From Aquimarina sp. TRL1 (GTDB lineage Bacteria > Bacteroidota > Bacteroidia > Flavobacteriales > Flavobacteriaceae), in assembly GCF_013365535.1 (NCBI RefSeq), contig NZ_CP053590.1, positions 2,718,501 through 2,782,500 on the forward strand: 64,000 bases of DNA, written 5' to 3'. Below, one piece after another: positions 1 through 64,000 of this stretch. Each line of letters opens with the position of its first letter. The first letter of the stretch is position 1. The translations under genes were made by a program, and so were the position numbers. Under the pieces are notes generated by a model. That model did not search any database, was not told where the DNA came from, and worked only from the letters and a program-made list of their open reading frames with translations.

Positions 1-1579
1 ACATTGCATTTTCTGTTGGATTAAAAACAATATTTAGTTCTTTGTTAGAGGGAACTGGATACACACTGATTTTATCTATTGGAGGTGCAATTTTACCAGA
101 TTTATTACCATTACAAGATGAAATGAATTTCCACCCTCTATACGTTAGTTCCCAAAGGTTTCCTCTGTGAACAACTTTATCTCCTACGCGATAGCGAACC
201 CCCCATCTCCATGGAGCTACTCCATCACAAACACCAGTCGTATCTCCTGTAGTTGTTGCCGTAGCGGTGTTACTGTATCTTGATTTATTTCCTGCAGCGT
301 CCATCGCTAATACTTTGAAAGAATATCTGGTATTAGCTGTTAATCCTGTTACCTGGTATCGTGTACCTTCTACAGTTGCGATCATGGTATTTTCCTGGTA
401 TACACCATATCCGGTTACACCTACATTATCAGTAGAAGCCCCCCAGCTAAGGTCAATGGTGGTTTTAGTGGCATTTCCGGCAGTTAAGTTAGTAGGAGCT
501 GTAGGAGCTTGCGTATCCGAGGTATCTCCTGGTAGGGTAGTTGCTCTGGCGGTATTACTAAATCTTGATTTATTCCCTGCGGCATCCTTAGCCAATACCT
601 TAAAAGTATACGCTGTCCCAGCTGTTAATCCCACAGCCTGGTATCTTGTTCCAGATACTGTTCCGATCATGGTATTTCCTTGATATACCTCATATCCAGT
701 TACACCTACATTGTCAGTAGAAGCAGTCCAGGTAAGATCAATAGTTGTTTGCGTTACATTTCCTGCTGTTAGATTCGCAGGTGCTGTAGGCGCTTGTGTG
801 TCTGAACCTCCTGTTTCTGTATAAGGTTTAATTCCTGTTTGTCTTTCGATCCAGGAAGCTGCATTAGCAACATTCCCCCAAAAACCATAATCAGTACATG
901 GAGTTCCTTCTCCACCACTTACTGCTCCAACTAAAATTCTTTCTGACTTGTCACTATTGTATACAACTAGTGGTCCCCCACTGTCTCCTCTACATACCAT
1001 TCTTCCTTCTGTTTCCTCTACTCTGATGCGCTCATCAGATAATTGAACTACTCCAAACTTCAATAAGGCTCCTTGTAAGTGGTCTGGACTACCTGAATTA
1101 GGACCTAAAGCTCCCCATCCAGTAGCGTAACAATCCTTTCCTTGTTTAACATACCCTTTTGTAAAAACATCTGCAGAAGCATACCTGATAGATTTTGCAT
1201 ATTTTCCTGATAGATCTAATGGAGTGCTTAATTCTAAAAGACTCAAATCACATCCCGAACATGGAAAATTAATCACTCTTTTTACTGTTGATGTTTGCCC
1301 GGTAGAACGATCACTTCTTTTGGTGTACCCAACTCCAATTCTTCTTCCGACCATTCCATTAACACAATGTTTCGCAGTAAGAATCCAGGTTGGTCCGAGA
1401 ATAGTACCTCCACAACCTCCTAAGTCTGCTTGATATGGATGGTTCTCAATTAAAACATCTTCCCCATTCTTAATTTTCATAGTTGGGTTTTTCTTAGATC
1501 CAGGTTTTCCCTGTGCTTGTAGTTGCGTTGTGATCACACAACATAACAAGCTTAAAATAAGTACATAAAACTTTTTCAT
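1..1579 (-). CDS. Secreted trypsin-like serine protease with FnIII and carbohydrate-binding modules and T9SS tail (C-terminus cut by window)
   Basis: The reading frame opens at the ATG read from 1579 down and runs off the window start, so about 526 residues are visible. It begins with a signal peptide (MKKFYVLILSLLCC..., cut near LQAQG). A chymotrypsin-fold (S1) protease follows: His71 in TAKHC, Asp111 in GCDLSLL and Ser200 in GDSGGP form the triad. Two FnIII domains come next (about residues 260-350 and 355-445), then a small Cys-flanked chitin-binding-like module (CDGVAPW...GDKVV, about 450-500). The last visible stretch, ISVYPVPSNKELNIVF, looks like the start of a T9SS type A sorting domain, so the protein is probably exported to the surface or medium. 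It diverges from the deiminase gene, whose FnIII DNA it shares. Substrate unknown. Family call is firm; the tail is inferred from the part that is visible. Confidence 0.9.
   Translation of the reverse strand, partial: MKKFYVLILSLLCCVITTQLQAQGKPGSKKNPTMKIKNGEDVLIENHPYQADLGGCGGTILGPTWILTAKHCVNGMVGRRIGVGYTKRSDRSTGQTSTVKRVINFPCSGCDLSLLELSTPLDLSGKYAKSIRYASADVFTKGYVKQGKDCYATGWGALGPNSGSPDHLQGALLKFGVVQLSDERIRVEETEGRMVCRGDSGGPLVVYNSDKSERILVGAVSGGEGTPCTDYGFWGNVANAASWIERQTGIKPYTETGGSDTQAPTAPANLTAGNVTQTTIDLTWTASTDNVGVTGYEVYQGNTMIGTVSGTRYQAVGLTAGTAYTFKVLAKDAAGNKSRFSNTARATTLPGDTSDTQAPTAPTNLTAGNATKTTIDLSWGASTDNVGVTGYGVYQENTMIATVEGTRYQVTGLTANTRYSFKVLAMDAAGNKSRYSNTATATTTGDTTGVCDGVAPWRWGVRYRVGDKVVHRGNLWELTYRGWKFISSCNGNKSGKIAPPIDKISVYPVPSNKELNIVFNPTENAM
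406..802 (-). repeat. FnIII-coding DNA repeated in inverted orientation in the neighbouring gene
   Basis: Two FnIII modules of the protease gene carry DNA that is also present, inverted, in the deiminase gene. 406-460 is a perfect 55-bp match to 5138-5192. 762-802 is a perfect 41-bp match to both 5081-5121 and 5357-5397. Identity stays high between these blocks, and different blocks match different modules of the partner. Confidence 0.9.
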
Positions 1580-2452
1580 GATTTAGTGGTTTTAAAAAAA
1601 TTAAAATGATTTGTTCTTTTTAAACACCGCTTATTGCAAAATATTTTGAGGGCAAAATTGCATATTCGAACAAGAAAAATGTAAGATTTAACCTCTAAAC
1701 CCAAAAAAAAGAGGTGCTAATGGGTATTTGTCTATAATTCATGTGCTTACGTCTGAATTTTAAAAATGAGTTATTGCTGAAATACAAATGAAGATTTATG
1801 TGTAATTAACTATATTTTAGCTTTTTAGGGGTTTCTTACAATAATTTTGTTAAAAAAATTACAACAAATTTTTTACCCTCTAGAAGACCTCAAAAATAAA
1901 GGAAGTAAGACAATTAATTCATCATGAGGTTTTCTTCTTCCTTATTTGAAAGGGAGTTGTCTTTTTGTTAATGTTAAACAAACAACTCAGGAGACTTTAT
2001 ATAATGCTTAATCAAAGAATTTCAGTTATTTAATAAGTGAGGTATCCCATGTCTTAGGTGTAATTTTATAACATATCCCTATAATTTTAACATACTACTA
2101 TCCATTGAAAAAGGCAATCAAAACCATTATTGTTCAGACTCAATGTCGATTAGAAGATAAAAGTGATGAGATGTGACTTTTAAATGAGCTAAGTATAAGA
2201 TTTATAGTTATATATGTTTTTTTGAAATAGGAGAAGATTAAAGGAAACACGCTATTGCAAAAGAGTCTCTTTTAGGGTCAAAAACTATGGTTTTATGATC
2301 TTGAAAAGATGTTAACTGGTTGATTTTGTGTTAAAATAGCATCTTAATATTAACATTTTTTTAGCCTATAAGTTTTAGGGGGGTATTCGTTTTTTGATGT
2401 CTTAGGGGGTAATAATACTTAATTAAACACAAATTAAAACAACTTATGAATC
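1580..2452. other. Divergent intergenic region, no gene seen
   Basis: This 873-nt AT-rich stretch separates the divergent protease and deiminase starts and must hold both promoters. No open frame looks coding. A short hairpin-forming pair ACCTCT/AGAGGT lies near 1691-1715, and an imperfect pair (AAATAAAGGAAG near 1894-1905 with CTTCCTTATTT near 1939-1949) lies in the middle. A G-run direct repeat sits close to the deiminase start and is listed separately. Confidence 0.6.
2375..2411 (+). promoter_or_regulatory. Direct repeat TTAGGGGG(G)TA upstream of the deiminase gene
   Basis: TTAGGGGGGTA (2375-2385) and TTAGGGGGTA (2402-2411) start 27 nt apart, ending about 40 nt before the ATG at 2453. Runs of five or six G are rare in this AT-rich DNA. 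The place suits an activator site or a structured leader, but no known site is recognised. Confidence 0.35.
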
Positions 2453-5400
2453 ATGCGAAAAATTAATCTCATTTTAGCTATTGTAGCTATATTTTTCACA
2501 GGTGTATTAAAGGCTCAGGAAGTTTTTACTTCTAAAGAAAAGAAGCTGATAATAGAAAAATATACAAAAGGCGATAGTAACTTTAACCCATCACCTGCAG
2601 AATTAGAAGTTATTTATAATTATATAAAAAACAAGAAGTTAACAAAAGAAGAATTAGAAGAATATAAAGAAAAAAGTAAACGTAAAATAAGTAACGATGA
2701 ATTAGAAAAATATCGAAAGGCGAATAGTAAAAAATCGCGAAGCTCGGCAAGTAATGCCACTATGGAACTTCCTGCTGATGCTAGGTTTCCGGGAGAGTTC
2801 GAAGAAGTTCAAGGAATCTTTGTGACGTACCCTTATCATGCAAATGCTCCTGATTTTACATATTATGGAAAATTTTTTAGAGAATTGATCAATGGAATAC
2901 AGCAAGCAGGAGTTAAGGTGTATATAAACGTACGAAAACAATCGGATAAAGATATTCTAATTCGTCATTTTAGAGAACAAGGAACACCACTTACTAATTA
3001 TCAGTTTTTAGTGAACCCTTCAGATCAGTTTTGGACCAGAGATTTTGGTCCGATTAATTTTTACTATGGAGCTGATGATAAAATCGGTTGGGTAGATTTA
3101 AATTATGGAGGTAGAGGTAAGGATGATCAGTTAACTCCACTATGGGCCAAAGAAATGGCTATAGACTATACTTATATGCCGATCAGATTTGAAGGAGGAA
3201 ATACCCTGATGGATGGACAACAGACATTAACTACAAGTAGTGCCGTGTTTGAAAATAATAGTTTGGACTATTCTAAAGCAGAAGTTGAAAATATGTTAAA
3301 AAAGTCATTTAACTTAAAAAAGTTATATGTTTTAGATAGGCTTATAGATGATGGAGGAACAGGGCATGTTGATTTATATTTGGATATGACGGATGAGAAC
3401 ACTTTCGTGTATACAAAGCAGCCTATGGAAATGGCTAATATATCAGAATATGTAGATTATCAAAATGTCCTGAATAACATTGAATTTTTAGAAAAACAAA
3501 CAAGTTCGGCAGGAAAACCTTATGCTTTTAATACCATCCCTTTTCCGACTCGTGATGATGGATCTATATTTGATACAGCCAAAAGTATTAATGGGACCAA
3601 CAGAACGTATAGCAATCATTTAATTGTTAATAAAACAATCATACAACCAGTATTTAACGATGGTCAAACCGGTAATATAGAAGGAGATAGAGCGGCATTG
3701 GATATTTTGAAAAAGAAATATCCTGGGTATAAGATTATTACTGTTGATGGTCGTGTTCTACAAGGTTTAGGAGGCTCTATACACTGTGTAACAAAGGAGT
3801 TTGCAGCAGAAAACCCTGTTAGATTTAAGCATTACGCATATAGAGGTGAAGTAAATAGATGTCAATCTTCGTATCCGATTGATGCTGTGATTACTAATAA
3901 AAGTGGAATAAAACAGGCAACATTGTTTTCAAGAGTAAAAGGAACAACTACCTGGACTCAAACAAGGATGACAAAAGAAGCAGCTAACCATTGGAAATCT
4001 GCTATTACATTATCTTCGGCTTCAAGCAATGACATGATAGAGTACTATTTGTCTGCTACCTCTAATAATGGAAAGACAATGACATATCCAATGACAGGTG
4101 CAGAAGGTGGGGCATATACGTTTTGGTGTGCTTCCAGTTGTTCGAAAGAAATTACTGCACATCCATCATATAAAGAAAGTTTTGAAAGTTCTTTAGGAGA
4201 CTGGATTCAGGATACTGCGGATGATTTAGATTGGAAATTTAGTACAATGGGGCAAACAGAACCAATCAATGCTGCTGATGGGGATTATTATTTATTTATA
4301 AATAATTCAGAAGGGACTTCTAATAAACAAGCAATTCTCAAATCACCTTGCCTTAATCTATCAGGTGCTAGTTTTGCAAAGCTTACCTTTAAGCATTATA
4401 ACTATGGAGGGAATGATACCGGTTCTTTATACCTGGAAGCTAGTGATGATAATGGATTTACCTGGGAGAAAATATGGCAAACACCAAATAATCAGACTAC
4501 CACTTGGTCTCCTGTAACAGTTGACCTGAAAGAATACATTGGAGAAACAGTACAATTACGCTTTAATCGCACTACAGGGACAAATTCCCGTGCAGGAATT
4601 GCTATTGACGCGATATCTATTTCCACATTGGAAACACAGGCACCAACAACTCCGCTTAACTTAGCAGTATCCAATGTAGCAGCAACCAGTTTGACATTAA
4701 CGTGGGCAGCAGCTACAGATAATGTAAAGGTAACAGAATATTTAGTGTATGAAGGGACAAAAAAGGTGGCAACGGTTAAGCCAGACTATACAAAGTTTAA
4801 TGCGACTGCTCTAACACCAGAAACAGCATATACATATACCGTAAGAGCAAAAGATGTGGCAGGGAACATTTCTTCTGCTAGTAACATAGTGAATGTGACT
4901 ACTTCCAGAGGAACTGCACCCAATACGGCTTGTGATAAAGTTCCTGATGCGGATGAAACACTGTTTTATGAGATAGGAGATCGTGCAAAATGGAAACCTT
5001 GGAGAGAAGAATATAAATCAGTATTTGAATTTACCAAGGCAGGCTGGGAAAGACAGTTTAAATGTAACGCAACAGGATCGGACACACAAGCGCCTACAGC
5101 ACCTGCGAATCTAACAGCAGGCAATGTTACTAAAACTACCATTGACCTTAGCTGGGGGGCTTCTACTGATAATGTAGGTGTAACCGGATATGAGGTATAC
5201 CAAGGAAATACCATGATCGGAACGGTTACTGGAACAAGATACCAGGCTGTGGGATTAACAGCAGGGACAGCGTATACTTTTAAGGTATTGGCTAAGGATG
5301 CTGCAGGAAATAAATCAAGGTCTAGTAATACTGTTACTGCCACGACAATATCAGAAGACACACAAGCGCCTACAGCACCTGCGAATCTAACAGCAGGAAA

Positions 5401-6481
5401 TGTAACGCAAACAACTATTGATCTTAGCTGGGTTGCTTCTACTGACAATGTAGGTGTAACTGGATATGAAATTTATCAAGATGATGTTTTGAAAACTTCG
5501 GGAACTACTACCAGTTATCAGGTAATGGGATTAACACCTAATACTTCATATCGTTTTAAAGTCAGAGCAAAAGATGCAGCAGGAAACTATTCGGCATTTT
5601 CTAATATCGTTTCTGTTAAGACAATAGGAGATACGGGAGGTGATTGTCAGAAAGTAACAGGAGTAGTAGCTTCTGATATAAAAGATGTGTCAGCTACTAT
5701 TGATTGGAATGTTGCAGATGGAACGACTACTTATATTGTGGAATATAAAAAGACTACTGCTAATGCTTATACAATAGTTGAAGCTACATCAAATACTTTA
5801 GGGTTGAGAGATCTTAGTCCGGAAACAACCTATCAGTTACGTATAAAATATACCTGTACAGGAGCTACAGGAGATATCTGTGACGGGGTTGCCCCATGGA
5901 GTTCAGGAGTAGTATACCAACCAGGAGATAAGGTAGTATATAATGATACCTTGTACCAAAAGAATAGTTCGAATGGTTGGGATAATTTAGGGAGATGTGG
6001 TACTACAGGAAATGTACAAGGAACAGATGCTCCGTATTCGGATATAATAACATTTACAACCAAGAAAACTCCCGGAGGAGGAATTTGTGATGGAGTAGAG
6101 CCATGGAGATCAGGAGTTGTATATCAACCTGGGGATAAGGTAGTATATAATAATACCTTGTATCAAAAAAATGCTTCAGGAGGTTGGGATAACCTAGGTG
6201 CATGTAATGGAAGTAAGAAGCTAACTTCTCTGGCGTCATACCTGCCATCAGCAATAGAACTGATAATTTATCAGGAACCATTCTCTGGTACATTATCAAT
6301 TTCTCTGCCAGAAGCACTACTTAAATCATCATCATATCGCATATTTGATGTAACAGGAAAAGTTATTATGAGCGGAGAAAAAGCTAAGAAAATAGACGTA
6401 GAAACAATAGAGAACGGAATGTATATTTTAAAAATAACATCCGGAAAGAACAGTTATGTAAAACGTTTCTTAAAACATTAA
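2453..6481 (+). CDS. Secreted peptidyl-arginine/agmatine-deiminase-family protein with MAM-like, FnIII and CBM modules and T9SS tail
   Basis: The 1342-residue protein starts with a signal peptide (ending near VLKAQE) and a charged propeptide-like stretch to about residue 95. A PAD_porph (PF04371) catalytic domain spans about 97-465: Asp197 in WTRDFGP, His305 and Asp307 in GTGHVDLY, and Cys445 in GGSIHCV match the family's catalytic residues. Then come an Ig-like stretch (468-560), a MAM-like domain (565-725), FnIII modules from about 726, 876, 968 and 1063, and two CBM5/12-like Cys-flanked modules (CDGVAPW..., CDGVEPW...). The C-terminus carries a T9SS-type sorting domain (YRIFDVTGKVI, then ENGMYILKI). 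The family hydrolyses guanidino groups to citrulline-type products plus ammonia. P. gingivalis PPAD also uses T9SS, but this protein has many more adhesion modules. Whether it acts on peptidyl-arginine or a small guanidine cannot be told. Confidence 0.9.
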   Translation: MRKINLILAIVAIFFTGVLKAQEVFTSKEKKLIIEKYTKGDSNFNPSPAELEVIYNYIKNKKLTKEELEEYKEKSKRKISNDELEKYRKANSKKSRSSASNATMELPADARFPGEFEEVQGIFVTYPYHANAPDFTYYGKFFRELINGIQQAGVKVYINVRKQSDKDILIRHFREQGTPLTNYQFLVNPSDQFWTRDFGPINFYYGADDKIGWVDLNYGGRGKDDQLTPLWAKEMAIDYTYMPIRFEGGNTLMDGQQTLTTSSAVFENNSLDYSKAEVENMLKKSFNLKKLYVLDRLIDDGGTGHVDLYLDMTDENTFVYTKQPMEMANISEYVDYQNVLNNIEFLEKQTSSAGKPYAFNTIPFPTRDDGSIFDTAKSINGTNRTYSNHLIVNKTIIQPVFNDGQTGNIEGDRAALDILKKKYPGYKIITVDGRVLQGLGGSIHCVTKEFAAENPVRFKHYAYRGEVNRCQSSYPIDAVITNKSGIKQATLFSRVKGTTTWTQTRMTKEAANHWKSAITLSSASSNDMIEYYLSATSNNGKTMTYPMTGAEGGAYTFWCASSCSKEITAHPSYKESFESSLGDWIQDTADDLDWKFSTMGQTEPINAADGDYYLFINNSEGTSNKQAILKSPCLNLSGASFAKLTFKHYNYGGNDTGSLYLEASDDNGFTWEKIWQTPNNQTTTWSPVTVDLKEYIGETVQLRFNRTTGTNSRAGIAIDAISISTLETQAPTTPLNLAVSNVAATSLTLTWAAATDNVKVTEYLVYEGTKKVATVKPDYTKFNATALTPETAYTYTVRAKDVAGNISSASNIVNVTTSRGTAPNTACDKVPDADETLFYEIGDRAKWKPWREEYKSVFEFTKAGWERQFKCNATGSDTQAPTAPANLTAGNVTKTTIDLSWGASTDNVGVTGYEVYQGNTMIGTVTGTRYQAVGLTAGTAYTFKVLAKDAAGNKSRSSNTVTATTISEDTQAPTAPANLTAGNVTQTTIDLSWVASTDNVGVTGYEIYQDDVLKTSGTTTSYQVMGLTPNTSYRFKVRAKDAAGNYSAFSNIVSVKTIGDTGGDCQKVTGVVASDIKDVSATIDWNVADGTTTYIVEYKKTTANAYTIVEATSNTLGLRDLSPETTYQLRIKYTCTGATGDICDGVAPWSSGVVYQPGDKVVYNDTLYQKNSSNGWDNLGRCGTTGNVQGTDAPYSDIITFTTKKTPGGGICDGVEPWRSGVVYQPGDKVVYNNTLYQKNASGGWDNLGACNGSKKLTSLASYLPSAIELIIYQEPFSGTLSISLPEALLKSSSYRIFDVTGKVIMSGEKAKKIDVETIENGMYILKITSGKNSYVKRFLKH
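5081..5620 (+). repeat. Tandem FnIII-coding repeats, also found inverted in the protease gene
   Basis: Two adjacent FnIII modules start with an identical 41-bp block (5081-5121 and 5357-5397). 5138-5192 of the first matches the minus-strand protease gene over 55 bp without mismatch. The second module drifts after about 5470. Confidence 0.9.
5879..6201 (+). repeat. Duplicated carbohydrate-binding module (5879-5993 and 6087-6201)
   Basis: Two copies of a roughly 38-residue module with the pattern C-D-G-V-x-P-W...G-V-V-Y-Q-P-G-D-K-V-V-Y...G-W-D-N-L-G-x-C are separated by about 30 residues. A related module lies in the minus-strand protease near 130-225. The first copy sits inside an FnIII fold (see findings). 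Confidence 0.8.
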
Positions 6482-6507
6482 TATCGTACTACAATAAGTA
6501 AATTAGG

Positions 6508-6538
6508 AAAGCGCCTTTATTAAAAAGGCGCTTTTTTT
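6508..6538 (+). terminator. Rho-independent terminator after the deiminase gene
   Basis: Stem AAAGCGCCTTT (6508-6518) pairs with the AAAGGCGCTTT arm ending at 6534 across a short AT loop. A T-run follows directly, 27 nt after the stop codon. Confidence 0.9.
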
Positions 6539-6603
6539 GTCTTTTAAAATTTAAAAGTACACTCATGAAAGTCAAAAAAATCAGGTCAGGTCATGATAGC
6601 CAT

Positions 6604-7218
6604 TTATTCAGAAATCCAGGAATCATGTAACCATTTTTCTGTAATTCTGATTTTATCTCTATAGTTCCATTTAATATTCCGCTCAAATGTGATTATCGAT
6701 CCATCAAAACCAACAATTACCCAGGCATAATCATCTTTAATTTCCCGGTGACATTTATATTTCATTCCAGAAATTGTCAACGGCTTCCCATTGACAACAA
6801 TCTTCTCGTCGTGTTGGGCAATCCATAAATTTCTTACATTTATTGCTAGGGTAGAGTCAACTTTAACTAGAAATTCAATAGCAATTGCTTTAGTTTGTTC
6901 TTTAGAAATCATTTTTTGAGTTGCATATTTTGTATCCATATGGGTAAAACCTAAAATTTGCTTTTCCTTTTCAGAGATAATAAAGGAAAAATGCTCTTCA
7001 CTGATTAATTGTTCTCCATTTTTCTGATATCGGAATAGGTATGCAGAAACTTTGTCCGCCATAACTTTTTTTACCGAATGAAAATGATAGCCATTAGGAA
7101 TGCTTAATTTTTCTTGAAAAACCTCTATATAGGACTTCATATCATTAAAAGAAATTTGCTGTGATATTAATTTAGTATGCATGATAAAAACAGTTGTAAT
7201 TAGTAATAATATTTTCAT
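6604..7218 (-). CDS. Secreted protein of unknown function (204 aa)
   Basis: The N-terminus MKILLLITTVFIMHTKLISQQ is a clear signal peptide, so the product is exported. The rest is a mixed alpha/beta sequence of about 180 residues. The middle (ISKEQTKAIAIEFLVK) faintly resembles PepSY/YcdB-type peptidase-inhibitor segments, but I would not assign it. There is no lipobox and no T9SS tail. The start is supported by AAGGAG seven bases upstream of the ATG. That ribosome-binding site lies inside a perfect hairpin arm, which suggests translational control. It sits convergent to the deiminase gene and divergent from the subtilase, with no operon partner. Function unknown. Confidence 0.8.
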   Translation of the reverse strand: MKILLLITTVFIMHTKLISQQISFNDMKSYIEVFQEKLSIPNGYHFHSVKKVMADKVSAYLFRYQKNGEQLISEEHFSFIISEKEKQILGFTHMDTKYATQKMISKEQTKAIAIEFLVKVDSTLAINVRNLWIAQHDEKIVVNGKPLTISGMKYKCHREIKDDYAWVIVGFDGSIITFERNIKWNYRDKIRITEKWLHDSWISE

Positions 7219-7222
7219 AAAT

Positions 7223-7263
7223 TATCTCCTTAAAATGTAAATAAATGACATTTTAAGGAGATA
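7223..7263 (-). promoter_or_regulatory. Perfect 16-bp hairpin that sequesters the ribosome-binding site of the 204-aa gene
   Basis: Arms 7223-7238 and 7248-7263 are exact reverse complements with a 9-nt loop. In the minus-strand transcript the 3' arm holds AAGGAG (7226-7231), seven bases before the ATG at 7218. When folded, the RNA would hide the ribosome-binding site. As DNA the same palindrome could be an operator. Confidence 0.75.
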
Positions 7264-7620
7264 TACAACATTTTATAGAGTAGATTTTTATGGGGAATGA
7301 GACACCTTAGGTGATTTGTTATTATACTTTTTTAACAAGAGGTTTTGCTAACAAAAAAGAAGTTATTAGGGAGTTACTTGTTGTTTTTGTTATTCTTTAG
7401 TGTCTTTTTTGTTTCATTGAGTAAGGTGAGTAGGGAGGAAGTTCCAGAAAATTAGCAATGTATTAACAATTTTAAGAGTTGATATTTCTTAAAATCCGTA
7501 AGTATCTAAGGGATAGGTGCTAATAAAATACAAAATATCTCATAAAGGGAAATTTTGACTAAATATGTATGTACCCCTCCGGCTAATTTTATACCTGAAC
7601 TTTTAAAAACATAAACTCAT
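7264..7620. other. Divergent intergenic region, no gene seen
   Basis: About 357 AT-rich bases between the hairpin and the subtilase start. No coding frame is visible. TAATTTTA (7584-7591) resembles a -7 box for the subtilase, but no TTTG box stands at the usual distance. Confidence 0.5.
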
Positions 7621-8925
7621 ATGAATTTATCAAAAATTAAAAACGACATGTTCCCGAAAAGCTGTGCATTGCTTTTATCAGCAGCTTTAACTTTTACATC
7701 TTGTAATAAAGAAGAAGATGGGATAGATCCAACATTAGGAGAAGAAAGCAACATTCAGATCGTTAAGGGAGAATACATTGTAGTATTTCACAATCAAAGT
7801 ATTAAGAGTAATGCAGTAAAACAGGAGTCTTTAGGATTATTAAAAAAGTATGGAATTACCAGTGATCAGATCAAAAGTGATTACCAAAGTATATTCAAAG
7901 GAATTGTACTTCATGATATTTCAGAAGATACGTATAATCAACTTCAGGAGGATCCGGCTGTAAAAAGTGTAATTAAAAATATCCCGATGGAGTTTAATTT
8001 AACACCAGTTAACTTACCAACTCAGGAAAATACAGGGACAAAAATGAATGACCCTATTTTTGATAGGAGATTACCTAACGGAGAGATTGTACCATATGCT
8101 AATCAAAGGGTAGGATATGCTGATGGTCGAAGAGAAAAAATTTGGTTTTTTGATGGCGGAATAGCTGAGGTTAATGAACTGAATATTGATCGTAGATTAA
8201 GTCGTAATTTTATTGCTGGGGAGCCAGCAAATGCATGGCAAGATACACGGGCAGATAGCCATGGAACTCGGGTAGCTTCCATCGCAGCTGCAAAAATGAA
8301 CGGATCAGGAATTGTAGGAGTAGCTTATGGCGCTACAGTTGTGTCTATAAGAGTATTTGGCACAGGGGCAACATTAGCATCGATTACTGAGGCGTATGAT
8401 TATGTAGCCAGAAATATCGGTCCTAATGATGTTTGGAATATGAGCGGAGGACCTACCTCTTCATACCAAGGCTTGGTTCGTAGAGGGTTTAAAGATCAGG
8501 CAGATTTATTAGCGGCTGCTATTGCAAATCTGGGAAGGATTCGTCCAGGGGCAATTGCAGCAGGGAATGATGGAATCAATTTAGATCTAAACCCCTTCGT
8601 AGAATCTATGAATAGTACTGCAAATGATAATGTGTACATTGTAGGAGCGATAAATAATAGAGATCAGGTGTGGGATTCTTCCATGTTTGGAAGGGTGATT
8701 GATTACTGGGCTCCTGGAGTGGAAATGACTTCTATCGACCGTTTTGGAAATGTAGATGTAGGAGGACCTGGTGATTCAGGAACATCTTTTGCTTCTCCTG
8801 TAGTTGCTGCGGTTATTGCATTGACAAACAATAATCCAACAATCAACAGAAACCAAAATATTACAAGAAATGGTCATACCAAACCTGTACCATTGGCACA
8901 AATAATAAACATAATAGGTAGATAA
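7621..8925 (+). CDS. Subtilisin-like (S8) serine protease lipoprotein
   Basis: The 434-residue precursor has a lipoprotein signal ending LTFTSC, so it is probably anchored by lipid. An inhibitor-I9-type propeptide covers about residues 48-125 (GEYIVVFHNQSI...). The S8 catalytic domain shows Asp near 178 (WFFDGGI), His near 214 (DSHGTRVAS), the oxyanion Asn near 316 (AIAAGNDG) and Ser near 389 (GTSFASPVVAA). The Asp motif is unusual, with FFDGGI instead of the common D-T/S-G. Unlike its T9SS-tailed neighbours it has no C-terminal sorting domain. It is monocistronic, with a strong terminator after it. Substrate unknown; the lipid anchor suggests periplasmic or surface proteolysis. Confidence 0.9.
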   Translation: MNLSKIKNDMFPKSCALLLSAALTFTSCNKEEDGIDPTLGEESNIQIVKGEYIVVFHNQSIKSNAVKQESLGLLKKYGITSDQIKSDYQSIFKGIVLHDISEDTYNQLQEDPAVKSVIKNIPMEFNLTPVNLPTQENTGTKMNDPIFDRRLPNGEIVPYANQRVGYADGRREKIWFFDGGIAEVNELNIDRRLSRNFIAGEPANAWQDTRADSHGTRVASIAAAKMNGSGIVGVAYGATVVSIRVFGTGATLASITEAYDYVARNIGPNDVWNMSGGPTSSYQGLVRRGFKDQADLLAAAIANLGRIRPGAIAAGNDGINLDLNPFVESMNSTANDNVYIVGAINNRDQVWDSSMFGRVIDYWAPGVEMTSIDRFGNVDVGGPGDSGTSFASPVVAAVIALTNNNPTINRNQNITRNGHTKPVPLAQIINIIGR

Positions 8926-8952
8926 TATTTTCATTTCTTTTTTTTATAATTC

Positions 8953-8998
8953 CGATACTTATGAGGTGTTAATCAGCAGCTCATAAGTATCGCTTTTT
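8953..8998 (+). terminator. Rho-independent terminator after the subtilase gene
   Basis: CGATACTTATGAG (8953-8965) and CTCATAAGTATCG (8980-8992) form a perfect 13-bp stem with a 14-nt loop, followed by CTTTTT. Confidence 0.9.
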
Positions 8999-9289
8999 AG
9001 AAACCCCTCTAAAATATATAATACTATACTGTATTTTCCGAGAAGGAATAAATGATGAAGAAGGATAATGGATGCAATAACATTAGCAAATGTGTTTTCT
9101 CTCTGGATAGGGATGTAAATTCTTATTCTTTTATGAAGAAATAAGCTTTGAGATATTATATATTTATATTTTATTACTTGATAATCGAGATGTGTAGGCT
9201 CTGAGTGGGACTCGAAATTAAAATTACATCTTACTATTATATTTTGTGCACTAGTAACAAAGGTAGTAGAAAGATTAAGTACGATATAG
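8999..9289. other. Intergenic region upstream of the Crp/Fnr gene
   Basis: Together with 8926-8952 this leaves 364 nt between genes. Apart from the terminator I see no coding frame. TATATTTTG near 9238-9246 is close to a Bacteroidota -7 box but has three instead of two middle bases. Confidence 0.4.
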
Positions 9290-9910
9290 ATGGAATATTT
9301 ACAGGAATTTATTAAGTATTATCACATTACAGAAGAAGAGTTGATTTCTGAATTAAAAGAACATGCGTACAGCACTATTTTAAAAAAAGGAGAATATGCA
9401 ATTAAAGAGGATGAGTATATCACACTTCTTAAAATTGTTGTCAAAGGAAGAATAAGAGTTTATCAGCAATATGAAGATAAAGAAATTTTAGTATACTATT
9501 TAAGAGCTATGGAAACATGTATTCTATCACTTTCTGCGTGTTTTGAGCATTGTAAGAGTAATGTGAATGCAGTTGCAGAAGAAAATACTGTTTTATTAAA
9601 TATCCCTGTCCGCTTTGTAAAGGAGTGGAGTTTTAACTATCGATCCTGGCATGATTTTACGATTAATACATTTAGGGAAAGTCTTACTATCATGTCTTTT
9701 AACTATTCCAAATTGGCATTTGAACCACTCAAAAATCGCTTGTTAGACTACATTATCCAGGAATCTTCAGACAGTACATTATACCTTTCTCATTCGCAGT
9801 TAGCTAAAGAATTGGGGACGACAAGAGAAGTTATTTCTAGGATTTTAAAAAAACTGGAGCAAGAGAAAAAATTAGTGTTAGGGCAAAAAACAATTAAAGT
9901 TTTAATATAA
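9290..9910 (+). CDS. Crp/Fnr-family transcriptional regulator
   Basis: At 206 residues this is typical family length. The N-terminal half is a cyclic-nucleotide-binding-like beta barrel (about 15-120: ILKKGEYAIKEDEY, IVVKGRIRVYQQY). A winged helix lies at about 160-200 (LSHSQLAKELGTTREVISRILKKLEQEKKL). The recognition helix reads R-E-V-I-S-R, the same R-E-x-x-x-R spacing as Arg180, Glu181 and Arg185 of E. coli CRP, which read TGTGA half-sites. No Fe-S cysteine cluster is visible, so it is not an obvious oxygen sensor, and the ligand is unknown. A perfect TGTGA-N6-TCACA palindrome follows 139 bases after its stop, so the two downstream genes are likely targets. Confidence 0.9.
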   Translation: MEYLQEFIKYYHITEEELISELKEHAYSTILKKGEYAIKEDEYITLLKIVVKGRIRVYQQYEDKEILVYYLRAMETCILSLSACFEHCKSNVNAVAEENTVLLNIPVRFVKEWSFNYRSWHDFTINTFRESLTIMSFNYSKLAFEPLKNRLLDYIIQESSDSTLYLSHSQLAKELGTTREVISRILKKLEQEKKLVLGQKTIKVLI

Positions 9911-10048
9911 ACTTTTCAATAAGAAGAGAACCATATAGAAGCCCCCCTTTTTTACATCAAAAATAGAGAACCTGTTTTGCTAATGGTTGGGAAGACCTTA
10001 GCAGGAAAATTTCTAATTACTGAGTTATTAGACCTTGTTTTTATTGCT

Positions 10049-10094
10049 TGTGACATTTGTCACAGGTTTATCATTAAAAAACCCGGTTATTTTG
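10049..10094 (+). promoter_or_regulatory. Perfect CRP-type operator plus a near-consensus -7 box
   Basis: TGTGACATTTGTCACA (10049-10064) fits TGTGA-N6-TCACA exactly and is symmetric over seven bases per arm. TTATTTTG (10087-10094) differs at one base from TAnnTTTG. If transcription starts four bases after that box, the operator is centred at -41.5, the class II activator position. The box assignment and the start point are inferred. Confidence 0.7.
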
Positions 10095-10136
10095 CATCAT
10101 AATGATAATGAACAACCTAATTTAAGTTTAAAAATT

Positions 10137-11036
10137 ATGATGATGTATCTGAATAAATTAATGGTATTGACGGGCGTATTTACTCTATTTATAGGATCTT
10201 GTGTAGGGCAGGAACCTAAAAACCAAAAGATAAAAACAGCGCAAAACTATATAGAACAGCCTCCGTTAGCACACCATCAGGTAGCGCTAGAAGTATTGAC
10301 AGCTAGCAAAAAATGGATAGAAGAATTTAATAAAGGAAAAGGAGAAAAATGTGGGAAGAGCTATGCAAAAAATGCTTACATGCGTGTGATTCCGGTAGGG
10401 GGTAAAAATGGAAATAAAAATATATCACAGTTTTGGATTGATTTTATTAAGTCAGGAGCTTCCAATCTGGTATATACTGATGTCAATGTAGCAGTGATAC
10501 ATGAAAAACAGGTACTTTTATCTGCCAATTGGCAGATGAATGTCGGAAGAGGGGTAATCTATCAGGAAAAATGGGAAAAAGTAAATGGAACATGGGTAAT
10601 TACCTATGATGATTTTGAAATCTTAGAACACTTTAGAGCTCCCAAAACAATACAAACAGACCCATTGGCAAGTCACAAAGCATTAGAAGGAGTTATTAAA
10701 GCGTCTATGCATTGGACAACAGGATTCAATACCCAAAATATTCAAACATGTAGTGATGGCTATACAAAAAATGCAACTTTAAGCCCTTCTCCTTTTCCTG
10801 AGGTAATAGGGAAGAAAGGCATACAGACATTTTGGACAGAACTTATCAAAGGAGGTGCTAAAAATTTAATTTATCACTCCCCTACATTTACATCCGTAGC
10901 AGAAAACCGAGTAGTACTTTCATCTAATTGGTCGATGAATATAGGAGAAGGAAAGATTTATCAGGAGAAATGGATTTTAAAAGATGGAAAATGGTTATTG
11001 GATTACGACGATTTTCAGGTTTTAAAACAGTATTAA
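10137..11036 (+). CDS. Lipoprotein with two tandem NTF2/SnoaL-like domains
   Basis: The frame is open from 10035, but I place the start at the ATG cluster 10137/10140/10143: it gives a proper lipoprotein signal (MYLNKLMVLTGVFTLFIGSC) and leaves the CRP-type site upstream. About 300 residues follow. The body is an internal duplication of a roughly 115-residue unit. Both units share the order A-L-E...W...F-N...C...Y-x-K-N-A...FW...I-K-x-G-A-x-N-L-x-Y...S-x-N-W-x-M-N...IYQEKW...YDDF. The fold resembles DUF4440/SnoaL (NTF2-like), which can be enzymatic or ligand-binding. The conserved Cys in each unit is notable. The next gene is a VOC protein 72 bases on, probably the same transcript. No specific function is known. 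Confidence 0.75.
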   Translation: MMMYLNKLMVLTGVFTLFIGSCVGQEPKNQKIKTAQNYIEQPPLAHHQVALEVLTASKKWIEEFNKGKGEKCGKSYAKNAYMRVIPVGGKNGNKNISQFWIDFIKSGASNLVYTDVNVAVIHEKQVLLSANWQMNVGRGVIYQEKWEKVNGTWVITYDDFEILEHFRAPKTIQTDPLASHKALEGVIKASMHWTTGFNTQNIQTCSDGYTKNATLSPSPFPEVIGKKGIQTFWTELIKGGAKNLIYHSPTFTSVAENRVVLSSNWSMNIGEGKIYQEKWILKDGKWLLDYDDFQVLKQY

Positions 11037-11108
11037 TCGATATTATAAATATAACAAGAATGAGGTTTAATATATTTTTAAAGCCAGTTCTTTTTTAAGA
11101 GAAATAAA

Positions 11109-11972
11109 ATGAAGTTTAAAGGTTTTTCATTACATATAAACCACCCAGAAGAGACACTCTCTTTTTATCAGGATATAATAGGGTTCAGACTTGTAGAACA
11201 ATACCAAGTTGAAAATCATACCATTTTTTGTCTGGAAAGTAAAGCAAGAGGATATGATCTGGAGCTTATCTATAATCAGGAGAGTGAGAATATAAGTTAT
11301 GCACATGAGATGCAGGATAATTATTGGAAGTATAGTTTATTTGTAGATGATATTAAAAGAGTATATCATCGATTAAACCAAATAAAACACACTACAGGAG
11401 AGGCATACCAATTCGGGGATATCGGGTATTTAATGCACACCGCGGATACAGAAAGTCATAAGATAGAATTTATTCAGAAAACATTTGAACAACATAGCAG
11501 GCAGACAGTATCTAATGATTTGTTCTTCTTAAAAGAACAACCGGTTTTAGGTCTACTGACGATTCGTACAAAAGATCCGGTAAAAATGCTGCGTTTTTTC
11601 GAGAGCACTCTAGGACTAAAGCTATTCGTACGAATGTATGTAGAAAAGGGAGAAGGGTTTACACTTTACTTTTTAGGAGATAGAGAATTAGTACCTCCGA
11701 ATCCAGACATTGATGCTATCGAAAATAGAGAATGGATGTATCAACAAAATCATTTGTTTATTGAGATTCAATATTATTGGGGGAGTGAATATAAAGAAGG
11801 TTTTGATTTATGCCGAAATAAAAGAGGTCTTAAATCAATTAATTTTGTAGGGAATTTAGAAACCGTAAAAGAAAAGTTGTTACTCTATGAAGTGCAGTTT
11901 GTAGAAAGAGAAACCAGTATTATTTTTAATACACTTGATGCACATGAAATTATAGTAACCCAAGCAATATAA
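11109..11972 (+). CDS. Protein with two VOC (glyoxalase/dioxygenase-fold) domains
   Basis: 287 residues with two VOC domains: about 4-130 (FSLHINHPEETLSFYQDIIGF...) and about 145-285 (LLTIRTKDPVKMLRFFESTLGLKL...). Members bind divalent metal with His and Glu and act as lyases, dioxygenases or resistance proteins. His10 and Glu in the HKIEFIQ stretch are candidate ligands of the first domain; the second lacks an obvious N-terminal His (LTIRTKD) and may be structural. There is no signal peptide, so it is cytosolic. It follows the NTF2-like lipoprotein and probably belongs to the same Crp-controlled unit. The product cannot be named more closely. Confidence 0.75.
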   Translation: MKFKGFSLHINHPEETLSFYQDIIGFRLVEQYQVENHTIFCLESKARGYDLELIYNQESENISYAHEMQDNYWKYSLFVDDIKRVYHRLNQIKHTTGEAYQFGDIGYLMHTADTESHKIEFIQKTFEQHSRQTVSNDLFFLKEQPVLGLLTIRTKDPVKMLRFFESTLGLKLFVRMYVEKGEGFTLYFLGDRELVPPNPDIDAIENREWMYQQNHLFIEIQYYWGSEYKEGFDLCRNKRGLKSINFVGNLETVKEKLLLYEVQFVERETSIIFNTLDAHEIIVTQAI

Positions 11973-11973
11973 A

Positions 11974-11996
11974 TATATGTGCGCATATAGGTTTTT
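11974..11996 (+). terminator. Weak hairpin with T-run after the VOC gene
   Basis: TATATG (11974-11979) pairs with CATATA (11984-11989) around TGCG; GG and five T follow, right after the stop codon. The stem is short and AT-rich. Confidence 0.4.
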
Positions 11997-12193
11997 AAAT
12001 GTTTTTTCTATGTTGTACACTGTTTTTTTACGCGGTTAGATATAAGTTGTAAAGTTTATTTTTGAAGGTTAATATAGATTTTTTCGAAGGTTATACTATA
12101 TATTTTATAACTTTTTAAGAAAACATTATTCTTTTTTAAAGAAAAAAAAATCGTGAGTTTTTCTTCCTTTATTCCTCACAAAATCAACTTAAT

Positions 12194-15100
12194 ATGAAAC
12201 TTTATAGGAAAAAAAATTTTCGCCGATTAAGGACATACTGTTTAACTTTCGGGGTATTGACTACCGGACTTACAGGAGTTGCACAACAAACTCAAACAAG
12301 ATCGTCTACTAATACTTTTTCAGGTTTTCAAGGACAGGTTTCTTTGAAGGATTCTCAAACATCTCCTCGGGATAACCCTAGAGCTCGTTGGGAATATCAT
12401 ATGGAAAAAATAGTAGATCCTTCTACAAAAAAGCTTCCGGAGGATATTCGAAAAAAGGAAATAGCTTTTGTCAAAGGAATTTTAGAAGGAAAAGAGTTGT
12501 CAAAATCGGTTGCAAAACAACAAAAATCAGGAAAACATAATTATTACTACTGGAAGCAACGAGGACCTGCAAATGTTGGAGGGCGTACGCGTGCATTGGC
12601 AGTTGATCGAACGAATGAAAACGTAATTCTGGCAGGAGGAGTTACTGGAGGATTGTGGCGATCAGAAGATGCCGGGAATTCCTGGAGACAAATTTCAGGT
12701 TTCTATGATAACCCTGCTATAACCAGTATTGTTCAGGATCCAAGACCAGGTAAAGAGCATATCTGGTATTATGGAGGAGGAGAGCGATACGGTTCAACCG
12801 GAGATGGCATCTCTTTTGAAGCAGGGGGGATTTATAAATCGGTGAATGGAGGAAGAAGTTTTTCGGTACTATCTTCCTCTGTAGTGCCTATGACTAAAAA
12901 AGCAAAAAAAGAATTTGCTTTCGTAAATAGTTTAGCAGTTGACGCTACTACCGGTAATTTGTATGTGGCTTCTACAGAAGGCGTTTATCGCTGGGAAGAA
13001 AACACTTTTGAAACCATTCGAACAATTGATCCTGTAAATCAACGTTTTGGATCAGGGTATAATATTGCAGTGTCTCCTACCGGTCAGGTATATGCGGCAT
13101 ATAATGGAGATTCTTCTTTTTATCAGAATCCTGACCAACCCTTTTTTTTCTCTTCAACAGATCAGGGAAATACCTGGAAAGATATTTCGCCACCTCTTGA
13201 AATGACTAAAAATTTTAATGGAAGAGCAATTATTGAAATAGATCCTTCTGATGAGAATCGAATCTATTTATTTGTTACCACGATGAGAGAGGATTATAAC
13301 TCAGCAAACGTTTACCGATATCAGGTAACTGATAGAGAGCCCTGGACAGATTTGAGTCAAAATCTATTAATGAATCAAGGTTTTGTAAATAGTTTAACCA
13401 CGCAAGGAGGTTATAATATGGTCTTTGAAGTCCACCCTACAAATCCAAATATCATTTTTGTAGGAGGCGCCAATTTATTTCGTTCCGAAACGGGACTTAC
13501 AACTCCTTTAGAGATAAAAGACAGAGTCGGGGGGTATTGTTCTGATACAGGAATGGAATACCATCATGCAGATCAACATGCCTTATGGTTTTATGAATCA
13601 GATCCTAATAAAATGCTTTCTGCAAATGATGGAGGAGTTCACCTCACGAATAATCTTATGGGCAAAGGATGTGAAGGAATGAAATGGAAATCTTTAAGTA
13701 ATGGATATTATACAACACAACCATATCATGTTTCATTTGACCCGAATTCTAAAAAAGAAGAACTATTAGCAGGTTTTCAGGATAATGGAAGCTGGTATAG
13801 TGACTCCAGAAGATCAGATCATCCTTGGGATTTTATTCATGGGGCAGATGGAGGATACAGTGCGATTGCTGATCATGGAAAAACCATGTATGTTTCGACG
13901 CAAGGAGGATATGTGATTAGATATAAAAAGGATAATAATGGCACTGTAATAGACTCGGGAACAGTGGTGTCTCCAAAAGAGGCTAATCTTCATGGTTTTA
14001 TTGTTCCGTTTATGTTAGACCCGATCAATGATAACATCATGTATTATCTGGGAAGGAAAACAGTGTGGAGAAATAATAACCTGGATAGTATTCCTGCTAC
14101 CGGTAATCAGGAACATATAACTATCAACTGGGAGGGGTTAGAATTAGGAGTGTCAGGAACGCCATCGGCTATTGGATTATCAAGATACCCTGTAGGGAAC
14201 CGAATGTATATCGGAACTAAAACCGGAACTATATATCGACTAGATAATGCCAATGTAGCCAATGGACCGGCAAAAGATATTAGCTCCGGAAAGGGGTTAC
14301 CTCAGGGGTATATTAATCATATAAATGTAGACCCATCAAATTCAGATCGCGCAATAGTAACTTATTCTAATTATGGAATTCCCAGTCTTTTTATTACAGA
14401 AGACGGAGGAGAAACCTGGACTGATATCGGAGGGAATCTGGAAGAACAATCGGATGGAAAAGGAAATGGTCCTTCTGCTAAAGCATCTGCTTTTTTGGGA
14501 GGTAGTAATAGTGCTCTAGGAGTGAATTTTCAAACTGTTTTTGTGGCGACTAGTACAGGGTTGTATTATACTCGTCATTTGAAAGGAAAAAACACCTACT
14601 GGTATAAAGAGCCTTTTGTAGTAGGAAATGCATTGACAACAACAGTACAAACCAGAAAAGATGGATTTATAGCAATATCATCTCATGGAAATGGAATGTT
14701 CTCTGCTAAGTTCCCGGTATTTTTTAATCCAATTCCAGAACCTACGATACACGTGGCACAGATGCTGGATAATATTGAGGTAGATTATCGGGATAATTAT
14801 ACAACTTCTATAGATGTATCCAACGTATTTGAGACTGATGATGGAAACCCTCCTTCCATATCACTTATCAATTCTAATCCAGCATTAGTGACAGCAGCAT
14901 TAAACGGAGATTTGTTAACGCTGAACTATAAAGGAAATACAAATGTGGGAAGTGCTACAATTACACTGATAGCCAAAAAAGGAGAAGAACAAACTTCTGA
15001 AGGTTTCTCTTTTATATCTAAGGAACCAATGTTATATGATCAGAAGCAACGAGGAACAGTGAACTCCTTTTTAACATCGTATACTAATGATCAAGGATAT

Positions 15101-15877
15101 GCCTCACAAGGAGCAGACGATTTTACGATCCCAGCAGGAGAAATTTGGAATATTAGAAGAATTATAGCTTTTACACATTCTAGTGAATATATACCTTTTG
15201 CCGTTGAAGATATTAGTTCTTTGAAAATTCAGTTGTATAATGATCAAAATGGAAAACCAGGAACATTAAGAGAAGAGTATTCTGTAGATAAGCTGGATTT
15301 TCTTGATAAAGATATTTCTATAGTGTTACCTTCAATACTTCAATTAGAAGAGGGAACCTATTGGATAAGTATTATACCTCACCTAAAGAATGAGAAGTCT
15401 CAGTGGATTTGGGGAACATATGACATATATAGTTCGGATATAAAAGGAGCTCCCGCTCATTATTTAGGTAAAAACTTTTTTTCAGATCAACCTGATATAA
15501 CTACCTGGACACCTGTTCATGAGATAGAAAAGTATGCTCCTTACATCGAGAAATGTGATGCAAGATTTCAGTTGTTTGGAGTAAAAGAAGGGGAAACGTC
15601 TAAACGACCGGAAGAAACAACAGAGTTACCATTGTTATTATGGCCTAACCCCTCTCATGATTTTTGTCAGATAGATTTCAAAACGATTCGCAAATTTGAT
15701 AAAAAAGTAACGATAGACGTATTTGATGCATTAGGTAATAATATCAAGAAAATAAATCAGATCAGAACACAGATCGGACAGTATTTCTTAAATATTCAGA
15801 GTTTACCCAAAGGAACTTATATCGTTAAAATTACAGGTAAAAAGACAAATAAAACATTTAAGATTTTGAAAAAGTAA
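12194..15877 (+). CDS. Large secreted BNR/sortilin-type beta-propeller protein with T9SS tail
   Basis: The 1227-residue protein has a signal peptide ending near GVAQQ. A long beta-propeller region (about 110-830) has repeated sialidase/BNR-like turns such as WRSEDAGNSWRQI, FSSTDQGNTWKDI and FITEDGGETWTDI, as in VPS10/sortilin-like and xyloglucanase-like propellers. Residues about 840-920 look like a cadherin/Ig-like linker and about 930-1120 a jelly-roll-like domain. The C-terminus is a T9SS type A sorting domain (LLLWPNPSHDFCQIDF..., ending KTNKTFKILKK). The Asp-rich propeller turns do not by themselves identify a glycosidase, and I see no unambiguous catalytic pair. It stands alone in its transcription unit. 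It is likely a surface or released adhesin or carbohydrate-active protein. Confidence 0.8.
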   Translation: MKLYRKKNFRRLRTYCLTFGVLTTGLTGVAQQTQTRSSTNTFSGFQGQVSLKDSQTSPRDNPRARWEYHMEKIVDPSTKKLPEDIRKKEIAFVKGILEGKELSKSVAKQQKSGKHNYYYWKQRGPANVGGRTRALAVDRTNENVILAGGVTGGLWRSEDAGNSWRQISGFYDNPAITSIVQDPRPGKEHIWYYGGGERYGSTGDGISFEAGGIYKSVNGGRSFSVLSSSVVPMTKKAKKEFAFVNSLAVDATTGNLYVASTEGVYRWEENTFETIRTIDPVNQRFGSGYNIAVSPTGQVYAAYNGDSSFYQNPDQPFFFSSTDQGNTWKDISPPLEMTKNFNGRAIIEIDPSDENRIYLFVTTMREDYNSANVYRYQVTDREPWTDLSQNLLMNQGFVNSLTTQGGYNMVFEVHPTNPNIIFVGGANLFRSETGLTTPLEIKDRVGGYCSDTGMEYHHADQHALWFYESDPNKMLSANDGGVHLTNNLMGKGCEGMKWKSLSNGYYTTQPYHVSFDPNSKKEELLAGFQDNGSWYSDSRRSDHPWDFIHGADGGYSAIADHGKTMYVSTQGGYVIRYKKDNNGTVIDSGTVVSPKEANLHGFIVPFMLDPINDNIMYYLGRKTVWRNNNLDSIPATGNQEHITINWEGLELGVSGTPSAIGLSRYPVGNRMYIGTKTGTIYRLDNANVANGPAKDISSGKGLPQGYINHINVDPSNSDRAIVTYSNYGIPSLFITEDGGETWTDIGGNLEEQSDGKGNGPSAKASAFLGGSNSALGVNFQTVFVATSTGLYYTRHLKGKNTYWYKEPFVVGNALTTTVQTRKDGFIAISSHGNGMFSAKFPVFFNPIPEPTIHVAQMLDNIEVDYRDNYTTSIDVSNVFETDDGNPPSISLINSNPALVTAALNGDLLTLNYKGNTNVGSATITLIAKKGEEQTSEGFSFISKEPMLYDQKQRGTVNSFLTSYTNDQGYASQGADDFTIPAGEIWNIRRIIAFTHSSEYIPFAVEDISSLKIQLYNDQNGKPGTLREEYSVDKLDFLDKDISIVLPSILQLEEGTYWISIIPHLKNEKSQWIWGTYDIYSSDIKGAPAHYLGKNFFSDQPDITTWTPVHEIEKYAPYIEKCDARFQLFGVKEGETSKRPEETTELPLLLWPNPSHDFCQIDFKTIRKFDKKVTIDVFDALGNNIKKINQIRTQIGQYFLNIQSLPKGTYIVKITGKKTNKTFKILKK

Positions 15878-15927
15878 TAAAGAAATATCACTTGCTGTTG
15901 CATTAGGAGGTGATACCTGTTTTTCAA

Positions 15928-15959
15928 ACAAATTCCCTGGATGAGTCTGGGGAATTTGT
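15928..15959. terminator. Hairpin between convergent genes, possible bidirectional terminator
   Basis: ACAAATTCCC (15928-15937) and GGGAATTTGT (15950-15959) form a perfect 10-bp stem. T-rich but interrupted sequence flanks it on both strands. It sits between the converging propeller gene and hpaG. Confidence 0.5.
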
Positions 15960-16139
15960 ATATAAGACATTTTTTATTCAAAAACCGGTAGAAGAATATC
16001 AGATAATAAAAAGAACTAAACCTATTGAATTGATATATAATAGATAATTGATCAATTGTTCTTAGAAATAAACGAGGAAGTGTTTTCTTTATGAGTAGTA
16101 TAGAAAATGACAGATGACATTAGGGAATAAGAAGGTTAT

Positions 16140-17009
16140 TCACATACTCTTTTCATCCTCAACACCATTTTTTAAAATACCAATTTCAGGAACACTTACT
16201 GTAACGATATCTCCAGGAGCTAAATAGATAGGAGGACTGAATCTGGCGCCAGCTCCATTAGGTGTTCCTGTCGAAATCATATCACCTGGTTTTAAAGTCA
16301 TAAAAGTACTGAGATATGAAATGATATAAGCGAATGAGAACATAAGATTAGCGGTTGTGTCCTGTTGACGTACTTCCCCGTTGACACGAGTTTCTATAGT
16401 TAGGTTCGTATAATCTGTAATCTCAGTAGCGGTCACAAACCAAGGACCGATTGCACCCGATTTCTCAAAGTTTTTTCCTTGTGTAACATTGAATTTTGCA
16501 TGTCGAACCCAATCGCGGATGGTTCCTTCATTCATTAAGGTCAAACCTGCTATATGTTCCAGTGCTCTATTTTCAGGGATACGTCTTCCCGGTTTACCAA
16601 TGACAATGACAATTTCTCCCTCATAATCTAGTTGATGAGATTCAGGAGGGCGAACCAGGTTTTGTTGATGTCCGGTAAAAGAATCCAGATATCGCAAGAA
16701 CAAACTTGGATATTGAGGTAATTCAGAATTGTCTTTGTACTCAGCATTTCTATTCGTATAATTAACCCCGATACAAGCGATTTTTTCTCCAGATAATATA
16801 GGAGGAACATATTCGATCTCCTGTTCTGTATACGCAATTCCAGTATTCCGGGCAATATCTTCTAATTTTTCTAAACGATCCGTCTGGATCCAATGACATA
16901 AGTCAAAACCATGATCTTTTCCAATATCTGTCAGGAAAATACTGTTTCCCTTCTCTATTATTGATCCATAGGTAATCCTGTTATTGATCTTATATGATGC
17001 AAATTTCAT
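16140..17009 (-). CDS. hpaG: Fumarylacetoacetate-hydrolase-family protein, probable HpaG decarboxylase/isomerase
   Basis: 289 residues with one FAH domain (about 70-285). The metal-binding E-x-E appears as DYEGEIVIVIG, and the family stretches ACIGVNYTNRNAEY and ISTGTPNGAGA are present. In the 4-hydroxyphenylacetate pathway HpaG decarboxylates 5-oxopent-3-ene-1,2,5-tricarboxylate and isomerises the product. E. coli HpaG is a two-domain fusion, whereas this is one domain, as in several other bacteria. It diverges from hpaH and the rest of the hpa genes, and its own promoter carries the shared 65-bp element. The generic family also includes acylpyruvases, so the name rests on context. Confidence 0.82.
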   Translation of the reverse strand: MKFASYKINNRITYGSIIEKGNSIFLTDIGKDHGFDLCHWIQTDRLEKLEDIARNTGIAYTEQEIEYVPPILSGEKIACIGVNYTNRNAEYKDNSELPQYPSLFLRYLDSFTGHQQNLVRPPESHQLDYEGEIVIVIGKPGRRIPENRALEHIAGLTLMNEGTIRDWVRHAKFNVTQGKNFEKSGAIGPWFVTATEITDYTNLTIETRVNGEVRQQDTTANLMFSFAYIISYLSTFMTLKPGDMISTGTPNGAGARFSPPIYLAPGDIVTVSVPEIGILKNGVEDEKSM

Positions 17010-17033
17010 AGTTAAACGCTCATTTTAGAATTC

Positions 17034-17098
17034 CAAAAATAGATTTGAAATTTCTTTTTGTATTGCATTAAAGTGTAGCTTTTCTTTAACTTATATGA
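17034..17098 (-). promoter_or_regulatory. hpaG promoter with the shared 65-bp catabolic element (degenerate)
   Basis: Read on the minus strand: TCATATAA (17098-17091), 18 nt, TTTAATGCA (17072-17064), 22 nt, then TATTTTTG (17041-17034), a perfect TAnnTTTG box. Compared with the best copies the half-sites match 5 of 8 and 7 of 9 bases, at identical spacing. The predicted transcript leader is about 20 nt. Confidence 0.65.
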
Positions 17099-17129
17099 AG
17101 CTCTTTTCTTGTTTAAATAAAAAATAATT

Positions 17130-17165
17130 TACATAAAACTATAAGGATTAATACACTTTTTGTAA
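17130..17165 (+). promoter_or_regulatory. Inverted repeat of the same half-sites upstream of hpaH
   Basis: TACATAAAA (17130-17138), 18 nt, TTTTTGTAA (17157-17165) is an inverted pair of the half-sites seen in the other catabolic promoters. No TAnnTTTG box lies 22 nt downstream, so the -7 box for hpaH remains unassigned. It may serve hpaH, or act with the neighbouring hpaG element. Confidence 0.5.
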
Positions 17166-17217
17166 AACATGATTCTAAATAAATAACGAACTATGTACAA
17201 TACAAAAAAGATACAAT

Positions 17218-18021
17218 ATGCTTAGTAAGAAGCAAATAAAAGAAGAAGCTGTTCTGTTACATCAGGCAGAAAAAAAAAGACTACAGTTAGAAGCAACTAC
17301 AGTGAGATATCCTGAAATGCAAATAGAAGATTCCTATGCTATCCAAGAAGAGTGGATGCGAATTAAAAAGAACGAAGGACAGAAGGTAATAGGGTACAAA
17401 ATAGGGTTGACTTCAAAAGTGATGCAAGCAGCTATGTCCATAGATGAGCCGGATTATGGGACATTGTTGGATAGTATGTACTTTGAACATGGCTGTACAA
17501 TCAAAGCTTCTGATTTTTTAGACCCGAGAATAGAAGTAGAATTAGCGTTCGTATTAAAGAAACCGTTGTTTGGAAAATACCTGACAGTCGAAGATGTTAT
17601 AGCGGCTACAGATTATGTCACTCCTGCATTAGAAGTAATCGCAGCCAGAACTTATCGAGTACATCCAGAGAATGGATATACACGTACGGTTAGGGATACT
17701 ATTGCAGACAATGCAGCGAATGCAGCAATTATTCTTGGTCAGGAGAAGGTGAAACCGACAACAATAGACCTGAGATGGGTCAGCGCGCTTTTATATAAGA
17801 ATAAATGTATTGAAGAATCCGGAGTAGCAGCAGCTGTACTAGATCATCCTGCAAAAGGCGTTGTCTGGTTAGCTCAGAAGTATGCGAATCACGGTATAGC
17901 CCTAGAAGCAGGTCAGATCATTTTATCAGGATCATTTACGAGACCTATAAAAGTAAGTAAAGGGGATCGTGTTACAGCAGATTATAATGAACTCGGAAAA
18001 GTTGAATGTAAATTTTTGTAA
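17218..18021 (+). CDS. hpaH: 2-oxo-hept-4-ene-1,7-dioate hydratase
   Basis: 267 residues, as in HpaH/HpcG of enterobacteria. The family is related to FAH and 2-hydroxypentadienoate hydratases. The metal-ligand motif DPRIEVELAFVL (E-x-E, near residue 106) and the stretch GYTRTVRDTIADNAANAA are well conserved. It adds water to 2-oxohept-4-ene-1,7-dioate to give 4-hydroxy-2-oxoheptanedioate, the substrate of the next gene's aldolase. The stop lies three bases before hpaI, so the two are translated from one mRNA. Cytosolic. Confidence 0.92.
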   Translation: MLSKKQIKEEAVLLHQAEKKRLQLEATTVRYPEMQIEDSYAIQEEWMRIKKNEGQKVIGYKIGLTSKVMQAAMSIDEPDYGTLLDSMYFEHGCTIKASDFLDPRIEVELAFVLKKPLFGKYLTVEDVIAATDYVTPALEVIAARTYRVHPENGYTRTVRDTIADNAANAAIILGQEKVKPTTIDLRWVSALLYKNKCIEESGVAAAVLDHPAKGVVWLAQKYANHGIALEAGQIILSGSFTRPIKVSKGDRVTADYNELGKVECKFL

Positions 18022-18024
18022 GGT

Positions 18025-18792
18025 ATGAAGCAACTGGAAGATAATATATTGAAAAAAAAGGTGGTAAATAGAGCACGTACCTATGGAGTCTGGAATGGTC
18101 TAGTAGATACGGTTGTTGCCGAGATCCTCGCTTGTGCCGATTTTGACTGGATATTGATAGATGGAGAACATGCTCCATTCGATATCCGAAAAATACAATT
18201 ACAACTTCAAACTTTATCAGCGTATGATACTCAGGTAATCGTAAGACCTCCTGTAGGAGATACTGTATTAATTAAGCAATTGATGGATATAGGTGTACAA
18301 AATGTAATGATTCCAATGGTTGAAACAGCAGAACAAGCCATGCAGTTAGTAAAAGATATGCGTTATCCACCCGAAGGGAATAGAGGGGTTGGTACGGCAC
18401 TTGCAAGAGCTTCAAAATGGAATCGATTGGAGAATTACTTTGCTAAAGCAAATAGTCAAATGTGTTTAATCTGTCAGGTAGAAACAATCAAAGGATTAGA
18501 TAATCTTGATGAAATTTTAGCAGTTGATGGAGTAGATGGAGTCTTCATCGGTCCTGCAGACCTGGCTGCCTCTATGGGGCATTTAGGAAATCCAGCGCAT
18601 CCCCAAGTAAAAGAAATGGTTGCTAAGGCTCTTACTAAAATCCGAGAAAAAAATAAAACGGCAGGTGTACTGGCATTATCCAGTGAATTGATTGCTTTTT
18701 ATAGCAGTAAAGGAGCTAATTTATTAGGTATAGGAGTCGATACATTGTTACTGGCGAATAGTGCGCAAAAACTCATGAATACAATAAAATAA
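18025..18792 (+). CDS. hpaI: 4-hydroxy-2-oxoheptanedioate aldolase
   Basis: 255 residues, a class II pyruvate aldolase of the HpcH/HpaI family. Catalytic and metal residues are visible: the DGEHAPFD His, the Arg in IVRPPVGD, Glu in CQVETIKGL and Asp in GPADLAASMG. It cleaves 4-hydroxy-2-oxoheptanedioate to pyruvate and succinate semialdehyde. The semialdehyde is then oxidised by the dehydrogenase encoded at the end of the downstream operon. It follows hpaH by three bases. A 110-nt gap with a promoter element separates it from hpaE. Confidence 0.92.
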   Translation: MKQLEDNILKKKVVNRARTYGVWNGLVDTVVAEILACADFDWILIDGEHAPFDIRKIQLQLQTLSAYDTQVIVRPPVGDTVLIKQLMDIGVQNVMIPMVETAEQAMQLVKDMRYPPEGNRGVGTALARASKWNRLENYFAKANSQMCLICQVETIKGLDNLDEILAVDGVDGVFIGPADLAASMGHLGNPAHPQVKEMVAKALTKIREKNKTAGVLALSSELIAFYSSKGANLLGIGVDTLLLANSAQKLMNTIK

Positions 18793-18795
18793 CAC

Positions 18796-18860
18796 GCATA
18801 AAAGTATAATAATTCTTACATAAAAATGCAAAAGTGTTTTTTCTGACTAAACTACTTTTA
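18796..18860 (+). promoter_or_regulatory. hpaE promoter with the shared 65-bp catabolic element (degenerate)
   Basis: GCATAAAA (18796-18803), 18 nt, AAAAATGCA (18822-18830), 22 nt, TACTTTTA (18853-18860). The upstream half-site differs by one base from GCACAAAA and the -7-like box by one base from TAnnTTTG; the inner half-site is weaker (4 of 9, with ATG.A kept). A second CATAAAA at 18819-18825 lies 22 bp after the first in direct orientation. Confidence 0.55.
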
Positions 18861-18902
18861 TCAAGTAAGTAACCTCATACAAATCTAATTTTTCAAAACA
18901 TA

Positions 18903-20420
18903 ATGTTAGATACTAATTTAGAAATACTGAATCAACTGTTACCCAGTCTTAAGAAAAATGGGATTCAAAACTTTATAGAAGGAGAGCGAACAGCAGCCAT
19001 CTCCGGAGATACCTTTGATGTGCATTCTCCTGTTGATAGTGAATTTATAACTAAGGTAGCCTTGTCAGGTAAAGAAGATGTTGATCAGGCGGCAAATGTA
19101 GCTCAGAAAGCTTTTGAATCCTGGAAAAAGATGCCACATCAGGAGCGTAGAAATATATTGTATGCTATTGCAGCCAAAATAGAAGAACATGCCGAAAATA
19201 TCGCGGTGCTGGAAAGTTACGATACTGGACAGCCTATCCGTTTTATGAAAAAGGCTGCTATTAGAGGGGCCGCAAACTTTAGATACTTTGCAGATAAAGT
19301 GATTGATGCTCCAAACGGATTGTCTACCCCCGATACTCATCATATTAATTATACTATTCGACAACCCATCGGACCTATAGGGGTGATTACTCCTTGGAAT
19401 ACTCCATTTATGTTGAGTACCTGGAAAATTGCACCTGCACTGGCATCAGGGTGTACGGTAGTCCATAAACCGGCCGAATTTAGCCCAATAACTGCAGACT
19501 ATTTGGTGAAGCTTGCTCACGAGGCAGGTTTACCCAAGGGAGTTTGGAATGTGATACATGGTTTTGGAGAGACAGCAGGAAAGTCACTAACAGAGCATGA
19601 GGCTATTAAAGCAGTAGCCTTTATAGGAGAAACCACCACAGGAAGCTTGATCATGAAACAGGGAGCAACTACCTTAAAAAGAGTTCATCTCGAACTGGGA
19701 GGGCAAAATCCAATTATTGTTTTTGATGATGCAAATCTGGATAGGGCGTTGGATACAGCCGTATTTATGAAGTATAGCCTGAATGGAGAACGTTGTACTT
19801 CGAGTAGCAGGTTACTCCTTCAAAAAAAGGTGTATGATGAATTTGTAAAGAAGTTATCTCAACGGGTAAAAAATATTAAGGTAGGGAATCCATTGGATCC
19901 GGTTACAGAGGTTGGTCCCATGATACATCCTACCCATCAGGAAAAGGTATTGCGATATGGAACAATTGGAGAAGAAGATGGTGCCACTCTTGTAGTAGGA
20001 GGAGGAACTCCAGATCAACTTAAAAAGGGATGTTATGTGAACCCAACACTTTTTATCGATGGAACTCAAAACATGCGTATTGCTCAAGAAGAAGTTTTTG
20101 GACCGTTTCTTACCGTGATTCCTTTTGAAACAGAAGAAGAAGCGATCACAATAGCTAATAGTGTAAGGTATGGACTTACCGCATATATATGGACTAAAGA
20201 TGTCGGAAGAGCTCATAGAGTAGCTCAGGAAGTAGAAGCAGGTATGGTTTGGGTTAATTCTCAAAATGTAAGACATCTGCCAGCTCCTTTTGGAGGAGTA
20301 AAATACAGTGGAATTGGTCGTGATGGAGGAGAATATAGCTTTGACTTCTATATGGAAACTAAAAATATATCAGTTGCACTTGGTGATCACCTCATTCCGC
20401 AACTGGGCAAAAATCAATAG
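18903..20420 (+). CDS. hpaE: 5-carboxymethyl-2-hydroxymuconate semialdehyde dehydrogenase
   Basis: 505 residues, NAD-dependent aldehyde dehydrogenase superfamily. The catalytic Cys lies near residue 298 (NGERCTSSSR), the general base Glu near 263 (LELGGQNP), and the cofactor-site stretch is GVITPWNTPFMLSTWK. It oxidises the semialdehyde made by ring cleavage of homoprotocatechuate. It opens the run hpaE-hpaC-hpaB-hpaD-hpaF-gabD, in which most genes are only 3-7 bases apart. N-terminal residues 1-25 extend beyond the minimal ALDH core, as in HpaE. Context and sequence agree. Confidence 0.92.
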   Translation: MLDTNLEILNQLLPSLKKNGIQNFIEGERTAAISGDTFDVHSPVDSEFITKVALSGKEDVDQAANVAQKAFESWKKMPHQERRNILYAIAAKIEEHAENIAVLESYDTGQPIRFMKKAAIRGAANFRYFADKVIDAPNGLSTPDTHHINYTIRQPIGPIGVITPWNTPFMLSTWKIAPALASGCTVVHKPAEFSPITADYLVKLAHEAGLPKGVWNVIHGFGETAGKSLTEHEAIKAVAFIGETTTGSLIMKQGATTLKRVHLELGGQNPIIVFDDANLDRALDTAVFMKYSLNGERCTSSSRLLLQKKVYDEFVKKLSQRVKNIKVGNPLDPVTEVGPMIHPTHQEKVLRYGTIGEEDGATLVVGGGTPDQLKKGCYVNPTLFIDGTQNMRIAQEEVFGPFLTVIPFETEEEAITIANSVRYGLTAYIWTKDVGRAHRVAQEVEAGMVWVNSQNVRHLPAPFGGVKYSGIGRDGGEYSFDFYMETKNISVALGDHLIPQLGKNQ

Positions 20421-20422
20421 AT

Positions 20423-20899
20423 ATGGATACAAAAAAACTACGACAGGTAGCAGGAGGATTTGTGACAGGGATTACCATAGTGAGTTCCGGGGATGCAGAT
20501 GAAGAAGTGAGAGCGATGACAGCAAATTCGTTTTTGTCAGTTTCATTAGCTCCTCCATTGGTATTATTTTCTGTAGATACAAGAACCCGATTGTTCGAAA
20601 CACTTGAAAAAGGGAAAAAGATAACCATTAGCATTTTGTCTGAAGAGCAAGAAGAAATCAGTAATCATTTTGCAGGAAAAAACCATCTGGATCACAATCT
20701 CTTATTTGAGAACATAAAAAATTATCCAGTAATCAAAAATGCGCTGGGGTATTACTTGACTAAAGTCAATCAAATCATCCCTGCAGGAGATCATTATTTG
20801 GTCTTATGTGAAGTGAAGGATTTATATAGAAATGAACAGCTAAACCCTTTGATGTATTATTCGGGGGGCTATAAAACATATACAAAAACATTAATCTAA
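20423..20899 (+). CDS. hpaC: Flavin reductase component of 4-hydroxyphenylacetate 3-monooxygenase
   Basis: 158 residues forming one flavin-reductase-like FMN-binding domain (PF01613; RQVAGGFVTGITIVSSG at the start, MTANSFLSVSLAPPLVLF in the core). HpaC reduces FAD with NAD(P)H and hands it to HpaB by diffusion. It starts two bases after hpaE stops and precedes hpaB by six bases, so stoichiometry is set by one mRNA. A little shorter than E. coli HpaC (170 residues) but complete. Confidence 0.9.
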   Translation: MDTKKLRQVAGGFVTGITIVSSGDADEEVRAMTANSFLSVSLAPPLVLFSVDTRTRLFETLEKGKKITISILSEEQEEISNHFAGKNHLDHNLLFENIKNYPVIKNALGYYLTKVNQIIPAGDHYLVLCEVKDLYRNEQLNPLMYYSGGYKTYTKTLI

Positions 20900-20905
20900 G
20901 ATATC

Positions 20906-22447
20906 ATGATTACAGAACAAAACACTGCGAAAAACAGACCATTTTCAAAAGAGTATGAAAATAAGATTTTTACTGGGCAGGAGTATCTCAATTCTCTGGA
21001 TGATGGTAGAGAAATTTGGTTTAATGGAGAGCGAATTACCAATATAGCAGAACATAAAGCTTTTAGGAATTCAGCTAGAAGTATTGCCAGATTTTATGAT
21101 GCAATGCATGATGAACGTTATCAGGATGATCTGTTGCTGGTAGATAAGAATGGTATTGTTACCCATAAGTTTTTTGCACCTAGTTATACTCCTAGAGAAT
21201 TGGATGAAGCTCGAAAAGCTATTGAGGTTAGTCAGCGCATAAATTATGGATGGATGGGAAGAACTCCAGAATATAAAGCAGCATTTATGGCGCATTTACA
21301 GGATAATGCTGGGTTTTATCAAAAAGAGTTTCAACAAAATGCTATTAACTGGTATAAAAAAACAGCAGAAAAATGCTTGTTCCTGAATCATGTATTAGTA
21401 GATCCTCCAGTTGATAGATCCAAAGACAGGGTTAATGTAAAGAATGTTTTTGTGAGTGTAGATAAAGAGGATGACAAAGGGATTTATGTCTCAGGAGCCA
21501 AAATGGTCGCTACAGGTTCTGTATTGACGCATGGAACATTTGTAGGGCTTACCGGTAATATTACTTCTATGATGGAAAAAGACAGAGATGAAGATATGGC
21601 TGTCATATTTTTTGCAGATATGAATACACCGGGACTTAAAATGATTTGTAGACCATCTTATGAGCATGATGCAAATAGTGCATATGATGCACCATTGTCT
21701 TCTAGGTATGATGAAAACGATTCTGTAATCATTATGGATCATGCCTTCATTCCCTGGGAAAACGTATTGGTATATAGAGATATTGATCGATGCAAACAGT
21801 TTTATAAAGAATCTGGTTTTTTTAATCGGTATAATTTACAGGCAGCCGTTCGATTAGCGATTAAACTGGAGTTTTGTATAGGGTTATTTTCAGAAGGAAC
21901 CAAGGCATCTGGTACAGCACAGTTTAGAGGGGTACAAGCAGGAACGGGAGAATTAATAGGAATAAAAAACACACTGTGGTCGCTTACTACAAGTATGGTT
22001 AATGATGTAGTCTCTTGTGGTACTGGAGTTGTTCCAAATGCAGAGGTAGCAGCAGCCTTACGCCTATATATGTCCAATTGCTGGGATCGGGTACGCGAAA
22101 TTTTTGAAAGCGTCCTGGGAGGCGCACCAGTGTATACGATTTCTAGTAATAAAGACTTATTGAATGTGGAGTTACGACCATATATAGAGCAGTATTATGT
22201 AGGAACGGGGTTAGAGGCTACGGATAGAATTAAATTATTCAAATTAATCTGGGATTCCATGTATTCTGAGTTTGCAGGGAGACACTCTTTGTATGAAAGA
22301 AATTACTCCGGAAGTCAGGATTTACAACGATTAGATCTTCTTAGACAAGCCATGGCTTCTAAATCTCTGGATAAATGTACCGCTATGGTCCAAAAATGTA
22401 TGGATGATTATGACATAAATGGTTGGACAAATACCTGGTTAACCTGA
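20906..22447 (+). CDS. hpaB: 4-hydroxyphenylacetate 3-monooxygenase, oxygenase component
   Basis: 513 residues, about the length of E. coli HpaB (520). The acyl-CoA-dehydrogenase-like fold of the HpaB family is evident: FTGQEYLNSLDDGREIWFNGER at the N-terminus, DAPLSSRYDENDSVIIMDHAFIPWENVLVYRD in the middle and CIGLFSEGTKASGTAQFRGVQ later. With reduced FAD it hydroxylates 4-hydroxyphenylacetate to 3,4-dihydroxyphenylacetate. It follows hpaC, which supplies the flavin. The HpaB fold also accepts other phenols, but the surrounding pathway fixes the likely role. Confidence 0.93.
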   Translation: MITEQNTAKNRPFSKEYENKIFTGQEYLNSLDDGREIWFNGERITNIAEHKAFRNSARSIARFYDAMHDERYQDDLLLVDKNGIVTHKFFAPSYTPRELDEARKAIEVSQRINYGWMGRTPEYKAAFMAHLQDNAGFYQKEFQQNAINWYKKTAEKCLFLNHVLVDPPVDRSKDRVNVKNVFVSVDKEDDKGIYVSGAKMVATGSVLTHGTFVGLTGNITSMMEKDRDEDMAVIFFADMNTPGLKMICRPSYEHDANSAYDAPLSSRYDENDSVIIMDHAFIPWENVLVYRDIDRCKQFYKESGFFNRYNLQAAVRLAIKLEFCIGLFSEGTKASGTAQFRGVQAGTGELIGIKNTLWSLTTSMVNDVVSCGTGVVPNAEVAAALRLYMSNCWDRVREIFESVLGGAPVYTISSNKDLLNVELRPYIEQYYVGTGLEATDRIKLFKLIWDSMYSEFAGRHSLYERNYSGSQDLQRLDLLRQAMASKSLDKCTAMVQKCMDDYDINGWTNTWLT

Positions 22448-22496
22448 TTTACCTTATAGAAGTACAACACAACTGAATTTAAAAAAATAAAAGATA

Positions 22497-23477
22497 ATGA
22501 AAGTCCTGAAGCACAATTTTAACCTTCCATTCAATATTATTCGCTGTAGTCATGTAGAATACGGAGTCAGAGATTTGGAGGTTTCCAGAAAGTTTTATGT
22601 AGAAACACTGGGATTAATAGAAACCGAACGAACGGATGAGGCATTATATCTCAGGTGCCTCGAGGAACAGCAACATCATTCTTATATTTTAAAAGTAACG
22701 GAAGAACCTTGTGTCTTAGCAGTAGGGTTTAAAGTAGCTTTTGAAAAAGATTTGGATGCCCTTAAAGAACATCTGGATCAAAAAAATATACGATCAGAAT
22801 GGGTAGATAAATATGCAGAAGATAGAACGTTAAAGGTCACTACCCCACAAGGGTTTATTCTGGAGTTTTATGCCAGAATGAAAAAGGTGGCTCATAAACT
22901 ACGAGAATACCAATCCTATCAGGGAATGCATCCGCAACGATTTGACCATTTTAATGTGTTTACACCAAATGCACAGGAAACCTATGAGTTTTTTGTAAAC
23001 GAGCTTGGGTTTCGGTTGACTGAATATACTACTACTGAAAAAGGAGAGATGTGGGCCGCCTGGATGCATCGCAAAGGGAATGTACATGATATGGCGTTGA
23101 CAAATGGAGATGGACCTCGTTTGCATCACTCGGCTATATGGGTGCCTACAGCACTCAATATTATTCACCTCTTAGATGTGATGGCAACATCCGGATTTGT
23201 TGAAAACATTGAAAGAGGTCCGGGACGACATGGGGTATCCAATGCTTTTTTTCTGTACGTATTAGATCCCGATGGACATCGAATAGAGATATACACCTGT
23301 GATTATCTTACAGTAGATCCGGATCTGGAACCCTTAGGGTGGGATTTGAAAGATCCACAGCGACAGACGCTTTGGGGAGCACCAGCACCCAAAAGTTGGT
23401 TTGAACATGGGACTTCTTTTGTGAATACACCTGTAAAAGAGGCTAAAATGGAAGCAAGACCAATCATAGCAAATTAA
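22497..23477 (+). CDS. hpaD: 3,4-dihydroxyphenylacetate 2,3-dioxygenase (VOC-type extradiol)
   Basis: 326 residues with two VOC domains. The C-terminal one holds the metal site: His151 (FDHFNVF), His210 (LHHSAIW) and Glu264 (HRIEIYT), nearly the same numbering as His155/His214/Glu267 of the Brevibacterium homoprotocatechuate dioxygenase. It opens the catechol ring next to the side-chain carbon to give 5-carboxymethyl-2-hydroxymuconate semialdehyde. This is the Gram-positive-type extradiol family; enterobacterial HpaD is an unrelated LigB-type enzyme. It follows hpaB after 49 nt and precedes hpaF by five. Confidence 0.93.
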   Translation: MKVLKHNFNLPFNIIRCSHVEYGVRDLEVSRKFYVETLGLIETERTDEALYLRCLEEQQHHSYILKVTEEPCVLAVGFKVAFEKDLDALKEHLDQKNIRSEWVDKYAEDRTLKVTTPQGFILEFYARMKKVAHKLREYQSYQGMHPQRFDHFNVFTPNAQETYEFFVNELGFRLTEYTTTEKGEMWAAWMHRKGNVHDMALTNGDGPRLHHSAIWVPTALNIIHLLDVMATSGFVENIERGPGRHGVSNAFFLYVLDPDGHRIEIYTCDYLTVDPDLEPLGWDLKDPQRQTLWGAPAPKSWFEHGTSFVNTPVKEAKMEARPIIAN

Positions 23478-23482
23478 TACAG

Positions 23483-23845
23483 ATGCCACATATTACACTG
23501 GAATATTCTGATAATGTATCGCTGGATTTCAAACTTTTTTTTGAAGAATTGAAAAACAAACTGGTTGAAACAGGCTATGTTTCTGCAATGGGAATAAAAT
23601 GTAGAGCAGTACCATCTACTGTCCATTTTATAATTGATGGTAATCCCAGTTATAAAATGGTAAATTTATTGCTTCGATTACGAGAAGGGCGCTCTCTGGA
23701 AGTAAGAAAGAAACTTTCTCAAATTGGAATAAGTTTATTGGAAAAGTATTTCCAGAAAGAGATCACTAATAAAGAAATTATATTGTCTACAGAGGTCAAA
23801 GAGTTGATCACTGGATTAGATATCACTAAAAATGCTATCAGATAA
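23483..23845 (+). CDS. hpaF: 5-carboxymethyl-2-hydroxymuconate delta-isomerase
   Basis: 120 residues, tautomerase superfamily. Pro2 right after the initiator Met is the expected catalytic amine (MPHITLEYSDNV). The conserved LLLRLREGRSLEVRKKL stretch supplies an active-site Arg. It isomerises the acid produced by HpaE before HpaG acts. Slightly shorter than E. coli HpaF (126). It lies five bases after hpaD and three before gabD. Confidence 0.9.
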   Translation: MPHITLEYSDNVSLDFKLFFEELKNKLVETGYVSAMGIKCRAVPSTVHFIIDGNPSYKMVNLLLRLREGRSLEVRKKLSQIGISLLEKYFQKEITNKEIILSTEVKELITGLDITKNAIR

Positions 23846-23848
23846 CGA

Positions 23849-25309
23849 ATGAAACATAACAGTAATACCTTGTTATTCCAGACAAGCGCCTATATCGATG
23901 GAGCGTGGGTTAGGGATGCTAATAATAAAACATTTGATGTAATTAATCCGATGGATGATTCTGTGATTGCATCGGTTGCTGATTTAGGGAAAGAAGAAAC
24001 TAAAAAAGCCATTGAGGCAGCAAATATAGCATTCCATGACTGGAAAATGAAGACCGCTACAGAACGTTCCAAATGTTTGCGTAAGTGGTTTGAATTACAA
24101 ATCGAACATGTCAAGGAGTTGGCAGAGATTTTGACATTGGAGCAGGGAAAACCCTTAGCAGAAGCAGAAGGAGAAATCAGGTATGGGGCTTCGTTTGTAG
24201 AGTGGTTTGCCGAAGAGGCAAAAAGGACTTATGGAGATGTAATTCCCGCTCACGCTAGAGACAAACGGATCATTACATTAAAACAACCTATTGGTGTAGT
24301 TGCAGCCATTACTCCCTGGAATTTTCCTAATGCGATGATTACACGAAAAGTAGCACCTGCTTTGGCGGCAGGTTGTACGGTGGTAGTCAAACCAGCAAAA
24401 AATACTCCTTTGTCTGCTTTGGCATTAGCGTATTTAGCAGAGAAAGCAGGAATACCCAAAGGCGTTTTTAATGTAGTAACTTCTAGTGATTCCAGAGCGG
24501 TAGGAGAAGAGTTGACGCGTAATCCGATAATTAGAAAGCTGTCTTTTACCGGGTCTACAGAGATTGGAAAAATATTGATCAAACAATGTGCAGATACAGT
24601 CAAAAAAGTCTCTATGGAGTTAGGAGGTAATGCGCCTTTTATCGTTTTTGAAGATGCGGATATCGATAAGGCTGTTGAAGGAGTTATAGTATCTAAATAT
24701 AGAAATGCTGGACAAACCTGCGTTTGTACCAATAGGATCTTTGTACACGAACATATACAAGAAGAATTTACCGTTAAATTAGCCAAAGCAATTCAGAAAT
24801 TAAAAGTCGGAAATGGATTAGAAGAAGGGGTTACAATTGGACCGATGATAGACCACCAGGCATTGGAATTTGTAGAAGAGCTTGTAGAAGATGCAGTAGC
24901 AAAAGGAGGAAAGGTGGTTTATGGAGGAACAAGAAGCGCTATTGGAAATAATTTTTATACACCTACATTACTTTGTAATCTGGATACTTCCATGAAGGTT
25001 TACCATGAAGAAATCTTTGGACCGATAGCGGCTGTTTTTTCTTTCCAAACTGAGAAAGAAGTGATTCAAATGGCTAATGATACTCCCTTTGGACTTGCTT
25101 CTTATTTTTATGGGAAGGATTATGCAAGAATATGGAGAGTAGCAGAAGCTCTGGAGTATGGAATGGTTGGAATAAATACAGGATTAATATCAACAACTTT
25201 GGCTCCTTTTGGAGGGATTAAAGAGAGTGGGTTTGGGAGAGAAGGATCAAAGTATGGAATGGATGATTATCTGGAACTTAAATATTTGTGTATAGGGGGA
25301 ATTGAGTAG
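23849..25309 (+). CDS. gabD: Succinate-semialdehyde dehydrogenase
   Basis: 486 residues, aldehyde dehydrogenase of the GabD/SSADH branch: AEAEGEIRYGASFVEWFAEEAKR, Glu near 257 (MELGGNAPF) and Cys near 291 (NAGQTCVCTNR, with the second Cys two residues on that is typical of this branch). It oxidises the succinate semialdehyde made by HpaI to succinate and so feeds the TCA cycle. Its place at the end of the hpa operon, three bases after hpaF, supports that role over GABA catabolism. No terminator is obvious after it; the AraC gene follows on the same strand. Confidence 0.88.
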   Translation: MKHNSNTLLFQTSAYIDGAWVRDANNKTFDVINPMDDSVIASVADLGKEETKKAIEAANIAFHDWKMKTATERSKCLRKWFELQIEHVKELAEILTLEQGKPLAEAEGEIRYGASFVEWFAEEAKRTYGDVIPAHARDKRIITLKQPIGVVAAITPWNFPNAMITRKVAPALAAGCTVVVKPAKNTPLSALALAYLAEKAGIPKGVFNVVTSSDSRAVGEELTRNPIIRKLSFTGSTEIGKILIKQCADTVKKVSMELGGNAPFIVFEDADIDKAVEGVIVSKYRNAGQTCVCTNRIFVHEHIQEEFTVKLAKAIQKLKVGNGLEEGVTIGPMIDHQALEFVEELVEDAVAKGGKVVYGGTRSAIGNNFYTPTLLCNLDTSMKVYHEEIFGPIAAVFSFQTEKEVIQMANDTPFGLASYFYGKDYARIWRVAEALEYGMVGINTGLISTTLAPFGGIKESGFGREGSKYGMDDYLELKYLCIGGIE

Positions 25310-25424
25310 TCTCATATGCCTTATACTATCTACAGATATTTGATATTAGCCAAAACAATTTGTAACCCTGAGTTTTGATTTGCTTAACTTGGGGTTTCTT
25401 ATTTTGGGTAAAAGAAAAGTAAAT

Positions 25425-26312
25425 ATGATGTATAAAAGAGATAAAGGAATGATTAAGAGAAATAATAGAGAAAGTACATTCGCCATAGAACCTTTGCCTT
25501 CTACTATCGTAAGAACCAAAAATGAACATCAAATCAATAAACATTTATACAAGGAAATTATCTTTTTGTTTTCTGGAGAAGGTAAGCATATGATTGATGA
25601 TGAGTTGATTGAATTTACGCCTAATACCTTATACTTGATTAATATTGGTCAGGTACATTCGTATATTGAAGGTACGAATATACAGGGATATTCAATAAAG
25701 TATAAAAATGAATTTATTCCCTCTTCCGGGTTAAGTTATAAGTCTAGTTTTTATTCCAAGCTGAATGGATATATTGCTGATCTCAATTATATAAAATTAG
25801 CTAAGAAAGATGTAAAAAACATTCGATCACATTTTCAAAGTATATTGGAAGAATATAAGCAACCAGATGAAGCATTTACTAGTAAGGCTATTGTACAATA
25901 TTTGTTTGTGAGTTTTATGCTTAAAATTGAAAGAATGGCTCGGGAGATTGTCATTATAACCTCTAAAACAACAACCAGCAACCATAAAAAAACCTTGTAT
26001 GTTAAATTCTTGAGTTTGCTGGAAGAGAATTTTATGACCAACCATAGTATGGATTTTTATACAGAGAAGCTGAGCCTTTCCAGAAGAAAATTATCGGATT
26101 TGGTTAAAGAGTTTAGTGGGATTACTGCCAAACGCTATTTGTTAAATCGCATTATTTTGGAAGCCAAACGACTACTGGCATATTCCAATCACAATTTAAA
26201 AGAAATATGTTATGATTTAGGGTTCGAAAGCCCTGCCTATTTTTCTACTTTGTTTAAAGAGATGACAGGCAAGACCCCTAATGAATATCGCAAGATGCAA
26301 CAGAAGAAGTAG
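25425..26312 (+). CDS. AraC-family regulator with cupin sensor domain, probable activator of the catabolic island
   Basis: I start at the ATG at 25425 (295 residues) because the upstream frame opens only with TTG. The N-terminal half (about 40-115) is a cupin-like sensor (IIFLFSGEGKHMIDDELIEFTPNTLYLINIGQVHSY). The C-terminal half has the AraC double helix-turn-helix (about 200-290: SLSRRKLSDLVKEFSGITAKRY; LKEICYDLGFESPAYFSTLFKEMTGKTPNEYRK). Architecture and length are those of E. coli HpaA, the AraC-type activator of hpaBC induced by hydroxyphenylacetate. It lies between the hpa genes and the amine-side genes and is the only one-component regulator in the island. The shared 65-bp promoter element is its probable target. 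Its 3' end overlaps the convergent aminotransferase by 35 bases. Confidence 0.88.
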   Translation: MMYKRDKGMIKRNNRESTFAIEPLPSTIVRTKNEHQINKHLYKEIIFLFSGEGKHMIDDELIEFTPNTLYLINIGQVHSYIEGTNIQGYSIKYKNEFIPSSGLSYKSSFYSKLNGYIADLNYIKLAKKDVKNIRSHFQSILEEYKQPDEAFTSKAIVQYLFVSFMLKIERMAREIVIITSKTTTSNHKKTLYVKFLSLLEENFMTNHSMDFYTEKLSLSRRKLSDLVKEFSGITAKRYLLNRIILEAKRLLAYSNHNLKEICYDLGFESPAYFSTLFKEMTGKTPNEYRKMQQKK

Positions 26313-27519
26313 TCGTCTTTTCGTGATCAATGTAGCGGTATTCGTCTAAAGCATGTTTTAGAATGGTTACCGCTTTTATAATGGAGTCTTTGTTAAGTAC
26401 GTATGCAATTCTAACCTGATATTTTCCAAATGCTGTATTTGAATAAAATCCAGAAGCAGGAGCGACCATAACTGTCTCGTGTTTGTAATGGTACTTCTCT
26501 AATAACCATTGAGCAAAATGATCTGCATCACAAATCGGAAGTTCTGCGATACAGTAAAAAGCTCCCTTTGGTTGTGTAACTTTTACATGTGGTATCTTTT
26601 GAAGCTCAGTGATCAAGGTGTTTCTTCGGTCACTGTATTCTTTGATAATTTGATCAAAATATTCCTGTGGGGTATCCAAAGCTGCTTCACTGGCAATTTG
26701 CGCATATGTAGGGGGAGATAACCGGGCTTGTGCAAATTTTAAAGCGGTAGCGATAAAAGTGTTGTTTCTGGAAACGATACATCCAATTCTGGCACCACAC
26801 ATACTGTATTTTTTTGAAACAGAGTCAATCATAATTGCATGTTCTTCCAGCTCGGATTCTCTTAATATGGAATAATGTTCTGTATTATCATAAATGAAAT
26901 CTCTATATACTTCATCAGCAATCAAGAATAAATCGTGTTTTTTTGCCAATTGCGCCAGGGCATGTATTTCTTCTTTGGTATACAAATACCCGGTAGGATT
27001 TCCTGGATTACAGATTAAGATGGCTTTTGTCTTGTCAGAGATTAATTGTTCAAATTCAGAAATAGGAGGAAGATCAAAATTAGTGTCAATTTTTGAGGTA
27101 ACAGGAACAATATGCACTCCAGAAGCGATCGAAAAACTATTATAATTAGCATAGAAAGGTTCTGGAATGATTATTTCATCCCCGGCATCGGCAATGCTGG
27201 AAAGCGTAAAAAATAAGGCTTCACTTCCTCCGGTAGTTACCAGAATGTCATCATGAGTTACTTGAATATGATACTTCTTGTAATGCATAGCGATCTTTTT
27301 TCGATATATTTCTGAACCTTCTGACCGGCTATACGCTAACACATCAATACTATTATTTTTTACAGCATCCAGGGCAATTTGAGGAGTTTTTATATCTGGT
27401 TGCCCAATATTAAGGTGGTATACTTTTATACCTCTTTTTTTTGCATTTTCTGCAAATGGAACCAGCTTTCTCACAGGAGATTCAGGCATATGATGCCCTT
27501 TTAAGGAAATACTTGGCAT
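26278..27519 (-). CDS. PLP-dependent class I/II aminotransferase
   Basis: 413 residues of the aspartate/aromatic aminotransferase fold (type I). The PLP lysine is near residue 235 in SVSKKYSMCGARIG. Other landmarks are VTTGGSEALFFTLS, NPGNPTGYLYTKEEI and ADEVYRDFIYDN. Such enzymes move amino groups between amino acids and 2-oxo acids; aspartate and aromatic amino acids are common substrates. In this context it could recycle the amino acceptor used by the class III enzyme or deaminate tyrosine directly, though no hydroxyphenylpyruvate decarboxylase is seen. It is separated from the class III gene by 124 nt holding a large inverted repeat. Fold certain, substrate open. Confidence 0.85.
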   Translation of the reverse strand: MPSISLKGHHMPESPVRKLVPFAENAKKRGIKVYHLNIGQPDIKTPQIALDAVKNNSIDVLAYSRSEGSEIYRKKIAMHYKKYHIQVTHDDILVTTGGSEALFFTLSSIADAGDEIIIPEPFYANYNSFSIASGVHIVPVTSKIDTNFDLPPISEFEQLISDKTKAILICNPGNPTGYLYTKEEIHALAQLAKKHDLFLIADEVYRDFIYDNTEHYSILRESELEEHAIMIDSVSKKYSMCGARIGCIVSRNNTFIATALKFAQARLSPPTYAQIASEAALDTPQEYFDQIIKEYSDRRNTLITELQKIPHVKVTQPKGAFYCIAELPICDADHFAQWLLEKYHYKHETVMVAPASGFYSNTAFGKYQVRIAYVLNKDSIIKAVTILKHALDEYRYIDHEKTTTSSVASCDIH

Positions 27520-27538
27520 GATAACAGGGATTTATAAA

Positions 27539-27599
27539 GTATAAGGATACAGGTATATCGTAGAAGAAAAATAAGGTGTCTGTACCTGTACCTTTATAC
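27539..27599 (-). other. Large imperfect inverted repeat between the two aminotransferase genes
   Basis: GTATAAGGATACAGGTA (27539-27555) and TACCTGTACCTTTATAC (27583-27599) pair over 17 positions with two mismatches around a 27-nt loop. It lies 20 nt upstream of the class I aminotransferase start. It could be an attenuator, an mRNA processing site or an operator. There is no T-run next to it. Confidence 0.55.
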
Positions 27600-27643
27600 T
27601 GATTTGTAATTATTTCAATTCTTGTCGGATAAAAAGAACGGGA

Positions 27644-29017
27644 TTATAAAGCTTCGGCTTCAATAAGGGAAGTTTCAAAGATATCCACAATGCTGTCTAA
27701 TTCTTTTTTGTTGATAATCAAAGGGGGAGAGATGATAATGGCATTGCCTGAAGCACGTACAAAGGCTCCTTTCTCGATCATTTTTTTATGAATTTTAGAT
27801 ACGATCTCTCTATTGGGCTTTTTACTCGTTTTATCTTTTACAAATTCGATGGCAAACATCAATCCTTTTCCTCTTACATCACCAACTGTTTTATATGTGT
27901 TTTCAAAAGGTTTTAATCGATTCATCAAGTGATTTCCCAGTTTTCGTGCATTGGCAGGAAGGTCTTCTTTAATAACTATGTTTAGGGCAGCAATGGCAGC
28001 TGCACAAGCAACCGGATGACCAGAATAGGTATATCCATGACCAATAGCGCCGAAGGAATCATTATTTGCTTTGAAGACATTATCAATTCGTTCATTACAA
28101 AGTGTTGCTCCCAAAGGAATATAACCAGAAGAAATTCCTTTGGCTAATGTCATGATATCAGGTTTTACACCCCAGGCACGACTTCCAAACATACTACCGG
28201 ATCGACCAAAACCGGTAACTACCTCATCCGCGATTAACAAGACATCATATTTATCGCAGACTTCTCTTACTAATGGCATAAAATTATCAGGAGGAACAAT
28301 TACACCACCAGCTCCCAGAACAGGCTCCATAATGAAAGCTGCTACGGTATCTGGACTTTGAAACTGAATTTCACGCTCTAGTAGTTCAGCACAGATTTTA
28401 CCCAATTCTTCTGGGTTTTCAGTATACGGGTTTCGATAAGTCCATGGAGCATCAATATGAGAACATCCAGGAAGTAAAGGTTCGTAATTTCTTCTAAAAC
28501 GAGTATTTCCATTTACTGAAGCAGCACCGAAATGTGTGCCGTGGTATCCTTGTTTTAAAGAGATAAATTTATATCGATCTTTTTGCCCTTCCATTTTCCA
28601 ATATTGACGGGCAATCCGCATAGCGGTTTCCATGGCATCAGAACCTCCGGAGCTAAACATGACCCGTTTCATATTTTCTGGCTTGGTCATTTCCATCAGT
28701 AAATGAGCTAACTCAATCGAACGTGGGTGCGAAGTACCTTTAAAGGTAGAATAGTATACCAATTCATCCAATTGATTAATAATAGCGTCTTTAATTTCTT
28801 GCCGATTATACCCACAATTGATATTCCATAATCCGGCAAATCCATCAATCATTTTGCGCCCATGATTATCTTCTATGTGGACTCCTTTTCCTTTTTTTAT
28901 AATTAAAGGAGGCTTTTGTAACATGTCATTCGGGTGTCCCATGGGATGCCATTGTTCTTTCCCATTCCATTCTTCTATATTCAATGATGCGTCCATATTT
29001 AATAAGGTTGTATCCAT
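27644..29017 (-). CDS. Class III omega-amino-acid/amine:pyruvate-type aminotransferase
   Basis: 457 residues. The family marks are GFAGLWNINCGY, MFSSGGSDAMETAMR, AYHG-like QGYHGTHFGA, MEPVLGAGGVIVPP, ADEVVTGFGRSG and the PLP lysine near 293 in TLAKGISSGYIPLGA. The N-terminal SGLWN-type motif is shared with beta-alanine:pyruvate and Vibrio fluvialis-type amine transaminases, which remove primary amines that have no alpha-carboxylate. That makes it the candidate for turning an aromatic amine into its aldehyde, which the aldehyde dehydrogenase of the island could oxidise. It follows the HAD gene by ten bases. Substrate is inferred. Confidence 0.85.
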   Translation of the reverse strand: MDTTLLNMDASLNIEEWNGKEQWHPMGHPNDMLQKPPLIIKKGKGVHIEDNHGRKMIDGFAGLWNINCGYNRQEIKDAIINQLDELVYYSTFKGTSHPRSIELAHLLMEMTKPENMKRVMFSSGGSDAMETAMRIARQYWKMEGQKDRYKFISLKQGYHGTHFGAASVNGNTRFRRNYEPLLPGCSHIDAPWTYRNPYTENPEELGKICAELLEREIQFQSPDTVAAFIMEPVLGAGGVIVPPDNFMPLVREVCDKYDVLLIADEVVTGFGRSGSMFGSRAWGVKPDIMTLAKGISSGYIPLGATLCNERIDNVFKANNDSFGAIGHGYTYSGHPVACAAAIAALNIVIKEDLPANARKLGNHLMNRLKPFENTYKTVGDVRGKGLMFAIEFVKDKTSKKPNREIVSKIHKKMIEKGAFVRASGNAIIISPPLIINKKELDSIVDIFETSLIEAEAL

Positions 29018-29027
29018 TTTTATTTTT

Positions 29028-29708
29028 TTAATTGTTGGTTGCGATAAGAGAGTTGATGCCTAGTACATGTAATACATATTGATAGCAGGCATCTGGTTGT
29101 GTAATGTCGAAATGCAGGGTTTTTAATCCTGACTTCATAGCTCCTACTATGTTTCGTAATTGATCGTCTACAAACAACACTTCATTGGCGTGTAATTGTA
29201 GTGTGTTCAATGCTATTTCATAGGCTTTGGGATTCGGTTTTAAAATAGCGTTATGAGTAGCGTCGTAAAAAGAATCCAGATCTTTAAGAAAGGGAAGGTT
29301 GTCTACAAATTCTTTCCCGGTGAATAATTCAATTTCATTACTTAAGATCCCTACCTTACCTCCTGATTTTTTTACAATATCAATTACTTGTAATGCCTGA
29401 GGTCGCAATACTTCACTGTAATCGGTTTTTTCTCCCATGGATTTCAGTAAGTCAAGCATTGACCAGTTTTTTTTTCCAATTAACGCTCCAATTTCCCGAG
29501 CACGTGTTCCCCAATAATCGCGTTCAGTAATTTCATCTCGCTGCATGGACATCCATAAAGGATCACTACTTGGGTCAAAAGGTCCTTTCCAGGTTAATAC
29601 TCCTTTGGGAAGTTGAAGTTTTTCTTCTATGATATTCTGGCGCTCAAACAGCGATTTACTGATAACACTACCAAAATCCAATAACAAGGCTTTTATAGGC
29701 GTTTTCAT
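29028..29708 (-). CDS. HAD-superfamily hydrolase (subfamily IA)
   Basis: 226 residues. Motif I is LLLDFGSVI, so the usual second Asp (DxD) is replaced by Gly, as in the epoxide-hydrolase-N-terminal-like HAD-IA v3 group. The Lys motif is LKPNPKAYEIAL and the acidic motif IV is EVLFVDDQLRNIVGA. The sequence QRDEITERDYW fits the cap helix. It starts in a four-base overlap (ATGA) with the UPF0261 gene, so the two are translationally coupled. Without the second Asp ordinary phosphatase acid/base chemistry is weakened, but some members still act on phosphorylated or halogenated small molecules. Its step in this island is unknown. Confidence 0.8.
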   Translation of the reverse strand: MKTPIKALLLDFGSVISKSLFERQNIIEEKLQLPKGVLTWKGPFDPSSDPLWMSMQRDEITERDYWGTRAREIGALIGKKNWSMLDLLKSMGEKTDYSEVLRPQALQVIDIVKKSGGKVGILSNEIELFTGKEFVDNLPFLKDLDSFYDATHNAILKPNPKAYEIALNTLQLHANEVLFVDDQLRNIVGAMKSGLKTLHFDITQPDACYQYVLHVLGINSLIATNN

Positions 29709-30952
29709 GCGTTTACAGGCTGTTTTAATATAATTCCTTTTTCTATCCAGTCATCAAATACATCAAGTACCCTGTCTGCAAAGACCTGATCATTGATATG
29801 GCAGTTGATTTCTTCTATTTCAATATTGGGAGTATGAAGAGATTTCATCTCGTTAAAAAACACGTGTAATGTTTCAGGGTCATATAACTCTCGACCTTTT
29901 CTATCCCATTCCAGTACCCCTTTTAGAGGAAGCAGTAGTTTTGTTTTTCCTTTTGCTTTGGCAATTTTCTGTGCAATCTTTACTGCCAGTTTTCTAAGTT
30001 CTTTTTTATCTAGCACTACAGAAGAAATCAGTCGATTATGTACATGAGAAGGGCGGTCTTTCAGTTTTTTTGGTGGTTTTTGCCAGGTTGGAATATCAAC
30101 AATATTAATAGAACCGGGGGCAATGATTTGAGGAATTCCGTTTAACCCTGTATTTTCTAACCGATCTTTTCCAGAGGTAACAATAGAATTAAACACATCA
30201 TTGACAACTTCCTGTAAACTGAAATCCAGGACGGCTGCAAATCGTTTTTTACTGGCTAACCACTCCAATGCTCTTCCGCCCTGACCGGTTGTGTGAAATA
30301 CAACCAGTTCAAAACCTCTTTTTTCCAATTCTGGTTTTAGATATACCATATACTTCAGAGCAGATTTTCCCAGAGAACTCATAGCGACCAATGGTTTGTC
30401 TATTTTAAGCTTTTGAGAAGCTCTTGCTGCTCCGACTACAGCACCACAAGCCTGTCTCAATACAGATTTACATATTTTGTTTATTCCATATAAGCCACCT
30501 GACCAAAGCATCATCGATAAGTCTGGAGATATTCTTTCAGGAGGGATTAAATGAGAAAATGAAATGGTAGAAACCACATATTTGGGAACACCAAAAGGAA
30601 GAGAAGAGGCAACATCCAATGCAAGGTCAGTACCCATGGTACCTCCCAAAGCAATCATTCCATCAATCTTTCCTTCACTATATAATTGACTGACTAATTT
30701 AGAGGCTCCTTCAGCGGTCTTAGTCATGGCTTTGTTTTCGTCTCCTAATGCTATAATAGCTTTGTTGGTAGTATTTATGGTTTTTGCAACATCATGTTTA
30801 CTATAATCAACGGCAAAACCAGGATCTCCCAGAACGCCTACATCCATGACTTTTGGGTTTCCTCCCTGCGCTTCGATACAATGCTTCATGAATAATAATT
30901 CGTCAGATTTTGTATCTGCGGTACCAACGATAAGTATTGTTTTTCTTTTCAT
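29705..30952 (-). CDS. UPF0261 / Tm-1-like ATP-binding domain protein
   Basis: 415 residues matching the UPF0261 family. The N-terminal Tm-1-like nucleotide-binding fold opens with KTILIVGTADTKSDELLFMK, the family signature, followed by ALGGTMGTDLALDVASSLPFGVPKYVVST. The C-terminal domain includes VFHTTGQGGRALEWL and PLKGVLEWDRKGRELYDPE. The plant relative Tm-1 binds ATP; the bacterial biochemical role is not established to my knowledge. Here it heads an operon UPF0261-HAD-class III aminotransferase with a strong copy of the shared promoter element. That places it in aromatic amine catabolism. A kinase or ligase role is only a guess. Confidence 0.85.
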   Translation of the reverse strand: MKRKTILIVGTADTKSDELLFMKHCIEAQGGNPKVMDVGVLGDPGFAVDYSKHDVAKTINTTNKAIIALGDENKAMTKTAEGASKLVSQLYSEGKIDGMIALGGTMGTDLALDVASSLPFGVPKYVVSTISFSHLIPPERISPDLSMMLWSGGLYGINKICKSVLRQACGAVVGAARASQKLKIDKPLVAMSSLGKSALKYMVYLKPELEKRGFELVVFHTTGQGGRALEWLASKKRFAAVLDFSLQEVVNDVFNSIVTSGKDRLENTGLNGIPQIIAPGSINIVDIPTWQKPPKKLKDRPSHVHNRLISSVVLDKKELRKLAVKIAQKIAKAKGKTKLLLPLKGVLEWDRKGRELYDPETLHVFFNEMKSLHTPNIEIEEINCHINDQVFADRVLDVFDDWIEKGIILKQPVNA

Positions 30953-30973
30953 TACTTGCTTATTACTCCTGAT

Positions 30974-31038
30974 TAAAATTAAAAATGAAATAGGATTCTT
31001 GTTTACATAAAAGTGTAATTAATATTTATGTTTTGTGC
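30974..31038 (-). promoter_or_regulatory. Shared 65-bp catabolic element, UPF0261 operon
   Basis: Read on the minus strand: GCACAAAA (31038-31031), 18 nt, TTTTATGTA (31012-31004), 22 nt, TAATTTTA (30981-30974). Both half-sites are identical to those upstream of the aldehyde dehydrogenase and TonB receptor genes; the -7 box differs by its last base. It lies 21 nt before the start codon. Confidence 0.8.
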
Positions 31039-31066
31039 TTTTTTTATTGATTAAATAAACTATTTG

Positions 31067-32497
31067 TCAAGAGGTTTCCTGATGTGGGTGTTTTTGCAAA
31101 ACATGCTCTATTTCCAGAGGAGTCCAGAGCGGTACTTCCTGTTTGTATTTAAGCCATACAAAAGAATAAGTAGCACATATAGAGAGTATGACAAAAAAAG
31201 GAATATAAATCTGAGATGGTGTTAAGAAAGGAGGGACCAAATAGAAAAAGGTGATAAATAATCCGATAATAGCCAATAATTGTGGGAGAGGATATAAAGG
31301 GGTCTTAAAAGGGCGTACAATTTTAGGGTGTCTTTTTCGTAGTAAGACTACAGCAATATTAATCAGTATATAAAAAAATATCCAGGAGCAGATAGCTGCC
31401 AGGATGAGAGCAAAAACTCCATTGATATCAGATCCGATGAGGTAAGATCCAAGCATAGGGATCAGTGCAATAAAAATAATACCAACATAGGGAGTGTCAT
31501 ATTTTTTATGTGTTTTTAGAAATATTTTAGGCAAGACTCCATCAAGTGCCATTCCATAAAGTATTCTGGGAATACTGGCGATGATGGTATTTATTAAAGC
31601 AACTGTGGCAAGGAATATTACCAAAACAAAACCCCATTTACCCACCTCACCTAAAATAGCATCACCATACACCAAAGCGCTCTCAGGTGTTTCCAGTAAT
31701 AATGTATTACTTGTTTGATCGACAACTTCATTAGGAACTAACCGAACGATACTGGTGCCAAATATCAGCATTGCAATTAATGACATTGTCAATCCGATAA
31801 ATAAAGAATGTTTGATATTCTTATTAGGATCCTTCATTTCAGGGGCTAGTGGTGTTACATATTCTGCTCCTACAAATAGGAATAAGGTGAACCCTACCAA
31901 GGTGAAAATTGCAGAAATGTCATGACCGATGGAAGAGTCACCCCAAATAAAATCTAAATTGGTTTTGGGGATGATAAACAATCCGATGATTCCTAGAATA
32001 ACCATTAAAGCATATTTGGAATACGATAGGATGTTTTCTATCAGAGCAAACATATTGATGCCTCTAATATTGATTATAGCACATAGAATTACAATTCCCC
32101 AACCAATAATCCAGGAATTTTCTGGAGAAACGAAAGAAGAAACAATAGGAAAATTACTTTGTGCAAATAAGCCTGCGGCAGCTACCTCTGCTGATGAAGC
32201 AAAAAAAGTAACAATCACATAAGAAGCGAGTGTTGCAGTAACTCCCCAAAATCGCCCCATTGCAATGGTGATGTAATCATAGACAGCTCCTACTGTTGGA
32301 ATGATTCCGGAAAGCTCTGCAAAGCTGGTTGCCTGACACATCATTAATACATATGAAATTACCAGTGCAATAAAGAAAACATAGCCGCCCAGGCTAATCC
32401 CTTGTGTAATGGTTAATAGAGAAGATGCCAGTAGCATTAATCCCAGAATAGATGCGATACCTGTCGGGGTTCCAACTTTTTTATTGCTAGTACTCAT
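31067..32497 (-). CDS. APC-family amino acid/amine permease
   Basis: 476 residues with about twelve hydrophobic membrane segments (for example GIASILGLMLLASSLLTITQ, then VFFIALVISYVLMMC). The APC landmark after helix 2, FAELSGIIPTVGAVYDYI, is present. Family members carry amino acids or amines with protons or by exchange. It lies 74 nt downstream of the aldehyde dehydrogenase and is probably on its mRNA, as no own element copy is found. It is the only inner-membrane carrier in the island and the natural candidate for importing the amine across the inner membrane. Confidence 0.87.
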   Translation of the reverse strand: MSTSNKKVGTPTGIASILGLMLLASSLLTITQGISLGGYVFFIALVISYVLMMCQATSFAELSGIIPTVGAVYDYITIAMGRFWGVTATLASYVIVTFFASSAEVAAAGLFAQSNFPIVSSFVSPENSWIIGWGIVILCAIINIRGINMFALIENILSYSKYALMVILGIIGLFIIPKTNLDFIWGDSSIGHDISAIFTLVGFTLFLFVGAEYVTPLAPEMKDPNKNIKHSLFIGLTMSLIAMLIFGTSIVRLVPNEVVDQTSNTLLLETPESALVYGDAILGEVGKWGFVLVIFLATVALINTIIASIPRILYGMALDGVLPKIFLKTHKKYDTPYVGIIFIALIPMLGSYLIGSDINGVFALILAAICSWIFFYILINIAVVLLRKRHPKIVRPFKTPLYPLPQLLAIIGLFITFFYLVPPFLTPSQIYIPFFVILSICATYSFVWLKYKQEVPLWTPLEIEHVLQKHPHQETS

Positions 32498-32571
32498 AAT
32501 TGTATTAAAAGTGTTTTATGTTAATAGATTACATGTCTGATTACAATATACTAATTTGATAATTAGGGGAT

Positions 32572-34008
32572 TTAGTAGGAGATTACTACGGATTTTGATC
32601 TGGTGAAGGCTGCTATAGATGCTTTCCCCAGCTCATTACCAATTCCAGATTGTTTAAATCCTCCTAATGGTAAATTTGGATCAGACCGAACAGGAGAATT
32701 GACATAAATCATCCCTGCATGTAGTTTAGACAGTAAATAGTGCATATTACTTACATTTTTTGTCCAAATACTTGCTGCCAGTCCATAAGGAGTATCATTA
32801 GCTTTTTGGATTAAATCATCTAAACCATCGTAGGAGACAGCTACGAGAACAGGACCGAATATTTCTTGTTTTAAAATATCTATTTTATGATTATCTGGGT
32901 TTGAAAATACTGTGGGAGCTACATAATATCCTTTGTTATATAGCTTATTACCTCCTGCAATAACTTCTGCTCCTGCTGCAATTCCAGAATCGATATACTT
33001 TATAACATGTTCCATATGTGATTTGGAAACTAATGGTCCCATTTGAGATGTTTGATCCATTCCATGTCCTACTTTCATGGTTTTGGCTATATCACCTATA
33101 TCACTCAGGATGGTATCATATTTTTGTTTAGGAAGATAGATTCTGGAGCCGGAAACACATACTTGTCCCTGATTATAAAAAATCCCTTTGGTAGTTCCTT
33201 TGGGTAGAGAATTCAGATCAGCATCATCGAGTACTAGTACTGGATTTTTACCTCCTAGTTCTAATGTGAATTCTTTTAAATTTTGTCCGGCTTGTTTTCC
33301 TATGTTTTTACCTACTTGAGAAGACCCGGTAAAAGTTATTTTATGAACCTTGGGGTGATTGATCAGGTAATTTCCGACGGTTGCCCCTCTGCCATTAACT
33401 ACATTGATCACTCCATCAGGGATACCTGCTTCCTGAGATAATTCTGCTAGTCGTAATGCAGTTAAAGGGGTTTCTTCTGATGGTTTAAAAACTACAGCAC
33501 AGCCACAGGCAAGGGCAGGTGCTATTTTCCAAGCATACATCATCATAGGAACATTCCAGGGAGCAATAGCAGCCACAACACCAATGGGTTCTTTTTGGGT
33601 ATAGGCAAAATGGTTTCCGCCACTTAGGGATACTCCCAGGGTAGATCCTTCTATTTTGGTTGCCCACCCGGCATAGTATCTAAAACAATTTACAGTAGCA
33701 CCCACTTCTTTTTGGGCATCCGCAAGTAGTTTTCCATGTTCTGCTACGAGTAATTCACTCAATTCGGTAGTGTGTTGTTCTATGATATCAGCATATTTGA
33801 GTAAAACAGCTTCCTTTTTATTTGGAAGCATTTTATACCAATCCCCCTGATATATCTGGTAATGAGCAGCATTTATAGCAGTGTCAATATCGATATTTCC
33901 TGCTTCTGAGATGGTTTGGATTTCTTCTTCGGTGGCAGGATTGTGTATGCTAAAAGTAACGTCTGATGAACCATCAATCCATTTACCATTTATGAAATTT
34001 GATTTCAT
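32572..34008 (-). CDS. Aldehyde dehydrogenase, candidate aromatic aldehyde dehydrogenase
   Basis: 478 residues, NAD(P)-dependent ALDH. Cys near 284 (NQGQVCVSGSRIY) and Glu near 250 (TLELGGKNP) are the catalytic pair. The stretch GVVAAIAPWNVPMMMYAWKIAPALACG and the sequence around GGNHFAYTQKEPIG are of the phenylacetaldehyde/betaine-aldehyde dehydrogenase kind. It is a third ALDH in the island, distinct from HpaE and GabD. If the class III aminotransferase yields 4-hydroxyphenylacetaldehyde, this enzyme would make 4-hydroxyphenylacetate, the entry compound of hpa. It heads a likely two-gene operon with the permease. Confidence 0.87.
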   Translation of the reverse strand: MKSNFINGKWIDGSSDVTFSIHNPATEEEIQTISEAGNIDIDTAINAAHYQIYQGDWYKMLPNKKEAVLLKYADIIEQHTTELSELLVAEHGKLLADAQKEVGATVNCFRYYAGWATKIEGSTLGVSLSGGNHFAYTQKEPIGVVAAIAPWNVPMMMYAWKIAPALACGCAVVFKPSEETPLTALRLAELSQEAGIPDGVINVVNGRGATVGNYLINHPKVHKITFTGSSQVGKNIGKQAGQNLKEFTLELGGKNPVLVLDDADLNSLPKGTTKGIFYNQGQVCVSGSRIYLPKQKYDTILSDIGDIAKTMKVGHGMDQTSQMGPLVSKSHMEHVIKYIDSGIAAGAEVIAGGNKLYNKGYYVAPTVFSNPDNHKIDILKQEIFGPVLVAVSYDGLDDLIQKANDTPYGLAASIWTKNVSNMHYLLSKLHAGMIYVNSPVRSDPNLPLGGFKQSGIGNELGKASIAAFTRSKSVVISY

Positions 34009-34202
34009 AGCTTGTATAGAGAATTAAAATAAATGTTTGTTTTTATAGCAATTCGTAAAATAGAATTCACAAATCACTGAGTTGTCTTTTTGAACTTCAA
34101 AATCCATAAGTTGTTATTAATAACAAAAACGGAAGTAATCCTGATTCGATTTTATATAACATCTTCTTGAACTCTGTTAATCAAAGAGCAAAATGACTAC
34201 TC

Positions 34203-34267
34203 CAAACATATTCATCATTTGTAAAAAAACACTACATAAAAATAGATGTTTTGTTTAGGTTTTGTGC
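34203..34267 (-). promoter_or_regulatory. Shared 65-bp catabolic element, aldehyde dehydrogenase-permease operon
   Basis: Read on the minus strand: GCACAAAA (34267-34260), 18 nt, TTTTATGTA (34241-34233), 22 nt, TATGTTTG (34210-34203), a perfect TAnnTTTG box. The distance to the ATG at 34008 implies a leader of roughly 190 nt, unusually long here. The upstream edge is only eight bases from the stop of the amidohydrolase gene. Confidence 0.8.
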
Positions 34268-34275
34268 GTTGTTGT

Positions 34276-35991
34276 TTATGGTTTTAACCTATGGCATTCA
34301 ACTCCTTTGTAATAGGTTGACAGTACTTTGATTTCACTAATATCATCTGGATCAATATCGAAGATGGATTGATCAAGAATGATGAAGTCTGCATTTTTAC
34401 CAACTTCTAATGAACCGGATTCATGGTTTTTATTCATTGATATAGCACCGTTTATAGTGAAGATTCGCAAGGCATCAGATAAAGGAATTTTTTGTTCGGA
34501 CCAAAATGCTTTTGTAGTGTTTGTTGCTGTAGGGTTTTTTCGGGTTACCATGGCTTCTATACCAACCCATGGATTGAGGTTTACGGCAACTGAAGGCCAA
34601 TCAGAACCTGCTATACAATGAACTTCATGCTTTACCAAGTTTTTAATGGGCCAGAAGTCATGATTTTTTTCATCACAAACGGTTGCCAAAATATTATCAA
34701 TAATGGGACTTGGAAACCATAGATAAGGAGACAGATCTGCTGCGATATTTAGTGTTTTCATTCTCAGGAGGTCGTACTCATGTATATAACTGGCATGTGC
34801 TAACTCATGTTTTTGAGTGCTTTGAGGGTTATTTTTACGAGCATATTCGACGGCATTAATAGCTTCTCGTGCCGACCTGTCTCCGGCAGCATGAATTTTA
34901 ATGATAAACTGTTCTTTGTCGAAATTAGCAATATCTTGTTGTAGTAGTTCTGGTGTAATATGCAAAAAACCATTAGTTGGAGTAGGGTGATGATGATCCG
35001 TTTTGTAATTGCATAGCATGGCGGCTGTTCGAGAGGAAGTGGGAACGCCATCTAAGAAAAATTTGATAAAATAAGGGTCGATATTATCGGTTTTGTTCTT
35101 TTTAGCAGTTTCTACAAAAGACCGGATATCCAGGGGGTGATTTCTTGCCATTTTAGGTGTAGATTGACACATGGCAAAAAACATATTGATAGCACCAGCT
35201 TGATCCATTTTATACATTGTTTCAATGGATTTTTTATTGGCGTCTGCATCCTTAATAGCGATAATTCCATAGGAGAGCGATTGTTTTTGTGCATATTCTA
35301 TGGACTTCGCGTATTGTTCTTCGGTGAAGGTTACCTTATCAAGTACCAGAAAGGAAGCATTTTCGTGAAGAACCCCATTGGGGTTTCCCTGAGGGTCTTT
35401 TTCAATTCTTCCATTTTTAGGGTCTGGAGTATCGCGATTGATGTTCCCCATTTTTAACCCAGCACTATTCACCCATAAATTATGACCCGTATCATCTGCT
35501 AGTAATATAGGAATGGTGCTATTGATTGCATCCAACCATCTTAAGGGGTGATCAATCTGATTTTTTTCAAAAAAATCACTAGCCCAGGCACCTCCAATGA
35601 CGATTTCAGAATTTACGTGCTTTATATAATGCTTCATACTTTTGTGTAAAGAATCAGCTGGAATATCCCATTCAAAATTTAATTGAAAAAGATCTTTTAA
35701 GGCTCCAGTAATTGGATGAGAATGCGAATCATAAATACCGGGCATTAAAGTGTTCTGATGTAAATCTACTTCTTTTATGGAATAGATTTTTTGCAAAGAA
35801 TCTTTTAAGATGTGATAATTTCCGATTGCTATTATTTTTTTATTTCTAATAGCCATAGCCTCGACAATATCATTCTGCTTATTAATGGTTAGTATTGAAC
35901 CATTATGAAAGATGGTGAGGGGTGGTTTATTATCTTTTTTACAACTGATACAACAAAGAATCAGTAAGCTATATAGGAAACGATTTTTCAT
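34276..35991 (-). CDS. Amidohydrolase (YtcJ/NfdA-like, amidohydrolase_3) lipoprotein
   Basis: 571 residues with a lipoprotein signal (MKNRFLYSLLILCCISC), so it is outside the cytoplasm. The TIM-barrel amidohydrolase marks are DSHSHP near residue 88 (metal HxH), FFLDGVPTSSRTAAM, IHAAGDRS near 365, HASYIHEYD and the metal Asp in AGSDWPS near 463. The YtcJ branch includes N-substituted formamide deformylase, which releases amines from N-formyl compounds. A periplasmic or surface deacylase that frees an amine fits the island's permease and transaminase. It follows the TonB receptor after 150 nt, a space that holds a hairpin. Substrate is inferred. Confidence 0.85.
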   Translation of the reverse strand: MKNRFLYSLLILCCISCKKDNKPPLTIFHNGSILTINKQNDIVEAMAIRNKKIIAIGNYHILKDSLQKIYSIKEVDLHQNTLMPGIYDSHSHPITGALKDLFQLNFEWDIPADSLHKSMKHYIKHVNSEIVIGGAWASDFFEKNQIDHPLRWLDAINSTIPILLADDTGHNLWVNSAGLKMGNINRDTPDPKNGRIEKDPQGNPNGVLHENASFLVLDKVTFTEEQYAKSIEYAQKQSLSYGIIAIKDADANKKSIETMYKMDQAGAINMFFAMCQSTPKMARNHPLDIRSFVETAKKNKTDNIDPYFIKFFLDGVPTSSRTAAMLCNYKTDHHHPTPTNGFLHITPELLQQDIANFDKEQFIIKIHAAGDRSAREAINAVEYARKNNPQSTQKHELAHASYIHEYDLLRMKTLNIAADLSPYLWFPSPIIDNILATVCDEKNHDFWPIKNLVKHEVHCIAGSDWPSVAVNLNPWVGIEAMVTRKNPTATNTTKAFWSEQKIPLSDALRIFTINGAISMNKNHESGSLEVGKNADFIILDQSIFDIDPDDISEIKVLSTYYKGVECHRLKP

Positions 35992-36056
35992 TATTATTGG
36001 TTGGTTTGCTAAGAGTAATGTATGTAATAGAAATAGTAATGATTTGTATCAAGATC

Positions 36057-36090
36057 AATAACCCTCTGTGAGTTTTCCACGAGGGTTATT
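36057..36090 (-). terminator. Hairpin between TonB receptor and amidohydrolase genes
   Basis: AATAACCCTC (36057-36066) and GAGGGTTATT (36081-36090) form a perfect 10-bp stem with a 14-nt loop, about 50 nt after the receptor stop. No strong T-run follows on the minus strand, so it may be a partial terminator or an mRNA-stabilising element rather than a full stop. Confidence 0.5.
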
Positions 36091-36141
36091 AATATGGGAT
36101 CTATATGATTATCATTGTGTCTCTGAATACAAAAAATATGT

Positions 36142-38817
36142 TTAAAATTTATATCGCACATTTATACCATAGGATGCAGGTCTTCCTACTGCATATCGAT
36201 ATCTTCCAAAAGGAATAGCAGCTAAAGAAATGATATCTCCAAAATTAGCAATTTCATTTGTTAGATTTTTGCCAAATACAGCAATATCAAATTTTGATGA
36301 GGAATACCCAATTCGCGCATTTAGAATACTGAAAGCATCAAAGATAAATTGAGGTTCGGTTTCTGGGGAGAATGTATTCACACGCTCTCCGGTATGTTGA
36401 AAATCCAGGCGGTAAAACATGGATTGATCTGTTTTTAGTTGATGAGAGTATTGAATATTAGCACTGGCTGTAATATCAGGAACATTTAGTATTCTATCTC
36501 CTTTTTCTGAAGCGGTAAGGATACTCCCTTCATTTACTTCGGCCTTTACATATCCAAAAGCTCCTCCAATCTGAAGATTCTTGCTGACTTTCCCTTTTAC
36601 TTCGAGGTCGAATCCGGTGATGGTTGCTTTACCAATATTATCTACAAAAATAAATCCAGAAGGAAGAAAAACACGTTGTTGCAGATCATTCCATACTGTA
36701 TGAAAAACAGAAGCATTGGCAATCAATCTATTTTGAAGGAAAGTATTTTTACTACCAATTTCATATGTCCACAAAAAATCAGATTCGAAAGTCCGGGGTG
36801 CTTCTTCTAGTCCCAGGGCAGCCAGATCTGCTTCGGCGAAAATTACAGGGACAATACCATTTGCTCCACCAAGTCGATATCCTCTGGTAGCACTTCCGTA
36901 AAGTAAGCTTTTATCATTAATGGTATACGTGAGGTTAAGCTTGGGGGTAAACCCATCATCCGTAATTTCTTCATCGGTAGGGATTCCTCCTCCAGCAGCG
37001 ACAAATCCTCCTAGTTTTTGTTTTAATTCCTGTTTGTAAGAAAAATAACGCAAACCAAAAGTAGCTTTTAATTTAGGGGTAATATCCCAATATATTTCAC
37101 TAAATAGGGCAAACTCATCTGTTTTAAAATCGGTATCCTGCGAAAACCAAATAAAATTCTCAGCAGCGATAATTTCTTGCAGATCAGGAAGCCCAATATT
37201 TCCAAAAAAATTAGATAATGCTCCCAGATAGGAGTTCCTCGGTTGTATACCATCAAATTTTGAAGTTTCGGAACTAAAGAACAAACCTGCAGTGACATTT
37301 AGTTTTTTATCAGGATTGTTTAGAGAATATCGCAACTCTTCTACCACTTTGGTTAGTGCGCCGGTGCGATCCATAAATTCCGGATAAAAATAAGCCTCGG
37401 ATAAGTCTGCAAAATCTCCATTTTCGTCAAATGGAGTTAGTTCAGTACTGGAATTCCCAGAACTTTCTCGTTCAGTTACATCTTCTCTGTCAAATTGATT
37501 CACCTCACTGAAGGAAAAATTATTGGTAAGTTCCCCGTATTCTCCCAATCCGAGTTGAATTAATAGACTGCTATGTAATAATTCTAGTTCGTATTTTTCG
37601 TCGATACCACCAATTCGGTATTGCTCGAAATTATCCGGTCTGAAATCTGCAAAATCCAAACCATCTCCTTCTGTTTTTTGGTAGATGAATTTAGGAACGA
37701 TTTTTAAGTTTTCACTTGGGTAAATACCAAGTGCAGCGTTAATTCCAAAACTAGTTTCATCATCTACATTTTCTTTTTGAGTTTCCCCATCTCTCCAACC
37801 ATGAGTATCACTAACATCACTATTCTGTAATGTGATCGGGATAGGATCACCGGTAAATGGTATTTGAGTTCCACTGCCATCAGGGTTATCCCATATGGCA
37901 TTGGGATTAGCCCCTGTACCATCTCCTGTGTTTAGAGGGAATCCATTAAAATGAGTTTGTCTTTTTCTGTCAAAGACCCCTGTTTCAAAAGCATAGAAAG
38001 TCCCTAGTCGTAAGGCGAGTTTTTCTTCGAGAATAGGGATGTTAAATACTCCTTGAATACTATAGTCTGCATCTCCTTCTTTTACAGAAGCTCCTGAGAT
38101 ATCAATGTTACCTGATGTTTTATAGGCATTTGGTTGATTAGTGATTACTTTTACAGCTCCTCCCATCGTATTGGAACCGTATAAGGTACCTTGCGGACCT
38201 CTTAATACTTCGATTCGATCGGTGTCGAATAACCTGGGGTCAGCAAATTCTGGTAGAGGGGTTTCATCCAGATAAAAAGCAGTGGTATTAGTTCCTGAAA
38301 TTCCTCGGATAGCAATATTTTTTCCAGAGGATCTTCCATCTCCTAACCCGGCGCCTCCCCCTCCAGAAGCACTGATACTCAGGTTTGGGATACTAGGAAA
38401 ATAGTCTTCTGCCTTTACAGAACCTGTTCTGGCTAGTTCCTTTGCACCTACCGCAGTAATACTTAACGGAACATCTTGTGATCGTTGTGTCGTTTTATTG
38501 GCTGTAACGACAATGTCTTCTAACTGGAAGGCATCTTCTTCTAGCTGTACTCTGATTGTTGTCATAGTACTGCTAATACTAATTTTTTTTGTTTTAAAAC
38601 CCAGAAAGCTAACAATTAGCGTAGGTGTATTACCTGACGATTCAATAGTGAAATTACCTTCAAAATCTGAAGTTGTGCCTGTTGAAGTTCCTTCAATGAT
38701 TACCGAAGCCCCGGGAATGATATTCCCGGAGGTGTCTGATATATGTCCGGTAATCGTTTTTTGTGATAGCACAGTACTTGTCGTAAGCAAGACAAGTATG
38801 AGTAACGCTCTTTTCAT
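36142..38817 (-). CDS. TonB-dependent outer-membrane receptor (no SusD partner)
   Basis: 891 residues. A signal peptide (MKRALLILVLLTTSTVLSQ) precedes a CarboxypepD_reg-like domain (about 20-100), a plug (about 115-230, with IEVLRGPQGTLYGSNTMGGAVKVITNQP) and a 22-strand barrel that ends in the aromatic residue Phe (SYGINVRYKF). It lacks the SusC signature and there is no SusD, so it resembles small-molecule receptors (siderophore- or aromatic-type) rather than glycan importers. Its promoter has the best copy of the shared catabolic element, which argues for uptake of the island's organic substrate rather than iron. Confidence 0.9.
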   Translation of the reverse strand: MKRALLILVLLTTSTVLSQKTITGHISDTSGNIIPGASVIIEGTSTGTTSDFEGNFTIESSGNTPTLIVSFLGFKTKKISISSTMTTIRVQLEEDAFQLEDIVVTANKTTQRSQDVPLSITAVGAKELARTGSVKAEDYFPSIPNLSISASGGGGAGLGDGRSSGKNIAIRGISGTNTTAFYLDETPLPEFADPRLFDTDRIEVLRGPQGTLYGSNTMGGAVKVITNQPNAYKTSGNIDISGASVKEGDADYSIQGVFNIPILEEKLALRLGTFYAFETGVFDRKRQTHFNGFPLNTGDGTGANPNAIWDNPDGSGTQIPFTGDPIPITLQNSDVSDTHGWRDGETQKENVDDETSFGINAALGIYPSENLKIVPKFIYQKTEGDGLDFADFRPDNFEQYRIGGIDEKYELELLHSSLLIQLGLGEYGELTNNFSFSEVNQFDREDVTERESSGNSSTELTPFDENGDFADLSEAYFYPEFMDRTGALTKVVEELRYSLNNPDKKLNVTAGLFFSSETSKFDGIQPRNSYLGALSNFFGNIGLPDLQEIIAAENFIWFSQDTDFKTDEFALFSEIYWDITPKLKATFGLRYFSYKQELKQKLGGFVAAGGGIPTDEEITDDGFTPKLNLTYTINDKSLLYGSATRGYRLGGANGIVPVIFAEADLAALGLEEAPRTFESDFLWTYEIGSKNTFLQNRLIANASVFHTVWNDLQQRVFLPSGFIFVDNIGKATITGFDLEVKGKVSKNLQIGGAFGYVKAEVNEGSILTASEKGDRILNVPDITASANIQYSHQLKTDQSMFYRLDFQHTGERVNTFSPETEPQFIFDAFSILNARIGYSSSKFDIAVFGKNLTNEIANFGDIISLAAIPFGRYRYAVGRPASYGINVRYKF

Positions 38818-39216
38818 AGTGAATAAATTATTTTCAATTTTTTTAAATATTGTTATACGTAAGAGTTTGTTGAATATCTTTATTGTAATAAATATGTTAA
38901 AAAAATAAATTAATCTGAATCAAACTTAATTATCTTAAGTATTGGTTTCTTACATAAAAATGAATGATTAGTTTAACTTTTGTGCTTTTTAGAATATAAG
39001 AAGGTTGGTTAGTTTTAAGAAAATCAGCAGTGTTTTATAGGTTTTTTATTACACTAATAAAAAGAAGGTAGCTGGATAATAGTCAGTATGATACGTGTTA
39101 AGCAATTGTGTTAATCGTAACATTTTTACGGAAGAGTACATGTATATTCTAAAGAGTTATAGTAAAATGAAGATGTCTTTTGTTTAGTAGCAAAAAGCAA
39201 TTAAAAAAATAGTAAA
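38818..39216. other. Divergent intergenic region with the TonB receptor promoter
   Basis: 399 nt with no coding frame of note. It holds the 65-bp element for the receptor (38921-38985). The remaining part toward the 106-aa gene is featureless AT-rich DNA. Confidence 0.5.
38921..38985 (-). promoter_or_regulatory. Shared 65-bp catabolic element, TonB receptor
   Basis: Read on the minus strand: GCACAAAA (38985-38978), 18 nt, TTTTATGTA (38959-38951), 22 nt, TAAGTTTG (38928-38921), a perfect TAnnTTTG box. Counting from a start four bases after the box, the inner half-site covers about -42 to -34 and the outer about -68 to -61, where AraC-type activators usually bind. Confidence 0.85.
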
Positions 39217-39537
39217 ATGAAAGGAGGCTATCTAATGCTGGTTTTATGGGTGTCATTTTTTCTAAAGTCAGAAGAGAGGGCAAAACCACAGGGAATAGAT
39301 GATTGTACTTTTAAGGGAAAAAAACTGTACGGAAGGGTAAAGCTTGTGGAGTATGCTTCTGAAGCTGATATAAAAGTAAAAATAGTGAATAGTTTTCCAG
39401 ACCTAAAAGTGCAATTTGTAGGAAGTTTCTCTGATGAATGTGGTCAATGGAAAATAGTTGATTCGAATGAAGACCTGAAAGTGTATATAACGGAGAGCTT
39501 TCCTGATATTAAGATTCAAGCGGTTACTTCTTTTTAA
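39217..39537 (+). CDS. Small repeat protein, probably secreted (DUF6150-like)
   Basis: 106 residues. A hydrophobic start (MKGGYLMLVLWVSFFL) may be a short signal. The rest is built from beta-strand repeats with the pattern S-F-P-D-[LI]-K-[VI]-x-[FA]-V: NSFPDLKVQFV, SNEDLKVYIT and ESFPDIKIQAV. Two cysteines (DDCTF, DECGQW) could form a disulfide. I recall this pattern from DUF6150, a family of unknown function common in Bacteroidota, but did not verify it. It stands alone between the catabolic island and the glycan locus. Confidence 0.65.
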   Translation: MKGGYLMLVLWVSFFLKSEERAKPQGIDDCTFKGKKLYGRVKLVEYASEADIKVKIVNSFPDLKVQFVGSFSDECGQWKIVDSNEDLKVYITESFPDIKIQAVTSF

Positions 39538-39644
39538 AGAAAGTCTGTAGATTAAACAAAATGGTCAGATAAAGGCAACGCAAGTCGCCTTCGGAATTAA
39601 TATCTATTTTCTGTATAAGGTGTGATATGTTTACCTCGAGAAAA

Positions 39645-42600
39645 CTATTTAGGAATCTCTATTTGATATTTATTGAGGTAGGTAGTTACACCTATTTCTT
39701 TGGCTTCCTTTTTAAAAACTACAGGTGTTTTTTCGAAGTGTTTTTTAAAACATTTTGAGAAGTATTTAGGATCATTAAATCCGGTCATAAAAGAAGCTTC
39801 AGAAATATTGTATCCATATTTGGTGATTAGAATTGCTGCTTTTTTTAAACGGAGTACCCGGACAAAGTCAACAAGACTATGTCCTGTTAGGGATTGACAT
39901 TTTCGGTATAAACTGGAATATCCCATATGAAGGGAGGAAGCCAGTTCTTCCATTTTAAAATTAGGATCGTCTAACCGGGCATTGATATTGTGCATAAGTT
40001 TTTCCAAAAAAAGTTCATCCTGTGATTTTTCCATACTTACTTTAGGGCGACTAATAACTTCTTTTCTATATTTAGAAATAATGTGTTCTTTAGTAATTAG
40101 TATGTTTTTTATTTTGAGAAGTAGCTCATTGGTATTAAATGGTTTATTGATGTATTCTATAGCTCCCGATTTTAACCCTGAAATTTTGGCGTTAGTAGAA
40201 TTTTTAGCTGTAAGCAGCACAATCGGGATATGTTTTGTTATAGGCTCTTTCTGAAGTTTTTGGCACATTTCGATACCATCTAACTCTGGCATCATTATAT
40301 CGCTCAAAATTAAGTCCGGGATTGTATTCTTGGCATAATTGTATCCTTCTTCTCCATTCTCTGCCAGAATAATATTATAAAAATCACTTAGAAGATCTTT
40401 CAGAAAAGATTGTAATTCATAATTATCTTCTACAATAAGAATAGTTTTTTTCATTAGGTCTTTCTCCGTAATTGAAGGGTCGTCTAGTACAGGGGTAATT
40501 GTATTAGGTTCCTCCTTATGAGTAACGGTTACTTTTTCTGTGTCATCATAGGCTTCTTCGGTAACGGGGAATTTGATTGTGAAGGTAGTTCCTTCAGAAG
40601 GATTTGAATCGATTTTAATTTTTCCTTTGTGTAAGTTTATTAACTCTTTGGTAAGTGCTAATCCTATTCCCGTTCCTTTGTTTTTTTTGCCAATATCCGA
40701 TTGATAAAATAATTTGAAAATATGCTGTAATTCATCATCAGGGATTCCCGGACCGGAATCTATTACCGATAATTTGATTTTCTTTTTATTATTAATGGGG
40801 ACAATGTTTAATAAAATATTTCCTTCTTTGGGAGTGAACTTGAAAGCATTCGACAGCAAATTATAGATAATATGTTCAATTTTTTCTCTATCATACCAAG
40901 TATTAGCTAAGTTTTTTGGACAGTTTATTACGAAATCTACTTTTCTCTTCCGGGCAAGCTCTTTAAATGATTTGGCAATGGTATGCACATCTTTATATAA
41001 ATCATTTTTAGTTATGATTAATCGTAATGTTTCCAGTTCTTTATTTCTAACCAGAGTTAATTCACGAGCAATTCTGGAAAGTCGTTTTGTATTATAGGAG
41101 ATAATATCAAGCCGCTGTTTTAGAAGTAAGTTTCCATTTTTTTCAGCTTTTCGAAGCATATCGTCAATAGGTCCCAGAATTAAGGTAATAGGAGTTTGAA
41201 TCTCATGCGACATTTTGGCAAAGAAATTCATCTTTAAATCGTGTAACTCGCTTTCCTTTTTGTAATGTACTTTTTCCAGGAACAATTTCTTTTTTAGCGA
41301 ATACCACCTTCTAATACCGTATATAGTTAAGACTAGTATTAGAAAATAAAAAAGATATGCAGGAATTGTATTCCATAAAGGCTGTCGAATGTGAATCGAA
41401 ATACTTTTCGAAGGAAGATCCCAAACACCTTTTTTGGTTCCTCCTTTTACCTCAAAAATATAATCCCCGGGAGGAATATTGGTATAGGTAGCTAAGCGTT
41501 CAGATTGGCTAATGATCCAATCTTCGTCAAAGCCCTTTAACCGATATGCATAATAATAACTTGGATTCAGGATATTGTCGACAGCATAAAATCTAAAAGA
41601 AAAATAGGATTGATCATGCGCTAACTCGAGAGAATCAAGACTGGAAATACTATGAGTCATTTTAGAGGGCAAAATGGTGTAGACCGGTTGATTAAGGATT
41701 TCAACACTATGAATATGCAATCTGGGGTCAGCAGCTTTTTTTCGTATAGTCGATGGATTAAAACTATTGACTCCCATGACTCCTCCAAAATACAATAGCC
41801 CCTGTTTATCTTTAAACTTACTTCTGAGTAAGAACCGGTTGTCCTGAAATCCATCGGTATCATAAAAAGTCTTGAGCGTTTGTTTTTCGACATCGAAGTG
41901 ACTAATTCCATTATTTTTCGAACTCAACCATACATCTCCGTTTTCATCAGTAAGAACCGCGTGAAATACAATTTCTCCAATAGATGGAATATGGTCAAAA
42001 TAGGTGTATTCCTTTTTAGTAATATCAAACCTTAGTAGTCTGCCGGAGCGATCGATCAACCAAATTTCATTTGAATTCCCAAAAGCCATAGACCTGGCAG
42101 CTTTCATTTCATTGATATATTTTGTATTTGTTAGAGAGTAATCTATGAATGTAGAAAGGTTGATATCCGAGAGATCCTCATCACACTGAAACAATCCCCC
42201 TCCGTCAATTCCCAACCAAATAGTACCTTCTTTATCTTCGAGAATACTTTCTGTATTGACCCCTTGTAGTCCATTGGAATTATTATCAAAAACGGCCAGT
42301 AATTTTTGTTCTTTATTGTATACGTTAATAGAAAGGTTTGAGCCTACCCAAATACGCCCCTTGGAATCAGAAAAAACGCAGCGAATATCCGTTGCTTCTT
42401 GGTTACTCGAATTATAAACCGGAATTTTTTGAAAAGTACTCGTATTTGTATTGTGAAACCATAATCCATTTTTATAAGTGCCAAACCAGATATTGGATTG
42501 TTGATCTTCTACAATGGATTGTACATAAAAATTCTTGTTCAATAGTGGATCTTCAAAAAAACGTGTTTCATGAGATGTACCATCAGGTTTATAAGTTATT

Positions 42601-43733
42601 TTTGTCAAGCCAGCCCCATCAGTACCTACCCATAAAATTCCTTTAGAGCTTTTGTACATGCTTAGAACTCTGAGAGGAATATGATTATCAGAGCCTTCAT
42701 GGTACATGATATTATTATTTTTATACGGTAAAATATTAAGCTTGCCATAATTGGTTGTAATCCATAAATTTTTATGGTTGTCTTGATTGATATCTAAGAT
42801 GGTATTACTGCTTAGTGAAAGCTCATTTGCATAGTACCTGGTAAATAATTCGATTTCTCCGGTATGAATATTTATTTTATATAGTCCTCCTCCATCAGTA
42901 CCTCCCCACATATATCCATCCTTACCACAATACAATGTCAAAAACATCTCCTTATTGATATTGAACTTTTTTTCCTTAAAAAACGAATCTTGAATAAATT
43001 GCTTTTCCACAGGATCATAAACAAATAAGCCATAGGTTTCGGTTCCTATCCATATTTTGTCATTACTATCTGCTGTGAGGTAAATATTTCCGGGATAATT
43101 CGTAAAAGTCCCTATGATTTCGGTTGTTTTTCCAGAGGATAGCGAATAGGTATAGATCGTACCGCTATTAGTTCCTACATATACATCAGAAGTACCCAGA
43201 ACTTCTATATCAATGATATTTTTGATTTCAGTTCCCTGATTCAAAACTGTGGTAATATGCTGCATATTCCTATTGGTATATTGATATAAATTACCGAGTT
43301 TGGTACTTAGCCAGACTCCATTTTTTTTTGCTACGATTGCATTTACAGCTTCCTTTTGAGGAAAGAAAGCAGTCATGTCTTTAAATGTATTGGTCGTCGT
43401 GGTATATTTTGTTAAGAGACCGAAGTTAGAAGTAATCCAGATATGTTTGTCAGCATCAATAATCATATCATTAATAAAGTCATTGTGCTGAATGTCTGGG
43501 AAGATCGTTTTGTTCTTAAGAAGTGTATATTCATATCCATTATACACTAAAACTCCTTCCCTGCATAACATCCATATATTCCCTATAGAATCCTGAATTG
43601 TTTTTGAAGGAATAACAAACTTATTGTCATTAACGGGAGAAAGTTGCTTGAAACTTGTGTGGCTTTGACCTAGCAAAAAAGAGGAATACCATATACTAAT
43701 AATGAACAAAAAGTAGAATCTTGACGTATGCAT
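39645..43733 (-). CDS. Hybrid two-component sensor/regulator (HTCS) of a polysaccharide-type locus
   Basis: I prefer the ATG at 43733, which puts the signal peptide (MHTSRFYFLFIISIWYSSFLLGQ) at the N-terminus; the frame is open to an ATG at 43772. Numbered from 43772: a reg_prop two-propeller sensor (about 45-690), Y_Y_Y domain (720-790), a membrane helix near 800-815, HisKA with phospho-His near 856 (MSHEIQTP), HATPase (about 950-1060; GTGIGLALTKELI), a receiver with Asp near 1157 (LILSDIMMPELDG) and an AraC HTH (about 1260-1360). Such proteins sense a periplasmic glycan fragment and switch on the adjacent SusCD operon. It is divergent from the GH109-SusC-SusD run. Gln replaces the more usual Arg in the SHExxTP motif. 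Confidence 0.93.
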   Translation of the reverse strand: MHTSRFYFLFIISIWYSSFLLGQSHTSFKQLSPVNDNKFVIPSKTIQDSIGNIWMLCREGVLVYNGYEYTLLKNKTIFPDIQHNDFINDMIIDADKHIWITSNFGLLTKYTTTTNTFKDMTAFFPQKEAVNAIVAKKNGVWLSTKLGNLYQYTNRNMQHITTVLNQGTEIKNIIDIEVLGTSDVYVGTNSGTIYTYSLSSGKTTEIIGTFTNYPGNIYLTADSNDKIWIGTETYGLFVYDPVEKQFIQDSFFKEKKFNINKEMFLTLYCGKDGYMWGGTDGGGLYKINIHTGEIELFTRYYANELSLSSNTILDINQDNHKNLWITTNYGKLNILPYKNNNIMYHEGSDNHIPLRVLSMYKSSKGILWVGTDGAGLTKITYKPDGTSHETRFFEDPLLNKNFYVQSIVEDQQSNIWFGTYKNGLWFHNTNTSTFQKIPVYNSSNQEATDIRCVFSDSKGRIWVGSNLSINVYNKEQKLLAVFDNNSNGLQGVNTESILEDKEGTIWLGIDGGGLFQCDEDLSDINLSTFIDYSLTNTKYINEMKAARSMAFGNSNEIWLIDRSGRLLRFDITKKEYTYFDHIPSIGEIVFHAVLTDENGDVWLSSKNNGISHFDVEKQTLKTFYDTDGFQDNRFLLRSKFKDKQGLLYFGGVMGVNSFNPSTIRKKAADPRLHIHSVEILNQPVYTILPSKMTHSISSLDSLELAHDQSYFSFRFYAVDNILNPSYYYAYRLKGFDEDWIISQSERLATYTNIPPGDYIFEVKGGTKKGVWDLPSKSISIHIRQPLWNTIPAYLFYFLILVLTIYGIRRWYSLKKKLFLEKVHYKKESELHDLKMNFFAKMSHEIQTPITLILGPIDDMLRKAEKNGNLLLKQRLDIISYNTKRLSRIARELTLVRNKELETLRLIITKNDLYKDVHTIAKSFKELARKRKVDFVINCPKNLANTWYDREKIEHIIYNLLSNAFKFTPKEGNILLNIVPINNKKKIKLSVIDSGPGIPDDELQHIFKLFYQSDIGKKNKGTGIGLALTKELINLHKGKIKIDSNPSEGTTFTIKFPVTEEAYDDTEKVTVTHKEEPNTITPVLDDPSITEKDLMKKTILIVEDNYELQSFLKDLLSDFYNIILAENGEEGYNYAKNTIPDLILSDIMMPELDGIEMCQKLQKEPITKHIPIVLLTAKNSTNAKISGLKSGAIEYINKPFNTNELLLKIKNILITKEHIISKYRKEVISRPKVSMEKSQDELFLEKLMHNINARLDDPNFKMEELASSLHMGYSSLYRKCQSLTGHSLVDFVRVLRLKKAAILITKYGYNISEASFMTGFNDPKYFSKCFKKHFEKTPVVFKKEAKEIGVTTYLNKYQIEIPK

Positions 43734-44114
43734 ATAGAATATCTTTTTTAGTAGTACATCTTTTAGAAGCATACCATATTACACATAAAAATAGTTCCTT
43801 ATAATGAAGGTCATTGTTATCTGAAAACAACTATTAGCTAGAAATATAAATGCAGTATAATTGTTGTTTTTTTAACATTTTTAAAAATAATCTGGTATTA
43901 TTTGTTAAGATAATTAACAAAAATTAAAATCATAAATTAAATAACGTTAGTAAGTTATTTTTCTATAGGAGTGTAATTCGTCAAAAAAGGGTACAAAATA
44001 AGCATTTGCATACTCGAAGAGGAATTTGTCGCCCTAAATGCTTAAAATATCAACCATAATACAAAATGGAACCGTCATATTTGAATTATCACAGTTTAAC
44101 ATAAAATAATTTAA
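43734..44114. other. Divergent regulatory region of the glycan locus
   Basis: About 380 nt without a gene. It has two inverted repeats: AAATAAC/GTTATTT (43939-43945 and 43954-43960) and TAAGCATTT/AAATGCTTA (43999-44007 and 44036-44044). The second encloses a 19-nt motif also found before the tail-collar gene. Confidence 0.6.
43999..44044 (+). promoter_or_regulatory. Inverted repeat enclosing a CTCGAA...TTTGTCG motif, candidate HTCS operator
   Basis: Nine-base arms 43999-44007 and 44036-44044 are exact reverse complements. Between them CTCGAAGAGGAATTTGTCG (44013-44031) matches 53890-53908 at 15 of 19 positions. It lies about 70 nt upstream of the first gene of the operon. Confidence 0.45.
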
Positions 44115-45473
44115 ATGAATTCTAGACGAAATTTTGTTAAAAAAACAGTACTTGCCGGTGCTGGAGTATCATTATTACCCACTATGTCATTTGGTCAGAT
44201 GACAAGTCTTAGAGGAGAAAAGTTAAAACTAGCATTTATTGGAGTTGGATTAAGGGGAATGGTTCATGTTAATAATGCACTACAAAGAAAGGATGTAACC
44301 ATAACTGCTATTTGTGATATTGATCCGAACCGAATTAATGTAGCATTAGATAAAATTGATAAGGCGAATTGGAAGAAACCAAAAGTATTTGGAAAAAACG
44401 ATTATGACTACAGAAACTTATTGGCATTAAAAGAAGTTGATGCGGTGATTATTTCTACGCCCTGGTTATGGCATACTAAGATGGCTGTAGATACTATGAA
44501 AGCAGGAAAATATACAGGTTTAGAGGTTTCTGCAGCGAATACGCTGGAGGAGTGTTGGGATTTGGTAAATACGCATGAGGAAACCGGGTCACATTTAATG
44601 ATTCTGGAGAATGTGAACTATCGACGGGATATACTTGCTGTTTTGAATATGGTTAAACAAAATGTATTTGGAGAATTGGTTCATTTTAGATGTGGATATC
44701 AGCACGATCTTCGATTTGTAAAATTAAATGATGGGAAGACTGCTTATGGAAAAGGAGTAGAGTTTGGAGAGAAAGGAATTTCTGAATCTAAATGGAGAAC
44801 ACAGCATTCCGTATTAAGAAATGGAGATGTGTATCCTACTCATGGGGTTGGACCGATGGCTACTATGTGCGACGTTAACAGAGGCAACCGTTTTCTGTCT
44901 ATAAGTTCCAATGCATCAAAAGCAATAGGATTACATAATTACATTGTGAAACACGGAGGGAAAGATCACCCTAATGCTCGCGTAAAATTCAAACAAGGCG
45001 ATGTAATTACTTCTACAATTGAAACGGCCAAAGGAGAAACGATTATAGTTACCCATGATTGTAATTTACCACGACCGTATTCTTTAGGGTTTAGAGTACA
45101 AGGAGCTAATGGATTATGGGAGGTAGATGGTAATCGAATATATATAGAGGGAGAATCAAATCCACATCGATGGGATGTTGCTGATGAATGGCTTAAAAAA
45201 TATGATCATCCTTTATGGAAAAAATATGAGCAACAAGCTGTTGGTGCAGGGCATGGAGGAATGGACTTCTTTGTTCTAAATGCCTTTGTAGAATCTGCAA
45301 AACAGAATATAGCACCTCCACTAGATGTATACGATGCAGCTGCCTGGAGTGCTATTACCCCATTATCTGAAGCATCCATAGAGAATAACGGTGAACCACA
45401 GGACTTTCCGGACTTTACAAGAGGAATGTGGGTGAAGCGCCAGCCTTTTGATTGGATGAATAGCAAGTATTAA
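44115..45473 (+). CDS. Gfo/Idh/MocA-family oxidoreductase, GH109-like
   Basis: 452 residues with a twin-arginine-type leader (MNSRRNFVKKTVLAGAGVSLLPTMSFG), so it is probably exported folded with its cofactor. The Rossmann fold opens with LAFIGVGLRGMVHVNNA and ICDIDPNR; later marks are STPWLWHTKMAVDTMKAGK, HGVGPMATM and VGAGHGGMDFFV. This pattern is that of glycoside hydrolase family 109, where NAD-dependent oxidation/elimination cleaves alpha-N-acetylgalactosaminides. It is the first gene of the SusC-SusD operon (18 nt before susC). Other Gfo/Idh/MocA enzymes share the fold, so the hydrolase role is likely but not proven. Confidence 0.82.
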   Translation: MNSRRNFVKKTVLAGAGVSLLPTMSFGQMTSLRGEKLKLAFIGVGLRGMVHVNNALQRKDVTITAICDIDPNRINVALDKIDKANWKKPKVFGKNDYDYRNLLALKEVDAVIISTPWLWHTKMAVDTMKAGKYTGLEVSAANTLEECWDLVNTHEETGSHLMILENVNYRRDILAVLNMVKQNVFGELVHFRCGYQHDLRFVKLNDGKTAYGKGVEFGEKGISESKWRTQHSVLRNGDVYPTHGVGPMATMCDVNRGNRFLSISSNASKAIGLHNYIVKHGGKDHPNARVKFKQGDVITSTIETAKGETIIVTHDCNLPRPYSLGFRVQGANGLWEVDGNRIYIEGESNPHRWDVADEWLKKYDHPLWKKYEQQAVGAGHGGMDFFVLNAFVESAKQNIAPPLDVYDAAAWSAITPLSEASIENNGEPQDFPDFTRGMWVKRQPFDWMNSKY

Positions 45474-45491
45474 ACACTAAATAATTACTAT

Positions 45492-48437
45492 ATGGAAAAA
45501 TTGAAGATTATATTATTGATCTTTATATGCGCTTTGACAAGTAGCATGGTCGCCCAGAGAAAAATAATAAAAGGTACTGTCCATGATGAATCGGGGATGC
45601 CTATCGTGGGAGCTTCTGTTTTAATTAAAGGAACAAATACAGGAGCTTCTTCGGACTTTGATGGAAATTTTACAATTGAATCAGAGGAGAAAGATATATT
45701 ACTTATATCGTATTTGGGGTTTGTCACACAAGAAGTGCTGGTAGGGGATCAAAAAGAAATAAATATCTTATTAAAGGAAGATGTCAGTAGTTTGGATGAG
45801 ATTATTGTGGTGGCTTATGGAACCCAAAAAAAAGCAACTATAACCTCATCAATTGTCAACATTAAATCAGAAGAATTAAAAGATGTTACAACTCCGGATG
45901 TCACTACGATGTTACAAGGGAAAGTTGCGGGAGTTCGCTTGGGAGCATCTAGTGGTAGCCCGGGTTCTGTTCCGAATATATTAATACGAGGATCTTCTTC
46001 TTTAGGGGGGAGAGTTACTCCTTTGTGGGTTGTTGATGGAGTGATACAACATGAAGTTCCTATTGTTAACCCAAATGATGTACAATCTATATCTGTATTA
46101 AAAGATGCTTCTGCAACCTCTTTATACGGATCTCGAGGAGCTAATGGAGTTATTATAGTCACTACAAAAAGAGGAAATTTAAAAGCTTCAGAAATCACAG
46201 TAAGTTCTAAAGTGTCTATTAACCGTTTTAATACTGGAAATTTTGAAGTAATGAATTCCCAGCAGTTATATGACCTTCATACACAGTTCGAAAATGAACA
46301 ATCCTGGTTTGGTCCGGAATTATTAGAAAGAGATTATAATTGGTTAGAAAATGGAACAAGAGATGGTTTTGTCAGGGATGTAAACCTGTCTTTTACTTCT
46401 GGAACAGAAAAATTAAACCTGTATATTAATGGGGGATATTATAATGAAACAGGGACATTAAGAGGGAATGAGTTAGATCGGTATACCTATCGAATGAACC
46501 TGGATTATGATATTACTAAACGTCTGAAGTTGAGTCCTAAATTATCATTTAGTTTTGATGATAGAGGAAGAGTAACAGAAGCACCTTTATACCAGTTATA
46601 CCTGAACTTACCCTGGGATAGTCCATACGATGCCGATGGAAATGCGATCAATGCGAAAGATGATTCAGATTGGTTAGGAAGAGATGAATTGAACTATCAG
46701 TATGATCAACAATGGAACTATTCTTCCGATAATGTTTTTAATTTAAGCTCTAATTTTGATTTTGAATTTCAGGTTTTACCAGATCTTATATTTAGGTCTG
46801 TAAATAACTTTACCTATTATCGGAAAAAGGAAAAAAAATATACAGATCCAAGATCCATCGACGGACTGGCTACAAAAGGAAGTATTGAGGATGAAATAAA
46901 AGAGCGTTTTACGAGATTGACAACGCAAACATTAAAATACTCCAAAGGGTTTGGAGAACACTTTATGTCTGTTTTAGGAGGATATGAGTACAATGATTAT
47001 GAATATGAGCAGTTAAAAGTGTCTGGAAATGGAATCATTGCTGGAACAGAAATTTTAAATGTAGCTAGTGAAGCAGGAGATATTAGTGGATTCAAGAATG
47101 ATTATGCACTGCAATCGTTTTTCCTTGCTACGGATTATTCATACGGCAGTCGGTATTTTGCCAAGGCTTCTGTACGAAGAGATGGGGCGTCTAATTTTGG
47201 ATTAAATAATCAGTATGGTAATTTCTTTGCCCTGGGAGCAGGATGGAACGTACATAATGAAGCGTTTTTTACAAGTAATTCTGTTAATGAGTTAAAATTA
47301 CGTGTAAGCTACGGGTCGGTAGGAAACAGACCTTCTGAATTATATCCATATCAGGGAACATATCGATTGGATACACAATATATAGGAACTCCGGGAGCGA
47401 TTTTAAAACAATTAGGGAATCCAGATTTAAGCTGGGAAAAATCGTATGAAGCAAATATTGCCATTGATGCAAGATTTTTGAATAGAATAAATGCGACTTT
47501 TGAGTATTATAATAAGGATACATCGGATCTTTTATACTTTGTCGATTTACCAGATGTTACCGGTTACAAAGGTTTCTGGGAGAATGTAGGAGGATTAACT
47601 AATACAGGGTTTGAGGCTGCTGTATCAGTAGATATATTGCAAACGAAAGACCTGGAGTGGAATGTAGGGTTTAATATCGGGGTCAATAGAAATGAAATAA
47701 CAGAGCTGTTTGATGGTCAAACAGAAATCCCACGAAGTGGAGGTAAGATTTTTAAAATCGGGGAAGACTCTAATTCATGGTATATCAGAAAATGGTTAGG
47801 AGTTGATCCAGCTACAGGAAGCCCTCTCTGGGAAGTAGTTGATCCAGATACAGGAGAACGAACAGAAACGACTAATTGGAATGAGGCTACTCTGCAAATA
47901 ATTGGAACCTCTTCTCCTGATTTTATCGGTGGATTTGATACAAGAGTACGTTATAAAAATCTATCGCTTTCTTCCAATTTTAATTTTACTAAAGGGGGGA
48001 CTCTATATAATAGCGCTCGAGAATTATTTGATTCCGATGGTTTATACCCCACGTTTAACCAGCAGGTACTGGCGGATGATTGGAACCGATGGGAAAAGCC
48101 AGGAGATATAGCGACACATCCTCAGGTGGTTGAAGGAGGGAATAATAATTCTAACAAACGATCATCACGTTATTTGGAAGACGCAAGCTACTTGCGTATG
48201 ACCAATGTTACCTTATCGTATACATTACCCAAAGTGGTTTTAAAGAAGTTAGGTCTTAGTAACTTTAATATTTACTTGTCAGGAGATAACTTATTGACAT
48301 TTACAGATTTTAGTGGTGTTGACCCCGCAGTAACAGGGAATCCAAATGATAGAAGTAACATAGGGTTATCAGGAACCCCGGGAATAACCTATCCGATACC
48401 AAAACGCTATGCATTAGGTGTTAATGTATCATTTTAA
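45492..48437 (+). CDS. SusC-like TonB-dependent outer-membrane importer
   Basis: 981 residues. A signal peptide (ending SMVAQR), a CarboxypepD_reg-like domain (about 22-100; GTVHDESGMPIVGASVLIKG) and the SusC plug with the hallmark SISVLKDASATSLYGSRGANGVI (split by hallmark near residues 195-220). The barrel ends in YALGVNVSF. Partners with the SusD protein encoded 22 nt downstream to import oligosaccharides across the outer membrane. Gene order and family are textbook for a polysaccharide utilization locus. Confidence 0.95.
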   Translation: MEKLKIILLIFICALTSSMVAQRKIIKGTVHDESGMPIVGASVLIKGTNTGASSDFDGNFTIESEEKDILLISYLGFVTQEVLVGDQKEINILLKEDVSSLDEIIVVAYGTQKKATITSSIVNIKSEELKDVTTPDVTTMLQGKVAGVRLGASSGSPGSVPNILIRGSSSLGGRVTPLWVVDGVIQHEVPIVNPNDVQSISVLKDASATSLYGSRGANGVIIVTTKRGNLKASEITVSSKVSINRFNTGNFEVMNSQQLYDLHTQFENEQSWFGPELLERDYNWLENGTRDGFVRDVNLSFTSGTEKLNLYINGGYYNETGTLRGNELDRYTYRMNLDYDITKRLKLSPKLSFSFDDRGRVTEAPLYQLYLNLPWDSPYDADGNAINAKDDSDWLGRDELNYQYDQQWNYSSDNVFNLSSNFDFEFQVLPDLIFRSVNNFTYYRKKEKKYTDPRSIDGLATKGSIEDEIKERFTRLTTQTLKYSKGFGEHFMSVLGGYEYNDYEYEQLKVSGNGIIAGTEILNVASEAGDISGFKNDYALQSFFLATDYSYGSRYFAKASVRRDGASNFGLNNQYGNFFALGAGWNVHNEAFFTSNSVNELKLRVSYGSVGNRPSELYPYQGTYRLDTQYIGTPGAILKQLGNPDLSWEKSYEANIAIDARFLNRINATFEYYNKDTSDLLYFVDLPDVTGYKGFWENVGGLTNTGFEAAVSVDILQTKDLEWNVGFNIGVNRNEITELFDGQTEIPRSGGKIFKIGEDSNSWYIRKWLGVDPATGSPLWEVVDPDTGERTETTNWNEATLQIIGTSSPDFIGGFDTRVRYKNLSLSSNFNFTKGGTLYNSARELFDSDGLYPTFNQQVLADDWNRWEKPGDIATHPQVVEGGNNNSNKRSSRYLEDASYLRMTNVTLSYTLPKVVLKKLGLSNFNIYLSGDNLLTFTDFSGVDPAVTGNPNDRSNIGLSGTPGITYPIPKRYALGVNVSF

Positions 48438-48459
48438 AAACATTCAAAAACCAATTAGT

Positions 48460-50115
48460 ATGAAAAAATTAATAGTACTGCTGCCAGTTATAGCATGTAT
48501 ATTGTATTCCTGTGATTTGGAAAGAAATCCATATGATCAGATTTCAGAAGATGAGTTGTTTTCTGATCCTGAATCAGTAAAAACAGCGACTATAGGTAAC
48601 TATGCTTTGTTAAAAGGAGATGTAGGTTATGATGGTTGGGTAGATGATTTACATCGAATATCAGAATATGCAGGAGATAATGTGAGCTTAAGTGGGGGGA
48701 CAACAGATCATTTGTTTTTCCTTTATAATTACCAATCGATAACAACAAATTTAAGGGTTGAACGATTTTGGAGAAATTCGTATAAGATCGTTGTAGGATG
48801 TAATATTATTATAGAAAAAATCAAGGAAGGAGCTTCCGAAGAAACAGATCAGTTATTAGGAGAAAATTATTACTTACGCGCATTGACATATTTCCAAATG
48901 GGAAATGTATTTGGGAGACCGTATAATCAGGGAGCCTCTAACTTGTCAATTCCATTAAAACTAACTTCAGATACTGAAGATCGTCCAGATAGACATACTA
49001 TAGAAGAAGTGTATAAACAGGTAATTAAGGATTTAGAAAAAGCTGCATCATTAATGACAGAAAACAAAGGAGCCTCTTTTGCTTCCAAAGAAGCAGCCTA
49101 TGCCTTGTTATCCAGAGTGTATTTATACAAAGAAGATCATGAAAAAACAGAGGAGTATGCCAATAAGGTTATAGAATCAGGAGAATATTCTCTACTGTCT
49201 AAAGATCAGTTTTCTAAAATGAATACCTTAACTCCAGAACAAAATGCAGAAGCAATTTTTGCTGTAACATTAAGCTCGGCTTCTGATCTCCTGGGAGGAG
49301 GTGATGATTGGTATACGATAGGATCTTTTTATGCCAATGTGCAAGGAAAAGGGTGGGGAGAAATGTATGCTTCAAGAACATATCTGGATTTAATTAATAA
49401 AAACCCGGATGATGCTCGGAAATCATTTATTGATCCACAATTCGAAGAAGATGAAAATGGAGAGAAAATTCCAGCGGTATATTGGGTCAATGATGCATAT
49501 GCATATGAATTCAGACGTACAAGTGAAAGTGGAGGTGTTATTAGCTTTGAAGAAGAAGGAACTACCTATACGGTAATGTCAGAGGAGATAGATGGAAAAA
49601 CAAATTACTATTTCAACGGACCAAATGGGAAACAAGATGTGACCAAAGGATATGATATGAAAAAGAGAAATGGACATCCTAAATTTTATATTCTCAAAGC
49701 TTCATTACAGGAGAATGATATTCATATGTGGTCTCCTATGGTATCCCGTTTATCAGAAATGTATCTCAATTTGGCAGAATCTCAAGCTAAAAGAGGCATG
49801 GATCAATTAGCGTTAGATAATATAAATATTATTAGAGAAAGAGCAGGAATCCCAATATATTCATTAACCGATATTCCTACAGGAAAAACAGTATTGGATA
49901 TTGTTTTGGAAGAGCGTAGGTTAGAGTTAGCATATGAAGGGCATCGACGATATGATGTATATCGAAATGGTCGAACCATGGATAGGAAATATCCAGGAAC
50001 TCACCTGAATGGTACGAATGCCTTTTTAGAGATTCCGGCGATACACCCCAGAGTAGTGGAGTTTATCCCGGAACAGCAAATTATTTTGCAACCTTCTCTT
50101 ATTCAGAATGATTGA
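48460..50115 (+). CDS. SusD-like surface lipoprotein
   Basis: I choose the ATG at 48460 (551 residues), since it gives a lipoprotein signal (MKKLIVLLPVIACILYSC); an open frame begins earlier inside susC. SusD marks are YDQISEDELFSDPESV, YYLRALTYFQMGNVFG and the TPR-helical core, with LEERRLELAYEGHRRYDVYRNGR near the C-terminus. It caps the SusC barrel and binds glycan at the cell surface. A strong hairpin follows its stop. Confidence 0.95.
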   Translation: MKKLIVLLPVIACILYSCDLERNPYDQISEDELFSDPESVKTATIGNYALLKGDVGYDGWVDDLHRISEYAGDNVSLSGGTTDHLFFLYNYQSITTNLRVERFWRNSYKIVVGCNIIIEKIKEGASEETDQLLGENYYLRALTYFQMGNVFGRPYNQGASNLSIPLKLTSDTEDRPDRHTIEEVYKQVIKDLEKAASLMTENKGASFASKEAAYALLSRVYLYKEDHEKTEEYANKVIESGEYSLLSKDQFSKMNTLTPEQNAEAIFAVTLSSASDLLGGGDDWYTIGSFYANVQGKGWGEMYASRTYLDLINKNPDDARKSFIDPQFEEDENGEKIPAVYWVNDAYAYEFRRTSESGGVISFEEEGTTYTVMSEEIDGKTNYYFNGPNGKQDVTKGYDMKKRNGHPKFYILKASLQENDIHMWSPMVSRLSEMYLNLAESQAKRGMDQLALDNINIIRERAGIPIYSLTDIPTGKTVLDIVLEERRLELAYEGHRRYDVYRNGRTMDRKYPGTHLNGTNAFLEIPAIHPRVVEFIPEQQIILQPSLIQND

Positions 50116-50122
50116 TTAGGTT

Positions 50123-50152
50123 CCATAAGGGGTTCATTAGAACTCCTTATGG
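50123..50152 (+). other. Hairpin between susD and the FG-GAP gene
   Basis: CCATAAGGGGTTC (50123-50135) pairs with GAACTCCTTATGG (50140-50152): 13 pairs, one of them G-U, with a 4-nt loop. AT-rich sequence but no clean T-run follows. It probably tunes the amount of downstream mRNA or protects the susCD 3' end. Confidence 0.7.
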
Positions 50153-50182
50153 ATTATATTTAATATACTAAAAAGAGCTTTT

Positions 50183-53100
50183 ATGTATAAATGGAGTATC
50201 GTATTTGTCTGTGTTTTTTTATGTGCATGTCAGGATTCCGTCGATTCCTTACCAGTTGATAAATTATTTACCAGGATTCCGGCAAGTATTACAGGAGTAA
50301 CCTTTGAAAATAAAATAATGGAATCCGAAAAATTACATTATTATAAGTACTTATATATCTATATAGGAGGAGGAGTTGCTGCTGCTGATTTTAATAATGA
50401 TGGTTTGGAAGATCTCTTCTTTACATCCAATATTTATCATAACAAGCTTTTTTTAAACAAAGGGAATTTTCAGTTTGAGGATATTACAATTCAGGCAGGG
50501 ATTAAAAAACGAGCAGGGTTTGATGCCGGGGTTTCTGTTGCCGATATTAATAATGATGGTTTTCTGGATATTTATATCAATCGAGCAGGCTGGTATAAAG
50601 GGGATCAAAAACTGGCTAATATGTTATATATTAATAATGGAGATCTCACGTTTACAGAACAAGCTGCCAAGCATGGTTTGGCAGATACCAACCGTTCAAT
50701 AGCATCTACATTTTTTGATTATGATAAAGATGGCGATTTAGATGTATATATCACAAATGCTCCTGCGGATTTTGAATTATCAGATAAAATAGCAGATATC
50801 AAACGAGTACAACAACACCCCAAAACGCATTCGTATAAAAGCAGTGATAAATTATATGCGAATGATGGGAGTGGAAATTTCACAGATGTATCAATAGAAG
50901 CAGGAATAATGCCTGATTTAGGTTTTGGCTTGAATGCCCAGGTAGGAGATCTTAACAATGATGGGTGGTTGGATATTTATGTGTCTAATGATTTTATAGG
51001 ACCAGATTTTGCCTATATAAACAATAAAAACGGAACTTTTTCTGAGCAAAGAAACACACTGTTCAAACATATCTCATACTATAGTATGGGGAGCGATATC
51101 GGAGATATTAATAATGATGGGTTGTCGGATTTAATGGTGTTAGATATGAGTCCTGAAGACCATATACGCTCAAAAACCACGATGGCGATGATGTCTGCTG
51201 ATCGATTCAATAAGATGGTAGAAGAAGATCACCATCACCAATATATGCATAATGTAATGCAGTTAAACAATGGAGCGAAAGGATTTAGTGAAATTGGATA
51301 CTTATCCGGATTGGCACAGACCGATTGGAGTTGGTCAATACTTTTTGCAGATTTTGATTTGGATGGATTGAATGATGTATATGTTACCAATGGTATTTAT
51401 AGGGATGTAGTGGATAGAGATGTTAATGATGAGATCAATGCATTGATCGATAAGAACAAGACAAGCTTGCAAGAGCAGGATTTTTATGAGTTTACTCAGA
51501 AATTACCACAACAAAAACTGACGAACTATCTGTTTAAAAATAACGGCAATCTCACCTTTGATAATATGACTTCCAGGTGGTCTGATGAAGCTGCCACCTT
51601 TTCTAATGGTGCAGTTTATGTAGATTTAGATAATGATGGTGATTTGGATATCGTAACAAATAACCTGGATGAGCATGCAACAATATTAAGGAATAATGCA
51701 AGAGACATTAGTAAGAATAATTTTTTGCAAATAGATTTTTCCGGATCAAAGAAAAACCTGTTTGGAGTTGGAACTATGGTAAAATTGTATTTGAAGAATG
51801 GTGCTGTTTTGAAACGTACTTTAATAAACTCCAGAGGGTATTTATCTTCTTTGCCAAGTGTACTGCATATAGGTTTGGGAGAAGAAACTTTAATACCCAA
51901 ATTAGAGGTGGTGTGGGCAGATGGAAATTCTCAAATATTAACGGATATAGGAGTAAATCAGAAAATACATCTCAATTATACAGAAAGTAGTACTGGTAAT
52001 GAAAAAAAGAAGTTAGTAGCATCAGACTTTATTTTTGCAGAAGAAACCTTTGATTTGGAGCATAAAGACACTGTTTACAATGACTTTGATAAACAGCTAT
52101 TATTACCACATAAATTATCACAGACAGGTCCTGCAATTGCCAAAACAGATATCAATAATGATGGTTTGGAGGATGTTTTTATAGGAGGAGGACACCGGCA
52201 AGAATCACAATTAATGATCGCTAGAGAAGATGGAAGCTATATAAAAGCAACGGTACCGGATTTTATAAAAGACCAGGCATATGAAGATGTCAGCGCCTGT
52301 TTTTTTGATGCAGATAATGATGGAGACCAAGACCTGTATGTGGTTAGCGGGAGTTATGAATTTAGATCTGATGATCCATTATTAGAAGATCGCTTATACA
52401 TAAATGATGGAGGAATCAATTTTAGACGATCTTCTGATAAGTTGCCATTGATACGAATTGCAGGAGGGGTTGTAAAAGCTTCGGATTATGATCAGGATGG
52501 AGATGAAGACTTGTTTATAGGAGGACGTGTTGTCCCGGGAAAATATCCATACGCACCAGAAAGTTATCTGTTAATCAATGAAGAAGGAAGATTCGTGGAT
52601 AAGACAAAAGAATTAGCAGCGGATATTTCAGAAATAGGAATGATTACCAGTGCAGTTTGGGAGGACATTGATAATGATAATGATATAGATTTAATCGTGA
52701 CAGGAGAATGGATGGGGATTGAAGTGTTTGTTAATAAAGAAGGTACGTTGTCTAAGGACATGAAATACGATAAGCTATCATCTGCTACTGGCTGGTGGAA
52801 TAAGATAGTAATGGCAGATATAGATAAGGATGGAGACCTGGATATCATTGCAGGGAATTTAGGGTTGAATTATAAACATAAAGCCTCGGAGAAAAAACCA
52901 TTTCATATTTATACTCATGATTTTGATAATAATGGAACAGAAGATATTGTTCTGGCAAAAAATTATAAATCGAAGCAAGTTCCTGCAAGAGGTAAAAATT
53001 GTACAGCTCAACAAATGCCGTACTTAAAAGAAAGAGTCAAAACATATAAAGAATTTGCATCGAGCAATCTCCAGGAACTGTTAGGGGATAGTTTTGAAGC

Positions 53101-53494
53101 AGCAATCCATTACCAGGTAACAGAGCTCAGATCAGGGGTTTTTATAAATAATAGCGATAGTTTTGAATTTACCCCATTCCCAATAGAAGCCCAAATGAGC
53201 CCTGTTACTGCTATCATTTACGAAGATATTGATCACGATTCGGTTCGTGACTTAATTATGGGAGGAAATAATTATCATACCGAGGTAGAAACAACACGTT
53301 TGGATGCAGGAATAGGTGTTTTTCTTAAAGGAGTTTCCGATGGAAAGTTTGCGTTTCAAAAAAATAGAGAAACAGGACTTTATACTTCAGGAGATGTTAA
53401 AGATATGCTCTTGATTACGCATAAGAATAAAAAGAAACTGCTTGTCGCGAATAACAACAGCAAATTTCAATTGTATAACATAAAAGATAAATAG
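50183..53494 (+). CDS. FG-GAP/VCBS-repeat lipoprotein with ASPIC/UnbV-type domain
   Basis: 1103 residues with a lipobox (FVCVFLCAC). Many Ca-binding-type repeats of the FG-GAP/VCBS kind follow: AAADFNNDGLEDLFF, VADINNDGFLDIYI, DYDKDGDLDVYI, VGDLNNDGWLDIYV, AKTDINNDGLEDVFI, ASDYDQDGDEDLFI and ADIDKDGDLDIIA. The region near 530-610 (ISKNNFLQIDFSGSKKNLFGVG, then LHIGLGEE) is the ASPIC/UnbV segment. The fold is an integrin-alpha-like propeller pair on the cell surface. Proteins of this type often sit downstream of SusCD pairs, as here; a glycan or protein binding role is likely, no enzyme residues are apparent. Confidence 0.9.
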   Translation: MYKWSIVFVCVFLCACQDSVDSLPVDKLFTRIPASITGVTFENKIMESEKLHYYKYLYIYIGGGVAAADFNNDGLEDLFFTSNIYHNKLFLNKGNFQFEDITIQAGIKKRAGFDAGVSVADINNDGFLDIYINRAGWYKGDQKLANMLYINNGDLTFTEQAAKHGLADTNRSIASTFFDYDKDGDLDVYITNAPADFELSDKIADIKRVQQHPKTHSYKSSDKLYANDGSGNFTDVSIEAGIMPDLGFGLNAQVGDLNNDGWLDIYVSNDFIGPDFAYINNKNGTFSEQRNTLFKHISYYSMGSDIGDINNDGLSDLMVLDMSPEDHIRSKTTMAMMSADRFNKMVEEDHHHQYMHNVMQLNNGAKGFSEIGYLSGLAQTDWSWSILFADFDLDGLNDVYVTNGIYRDVVDRDVNDEINALIDKNKTSLQEQDFYEFTQKLPQQKLTNYLFKNNGNLTFDNMTSRWSDEAATFSNGAVYVDLDNDGDLDIVTNNLDEHATILRNNARDISKNNFLQIDFSGSKKNLFGVGTMVKLYLKNGAVLKRTLINSRGYLSSLPSVLHIGLGEETLIPKLEVVWADGNSQILTDIGVNQKIHLNYTESSTGNEKKKLVASDFIFAEETFDLEHKDTVYNDFDKQLLLPHKLSQTGPAIAKTDINNDGLEDVFIGGGHRQESQLMIAREDGSYIKATVPDFIKDQAYEDVSACFFDADNDGDQDLYVVSGSYEFRSDDPLLEDRLYINDGGINFRRSSDKLPLIRIAGGVVKASDYDQDGDEDLFIGGRVVPGKYPYAPESYLLINEEGRFVDKTKELAADISEIGMITSAVWEDIDNDNDIDLIVTGEWMGIEVFVNKEGTLSKDMKYDKLSSATGWWNKIVMADIDKDGDLDIIAGNLGLNYKHKASEKKPFHIYTHDFDNNGTEDIVLAKNYKSKQVPARGKNCTAQQMPYLKERVKTYKEFASSNLQELLGDSFEAAIHYQVTELRSGVFINNSDSFEFTPFPIEAQMSPVTAIIYEDIDHDSVRDLIMGGNNYHTEVETTRLDAGIGVFLKGVSDGKFAFQKNRETGLYTSGDVKDMLLITHKNKKKLLVANNNSKFQLYNIKDK

Positions 53495-53663
53495 TATTAA
53501 AAACAAATTCTAGGAATTTGAAAAAATAAAAATTAGAAACTTTTAAAAAAGAACCTTTTTCGGTAATTGTTTTGAGATATTGTTGGATTGTTACCTCATC
53601 TGCTGAAAAAAATAAAAGTTTCGCAAGAGCCTAAAGCCAATAAATGGCTTTAGGCTTCAAATG
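53495..53663 (+). other. Post-operon region with a 12-bp perfect hairpin (53628-53656)
   Basis: AGCCTAAAGCCA (53628-53639) and TGGCTTTAGGCT (53645-53656) form a perfect 12-bp stem with a five-base loop. It stands just before the terminator of the glycan operon and may stabilise the 3' end. Confidence 0.75.
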
Positions 53664-53690
53664 AGACACCATAACGGTGTCTTTTTATTT
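53664..53690 (+). terminator. Rho-independent terminator of the glycan operon
   Basis: AGACACC (53664-53670) and GGTGTCT (53676-53682) with a five-base loop, followed by TTTTATTT. The second of two tandem hairpins. Confidence 0.85.
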
Positions 53691-54141
53691 AATACATGCT
53701 GGAAAATAGCCAACATTATATGTGGTTATGCCGTATGTAATTTGATTTTAACCCTTTGAAATATAGTGAAATATTATTTTTTTAGGATTATGTATAGTTT
53801 AGAGGTCTTAAAAGTAAGGATACATTTTTTTAAGTAAAGACTAACCAACAAGTATAATCTCGGGGACTAACATCTTTAGATATGTTTTTCTCGAATGGCA
53901 CTTTGTCGTATTAAAATAGTGTATCAAAGCCCCGAAATGACCTGTTCTTTTAGTTCAATAGTACTGCCAAAACAAAAAGGATAACCATACTGTATGATTT
54001 TTTACAAAACAAATAGCTGATACAGAAGAGTATCACTATTGAATAATTACAACATGAAACCCAGTAATAGACCAATTATTTGATCTGTCTGGGAATTTTC
54101 TACTATTATTTTTTATCAAACCACACTCAAATTTAAAACCT
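53691..54141. other. Upstream region of the tail-collar gene
   Basis: 451 nt without a gene. TCGGGG (53860-53865) and CCCCGA (53930-53935) enclose CTCGAATGGCACTTTGTCG (53890-53908), which resembles the motif upstream of the glycan operon. A structured leader or operator is possible. Confidence 0.45.
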
Positions 54142-55008
54142 ATGAAAACAAAACTACTATTCATTGTAGCTGTATTATTTACAGCTGTACTATTTGCTCA
54201 AAATACAGGGATTGCTGTTCAGGGAATTGCTAGAGATGCTAGTAAAACAGCCTTAGGAAACAAAAATTTAAATTTTGTTTTTGATATTCAAATCTCGAAT
54301 GGGACCTCTAAGTATAAAGAAACACAAAACCTGACGACGGATGCTTTTGGTGTATTTTCTCATGTGATTGGAACCGGAACCCCTCAGGGAACAACTTTTA
54401 GTGAGGTTGATTTTAGCACAGAACATCTAAAGCTCGTTATTAGTTTAGATGGGACAGTAATTTCAGATCAACCTTTTCACTATGCTCCGTATGCATACCA
54501 TGCAAACAATGGGGCTCCAACAGGAGCTATTATGCCTTATCTCGGTGCAACAGCACCTCCTGGGTGGTTGTTATGTAATGGAACAGCAATACCTAATCCT
54601 TCTACTTCAGGAGCTGCTTTGGTTGCTCTCATAGGGAATAACACACCTAATTTACAAGGAATGTTTTTAAGAGGAACAGGTACCAGTCCTGTTAATGGAC
54701 AAAGTGGACCGGGATTAAAAGCTACTCAATCTGATACATTCAAATCTCATAATCATTATGTAAACTTAACTACTAGTAGTAATGGAAGTCATTCACATGG
54801 ATATGATGATTATGCGCATTCAGATTCAGTTGCAGATCACTCTGATCATGGTACAGGTAGCGGAGATGATAATGGAAACAAAAGAACGTCTCGAACAACT
54901 GCGAGTGCCGGTAATCACACTCATACCGTGAAAGGAAATAGCAATACTACAGGTGGAGCGGAAACACGTCCGGTAAACTATGGAGTAAATTATATCATAA
55001 AATTATAA
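54142..55008 (+). CDS. Secreted phage-tail-collar-domain protein with HxH-rich tip
   Basis: 288 residues. It has a signal peptide (MKTKLLFIVAVLFTAVLFAQ) and a beta domain (about 20-125; GIAVQGIARDASKTALGNKNL). A tail-collar domain (PF07484; GAIMPYLGATAPPGWLLCNG, near residue 130) and a C-terminal tip with nine histidines in about 75 residues (SHNHY, GSHSHGY, DHSDHG, GNHTHTV) follow, ending VNYGVNYIIKL. The tip resembles phage tail-fibre tips in which His-x-His pairs bind metal, and microcystin-dependent-protein-like collar proteins. No other phage genes are near, and the signal peptide means Sec export. It probably forms a complex with the giant protein encoded 90 nt downstream. No T9SS tail. 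Confidence 0.85.
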   Translation: MKTKLLFIVAVLFTAVLFAQNTGIAVQGIARDASKTALGNKNLNFVFDIQISNGTSKYKETQNLTTDAFGVFSHVIGTGTPQGTTFSEVDFSTEHLKLVISLDGTVISDQPFHYAPYAYHANNGAPTGAIMPYLGATAPPGWLLCNGTAIPNPSTSGAALVALIGNNTPNLQGMFLRGTGTSPVNGQSGPGLKATQSDTFKSHNHYVNLTTSSNGSHSHGYDDYAHSDSVADHSDHGTGSGDDNGNKRTSRTTASAGNHTHTVKGNSNTTGGAETRPVNYGVNYIIKL

Positions 55009-55097
55009 AAGTACTTTTTGAGACCATCAAGTAAATAGTAGTACTAAGTAGCTTATGTACGACTATTAGTAGATGGTGTTCTATTATACAAAAACAG

Positions 55098-58000
55098 ATG
55101 AAAAAGATACTTTTATCCCTTTGCTTAGGGCTAATGGTTAATTGGCTTTGGGCACAAAGTAATCCGCAAGTGATTACAGGCGCAACAACCCTGCAAGAGC
55201 AGGCGTATAATACAAATGGTGATAAGGTGAGCCTACAAATAGGTCCTAGTCAACATTATTTTCAATATAGTTTACCTATTCCCGAAGAATCAAATGGTAC
55301 GGTAATGGGATATTTTCCCTGGGATGTGCTGTATATGGAAGATACGTTCGCAGAAGAAACTTTTGATATTTCCAAAGGATATTATGGCGATAAAATCCAA
55401 TTAGATTGGTCAATCGGAGCCAATAAGGAAGCGATTGATCGAATTGAAATCTATCGTCGTCCTTATATTGATGAAAATACCTCCTATTTTGAATATCAAA
55501 ATGGAGTGAATGTCCCACACCCATCTTTCGGGCTTCCTATTACTACATTGAGTCGAGATGATTTTCAATACATAGATAATTATATTGAAGGAGGTATTTT
55601 ATATGAATACCTGGTATATGCCCAAGGAGTTTCTGCGATTGCAGAACGGTATATAACATACATCACAGGAATAGGGTATCGAAATCCTACAGCTGTTGTT
55701 TCGGGAAATATTAGTTTTGATGGAGGAAACCCTGTGAAAGATGTAGTTGTTAGAGCAGAACCACAAGGAGCAGAAATCAAAGCAGGAAGTAGTATTGCCG
55801 TTACTGATCAGGGGAACTTGTCAGTACAATACTTAAATAAAAATATAACGACAGCAGCTACTTTTCAATCTTGGATGCGAATCTCCGAAACAGCTGATTT
55901 TACTTGGGTAAGATTACAGCAGCGAGACTTCCTTACCGGAGAGCTGACGAACTCAACTACAGAAGCTAAGATACAATTGGAAGAAGTAGAAGAGGAAAAA
56001 ACATTGAATATTCTGATTAGAGATGAAGGAAGTGGAGTACATAAAGTGATACTAAAAAAGTTTTATCCTACAGGAGAAGTAAATGGTAGAGGAGATGATA
56101 TTTTTAAACCAATTACAGAAATAGCTGCTCATTTTATTCACCTTTCTTTAGTATTAAATGAAGGAGATAGACCAGCACTATTTATTAATGGAAGACAATT
56201 AAATCAGGCTTTTATAGAAGAAACAATTGCTGCCCAGCAAAAGGAATTAGATATAAACAAGAGAACGATTCCTGAATTAGAAATAAACACTACCTATAGA
56301 TATCCTTCAACAAATAGTTTTAATAGTCTACTAATCGCAGATAAAATGAATGGGATTATTGACGAAATACGATTATGGCAAGGTAAATTAAATGGCAAAA
56401 CAATTCGTCAGGACTTTAAGCGGTATTTAAGTGGAACAGAAACAAATTTATTGATGTACTTGCGTGCGAATGAAGGACAAGGGGTTTATGCGTATGATTT
56501 ATCGGCTAAAGGGTATGATTTTAATAAGAATAAAGCTCTTTTGCAATTGGCAAGCTGGACTGGTAATATTTCGGATAGACCTACAGGAAATCAATTAGGG
56601 GTTTTAGGGGTTACGGATGAAAATGGGAATTATGTGATTGCCGCGATTCCATACACAGGAACAGGAGAGTCATTTAATATAACGCCTTCTTTTGGGGTGC
56701 ATCAGTTCGAACCGAACCAACAACTGATCTTTCTTGGACAGGGGGCAGAGGTAGCAAATAAAATCGATTTTAAAGATATTTCGTCTTTTATTTTTAGAGG
56801 AAAAGCACGTATGGATGTAGTAGGGACATTCGAACCAATAAGGAACAATGATGGGACTGTTGTTGTTCCAGAGGTATTACAAGTCAAAGAAACCGGTTAT
56901 AATGAATATACGGTAAGTATGACAGATGGAAATGAACGGACATACCAAAAAGGAGATTATCAAATGGGAGAAGTCCCCAATACGATCGTTGATATGCCGA
57001 ATGTAGGAGTCGAAGGAGCCAATATATATATTGATGGAAATATTGTAATAGGAAAAGATAACAAGCCTGTATTAACGGATGAAGATGGGGAATTCGTGAT
57101 TGAAGTACCTATTGGGAATCATTATATCGAGGTCAAAAAAGATCGACATGATTTTACTTATGGAGGACGTTTCCCAATGACCATAATAGATGCCCTGGCG
57201 CAAGAAGAACGCCTCAAAGGGAGTCCTCTTACTACCGAAGAATCTGAGTATATTACTGAAAATCATAAAACAGAATTTGATTTTTTTGAACATCAGGAGC
57301 AATCTGTTACCTTTTTAGATCAAACTAAAGTAACCCTTGTAGGGAAAGTAGTTGGAGGGTCTGTAGAAGGAGAAAAACCTATCGGTTTTGGAGGAGAAGG
57401 GTATGTAGAACATATTTTTGATCCACAGACTCCAAACGAACGAAAAGTAGCAGTGAGTGCAGTCAATAACATTGGGCAAGCGACAATAAAACTAAGCCAT
57501 GAAGCAGGAGATGTTACTATTGCAACAAATAAAGCTTCAGGGGAATACAGAAGGGAACTGGCCCCACTTCAGTATGTTATAGAAAAAACGAGTACTAGTG
57601 ACGGGGTTACTGTTCTTATAGATACAGATAATATTAGTCATACATTTTTAAATGCAAATGAAGTAGTAGATTTACGAACAGTGCCAACTCCTAAGACGTC
57701 AGAGTTTTCATTAGGAGAAGAAGAGGAACCATTGGTTTCTGATCCTTATCATTTTGAGAAAAGTTTTGTATATCGATCAGCTCCACAGTTAGATGTCACC
57801 AGACAAACTTCTGCTCCTATGATTAATATAGGTGGAGTGGAATATTATACAGAAGGGCTCAAACATAATGGTCAAGATTTGGTTATCTATGAACAATTTG
57901 AAGAATATTTTATTGATTTTGAAACGTCAGAAGTATATAAAAATTACGATGATCTCGCAGCAGGAAAAGAAGTGAGAGTGCCTATTACTGATGGAGAGTT

Positions 58001-61000
58001 TATCATAACCAATAATCTGGCATTAGAAAATACAGAAAGTATCTCTTATAATGATACCGATAAGAGTAAGTCTACGTATCGTTTTAAGGCAGGACTCCCT
58101 AGAATATCAAAACCATTTTTAAAAACCTTATCTATTAATTACAGGGTAAATAATGTTGATACCCCTGCCCATGGATATAATAATGAAGGTTTGATCTTAG
58201 GAGGGAAGTCAGATGGAAGTCAGACATTTGTAACAGCGGCTCCCGAAGTTCCGGATATTATTCTTAGGGATCCTCCGGGTTCTAATAGTTTTGCCGCTAT
58301 TGAAAAAGGAGAAAGTATTTCTTTTACCACTAAAAGTAGTTTTACCAGTACAGGAGGGATCTCCAATTCTTTACAGGTGTTATTAGGAGTGAAATTTGGA
58401 GCAGGAGGAGGATTAGCAGGTCCCGTCATTGAGTCAAAAGCTACCAATAATGCCACAGTCGGAATTTCTATAAAAACTTCTTCGGATAAAGGCCGTAGTC
58501 TAAAAACAACCTATAGTTTTGATCAAACTATTAAGACTAGTAGTAGCCCATTTTATGTGGGAGCTGATGGAGATCTATACATAGGGAATTCCAGTAATTA
58601 TTTTTATGGTTCTTATGATAACATTCAGGCAAATACAACCAACTTACCTGATTCAGATGCATTAGAGTTACATTTTAAGGATATTCAAGGAAATGAAATT
58701 CCTTTGTTTATAAGTAAGCAGAAGGCAATGTATTTTGTAGAAGAGCCGTCAGAAACATTTTTTGTCTATAGTCAGCGGCATATAATTGATGTTTTAATTC
58801 CAGAATTAGAACAGATAGTATATAACATAGATCATGGTATTATAGATCCTAATACACCAGGGGTACTACCTCGTAAGGAATATCTACAGCAAATAGCATT
58901 ATGGAAAAAAGCGATTCTGAGAAATGAAATCACTAAGTATAAAGCGCTGAATGAACGTAGTGAATATAAAAAAGAATTAACATCTTTTCTGGAGGATCAA
59001 CAATCAAGGTTGGAAAGAGAAATAGAGAAAGGAGATCTGGCACCAGGAGGTTTATTACATTCTGAGACGCAACTCAAAGAAAAATTAGATGACTTAAAAG
59101 GGTTGGAAACTATGCTGGAAGCAAATTTTGAAGAAAATATATCATTTGATGCCGGAGTAGGAGATATTACAAAAGGGATGTCTACAGCTTCTGTTTCAGG
59201 AGAGAGTACTGCATATAATATAACTATTGATGAATCATTGGCAATAGAATTAGGATTTAAGTTTAATGGAGTGGGACTATTAAATAAAACAGAAGCAGCT
59301 TTTTCGCAAAAAATAGATGGTTCTATAAATACAGAAAATGTAGAAACAACTAAAGTATCCTATACATTAAAAGATAATGATAAAGCCAATATGCTTAGTG
59401 TGGATGTTATTAATGCATTTGATGGTAATGGACCGGTTTTTAGTACAATAGGAGGGCGTACCTCCTGCCCCTATGAAGGGATTAGTACTTCTTTGTTTTT
59501 TGAAAAAACAGCCTACAACAGAGATGTTAATGAATATAAGAGAAAGAAAGCCTTATACGATAAGTATCTCGATGATAAGAAAAAGTTTGATAGGTGTGTG
59601 ATTTTGGCATTACTATCTGGGCAAATCCCTAGTTGTACACCACCATCTCCAGTAGAAAAACCTTCCTTTGAAATTACTCAAATTGATACCTATACAGGAG
59701 ATTTTGCTTTAAACTATGCGACTCAAAAGGTGGAAATTCCTCTTATTAGTGTAGAAAATGCAAATATTGCTAATGTACCAGAAGCAGGTGCTGCGGAGTT
59801 TACTTTACTATTGGAAAATAATAGTGTTAGTGAAACGGATATGGATTTCAAACTGAGGATTGATCCAGCCACAAATCCATATAATGTAAAGCATAATATT
59901 GCTTTAAACGGAACTATTATTCGTGTTCCCTATGGAAAGAAAATACCATTTGCACTAACTTTAGAGAAATCAGTGTCAGATCAATATGAGTATAAGGATA
60001 TTGATATTGTTTTAGAATCACTATGTGATAAATATAATGTGAATGATCGTGTTTCAGTTTCAGCTTCATTTGTCCCTTCATGTTCTAAAGTAGTTATCTC
60101 AAAACCCTTTGATAATTGGGTAGTAAATAATGAAGATATTTATAATCAGGATGGCACTACGAATAAATTGGGAATAGAGCTATCTGAATTTGATACAAGT
60201 TTTTCCAGTTTCAAAAAAATAGAACTACAATATAGAAAATCTACAGCCTCTTCATGGAATCGCTTACACACTTATTATAAAGCACCTTTTACAAGTGCGG
60301 GAGGAGTTTTAGTAGATTATTTAGCAACAGCAATAGCTGATGGAGAAGATAAGAATTCTGTCATAACAGAAACTACGCAATTATACGAATTTGATGTTGA
60401 TAAATTAAGCTTGTCAGATGGTACTTATGAGTTGAGAGCAATCTCTACCTGTAGTAATGGCACCCAATATATATCTAAAGTTATAACAGGAACAGTTGAT
60501 CTGAATAAGCCAGAACAATTCGGAACACCTTCTCCTACAGATGGGATATTAAATGCTGGAGAAGATCTGAGATTACAATTTAGTGAACCGATCCAATTTA
60601 ATGATGCTATTAGTAAAATTGAAATTGTAGCAGAGACAAATAATATGCCGATTTCTCATGGAGTTTCAGTATACTTTAATGGTCCTGAAAATAGTGTGGA
60701 AATAGATAAAACCAATGTTGTTAGCGGAAATTTTAGTATCGAATTTTGGATGAATAATTCTTCAAAATCTGATGCAATTATTATGCAGCAGGAAAATGGA
60801 TTTGAAGTAGCATTAATAGATGGAGAACTAGTATGGACATTAGGAGATCAAACAATACAATCTTCAATAAGTAAAGATGATGTATTTCATCATTATACGT
60901 TGAGTTATCACGAGACAAAAGGAGAACTCCGAATCTATGAAGATAGTTATGAATTAGCAGTAAGGACAGTTGATAAGATAGAGTTTACTAATAAAGGGAG

Positions 61001-63962
61001 GTTAACACTGGGAGGAAATACTTTTTCCGGGAATTTGCATGATCTAAGAATGTGGACAAAGTCGTTATCCTTATCGGAATCAGTAGCGAATATGTATACG
61101 CAATTTTCAGGATCTGAACGGGATTTAATAGGGTATTGGCCCATGAATGAAGGGCATGGAGATGTTATGAAGGATCTGGCAAGGTATATTCATGGAAAAA
61201 TGGAAGCCTCTTGGGATATAAAACCCAAAACCAATGCCTATGATTTTAAGGATCGGCAATATATAGAATTGAATCTAAATGATTTTTCAGAGTTTGGAGC
61301 AGCTAAACAGATTCATGACGAAATGGATATAACATTATCCTTCTGGATGAAAACGGCATCAAAAGAAGTTGCAACTATGTTTTCTAATGGAAGAGGAACC
61401 ATTGAAGATCTGGTACAGGCTAACGGCAAACGTAATAAATGGGAAGTAGGATTAGATGAGGAAGGAAGTTTGATATTTACAAACGAAGGCGTTACTTATA
61501 AATTAACAGAAACTAGTCTTACAGATAACTCTTGGCATCATATCGCGATGATTGTTAATCGTAGAGGAGCCTTAAAAACGTATGTAGATAATACATTAGT
61601 AAGTTCGCACTCAGCTAAGAATATTGGAGGTATTTCAGGGGATAAATTCTGGATAGGAGCACGTGGTTTTACAGAAGTAGATGGAACGATAGTAACAGAT
61701 AGGTTTTTTACCGGAAAAATAGATGAAGTAAGATTGTGGAACACAGCGCGTACGATAGAACAACTTCGTAGAGATAGTACCTGTGAGATAGCACCTGCCA
61801 CATTGGGATTACTACTCTATACAACGATGAATCAACCAGAACTTCCGAATGGAAAAGGGCCTAAATATTATCATGCATTGTCTAATAATACGACACCTGC
61901 CGTTTTTTCGATCTTAAGTTCGGGAGTTCCTAATTATTCCGAAGATGCTCCTAAATTGAAACCTAAAAGGAACTTATTGAGTTTTGATGTTCGCCATATA
62001 ATTAATGGAGATGAGATGATCATTACTCCGGAGATTAGTGATTGGGCAGTACTAGAAGGGCAAGTTTTGGATATAACGGTTGATAGGATATTCGATCTAG
62101 CTGAAAATAGGCAGGCATCACCTATTACCTGGACGGCTTTTGTAGAACGTAATGAGGTCAGTTGGTATGTTGCAGATAAAGAAGATCTCTTAGAAATAGA
62201 AAAATTTGTAGGAGACGAATATGAATTTGATATCTCTTTGATTAACAGAGGAGGGAAAAAACAAACTTTTGCCATTAAAAACATCCCGAACTGGTTGTCA
62301 TTAGATAAAACCTATGGCACGCTGGATCCTAATAGTAAAATGACAGTAAAAGCAAGTATTGATCCAGAGTTTACGATTGGGGAATATATAGAGAACCTAT
62401 ATCTGGAAACGGATTTTGGGCTTGATCAAAAACTACAGTTAAATCTTAGAGTGTTAGAAACAGAACCTGATTGGACAGTAAACCCTAGTGCCTTTGATTT
62501 TAGTATGAACTTTATCGGAAAATTAAAAATCAATGGAATAATTTCTACAGATGCATATGATAAAGTAGGAGCTTTTGTTAATGGGGTCCCGAGAGGAGAA
62601 ACCCATTTACTATATGATGAAGCTTTTGATGAGTATTTTATATACTTAACCGTGTTTAGTAATACAGCATTTGGAGATGCAATCATATTTAAGGCATGGG
62701 ATGCTTCTCAAGGTAAAATAGTGGAAATAGAAGTTGATGACATGAGGTCTGTAGTATTTATGGAAAATGAAGTTATAGGGACAAAATCGAATTCAGCTTT
62801 ATTCGAAAATACAAACGTAGTAGAACAGCACCTTTCTTTAAACACGGGATGGACATGGGTATCTTTTGATGTAAATGACCCTAACTTCAAAAACCTTAAT
62901 GAATTGACCAAGAATTTAGCATTGTCAACAGGAGATAGAATCTTAAGTTTAAGCCCTGCACAATTAGAAACCTATTATAAACACCCAACAGACATAACAA
63001 GGAGTAGTTGGTCAGGGAATATAAGTGCAAATGGTGGGATGACGACAGAAAAAATGTATAAGCTGAACTTGGCTAAAGGAGGAGAACTGATTATAAAAGG
63101 AGAAAAAGTGGATGTCAGCAAGTGGTCTTATGAATTGAAAGAAAACTGGAACTGGCTGCCTTTTATAATAGGGAATAATACCCCGGTAAATGAAGCTCTT
63201 GCTTTTTATGATCCAAAAGATGGAGATGTTATTAAATCACAAAATTTATTTGCGATTTTTGATCCGATCAATGGATGGACAGGTACATTAGACTATTTAT
63301 TGGCAGGTCATGGATACATGATTAAATCTGGCAAGGCGCAAACATTTAAATATCCAACGTATTTGAGCTCGAAGGCAAAGGTGATTGAGAAAGAGACTGA
63401 AACTCCTTCTGAAGATCAGGTCGCTGTAACCTATGCAAGGTATCCAGAAAATATGAATGTTATTTTACAGCTGCCCAAAGGATATTCCAAAGTAGTGGTT
63501 TATGATATGAAAGGCAATCGAAGAGGAAGTGCCAGCAATCAATTAGTAGGAGAAGAATCACTTAGTTTTCTGACGATTTATGGACAGGCTAATGAGATGT
63601 TGCGGTTCTATGTGTCAGGAGAAACAACGGAAGAAGCAACTACTAAACTTATGACTTTTTCAGCAAATAAAGTTGTAGGAACAATACAAGCCCCAGTATT
63701 ATTAGAGATGGTATCAGAAACGATTGATATATATCCAAACCCTTTTGAAAATGAACTTAGGATAAAAGTACTTTCAGATAGATCTCAGAAGGTAAGGGTG
63801 TTTATACATTCTTTATCAGGACAACAGGTATACCAACGAGAGCTTTATGTAGATAAAGGGGAAGCTTTTTTTAGTATCGCACCAGAAATTTCTTCCGGAG
63901 CCTATTACCTGTATACGATAGTTAATAATACCATTATGAGAAATATGATAGTAAAAAAATAA
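55098..63962 (+). CDS. Giant secreted LamG-domain protein with T9SS tail
   Basis: 2954 residues. Signal peptide ending LWAQ, then FnIII-like and carboxypeptidase-regulatory-like modules. LamG/concanavalin-type jelly rolls lie at about 235-460 (IDEIRLWQGKLNG), 1850-2015 (FSIEFWMNN, LHDLRMWTKSL) and 2045-2250 (MDITLSFWMK, IDEVRLWNTART). A helical, coiled-coil-prone stretch lies at about 1220-1350 (ITKYKALNERSEYKKELTSF, LEREIEKG), followed by a Cys-containing segment with three or four Cys near 1455-1530. The C-terminus is a T9SS type A domain (IDIYPNPFENELRIKVL, IMRNMIVKK). Such giants act as adhesins or matrix proteins; no enzyme motif is visible. It follows the tail-collar gene and may share its mRNA. 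Confidence 0.87.
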   Translation: MKKILLSLCLGLMVNWLWAQSNPQVITGATTLQEQAYNTNGDKVSLQIGPSQHYFQYSLPIPEESNGTVMGYFPWDVLYMEDTFAEETFDISKGYYGDKIQLDWSIGANKEAIDRIEIYRRPYIDENTSYFEYQNGVNVPHPSFGLPITTLSRDDFQYIDNYIEGGILYEYLVYAQGVSAIAERYITYITGIGYRNPTAVVSGNISFDGGNPVKDVVVRAEPQGAEIKAGSSIAVTDQGNLSVQYLNKNITTAATFQSWMRISETADFTWVRLQQRDFLTGELTNSTTEAKIQLEEVEEEKTLNILIRDEGSGVHKVILKKFYPTGEVNGRGDDIFKPITEIAAHFIHLSLVLNEGDRPALFINGRQLNQAFIEETIAAQQKELDINKRTIPELEINTTYRYPSTNSFNSLLIADKMNGIIDEIRLWQGKLNGKTIRQDFKRYLSGTETNLLMYLRANEGQGVYAYDLSAKGYDFNKNKALLQLASWTGNISDRPTGNQLGVLGVTDENGNYVIAAIPYTGTGESFNITPSFGVHQFEPNQQLIFLGQGAEVANKIDFKDISSFIFRGKARMDVVGTFEPIRNNDGTVVVPEVLQVKETGYNEYTVSMTDGNERTYQKGDYQMGEVPNTIVDMPNVGVEGANIYIDGNIVIGKDNKPVLTDEDGEFVIEVPIGNHYIEVKKDRHDFTYGGRFPMTIIDALAQEERLKGSPLTTEESEYITENHKTEFDFFEHQEQSVTFLDQTKVTLVGKVVGGSVEGEKPIGFGGEGYVEHIFDPQTPNERKVAVSAVNNIGQATIKLSHEAGDVTIATNKASGEYRRELAPLQYVIEKTSTSDGVTVLIDTDNISHTFLNANEVVDLRTVPTPKTSEFSLGEEEEPLVSDPYHFEKSFVYRSAPQLDVTRQTSAPMINIGGVEYYTEGLKHNGQDLVIYEQFEEYFIDFETSEVYKNYDDLAAGKEVRVPITDGEFIITNNLALENTESISYNDTDKSKSTYRFKAGLPRISKPFLKTLSINYRVNNVDTPAHGYNNEGLILGGKSDGSQTFVTAAPEVPDIILRDPPGSNSFAAIEKGESISFTTKSSFTSTGGISNSLQVLLGVKFGAGGGLAGPVIESKATNNATVGISIKTSSDKGRSLKTTYSFDQTIKTSSSPFYVGADGDLYIGNSSNYFYGSYDNIQANTTNLPDSDALELHFKDIQGNEIPLFISKQKAMYFVEEPSETFFVYSQRHIIDVLIPELEQIVYNIDHGIIDPNTPGVLPRKEYLQQIALWKKAILRNEITKYKALNERSEYKKELTSFLEDQQSRLEREIEKGDLAPGGLLHSETQLKEKLDDLKGLETMLEANFEENISFDAGVGDITKGMSTASVSGESTAYNITIDESLAIELGFKFNGVGLLNKTEAAFSQKIDGSINTENVETTKVSYTLKDNDKANMLSVDVINAFDGNGPVFSTIGGRTSCPYEGISTSLFFEKTAYNRDVNEYKRKKALYDKYLDDKKKFDRCVILALLSGQIPSCTPPSPVEKPSFEITQIDTYTGDFALNYATQKVEIPLISVENANIANVPEAGAAEFTLLLENNSVSETDMDFKLRIDPATNPYNVKHNIALNGTIIRVPYGKKIPFALTLEKSVSDQYEYKDIDIVLESLCDKYNVNDRVSVSASFVPSCSKVVISKPFDNWVVNNEDIYNQDGTTNKLGIELSEFDTSFSSFKKIELQYRKSTASSWNRLHTYYKAPFTSAGGVLVDYLATAIADGEDKNSVITETTQLYEFDVDKLSLSDGTYELRAISTCSNGTQYISKVITGTVDLNKPEQFGTPSPTDGILNAGEDLRLQFSEPIQFNDAISKIEIVAETNNMPISHGVSVYFNGPENSVEIDKTNVVSGNFSIEFWMNNSSKSDAIIMQQENGFEVALIDGELVWTLGDQTIQSSISKDDVFHHYTLSYHETKGELRIYEDSYELAVRTVDKIEFTNKGRLTLGGNTFSGNLHDLRMWTKSLSLSESVANMYTQFSGSERDLIGYWPMNEGHGDVMKDLARYIHGKMEASWDIKPKTNAYDFKDRQYIELNLNDFSEFGAAKQIHDEMDITLSFWMKTASKEVATMFSNGRGTIEDLVQANGKRNKWEVGLDEEGSLIFTNEGVTYKLTETSLTDNSWHHIAMIVNRRGALKTYVDNTLVSSHSAKNIGGISGDKFWIGARGFTEVDGTIVTDRFFTGKIDEVRLWNTARTIEQLRRDSTCEIAPATLGLLLYTTMNQPELPNGKGPKYYHALSNNTTPAVFSILSSGVPNYSEDAPKLKPKRNLLSFDVRHIINGDEMIITPEISDWAVLEGQVLDITVDRIFDLAENRQASPITWTAFVERNEVSWYVADKEDLLEIEKFVGDEYEFDISLINRGGKKQTFAIKNIPNWLSLDKTYGTLDPNSKMTVKASIDPEFTIGEYIENLYLETDFGLDQKLQLNLRVLETEPDWTVNPSAFDFSMNFIGKLKINGIISTDAYDKVGAFVNGVPRGETHLLYDEAFDEYFIYLTVFSNTAFGDAIIFKAWDASQGKIVEIEVDDMRSVVFMENEVIGTKSNSALFENTNVVEQHLSLNTGWTWVSFDVNDPNFKNLNELTKNLALSTGDRILSLSPAQLETYYKHPTDITRSSWSGNISANGGMTTEKMYKLNLAKGGELIIKGEKVDVSKWSYELKENWNWLPFIIGNNTPVNEALAFYDPKDGDVIKSQNLFAIFDPINGWTGTLDYLLAGHGYMIKSGKAQTFKYPTYLSSKAKVIEKETETPSEDQVAVTYARYPENMNVILQLPKGYSKVVVYDMKGNRRGSASNQLVGEESLSFLTIYGQANEMLRFYVSGETTEEATTKLMTFSANKVVGTIQAPVLLEMVSETIDIYPNPFENELRIKVLSDRSQKVRVFIHSLSGQQVYQRELYVDKGEAFFSIAPEISSGAYYLYTIVNNTIMRNMIVKK

Positions 63963-63970
63963 ATAAACAA

Positions 63971-63997
63971 TACTGCCGGTATACAGTATCGGCAGTA
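63971..63997 (+). terminator. Probable terminator after the giant gene (T-run beyond the window)
   Basis: TACTGCCG (63971-63978) and CGGCAGTA (63990-63997) form a perfect 8-bp stem eight bases after the stop codon. The window ends three bases later, so the T-run cannot be seen. Confidence 0.65.
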
Positions 63998-64000
63998 CAT

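Follow-up and report, generated by a model that had tools for sequence, protein, structure and literature searches.

A shared 65-bp promoter element in a 4-hydroxyphenylacetate catabolic island of Aquimarina and its candidate AraC-family activator

Introduction

Do the uptake and breakdown genes of a catabolic island in Aquimarina sp. TRL1 answer to one regulator, and through what DNA element? The window analyzed here is a stretch of 64,000 nucleotides (RefSeq GCF_013365535.1, contig NZ_CP053590.1, forward-strand positions 2,718,501 to 2,782,500); coordinates below count from its first letter. An earlier note on this DNA had described a 65-bp promoter architecture, two half-sites followed by a -7 box, that would link five operons of the island under the AraC-type protein encoded at 25425. 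To our knowledge, from a literature search that was not exhaustive, activator-dependent promoters of Bacteroidota have seldom been defined to the base. The element described here defines an operator and how far it lies from the -7 box, comes with a candidate for the activator, and is replicated across two island types and nine genomes. Most likely, one island-encoded regulator would turn on uptake and the breakdown pathway together through this shared element.

Results

On its minus strand, the island encodes a TonB-dependent receptor (36142..38817) with an amidohydrolase behind it (34276..35991), a phenylacetaldehyde-dehydrogenase-like aldehyde dehydrogenase that is StyD-like but under the cut-off (32572..34008), an amino acid/amine permease (APC) probably in the same operon (31067..32497), a putative operon of UPF0261, HAD hydrolase, class III aminotransferase and class I/II aminotransferase genes (26278..30952), and an hpaG-like FAA hydrolase under the HpaG cut-offs (16140..17009). 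On the plus strand are hpaH, over the TIGR02312 cut-off, with an hpaI-like aldolase under its cut-off (17218..18792); hpaE, hpaC, hpaB, hpaD, hpaF and succinate-semialdehyde dehydrogenase (SSADH) genes (18903..25309); and an AraC-family regulator (25425..26312), which probably closes the hpaE operon. hpaE, hpaD and SSADH score over the NCBIfam cut-offs and hpaB, hpaC and hpaF under them; the hpaC-like (20423-20899) and hpaB-like (20906-22447) genes are over the Pfam cut-offs and under the NCBIfam equivalog ones. HpaH (TIGR02312) is so rare (2 of 395 sampled genomes of the order and 1 of 395 of the phylum, the window's own genome counted in both) that the motif test was confined to the genus. 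The one other genome of the order with HpaH, G341, has a more distant hpa fragment. A scan of the contigs of named genomes gave two loci, one of them from Shewanella at 24%, which were left out of the results.

The shared element is real. Its operator, GCACAAAA-N18-TTTTATGTA, lies in exact form and on the minus strand before the TonB receptor (38951..38985), the aldehyde dehydrogenase and permease (34233..34267) and the UPF0261-HAD-aminotransferase genes (31004..31038). It is followed after 22 nt by the -7 boxes TAAGTTTG (38921..38928), TATGTTTG (34203..34210) and TAATTTTA (30974..30981), respectively. As the earlier note had stated, the half-sites and spacers of these three elements (38921-38985, 34203-34267 and 30974-31038) are identical, with 0 mismatches in 17 half-site bases and the same N18 and N22. 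A genome-wide exact search found the half-site pair only at these three places in the 5.41-Mb genome, all inside the island and none at an unrelated promoter, whereas about 0.004 pairs are expected from composition. The full 65-bp pattern (half-sites, N18, N22 and box) occurs genome-wide only at the same three places, vs 0 for the reversed control, and with up to three mismatches it gives 3 matches in the window vs 0 in 100 dinucleotide shuffles.

Loose matches to the motif have no meaning by themselves. With three mismatches allowed, the half-site pattern is not above its control in the genome (45+45 matches vs 54+56 for the reversed pattern), and in the window its 4 matches compare with an average of 0.90 in shuffled sequence, where 2 of 100 shuffles gave at least as many. 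The sole one-mismatch match in the genome, at 347321, lacks a -7 box at N22 and is absent from the full-pattern search. Across 66 genomes of the genus, the exact R/R form occurs nine times (three times each in G000 and G050, once each in G003, G036 and G022). A loose consensus, RYAYAWAANNTAAA-N12-TTTWRTRYA, which was composed after the sites had been seen and is therefore partly circular, gives with up to one mismatch 7 matches in G000 and 8 in G050, four of them island operators in either genome, vs 1 for the reversed control in each. Training of the position weight matrix (PWM) used the three main window sites plus two from G050, and some of the background loci had entered the set as loose motif matches; for these reasons its tail (3 positions at or above 16 bits in 164,234 bases) is a guide only. 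The three main sites, themselves training members, score 39.5-41.6 bits.

The three main elements are also kept in a second species, G050, as the regulon proposed in the earlier note would lead one to expect. The G050 regulator is 91% identical to the window AraC protein, and both spacers of the elements are unchanged within diverged surrounding DNA. The operators are 35/35 identical at the aldehyde dehydrogenase, 31/35 at UPF0261 and 30/35 at the TonB receptor, where G050 has ACACAAAA-N18-TTTTGTGTA. The receptor box is 8/8 identical, and the other two boxes read TAAGTTTG and TATTTTTA in place of TATGTTTG and TAATTTTA. Pooled over four promoters in ungapped alignment, identity is 28/32 in the distal half-site, 60/72 in N18, 34/36 in the proximal half-site, 54/88 in N22, 30/32 in the box, 113/160 in the 40 bp downstream and 94/240 in the 60 bp upstream. 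The spacer drifts in sequence at constant length. G000 and G050 are close relatives, a point that counts against the reading proposed below. In the slot that corresponds to the amidohydrolase, G050 has a sulfatase.

Degenerate copies with the same spacers had been proposed before hpaG and hpaE, and only the first of these stands. The inverted hpaG copy, TCATATAA-N18-TTTAATGCA (17064..17098, minus strand), is real but weak. It differs in 5 of 17 half-site bases, is the next-best PWM match in the window after the three main sites (16.7 bits), and has an exact box, TATTTTTG, at N22 (17034..17041). It is kept in G050 (distal half 6/8, proximal half 8/9, box 8/8), where the 60 upstream bp show fair conservation too (40/60), which makes its retention less telling than at the other sites. 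Before hpaE there is a -7-like box at N22, TACTTTTA (18853..18860, plus strand; TACCTTTA in G050), and the operator (18796..18830) is a 22-bp direct repeat, GCATAAAA (18796-18803) and ACATAAAA (18818-18825), for which G050 has ACACAAAA and ACACAAAA at equal spacing. We rejected an inverted copy at hpaE, since AAAAATGCA, the supposed proximal half-site, fails as an inverted copy and a direct repeat fits better (10/14 matches vs 4/8 for the inverted pairing). The half-sites are likewise only approximate inverted copies of each other elsewhere, matching at 6/8 positions at the three main sites and 5/8 at hpaG.

The set of five operons was incomplete: a sixth operator, conserved in G050, lies before hpaH in the hpaG-hpaH intergenic region (17131..17165, plus strand). 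It has two mismatches to the type II hpaH operator described below (minus-strand match from 17163), and no TAnnTTTG was found at N22 or elsewhere downstream of it. Apart from the one at hpaE, the window operators (five of six) are inverted repeats.

The -7 boxes that the earlier note called TAnnTTTG-like match this consensus exactly at the TonB receptor, the aldehyde dehydrogenase and hpaG (3 of 5 window promoters) and deviate from it by one base at UPF0261 and hpaE. TAnnTTT stands 22 nt past the operator in 6/6 promoters and never in more than 1/6 at the remaining distances between 0 and 59, a count that is mostly circular because the five window promoters had been chosen partly on spacing, leaving only the type II promoter as independent. 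No TTG was found 12-25 nt ahead of the box in any of the six, the place of a -33 element. Placing the box at -12 to -5, as in the available part of PMC9723704, puts the half-sites at -69/-62 and -43/-35, a shift of roughly one base relative to the -68/-61 and -42/-34 given earlier.

Seven other Aquimarina genomes carry a different (type II) hpa island, in which the AraC regulator next to hpaH is only 39% identical to the window protein. One of the seven, G459, was itself found through the type II operator pattern. The type II aminotransferase gene (confirmed in 7/7) is preceded in 7/7 by an inverted repeat with N18, N22 and TAnTTTTC, its half-sites matching at 5/9 positions. The araC/hpaH operator, ACAAAAAGTG-N12-CACTTTTATG, is exact in six islands and has one mismatch in the seventh (G459). 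The type II and type I consensus sequences differ (AACAAAAAGTG vs GCACAAAAnnTAAA). With up to one mismatch, the type II operator occurs in 9 of 66 genomes, namely the seven with the island plus G016 and G022, which have a perfect hairpin in 3-kb loci; searches of these loci for hpaH, araC and the aminotransferase gave nothing. Other loci (273,904 bases) contained nothing with three or fewer mismatches to this operator, one place with four and twelve with five. In the hpaH direction TAnnTTTG is absent at N22; in the araC direction, at least 3 of 6 islands have TATTTTTG at 29-30 nt past the operator, the search string having missed the other three. hpaD had no match in two of six type II stretches (L067, L069).

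The AraC protein (25425-26312), encoded alongside hpaBC-like and 4-hydroxyphenylacetate catabolic genes, has a C-terminal double helix-turn-helix (HTH) (PF12833 [HTH_18], 81.1 bits, cut-off 33.6; PF00165, 44 bits, cut-off 26.6) and an N-terminal ligand-binding cupin (PF02311 [AraC_binding], 30.0 bits, cut-off 21.1). Its best NCBIfam match is TIGR02297 (HpaA) at 115.9 bits, under the cut-off of 274.65, and we call it HpaA-like only. The HTH region aligns with that of G050 without differences. It is the only transcription factor recognized among the island open reading frames tested, and the scanned frames (at least 100 aa) had no MarR-type family among their matches.

Discussion

Judging from sequence, we think it highly probable that the 65-bp element is an activator-dependent promoter used by a dimer of the AraC protein encoded in the island. 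The earlier note had named the same protein, and we assign the element to it because it is the sole transcription factor among the frames tested, its HTH is unchanged in G050, and a 39% identical AraC protein goes with the same 18/22 geometry. We postulate that the dimer, with a compound of the pathway as its ligand (4-hydroxyphenylacetate, homoprotocatechuate or a similar aromatic is probable), would occupy the distal (about -69/-62) and proximal (about -43/-35) half-sites and recruit sigma-A RNA polymerase to the -7 box exactly 22 nt past the operator. Since there is no TTG at the -33 position, the proximal protomer plausibly stands in for the missing contact. The inverted element would drive the TonB receptor and amidohydrolase, the aldehyde dehydrogenase and permease, and the UPF0261-HAD-aminotransferase genes, and, in degenerate form, hpaG; the direct-repeat version would drive hpaE-C-B-D-F-SSADH-(araC), and hpaH-I is preceded by an operator with no recognizable box. 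Provided that these operon boundaries hold, every island gene between 16140 and 38817 would lie behind one of six operators. The putative position of araC at the end of the hpaE operon makes positive feedback likely.

Several observations weigh against this reading. One protein must accept both the direct half-sites at hpaE and the inverted ones elsewhere; half-site matches are imperfect down to the 5/9 of the type II aminotransferase; and the lack of a box at hpaH, the differing type I and type II consensus and the circularity of the N22 count belong here too. We offer a wider generalization as a tentative and rather doubtful one: that half-site pairs of both kinds, inverted (26-bp) and direct (22-bp), are read by one AraC dimer from an unchanged distal position, and that a fixed 22-nt distance from proximal half-site to box is a general rule for Bacteroidota AraC activators replacing a missing -33 contact, kept through 39% regulator identity and a change of half-site.

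Among other sources of the pattern, the element could be bound by a regulator encoded elsewhere, with the island AraC protein controlling only part of the pathway. Binding of AraC to the element is our proposal, and E. coli does split control between HpaA, limited to hpaBC, and the MarR-type HpaR (available text of PMC7180172). We nevertheless regard this as improbable, because the element and an island-linked AraC gene occur together in all nine genomes where either island type was found, two diverged AraC lineages share the operator geometry, and the scanned frames lack a MarR-type match. A hybrid two-component regulator (HTCS, 39645-43772) that adjoins the TonB receptor in the window carries an AraC-type HTH (HTH_18) as well, and an ortholog (71%) is on the island-bearing contig of G050. 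Its presence does not track the motif, however: G001, G002, G004, G026 and G459 have orthologs (71-72%) and none has the exact type I operator, whereas G029 and G062, both with type II operators, have no match at E <= 1e-100. The HTCS gene keeps a GH109 neighbor and then SusC in G001, G004 and G050, with SusD too in G001 and G004; five island proteins sought in those stretches were not there, and the 6.7 kb upstream of the TonB receptor in G050 gave no HTCS match. With its own conserved neighbors, the HTCS most likely controls a GH109/SusC locus, and we rejected it, as very improbable, as the regulator of the island.

Two further explanations were considered. Three identical half-site pairs within 8 kb might reflect a recent duplication or a small mobile element, a scarcely credible origin that we rejected since the N22 spacers and flanks differ among the copies and similarity is limited to 35 bp and the -7 box; moreover, every copy precedes a gene that points the same way, and G050 has kept all three individually. 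Chance similarity in AT-rich DNA, for which the failure of the three-mismatch pattern to exceed its reversed control might speak, is negligible in view of the three exact copies, the 0/100 shuffles with the full pattern and the conservation in G050.

With the island AraC protein as activator, a 4-hydroxyphenylacetate regulon is predicted to include a receptor of the outer membrane together with a releasing enzyme that varies (amidohydrolase or sulfatase), which suggests that the natural substrate may be a conjugated tyramine- or tyrosine-derived compound.

The finding is sound, but the kind of system is already known. Bacteroidota sigma-A promoters have a TAnnTTTG -7 box and a TTTG at -33; here the -7 box is at a fixed place but 6/6 promoters have no TTG at -33, and in F. 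johnsoniae a -33 element was likewise not identified (available part of PMC7366714). As far as the accessible text of PMC3870299 goes, the AraC-family activators RhaR and RhaS of E. coli act on an inverted repeat upstream of the promoter, like the island operators, although RhaR has 17-bp half-sites and a 17-bp spacer vs a 35-bp block here, with N18 between an 8-mer and a 9-mer and about 26 bp between half-site centers. The same text describes a Bacteroidota AraC activator, the Bacteroides RhaR type, with a motif inferred by comparative genomics. Its operator is a direct repeat with a 21-bp period; in layout, the nearest thing here is the 22-bp direct repeat at hpaE only, and the other five window operators are inverted. 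In E. coli W, the AraC/XylS activator HpaA activates only hpaBC and the MarR repressor HpaR represses the meta operon (PMC7180172, available text). An AraC-family regulator with TIGR02297 as its best NCBIfam match is encoded with hpa genes here too; in contrast to E. coli, the scanned frames have no MarR-type match, and related operators precede the TonB receptor, the side-chain genes and the meta-cleavage genes. If our reading is true, one activator would replace the enterobacterial division between HpaA and HpaR.

Results

A promoter element confined to the hpa island

Three minus-strand promoters of the hpa island, those of the TonB receptor (38921-38985), the aldehyde dehydrogenase (34203-34267) and the UPF0261 operon (30974-31038), share a 65-bp element: two half-sites 18 nt apart (a 35-bp operator), then 22 nt and a TAnnTTTG-like -7 box. 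The earlier note had described identical half-sites and spacers in these three elements. The exact half-site pair, GCACAAAA-N18-TTTTATGTA, occurs three times in the 5.41-Mb genome, always within the island (the window is 2718501-2782500 of contig 1), with ~0.004 occurrences expected from composition. With up to 3 mismatches, the pair gave 45+45 matches in the whole genome versus 54+56 for the reversed pattern, and 4 in the window versus a shuffle mean of 0.90; genome-wide loose matches are thus at control level, and only near-exact matches carry information. The full 65-bp pattern with TAAA added had 3 matches at up to 3 mismatches (reversed control, 0); without TAAA, it had 3 in the window and none in 100 shuffles. 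Searching 66 genomes of the genus gave 9 copies of the exact R/R form: this genome and the close relative G050, which has the same (type I) island, contain 3 apiece, while G003, G036 and G022 contain a single copy each. With 1 mismatch it appears in 55 of the 66, similar to the control level and uninformative. The 65-bp element is not a chance similarity.

The island contains hpaG, hpaH, hpaI, hpaE, hpaC, hpaB, hpaD, hpaF and a succinate-semialdehyde dehydrogenase gene, together with the AraC gene, two aminotransferases, a HAD hydrolase, UPF0261, an APC permease, a phenylacetaldehyde-dehydrogenase-like enzyme, an amidohydrolase and the TonB receptor. hpaH, hpaE, hpaD and the succinate-semialdehyde dehydrogenase score above NCBIfam cut-offs; the names of hpaG, hpaI, hpaB, hpaC and hpaF come from below-cut-off matches plus Pfam. 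The pathway is homoprotocatechuate meta-cleavage, which converts 4-hydroxyphenylacetate to succinate, and an amine or amino-acid side-chain step apparently precedes it. HpaH (TIGR02312) is rare (2/395 sampled genomes of the order and 1/395 of the phylum, our own genome being counted in both), a distribution that would be consistent with horizontal acquisition of the island.

Conservation in a relative

G050 retains all three promoters with both spacings unchanged: ACACAAAA-N18-TTTTGTGTA-N22-TAAGTTTG (TonB), GCACAAAA-N18-TTTTATGTA-N22-TAAGTTTG (aldehyde dehydrogenase) and ACACAAAA-N18-TTTTATGTA-N22-TATTTTTA (UPF0261). Pooling these promoters with that of hpaG gave the following ungapped identities between the two genomes: distal half-site 28/32, N18 60/72, proximal half-site 34/36, N22 54/88, box 30/32, 40 bp of downstream DNA 113/160 and 60 bp of upstream DNA 94/240. 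Upstream matches were 40/60 at hpaG, where this DNA is part of the divergent hpaH promoter, and 18/60 at each of the other three. Because of this pattern, N18 (60/72) is probably part of the bound site, whereas N22 (54/88) looks like a spacer whose length is kept rather than its sequence.

The surroundings differ in places. The amidohydrolase gene (34276-35991) lies between the TonB receptor and aldehyde dehydrogenase genes, and G050 has a sulfatase at that position (9633-11339 of its locus L063); different conjugate-releasing enzymes thus occupy one slot with the same promoter in front. Directly upstream of the TonB operator, G050 has an HxlR-type regulator gene (L063 6055-6390); the window ORF at the counterpart position (39217-39537) has no Pfam or NCBIfam match.

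An independent replicate in type II islands

Seven Aquimarina genomes have a second type of hpa island (L065-L070, L106). In six, the AraC protein is only 39% identical to ours and its gene is divergent from an hpaH ~70% identical; these six islands have homologues of hpaE/F/G/H/I, an aldehyde dehydrogenase, a TPP-dependent enzyme and an aminotransferase, with hpaD in 4/6 (Pfam names are from G004 only). The araC-hpaH region contains ACAAAAAGTG-N12-CACTTTTATG, exact in 6/6; the first of these copies emerged from a scan with the 35-bp type I operator matrix, which takes no account of the box. A second copy, with N18 between half-sites, N22 and TAnTTTTC, stands before the aminotransferase gene in 7/7 genomes. 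The seventh, G459, was identified through the pattern itself, and hpaH (71%) and araC (39%) were afterwards located next to the site. In other loci totalling 273,904 bases, the consensus had no match within 3 mismatches, and matched 1 place with 4 mismatches, 12 with 5 and 73 with 6.

Across the 66 genomes, the type II pattern with at most 1 mismatch occurs at 15 places (reversed control, 0), 13 of them in the 7 island-bearing genomes; G029's second site (3 mismatches) falls outside this count. The other two places are in G016 and G022, in 3-kb loci (L115, L118) where searches for hpaH, araC and the aminotransferase gave nothing. Here a perfect hairpin, AAGTGTTAGCTACCTAACACTT, and a variant mimic the operator beside ORFs of equal lengths in both genomes; a terminator, or a site with no connection to the operator, is the probable explanation.

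HpaB was found only in our genome and G050 among the 66 (E <= 1e-60), and therefore the starting compound of the type II pathway may already carry both hydroxyl groups, as DOPA does. Enzymes cited for such a start are the aminotransferase, TPP enzyme, aldehyde dehydrogenase and HpaD.

Operator geometry and spacing

Of two proposed degenerate copies, the one at hpaG stands as a weak inverted copy: it scores 16.7 bits, versus 39.5-41.6 for the three main sites (on which the matrix was trained), has an exact -7 box at N22 and is retained in G050. That at hpaE is instead a direct repeat of 22 bp in both genomes, and its box is as far from the distal half-site as at the other promoters. The half-sites, described as inverted copies of each other, match the inverted partner at 6/8 positions in the main sites and 5/8 at hpaG. 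They lie at -69/-62 and -43/-35, about one position from the earlier estimate (about -68/-61 and -42/-34), when the Bacteroidota -7 box is taken as -12 to -5 (PMC9723704). hpaH has its own operator (17131-17165), conserved in G050 and with 2 mismatches to the type II consensus. Downstream of this operator, up to the end of the intergenic stretch at 17217, neither TAnnTTTG nor any other -7 box can be seen, and a conserved AATAAATAACGAACTATGTAC is present there instead.

TAnnTTT lies 22 nt after the operator in 6/6 promoters, of which five are from the window and one is type II; no other distance between 0 and 59 nt is shared by more than 1/6. The five window sites were picked partly on this spacing, so only the type II promoter is independent.

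The predicted regulator of the operators

The island AraC protein (gene 25425-26312, plus strand) has both Pfam halves of its family. Its score with the HpaA model (TIGR02297) is 115.9 bits, below the cut-off of 274.65, and it is thus HpaA-like but not HpaA by that test. Its closest named relative, from Aquimarina aquimarini Aq135, is 91% identical, as is the G050 match. In alignment, the HTH region does not differ between the window and G050, and a GFESPxYFSxLFK stretch is common to the island and type II proteins.

A less likely binder is the hybrid two-component regulator (HTCS) encoded next to the TonB receptor (39645-43772); in G050 the HTCS-GH109-SusC part of its locus is also on the contig of the TonB operator, ~18 kb away in a different arrangement. 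Full-length orthologs (71-72%) occur in 6/8 relatives tested, five of them without exact type I operators, and two relatives that have type II operators gave no match at E <= 1e-100. The gene belongs to a separate locus with GH109, SusC and SusD (39645-50115); G004 and G001 preserve this gene order, and the island proteins searched for were not found there; the GH109/SusC neighbours are kept in these two and G050, and five island proteins searched there were absent. Since the AraC HTH is conserved and the distribution and neighbours of the rival do not fit, we assign the operators to the island AraC protein as predicted binder.

Discussion

We conclude that the island is a well-supported candidate for an AraC-type regulon with a rigid promoter architecture. 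The earlier proposal of an activator encoded at 25425 is upheld by the specificity of the elements, their conservation in G050 and the type II replicate. We propose that an AraC dimer with ligand would sit on the 35-bp operator and contact RNA polymerase, and that the fixed 22 nt would position the -7 box for the polymerase. None of the 6 promoters has TTG at the -33 place; a -33 element is described for B. fragilis but was not identified in F. johnsoniae (PMC7366714), so the missing TTG is suggestive only. Only 115 bp separate araC from the preceding dehydrogenase gene, a member of the hpaE operon, and araC is therefore probably co-transcribed with that operon and self-amplifying.

The regulon is useful and testable, and its most interesting parts are the spacing rule and the mixed inverted and direct operator geometry. 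As far as the open-licence literature shows, it is previously undescribed: among the matches listed, titles and abstract beginnings did not name the operator or hpa control in Aquimarina, and the sole paper containing both 'Aquimarina' and 'hydroxyphenylacetate' (PMC11110206) is a mangrove 16S study. In E. coli W, HpaA activates hpaBC and HpaR represses the meta operon (PMC7180172). RhaR recognises two inverted 17-bp half-sites separated by 17 bp, and the Bacteroides RhaR motifs are direct repeats with a 21-bp period (PMC3870299).
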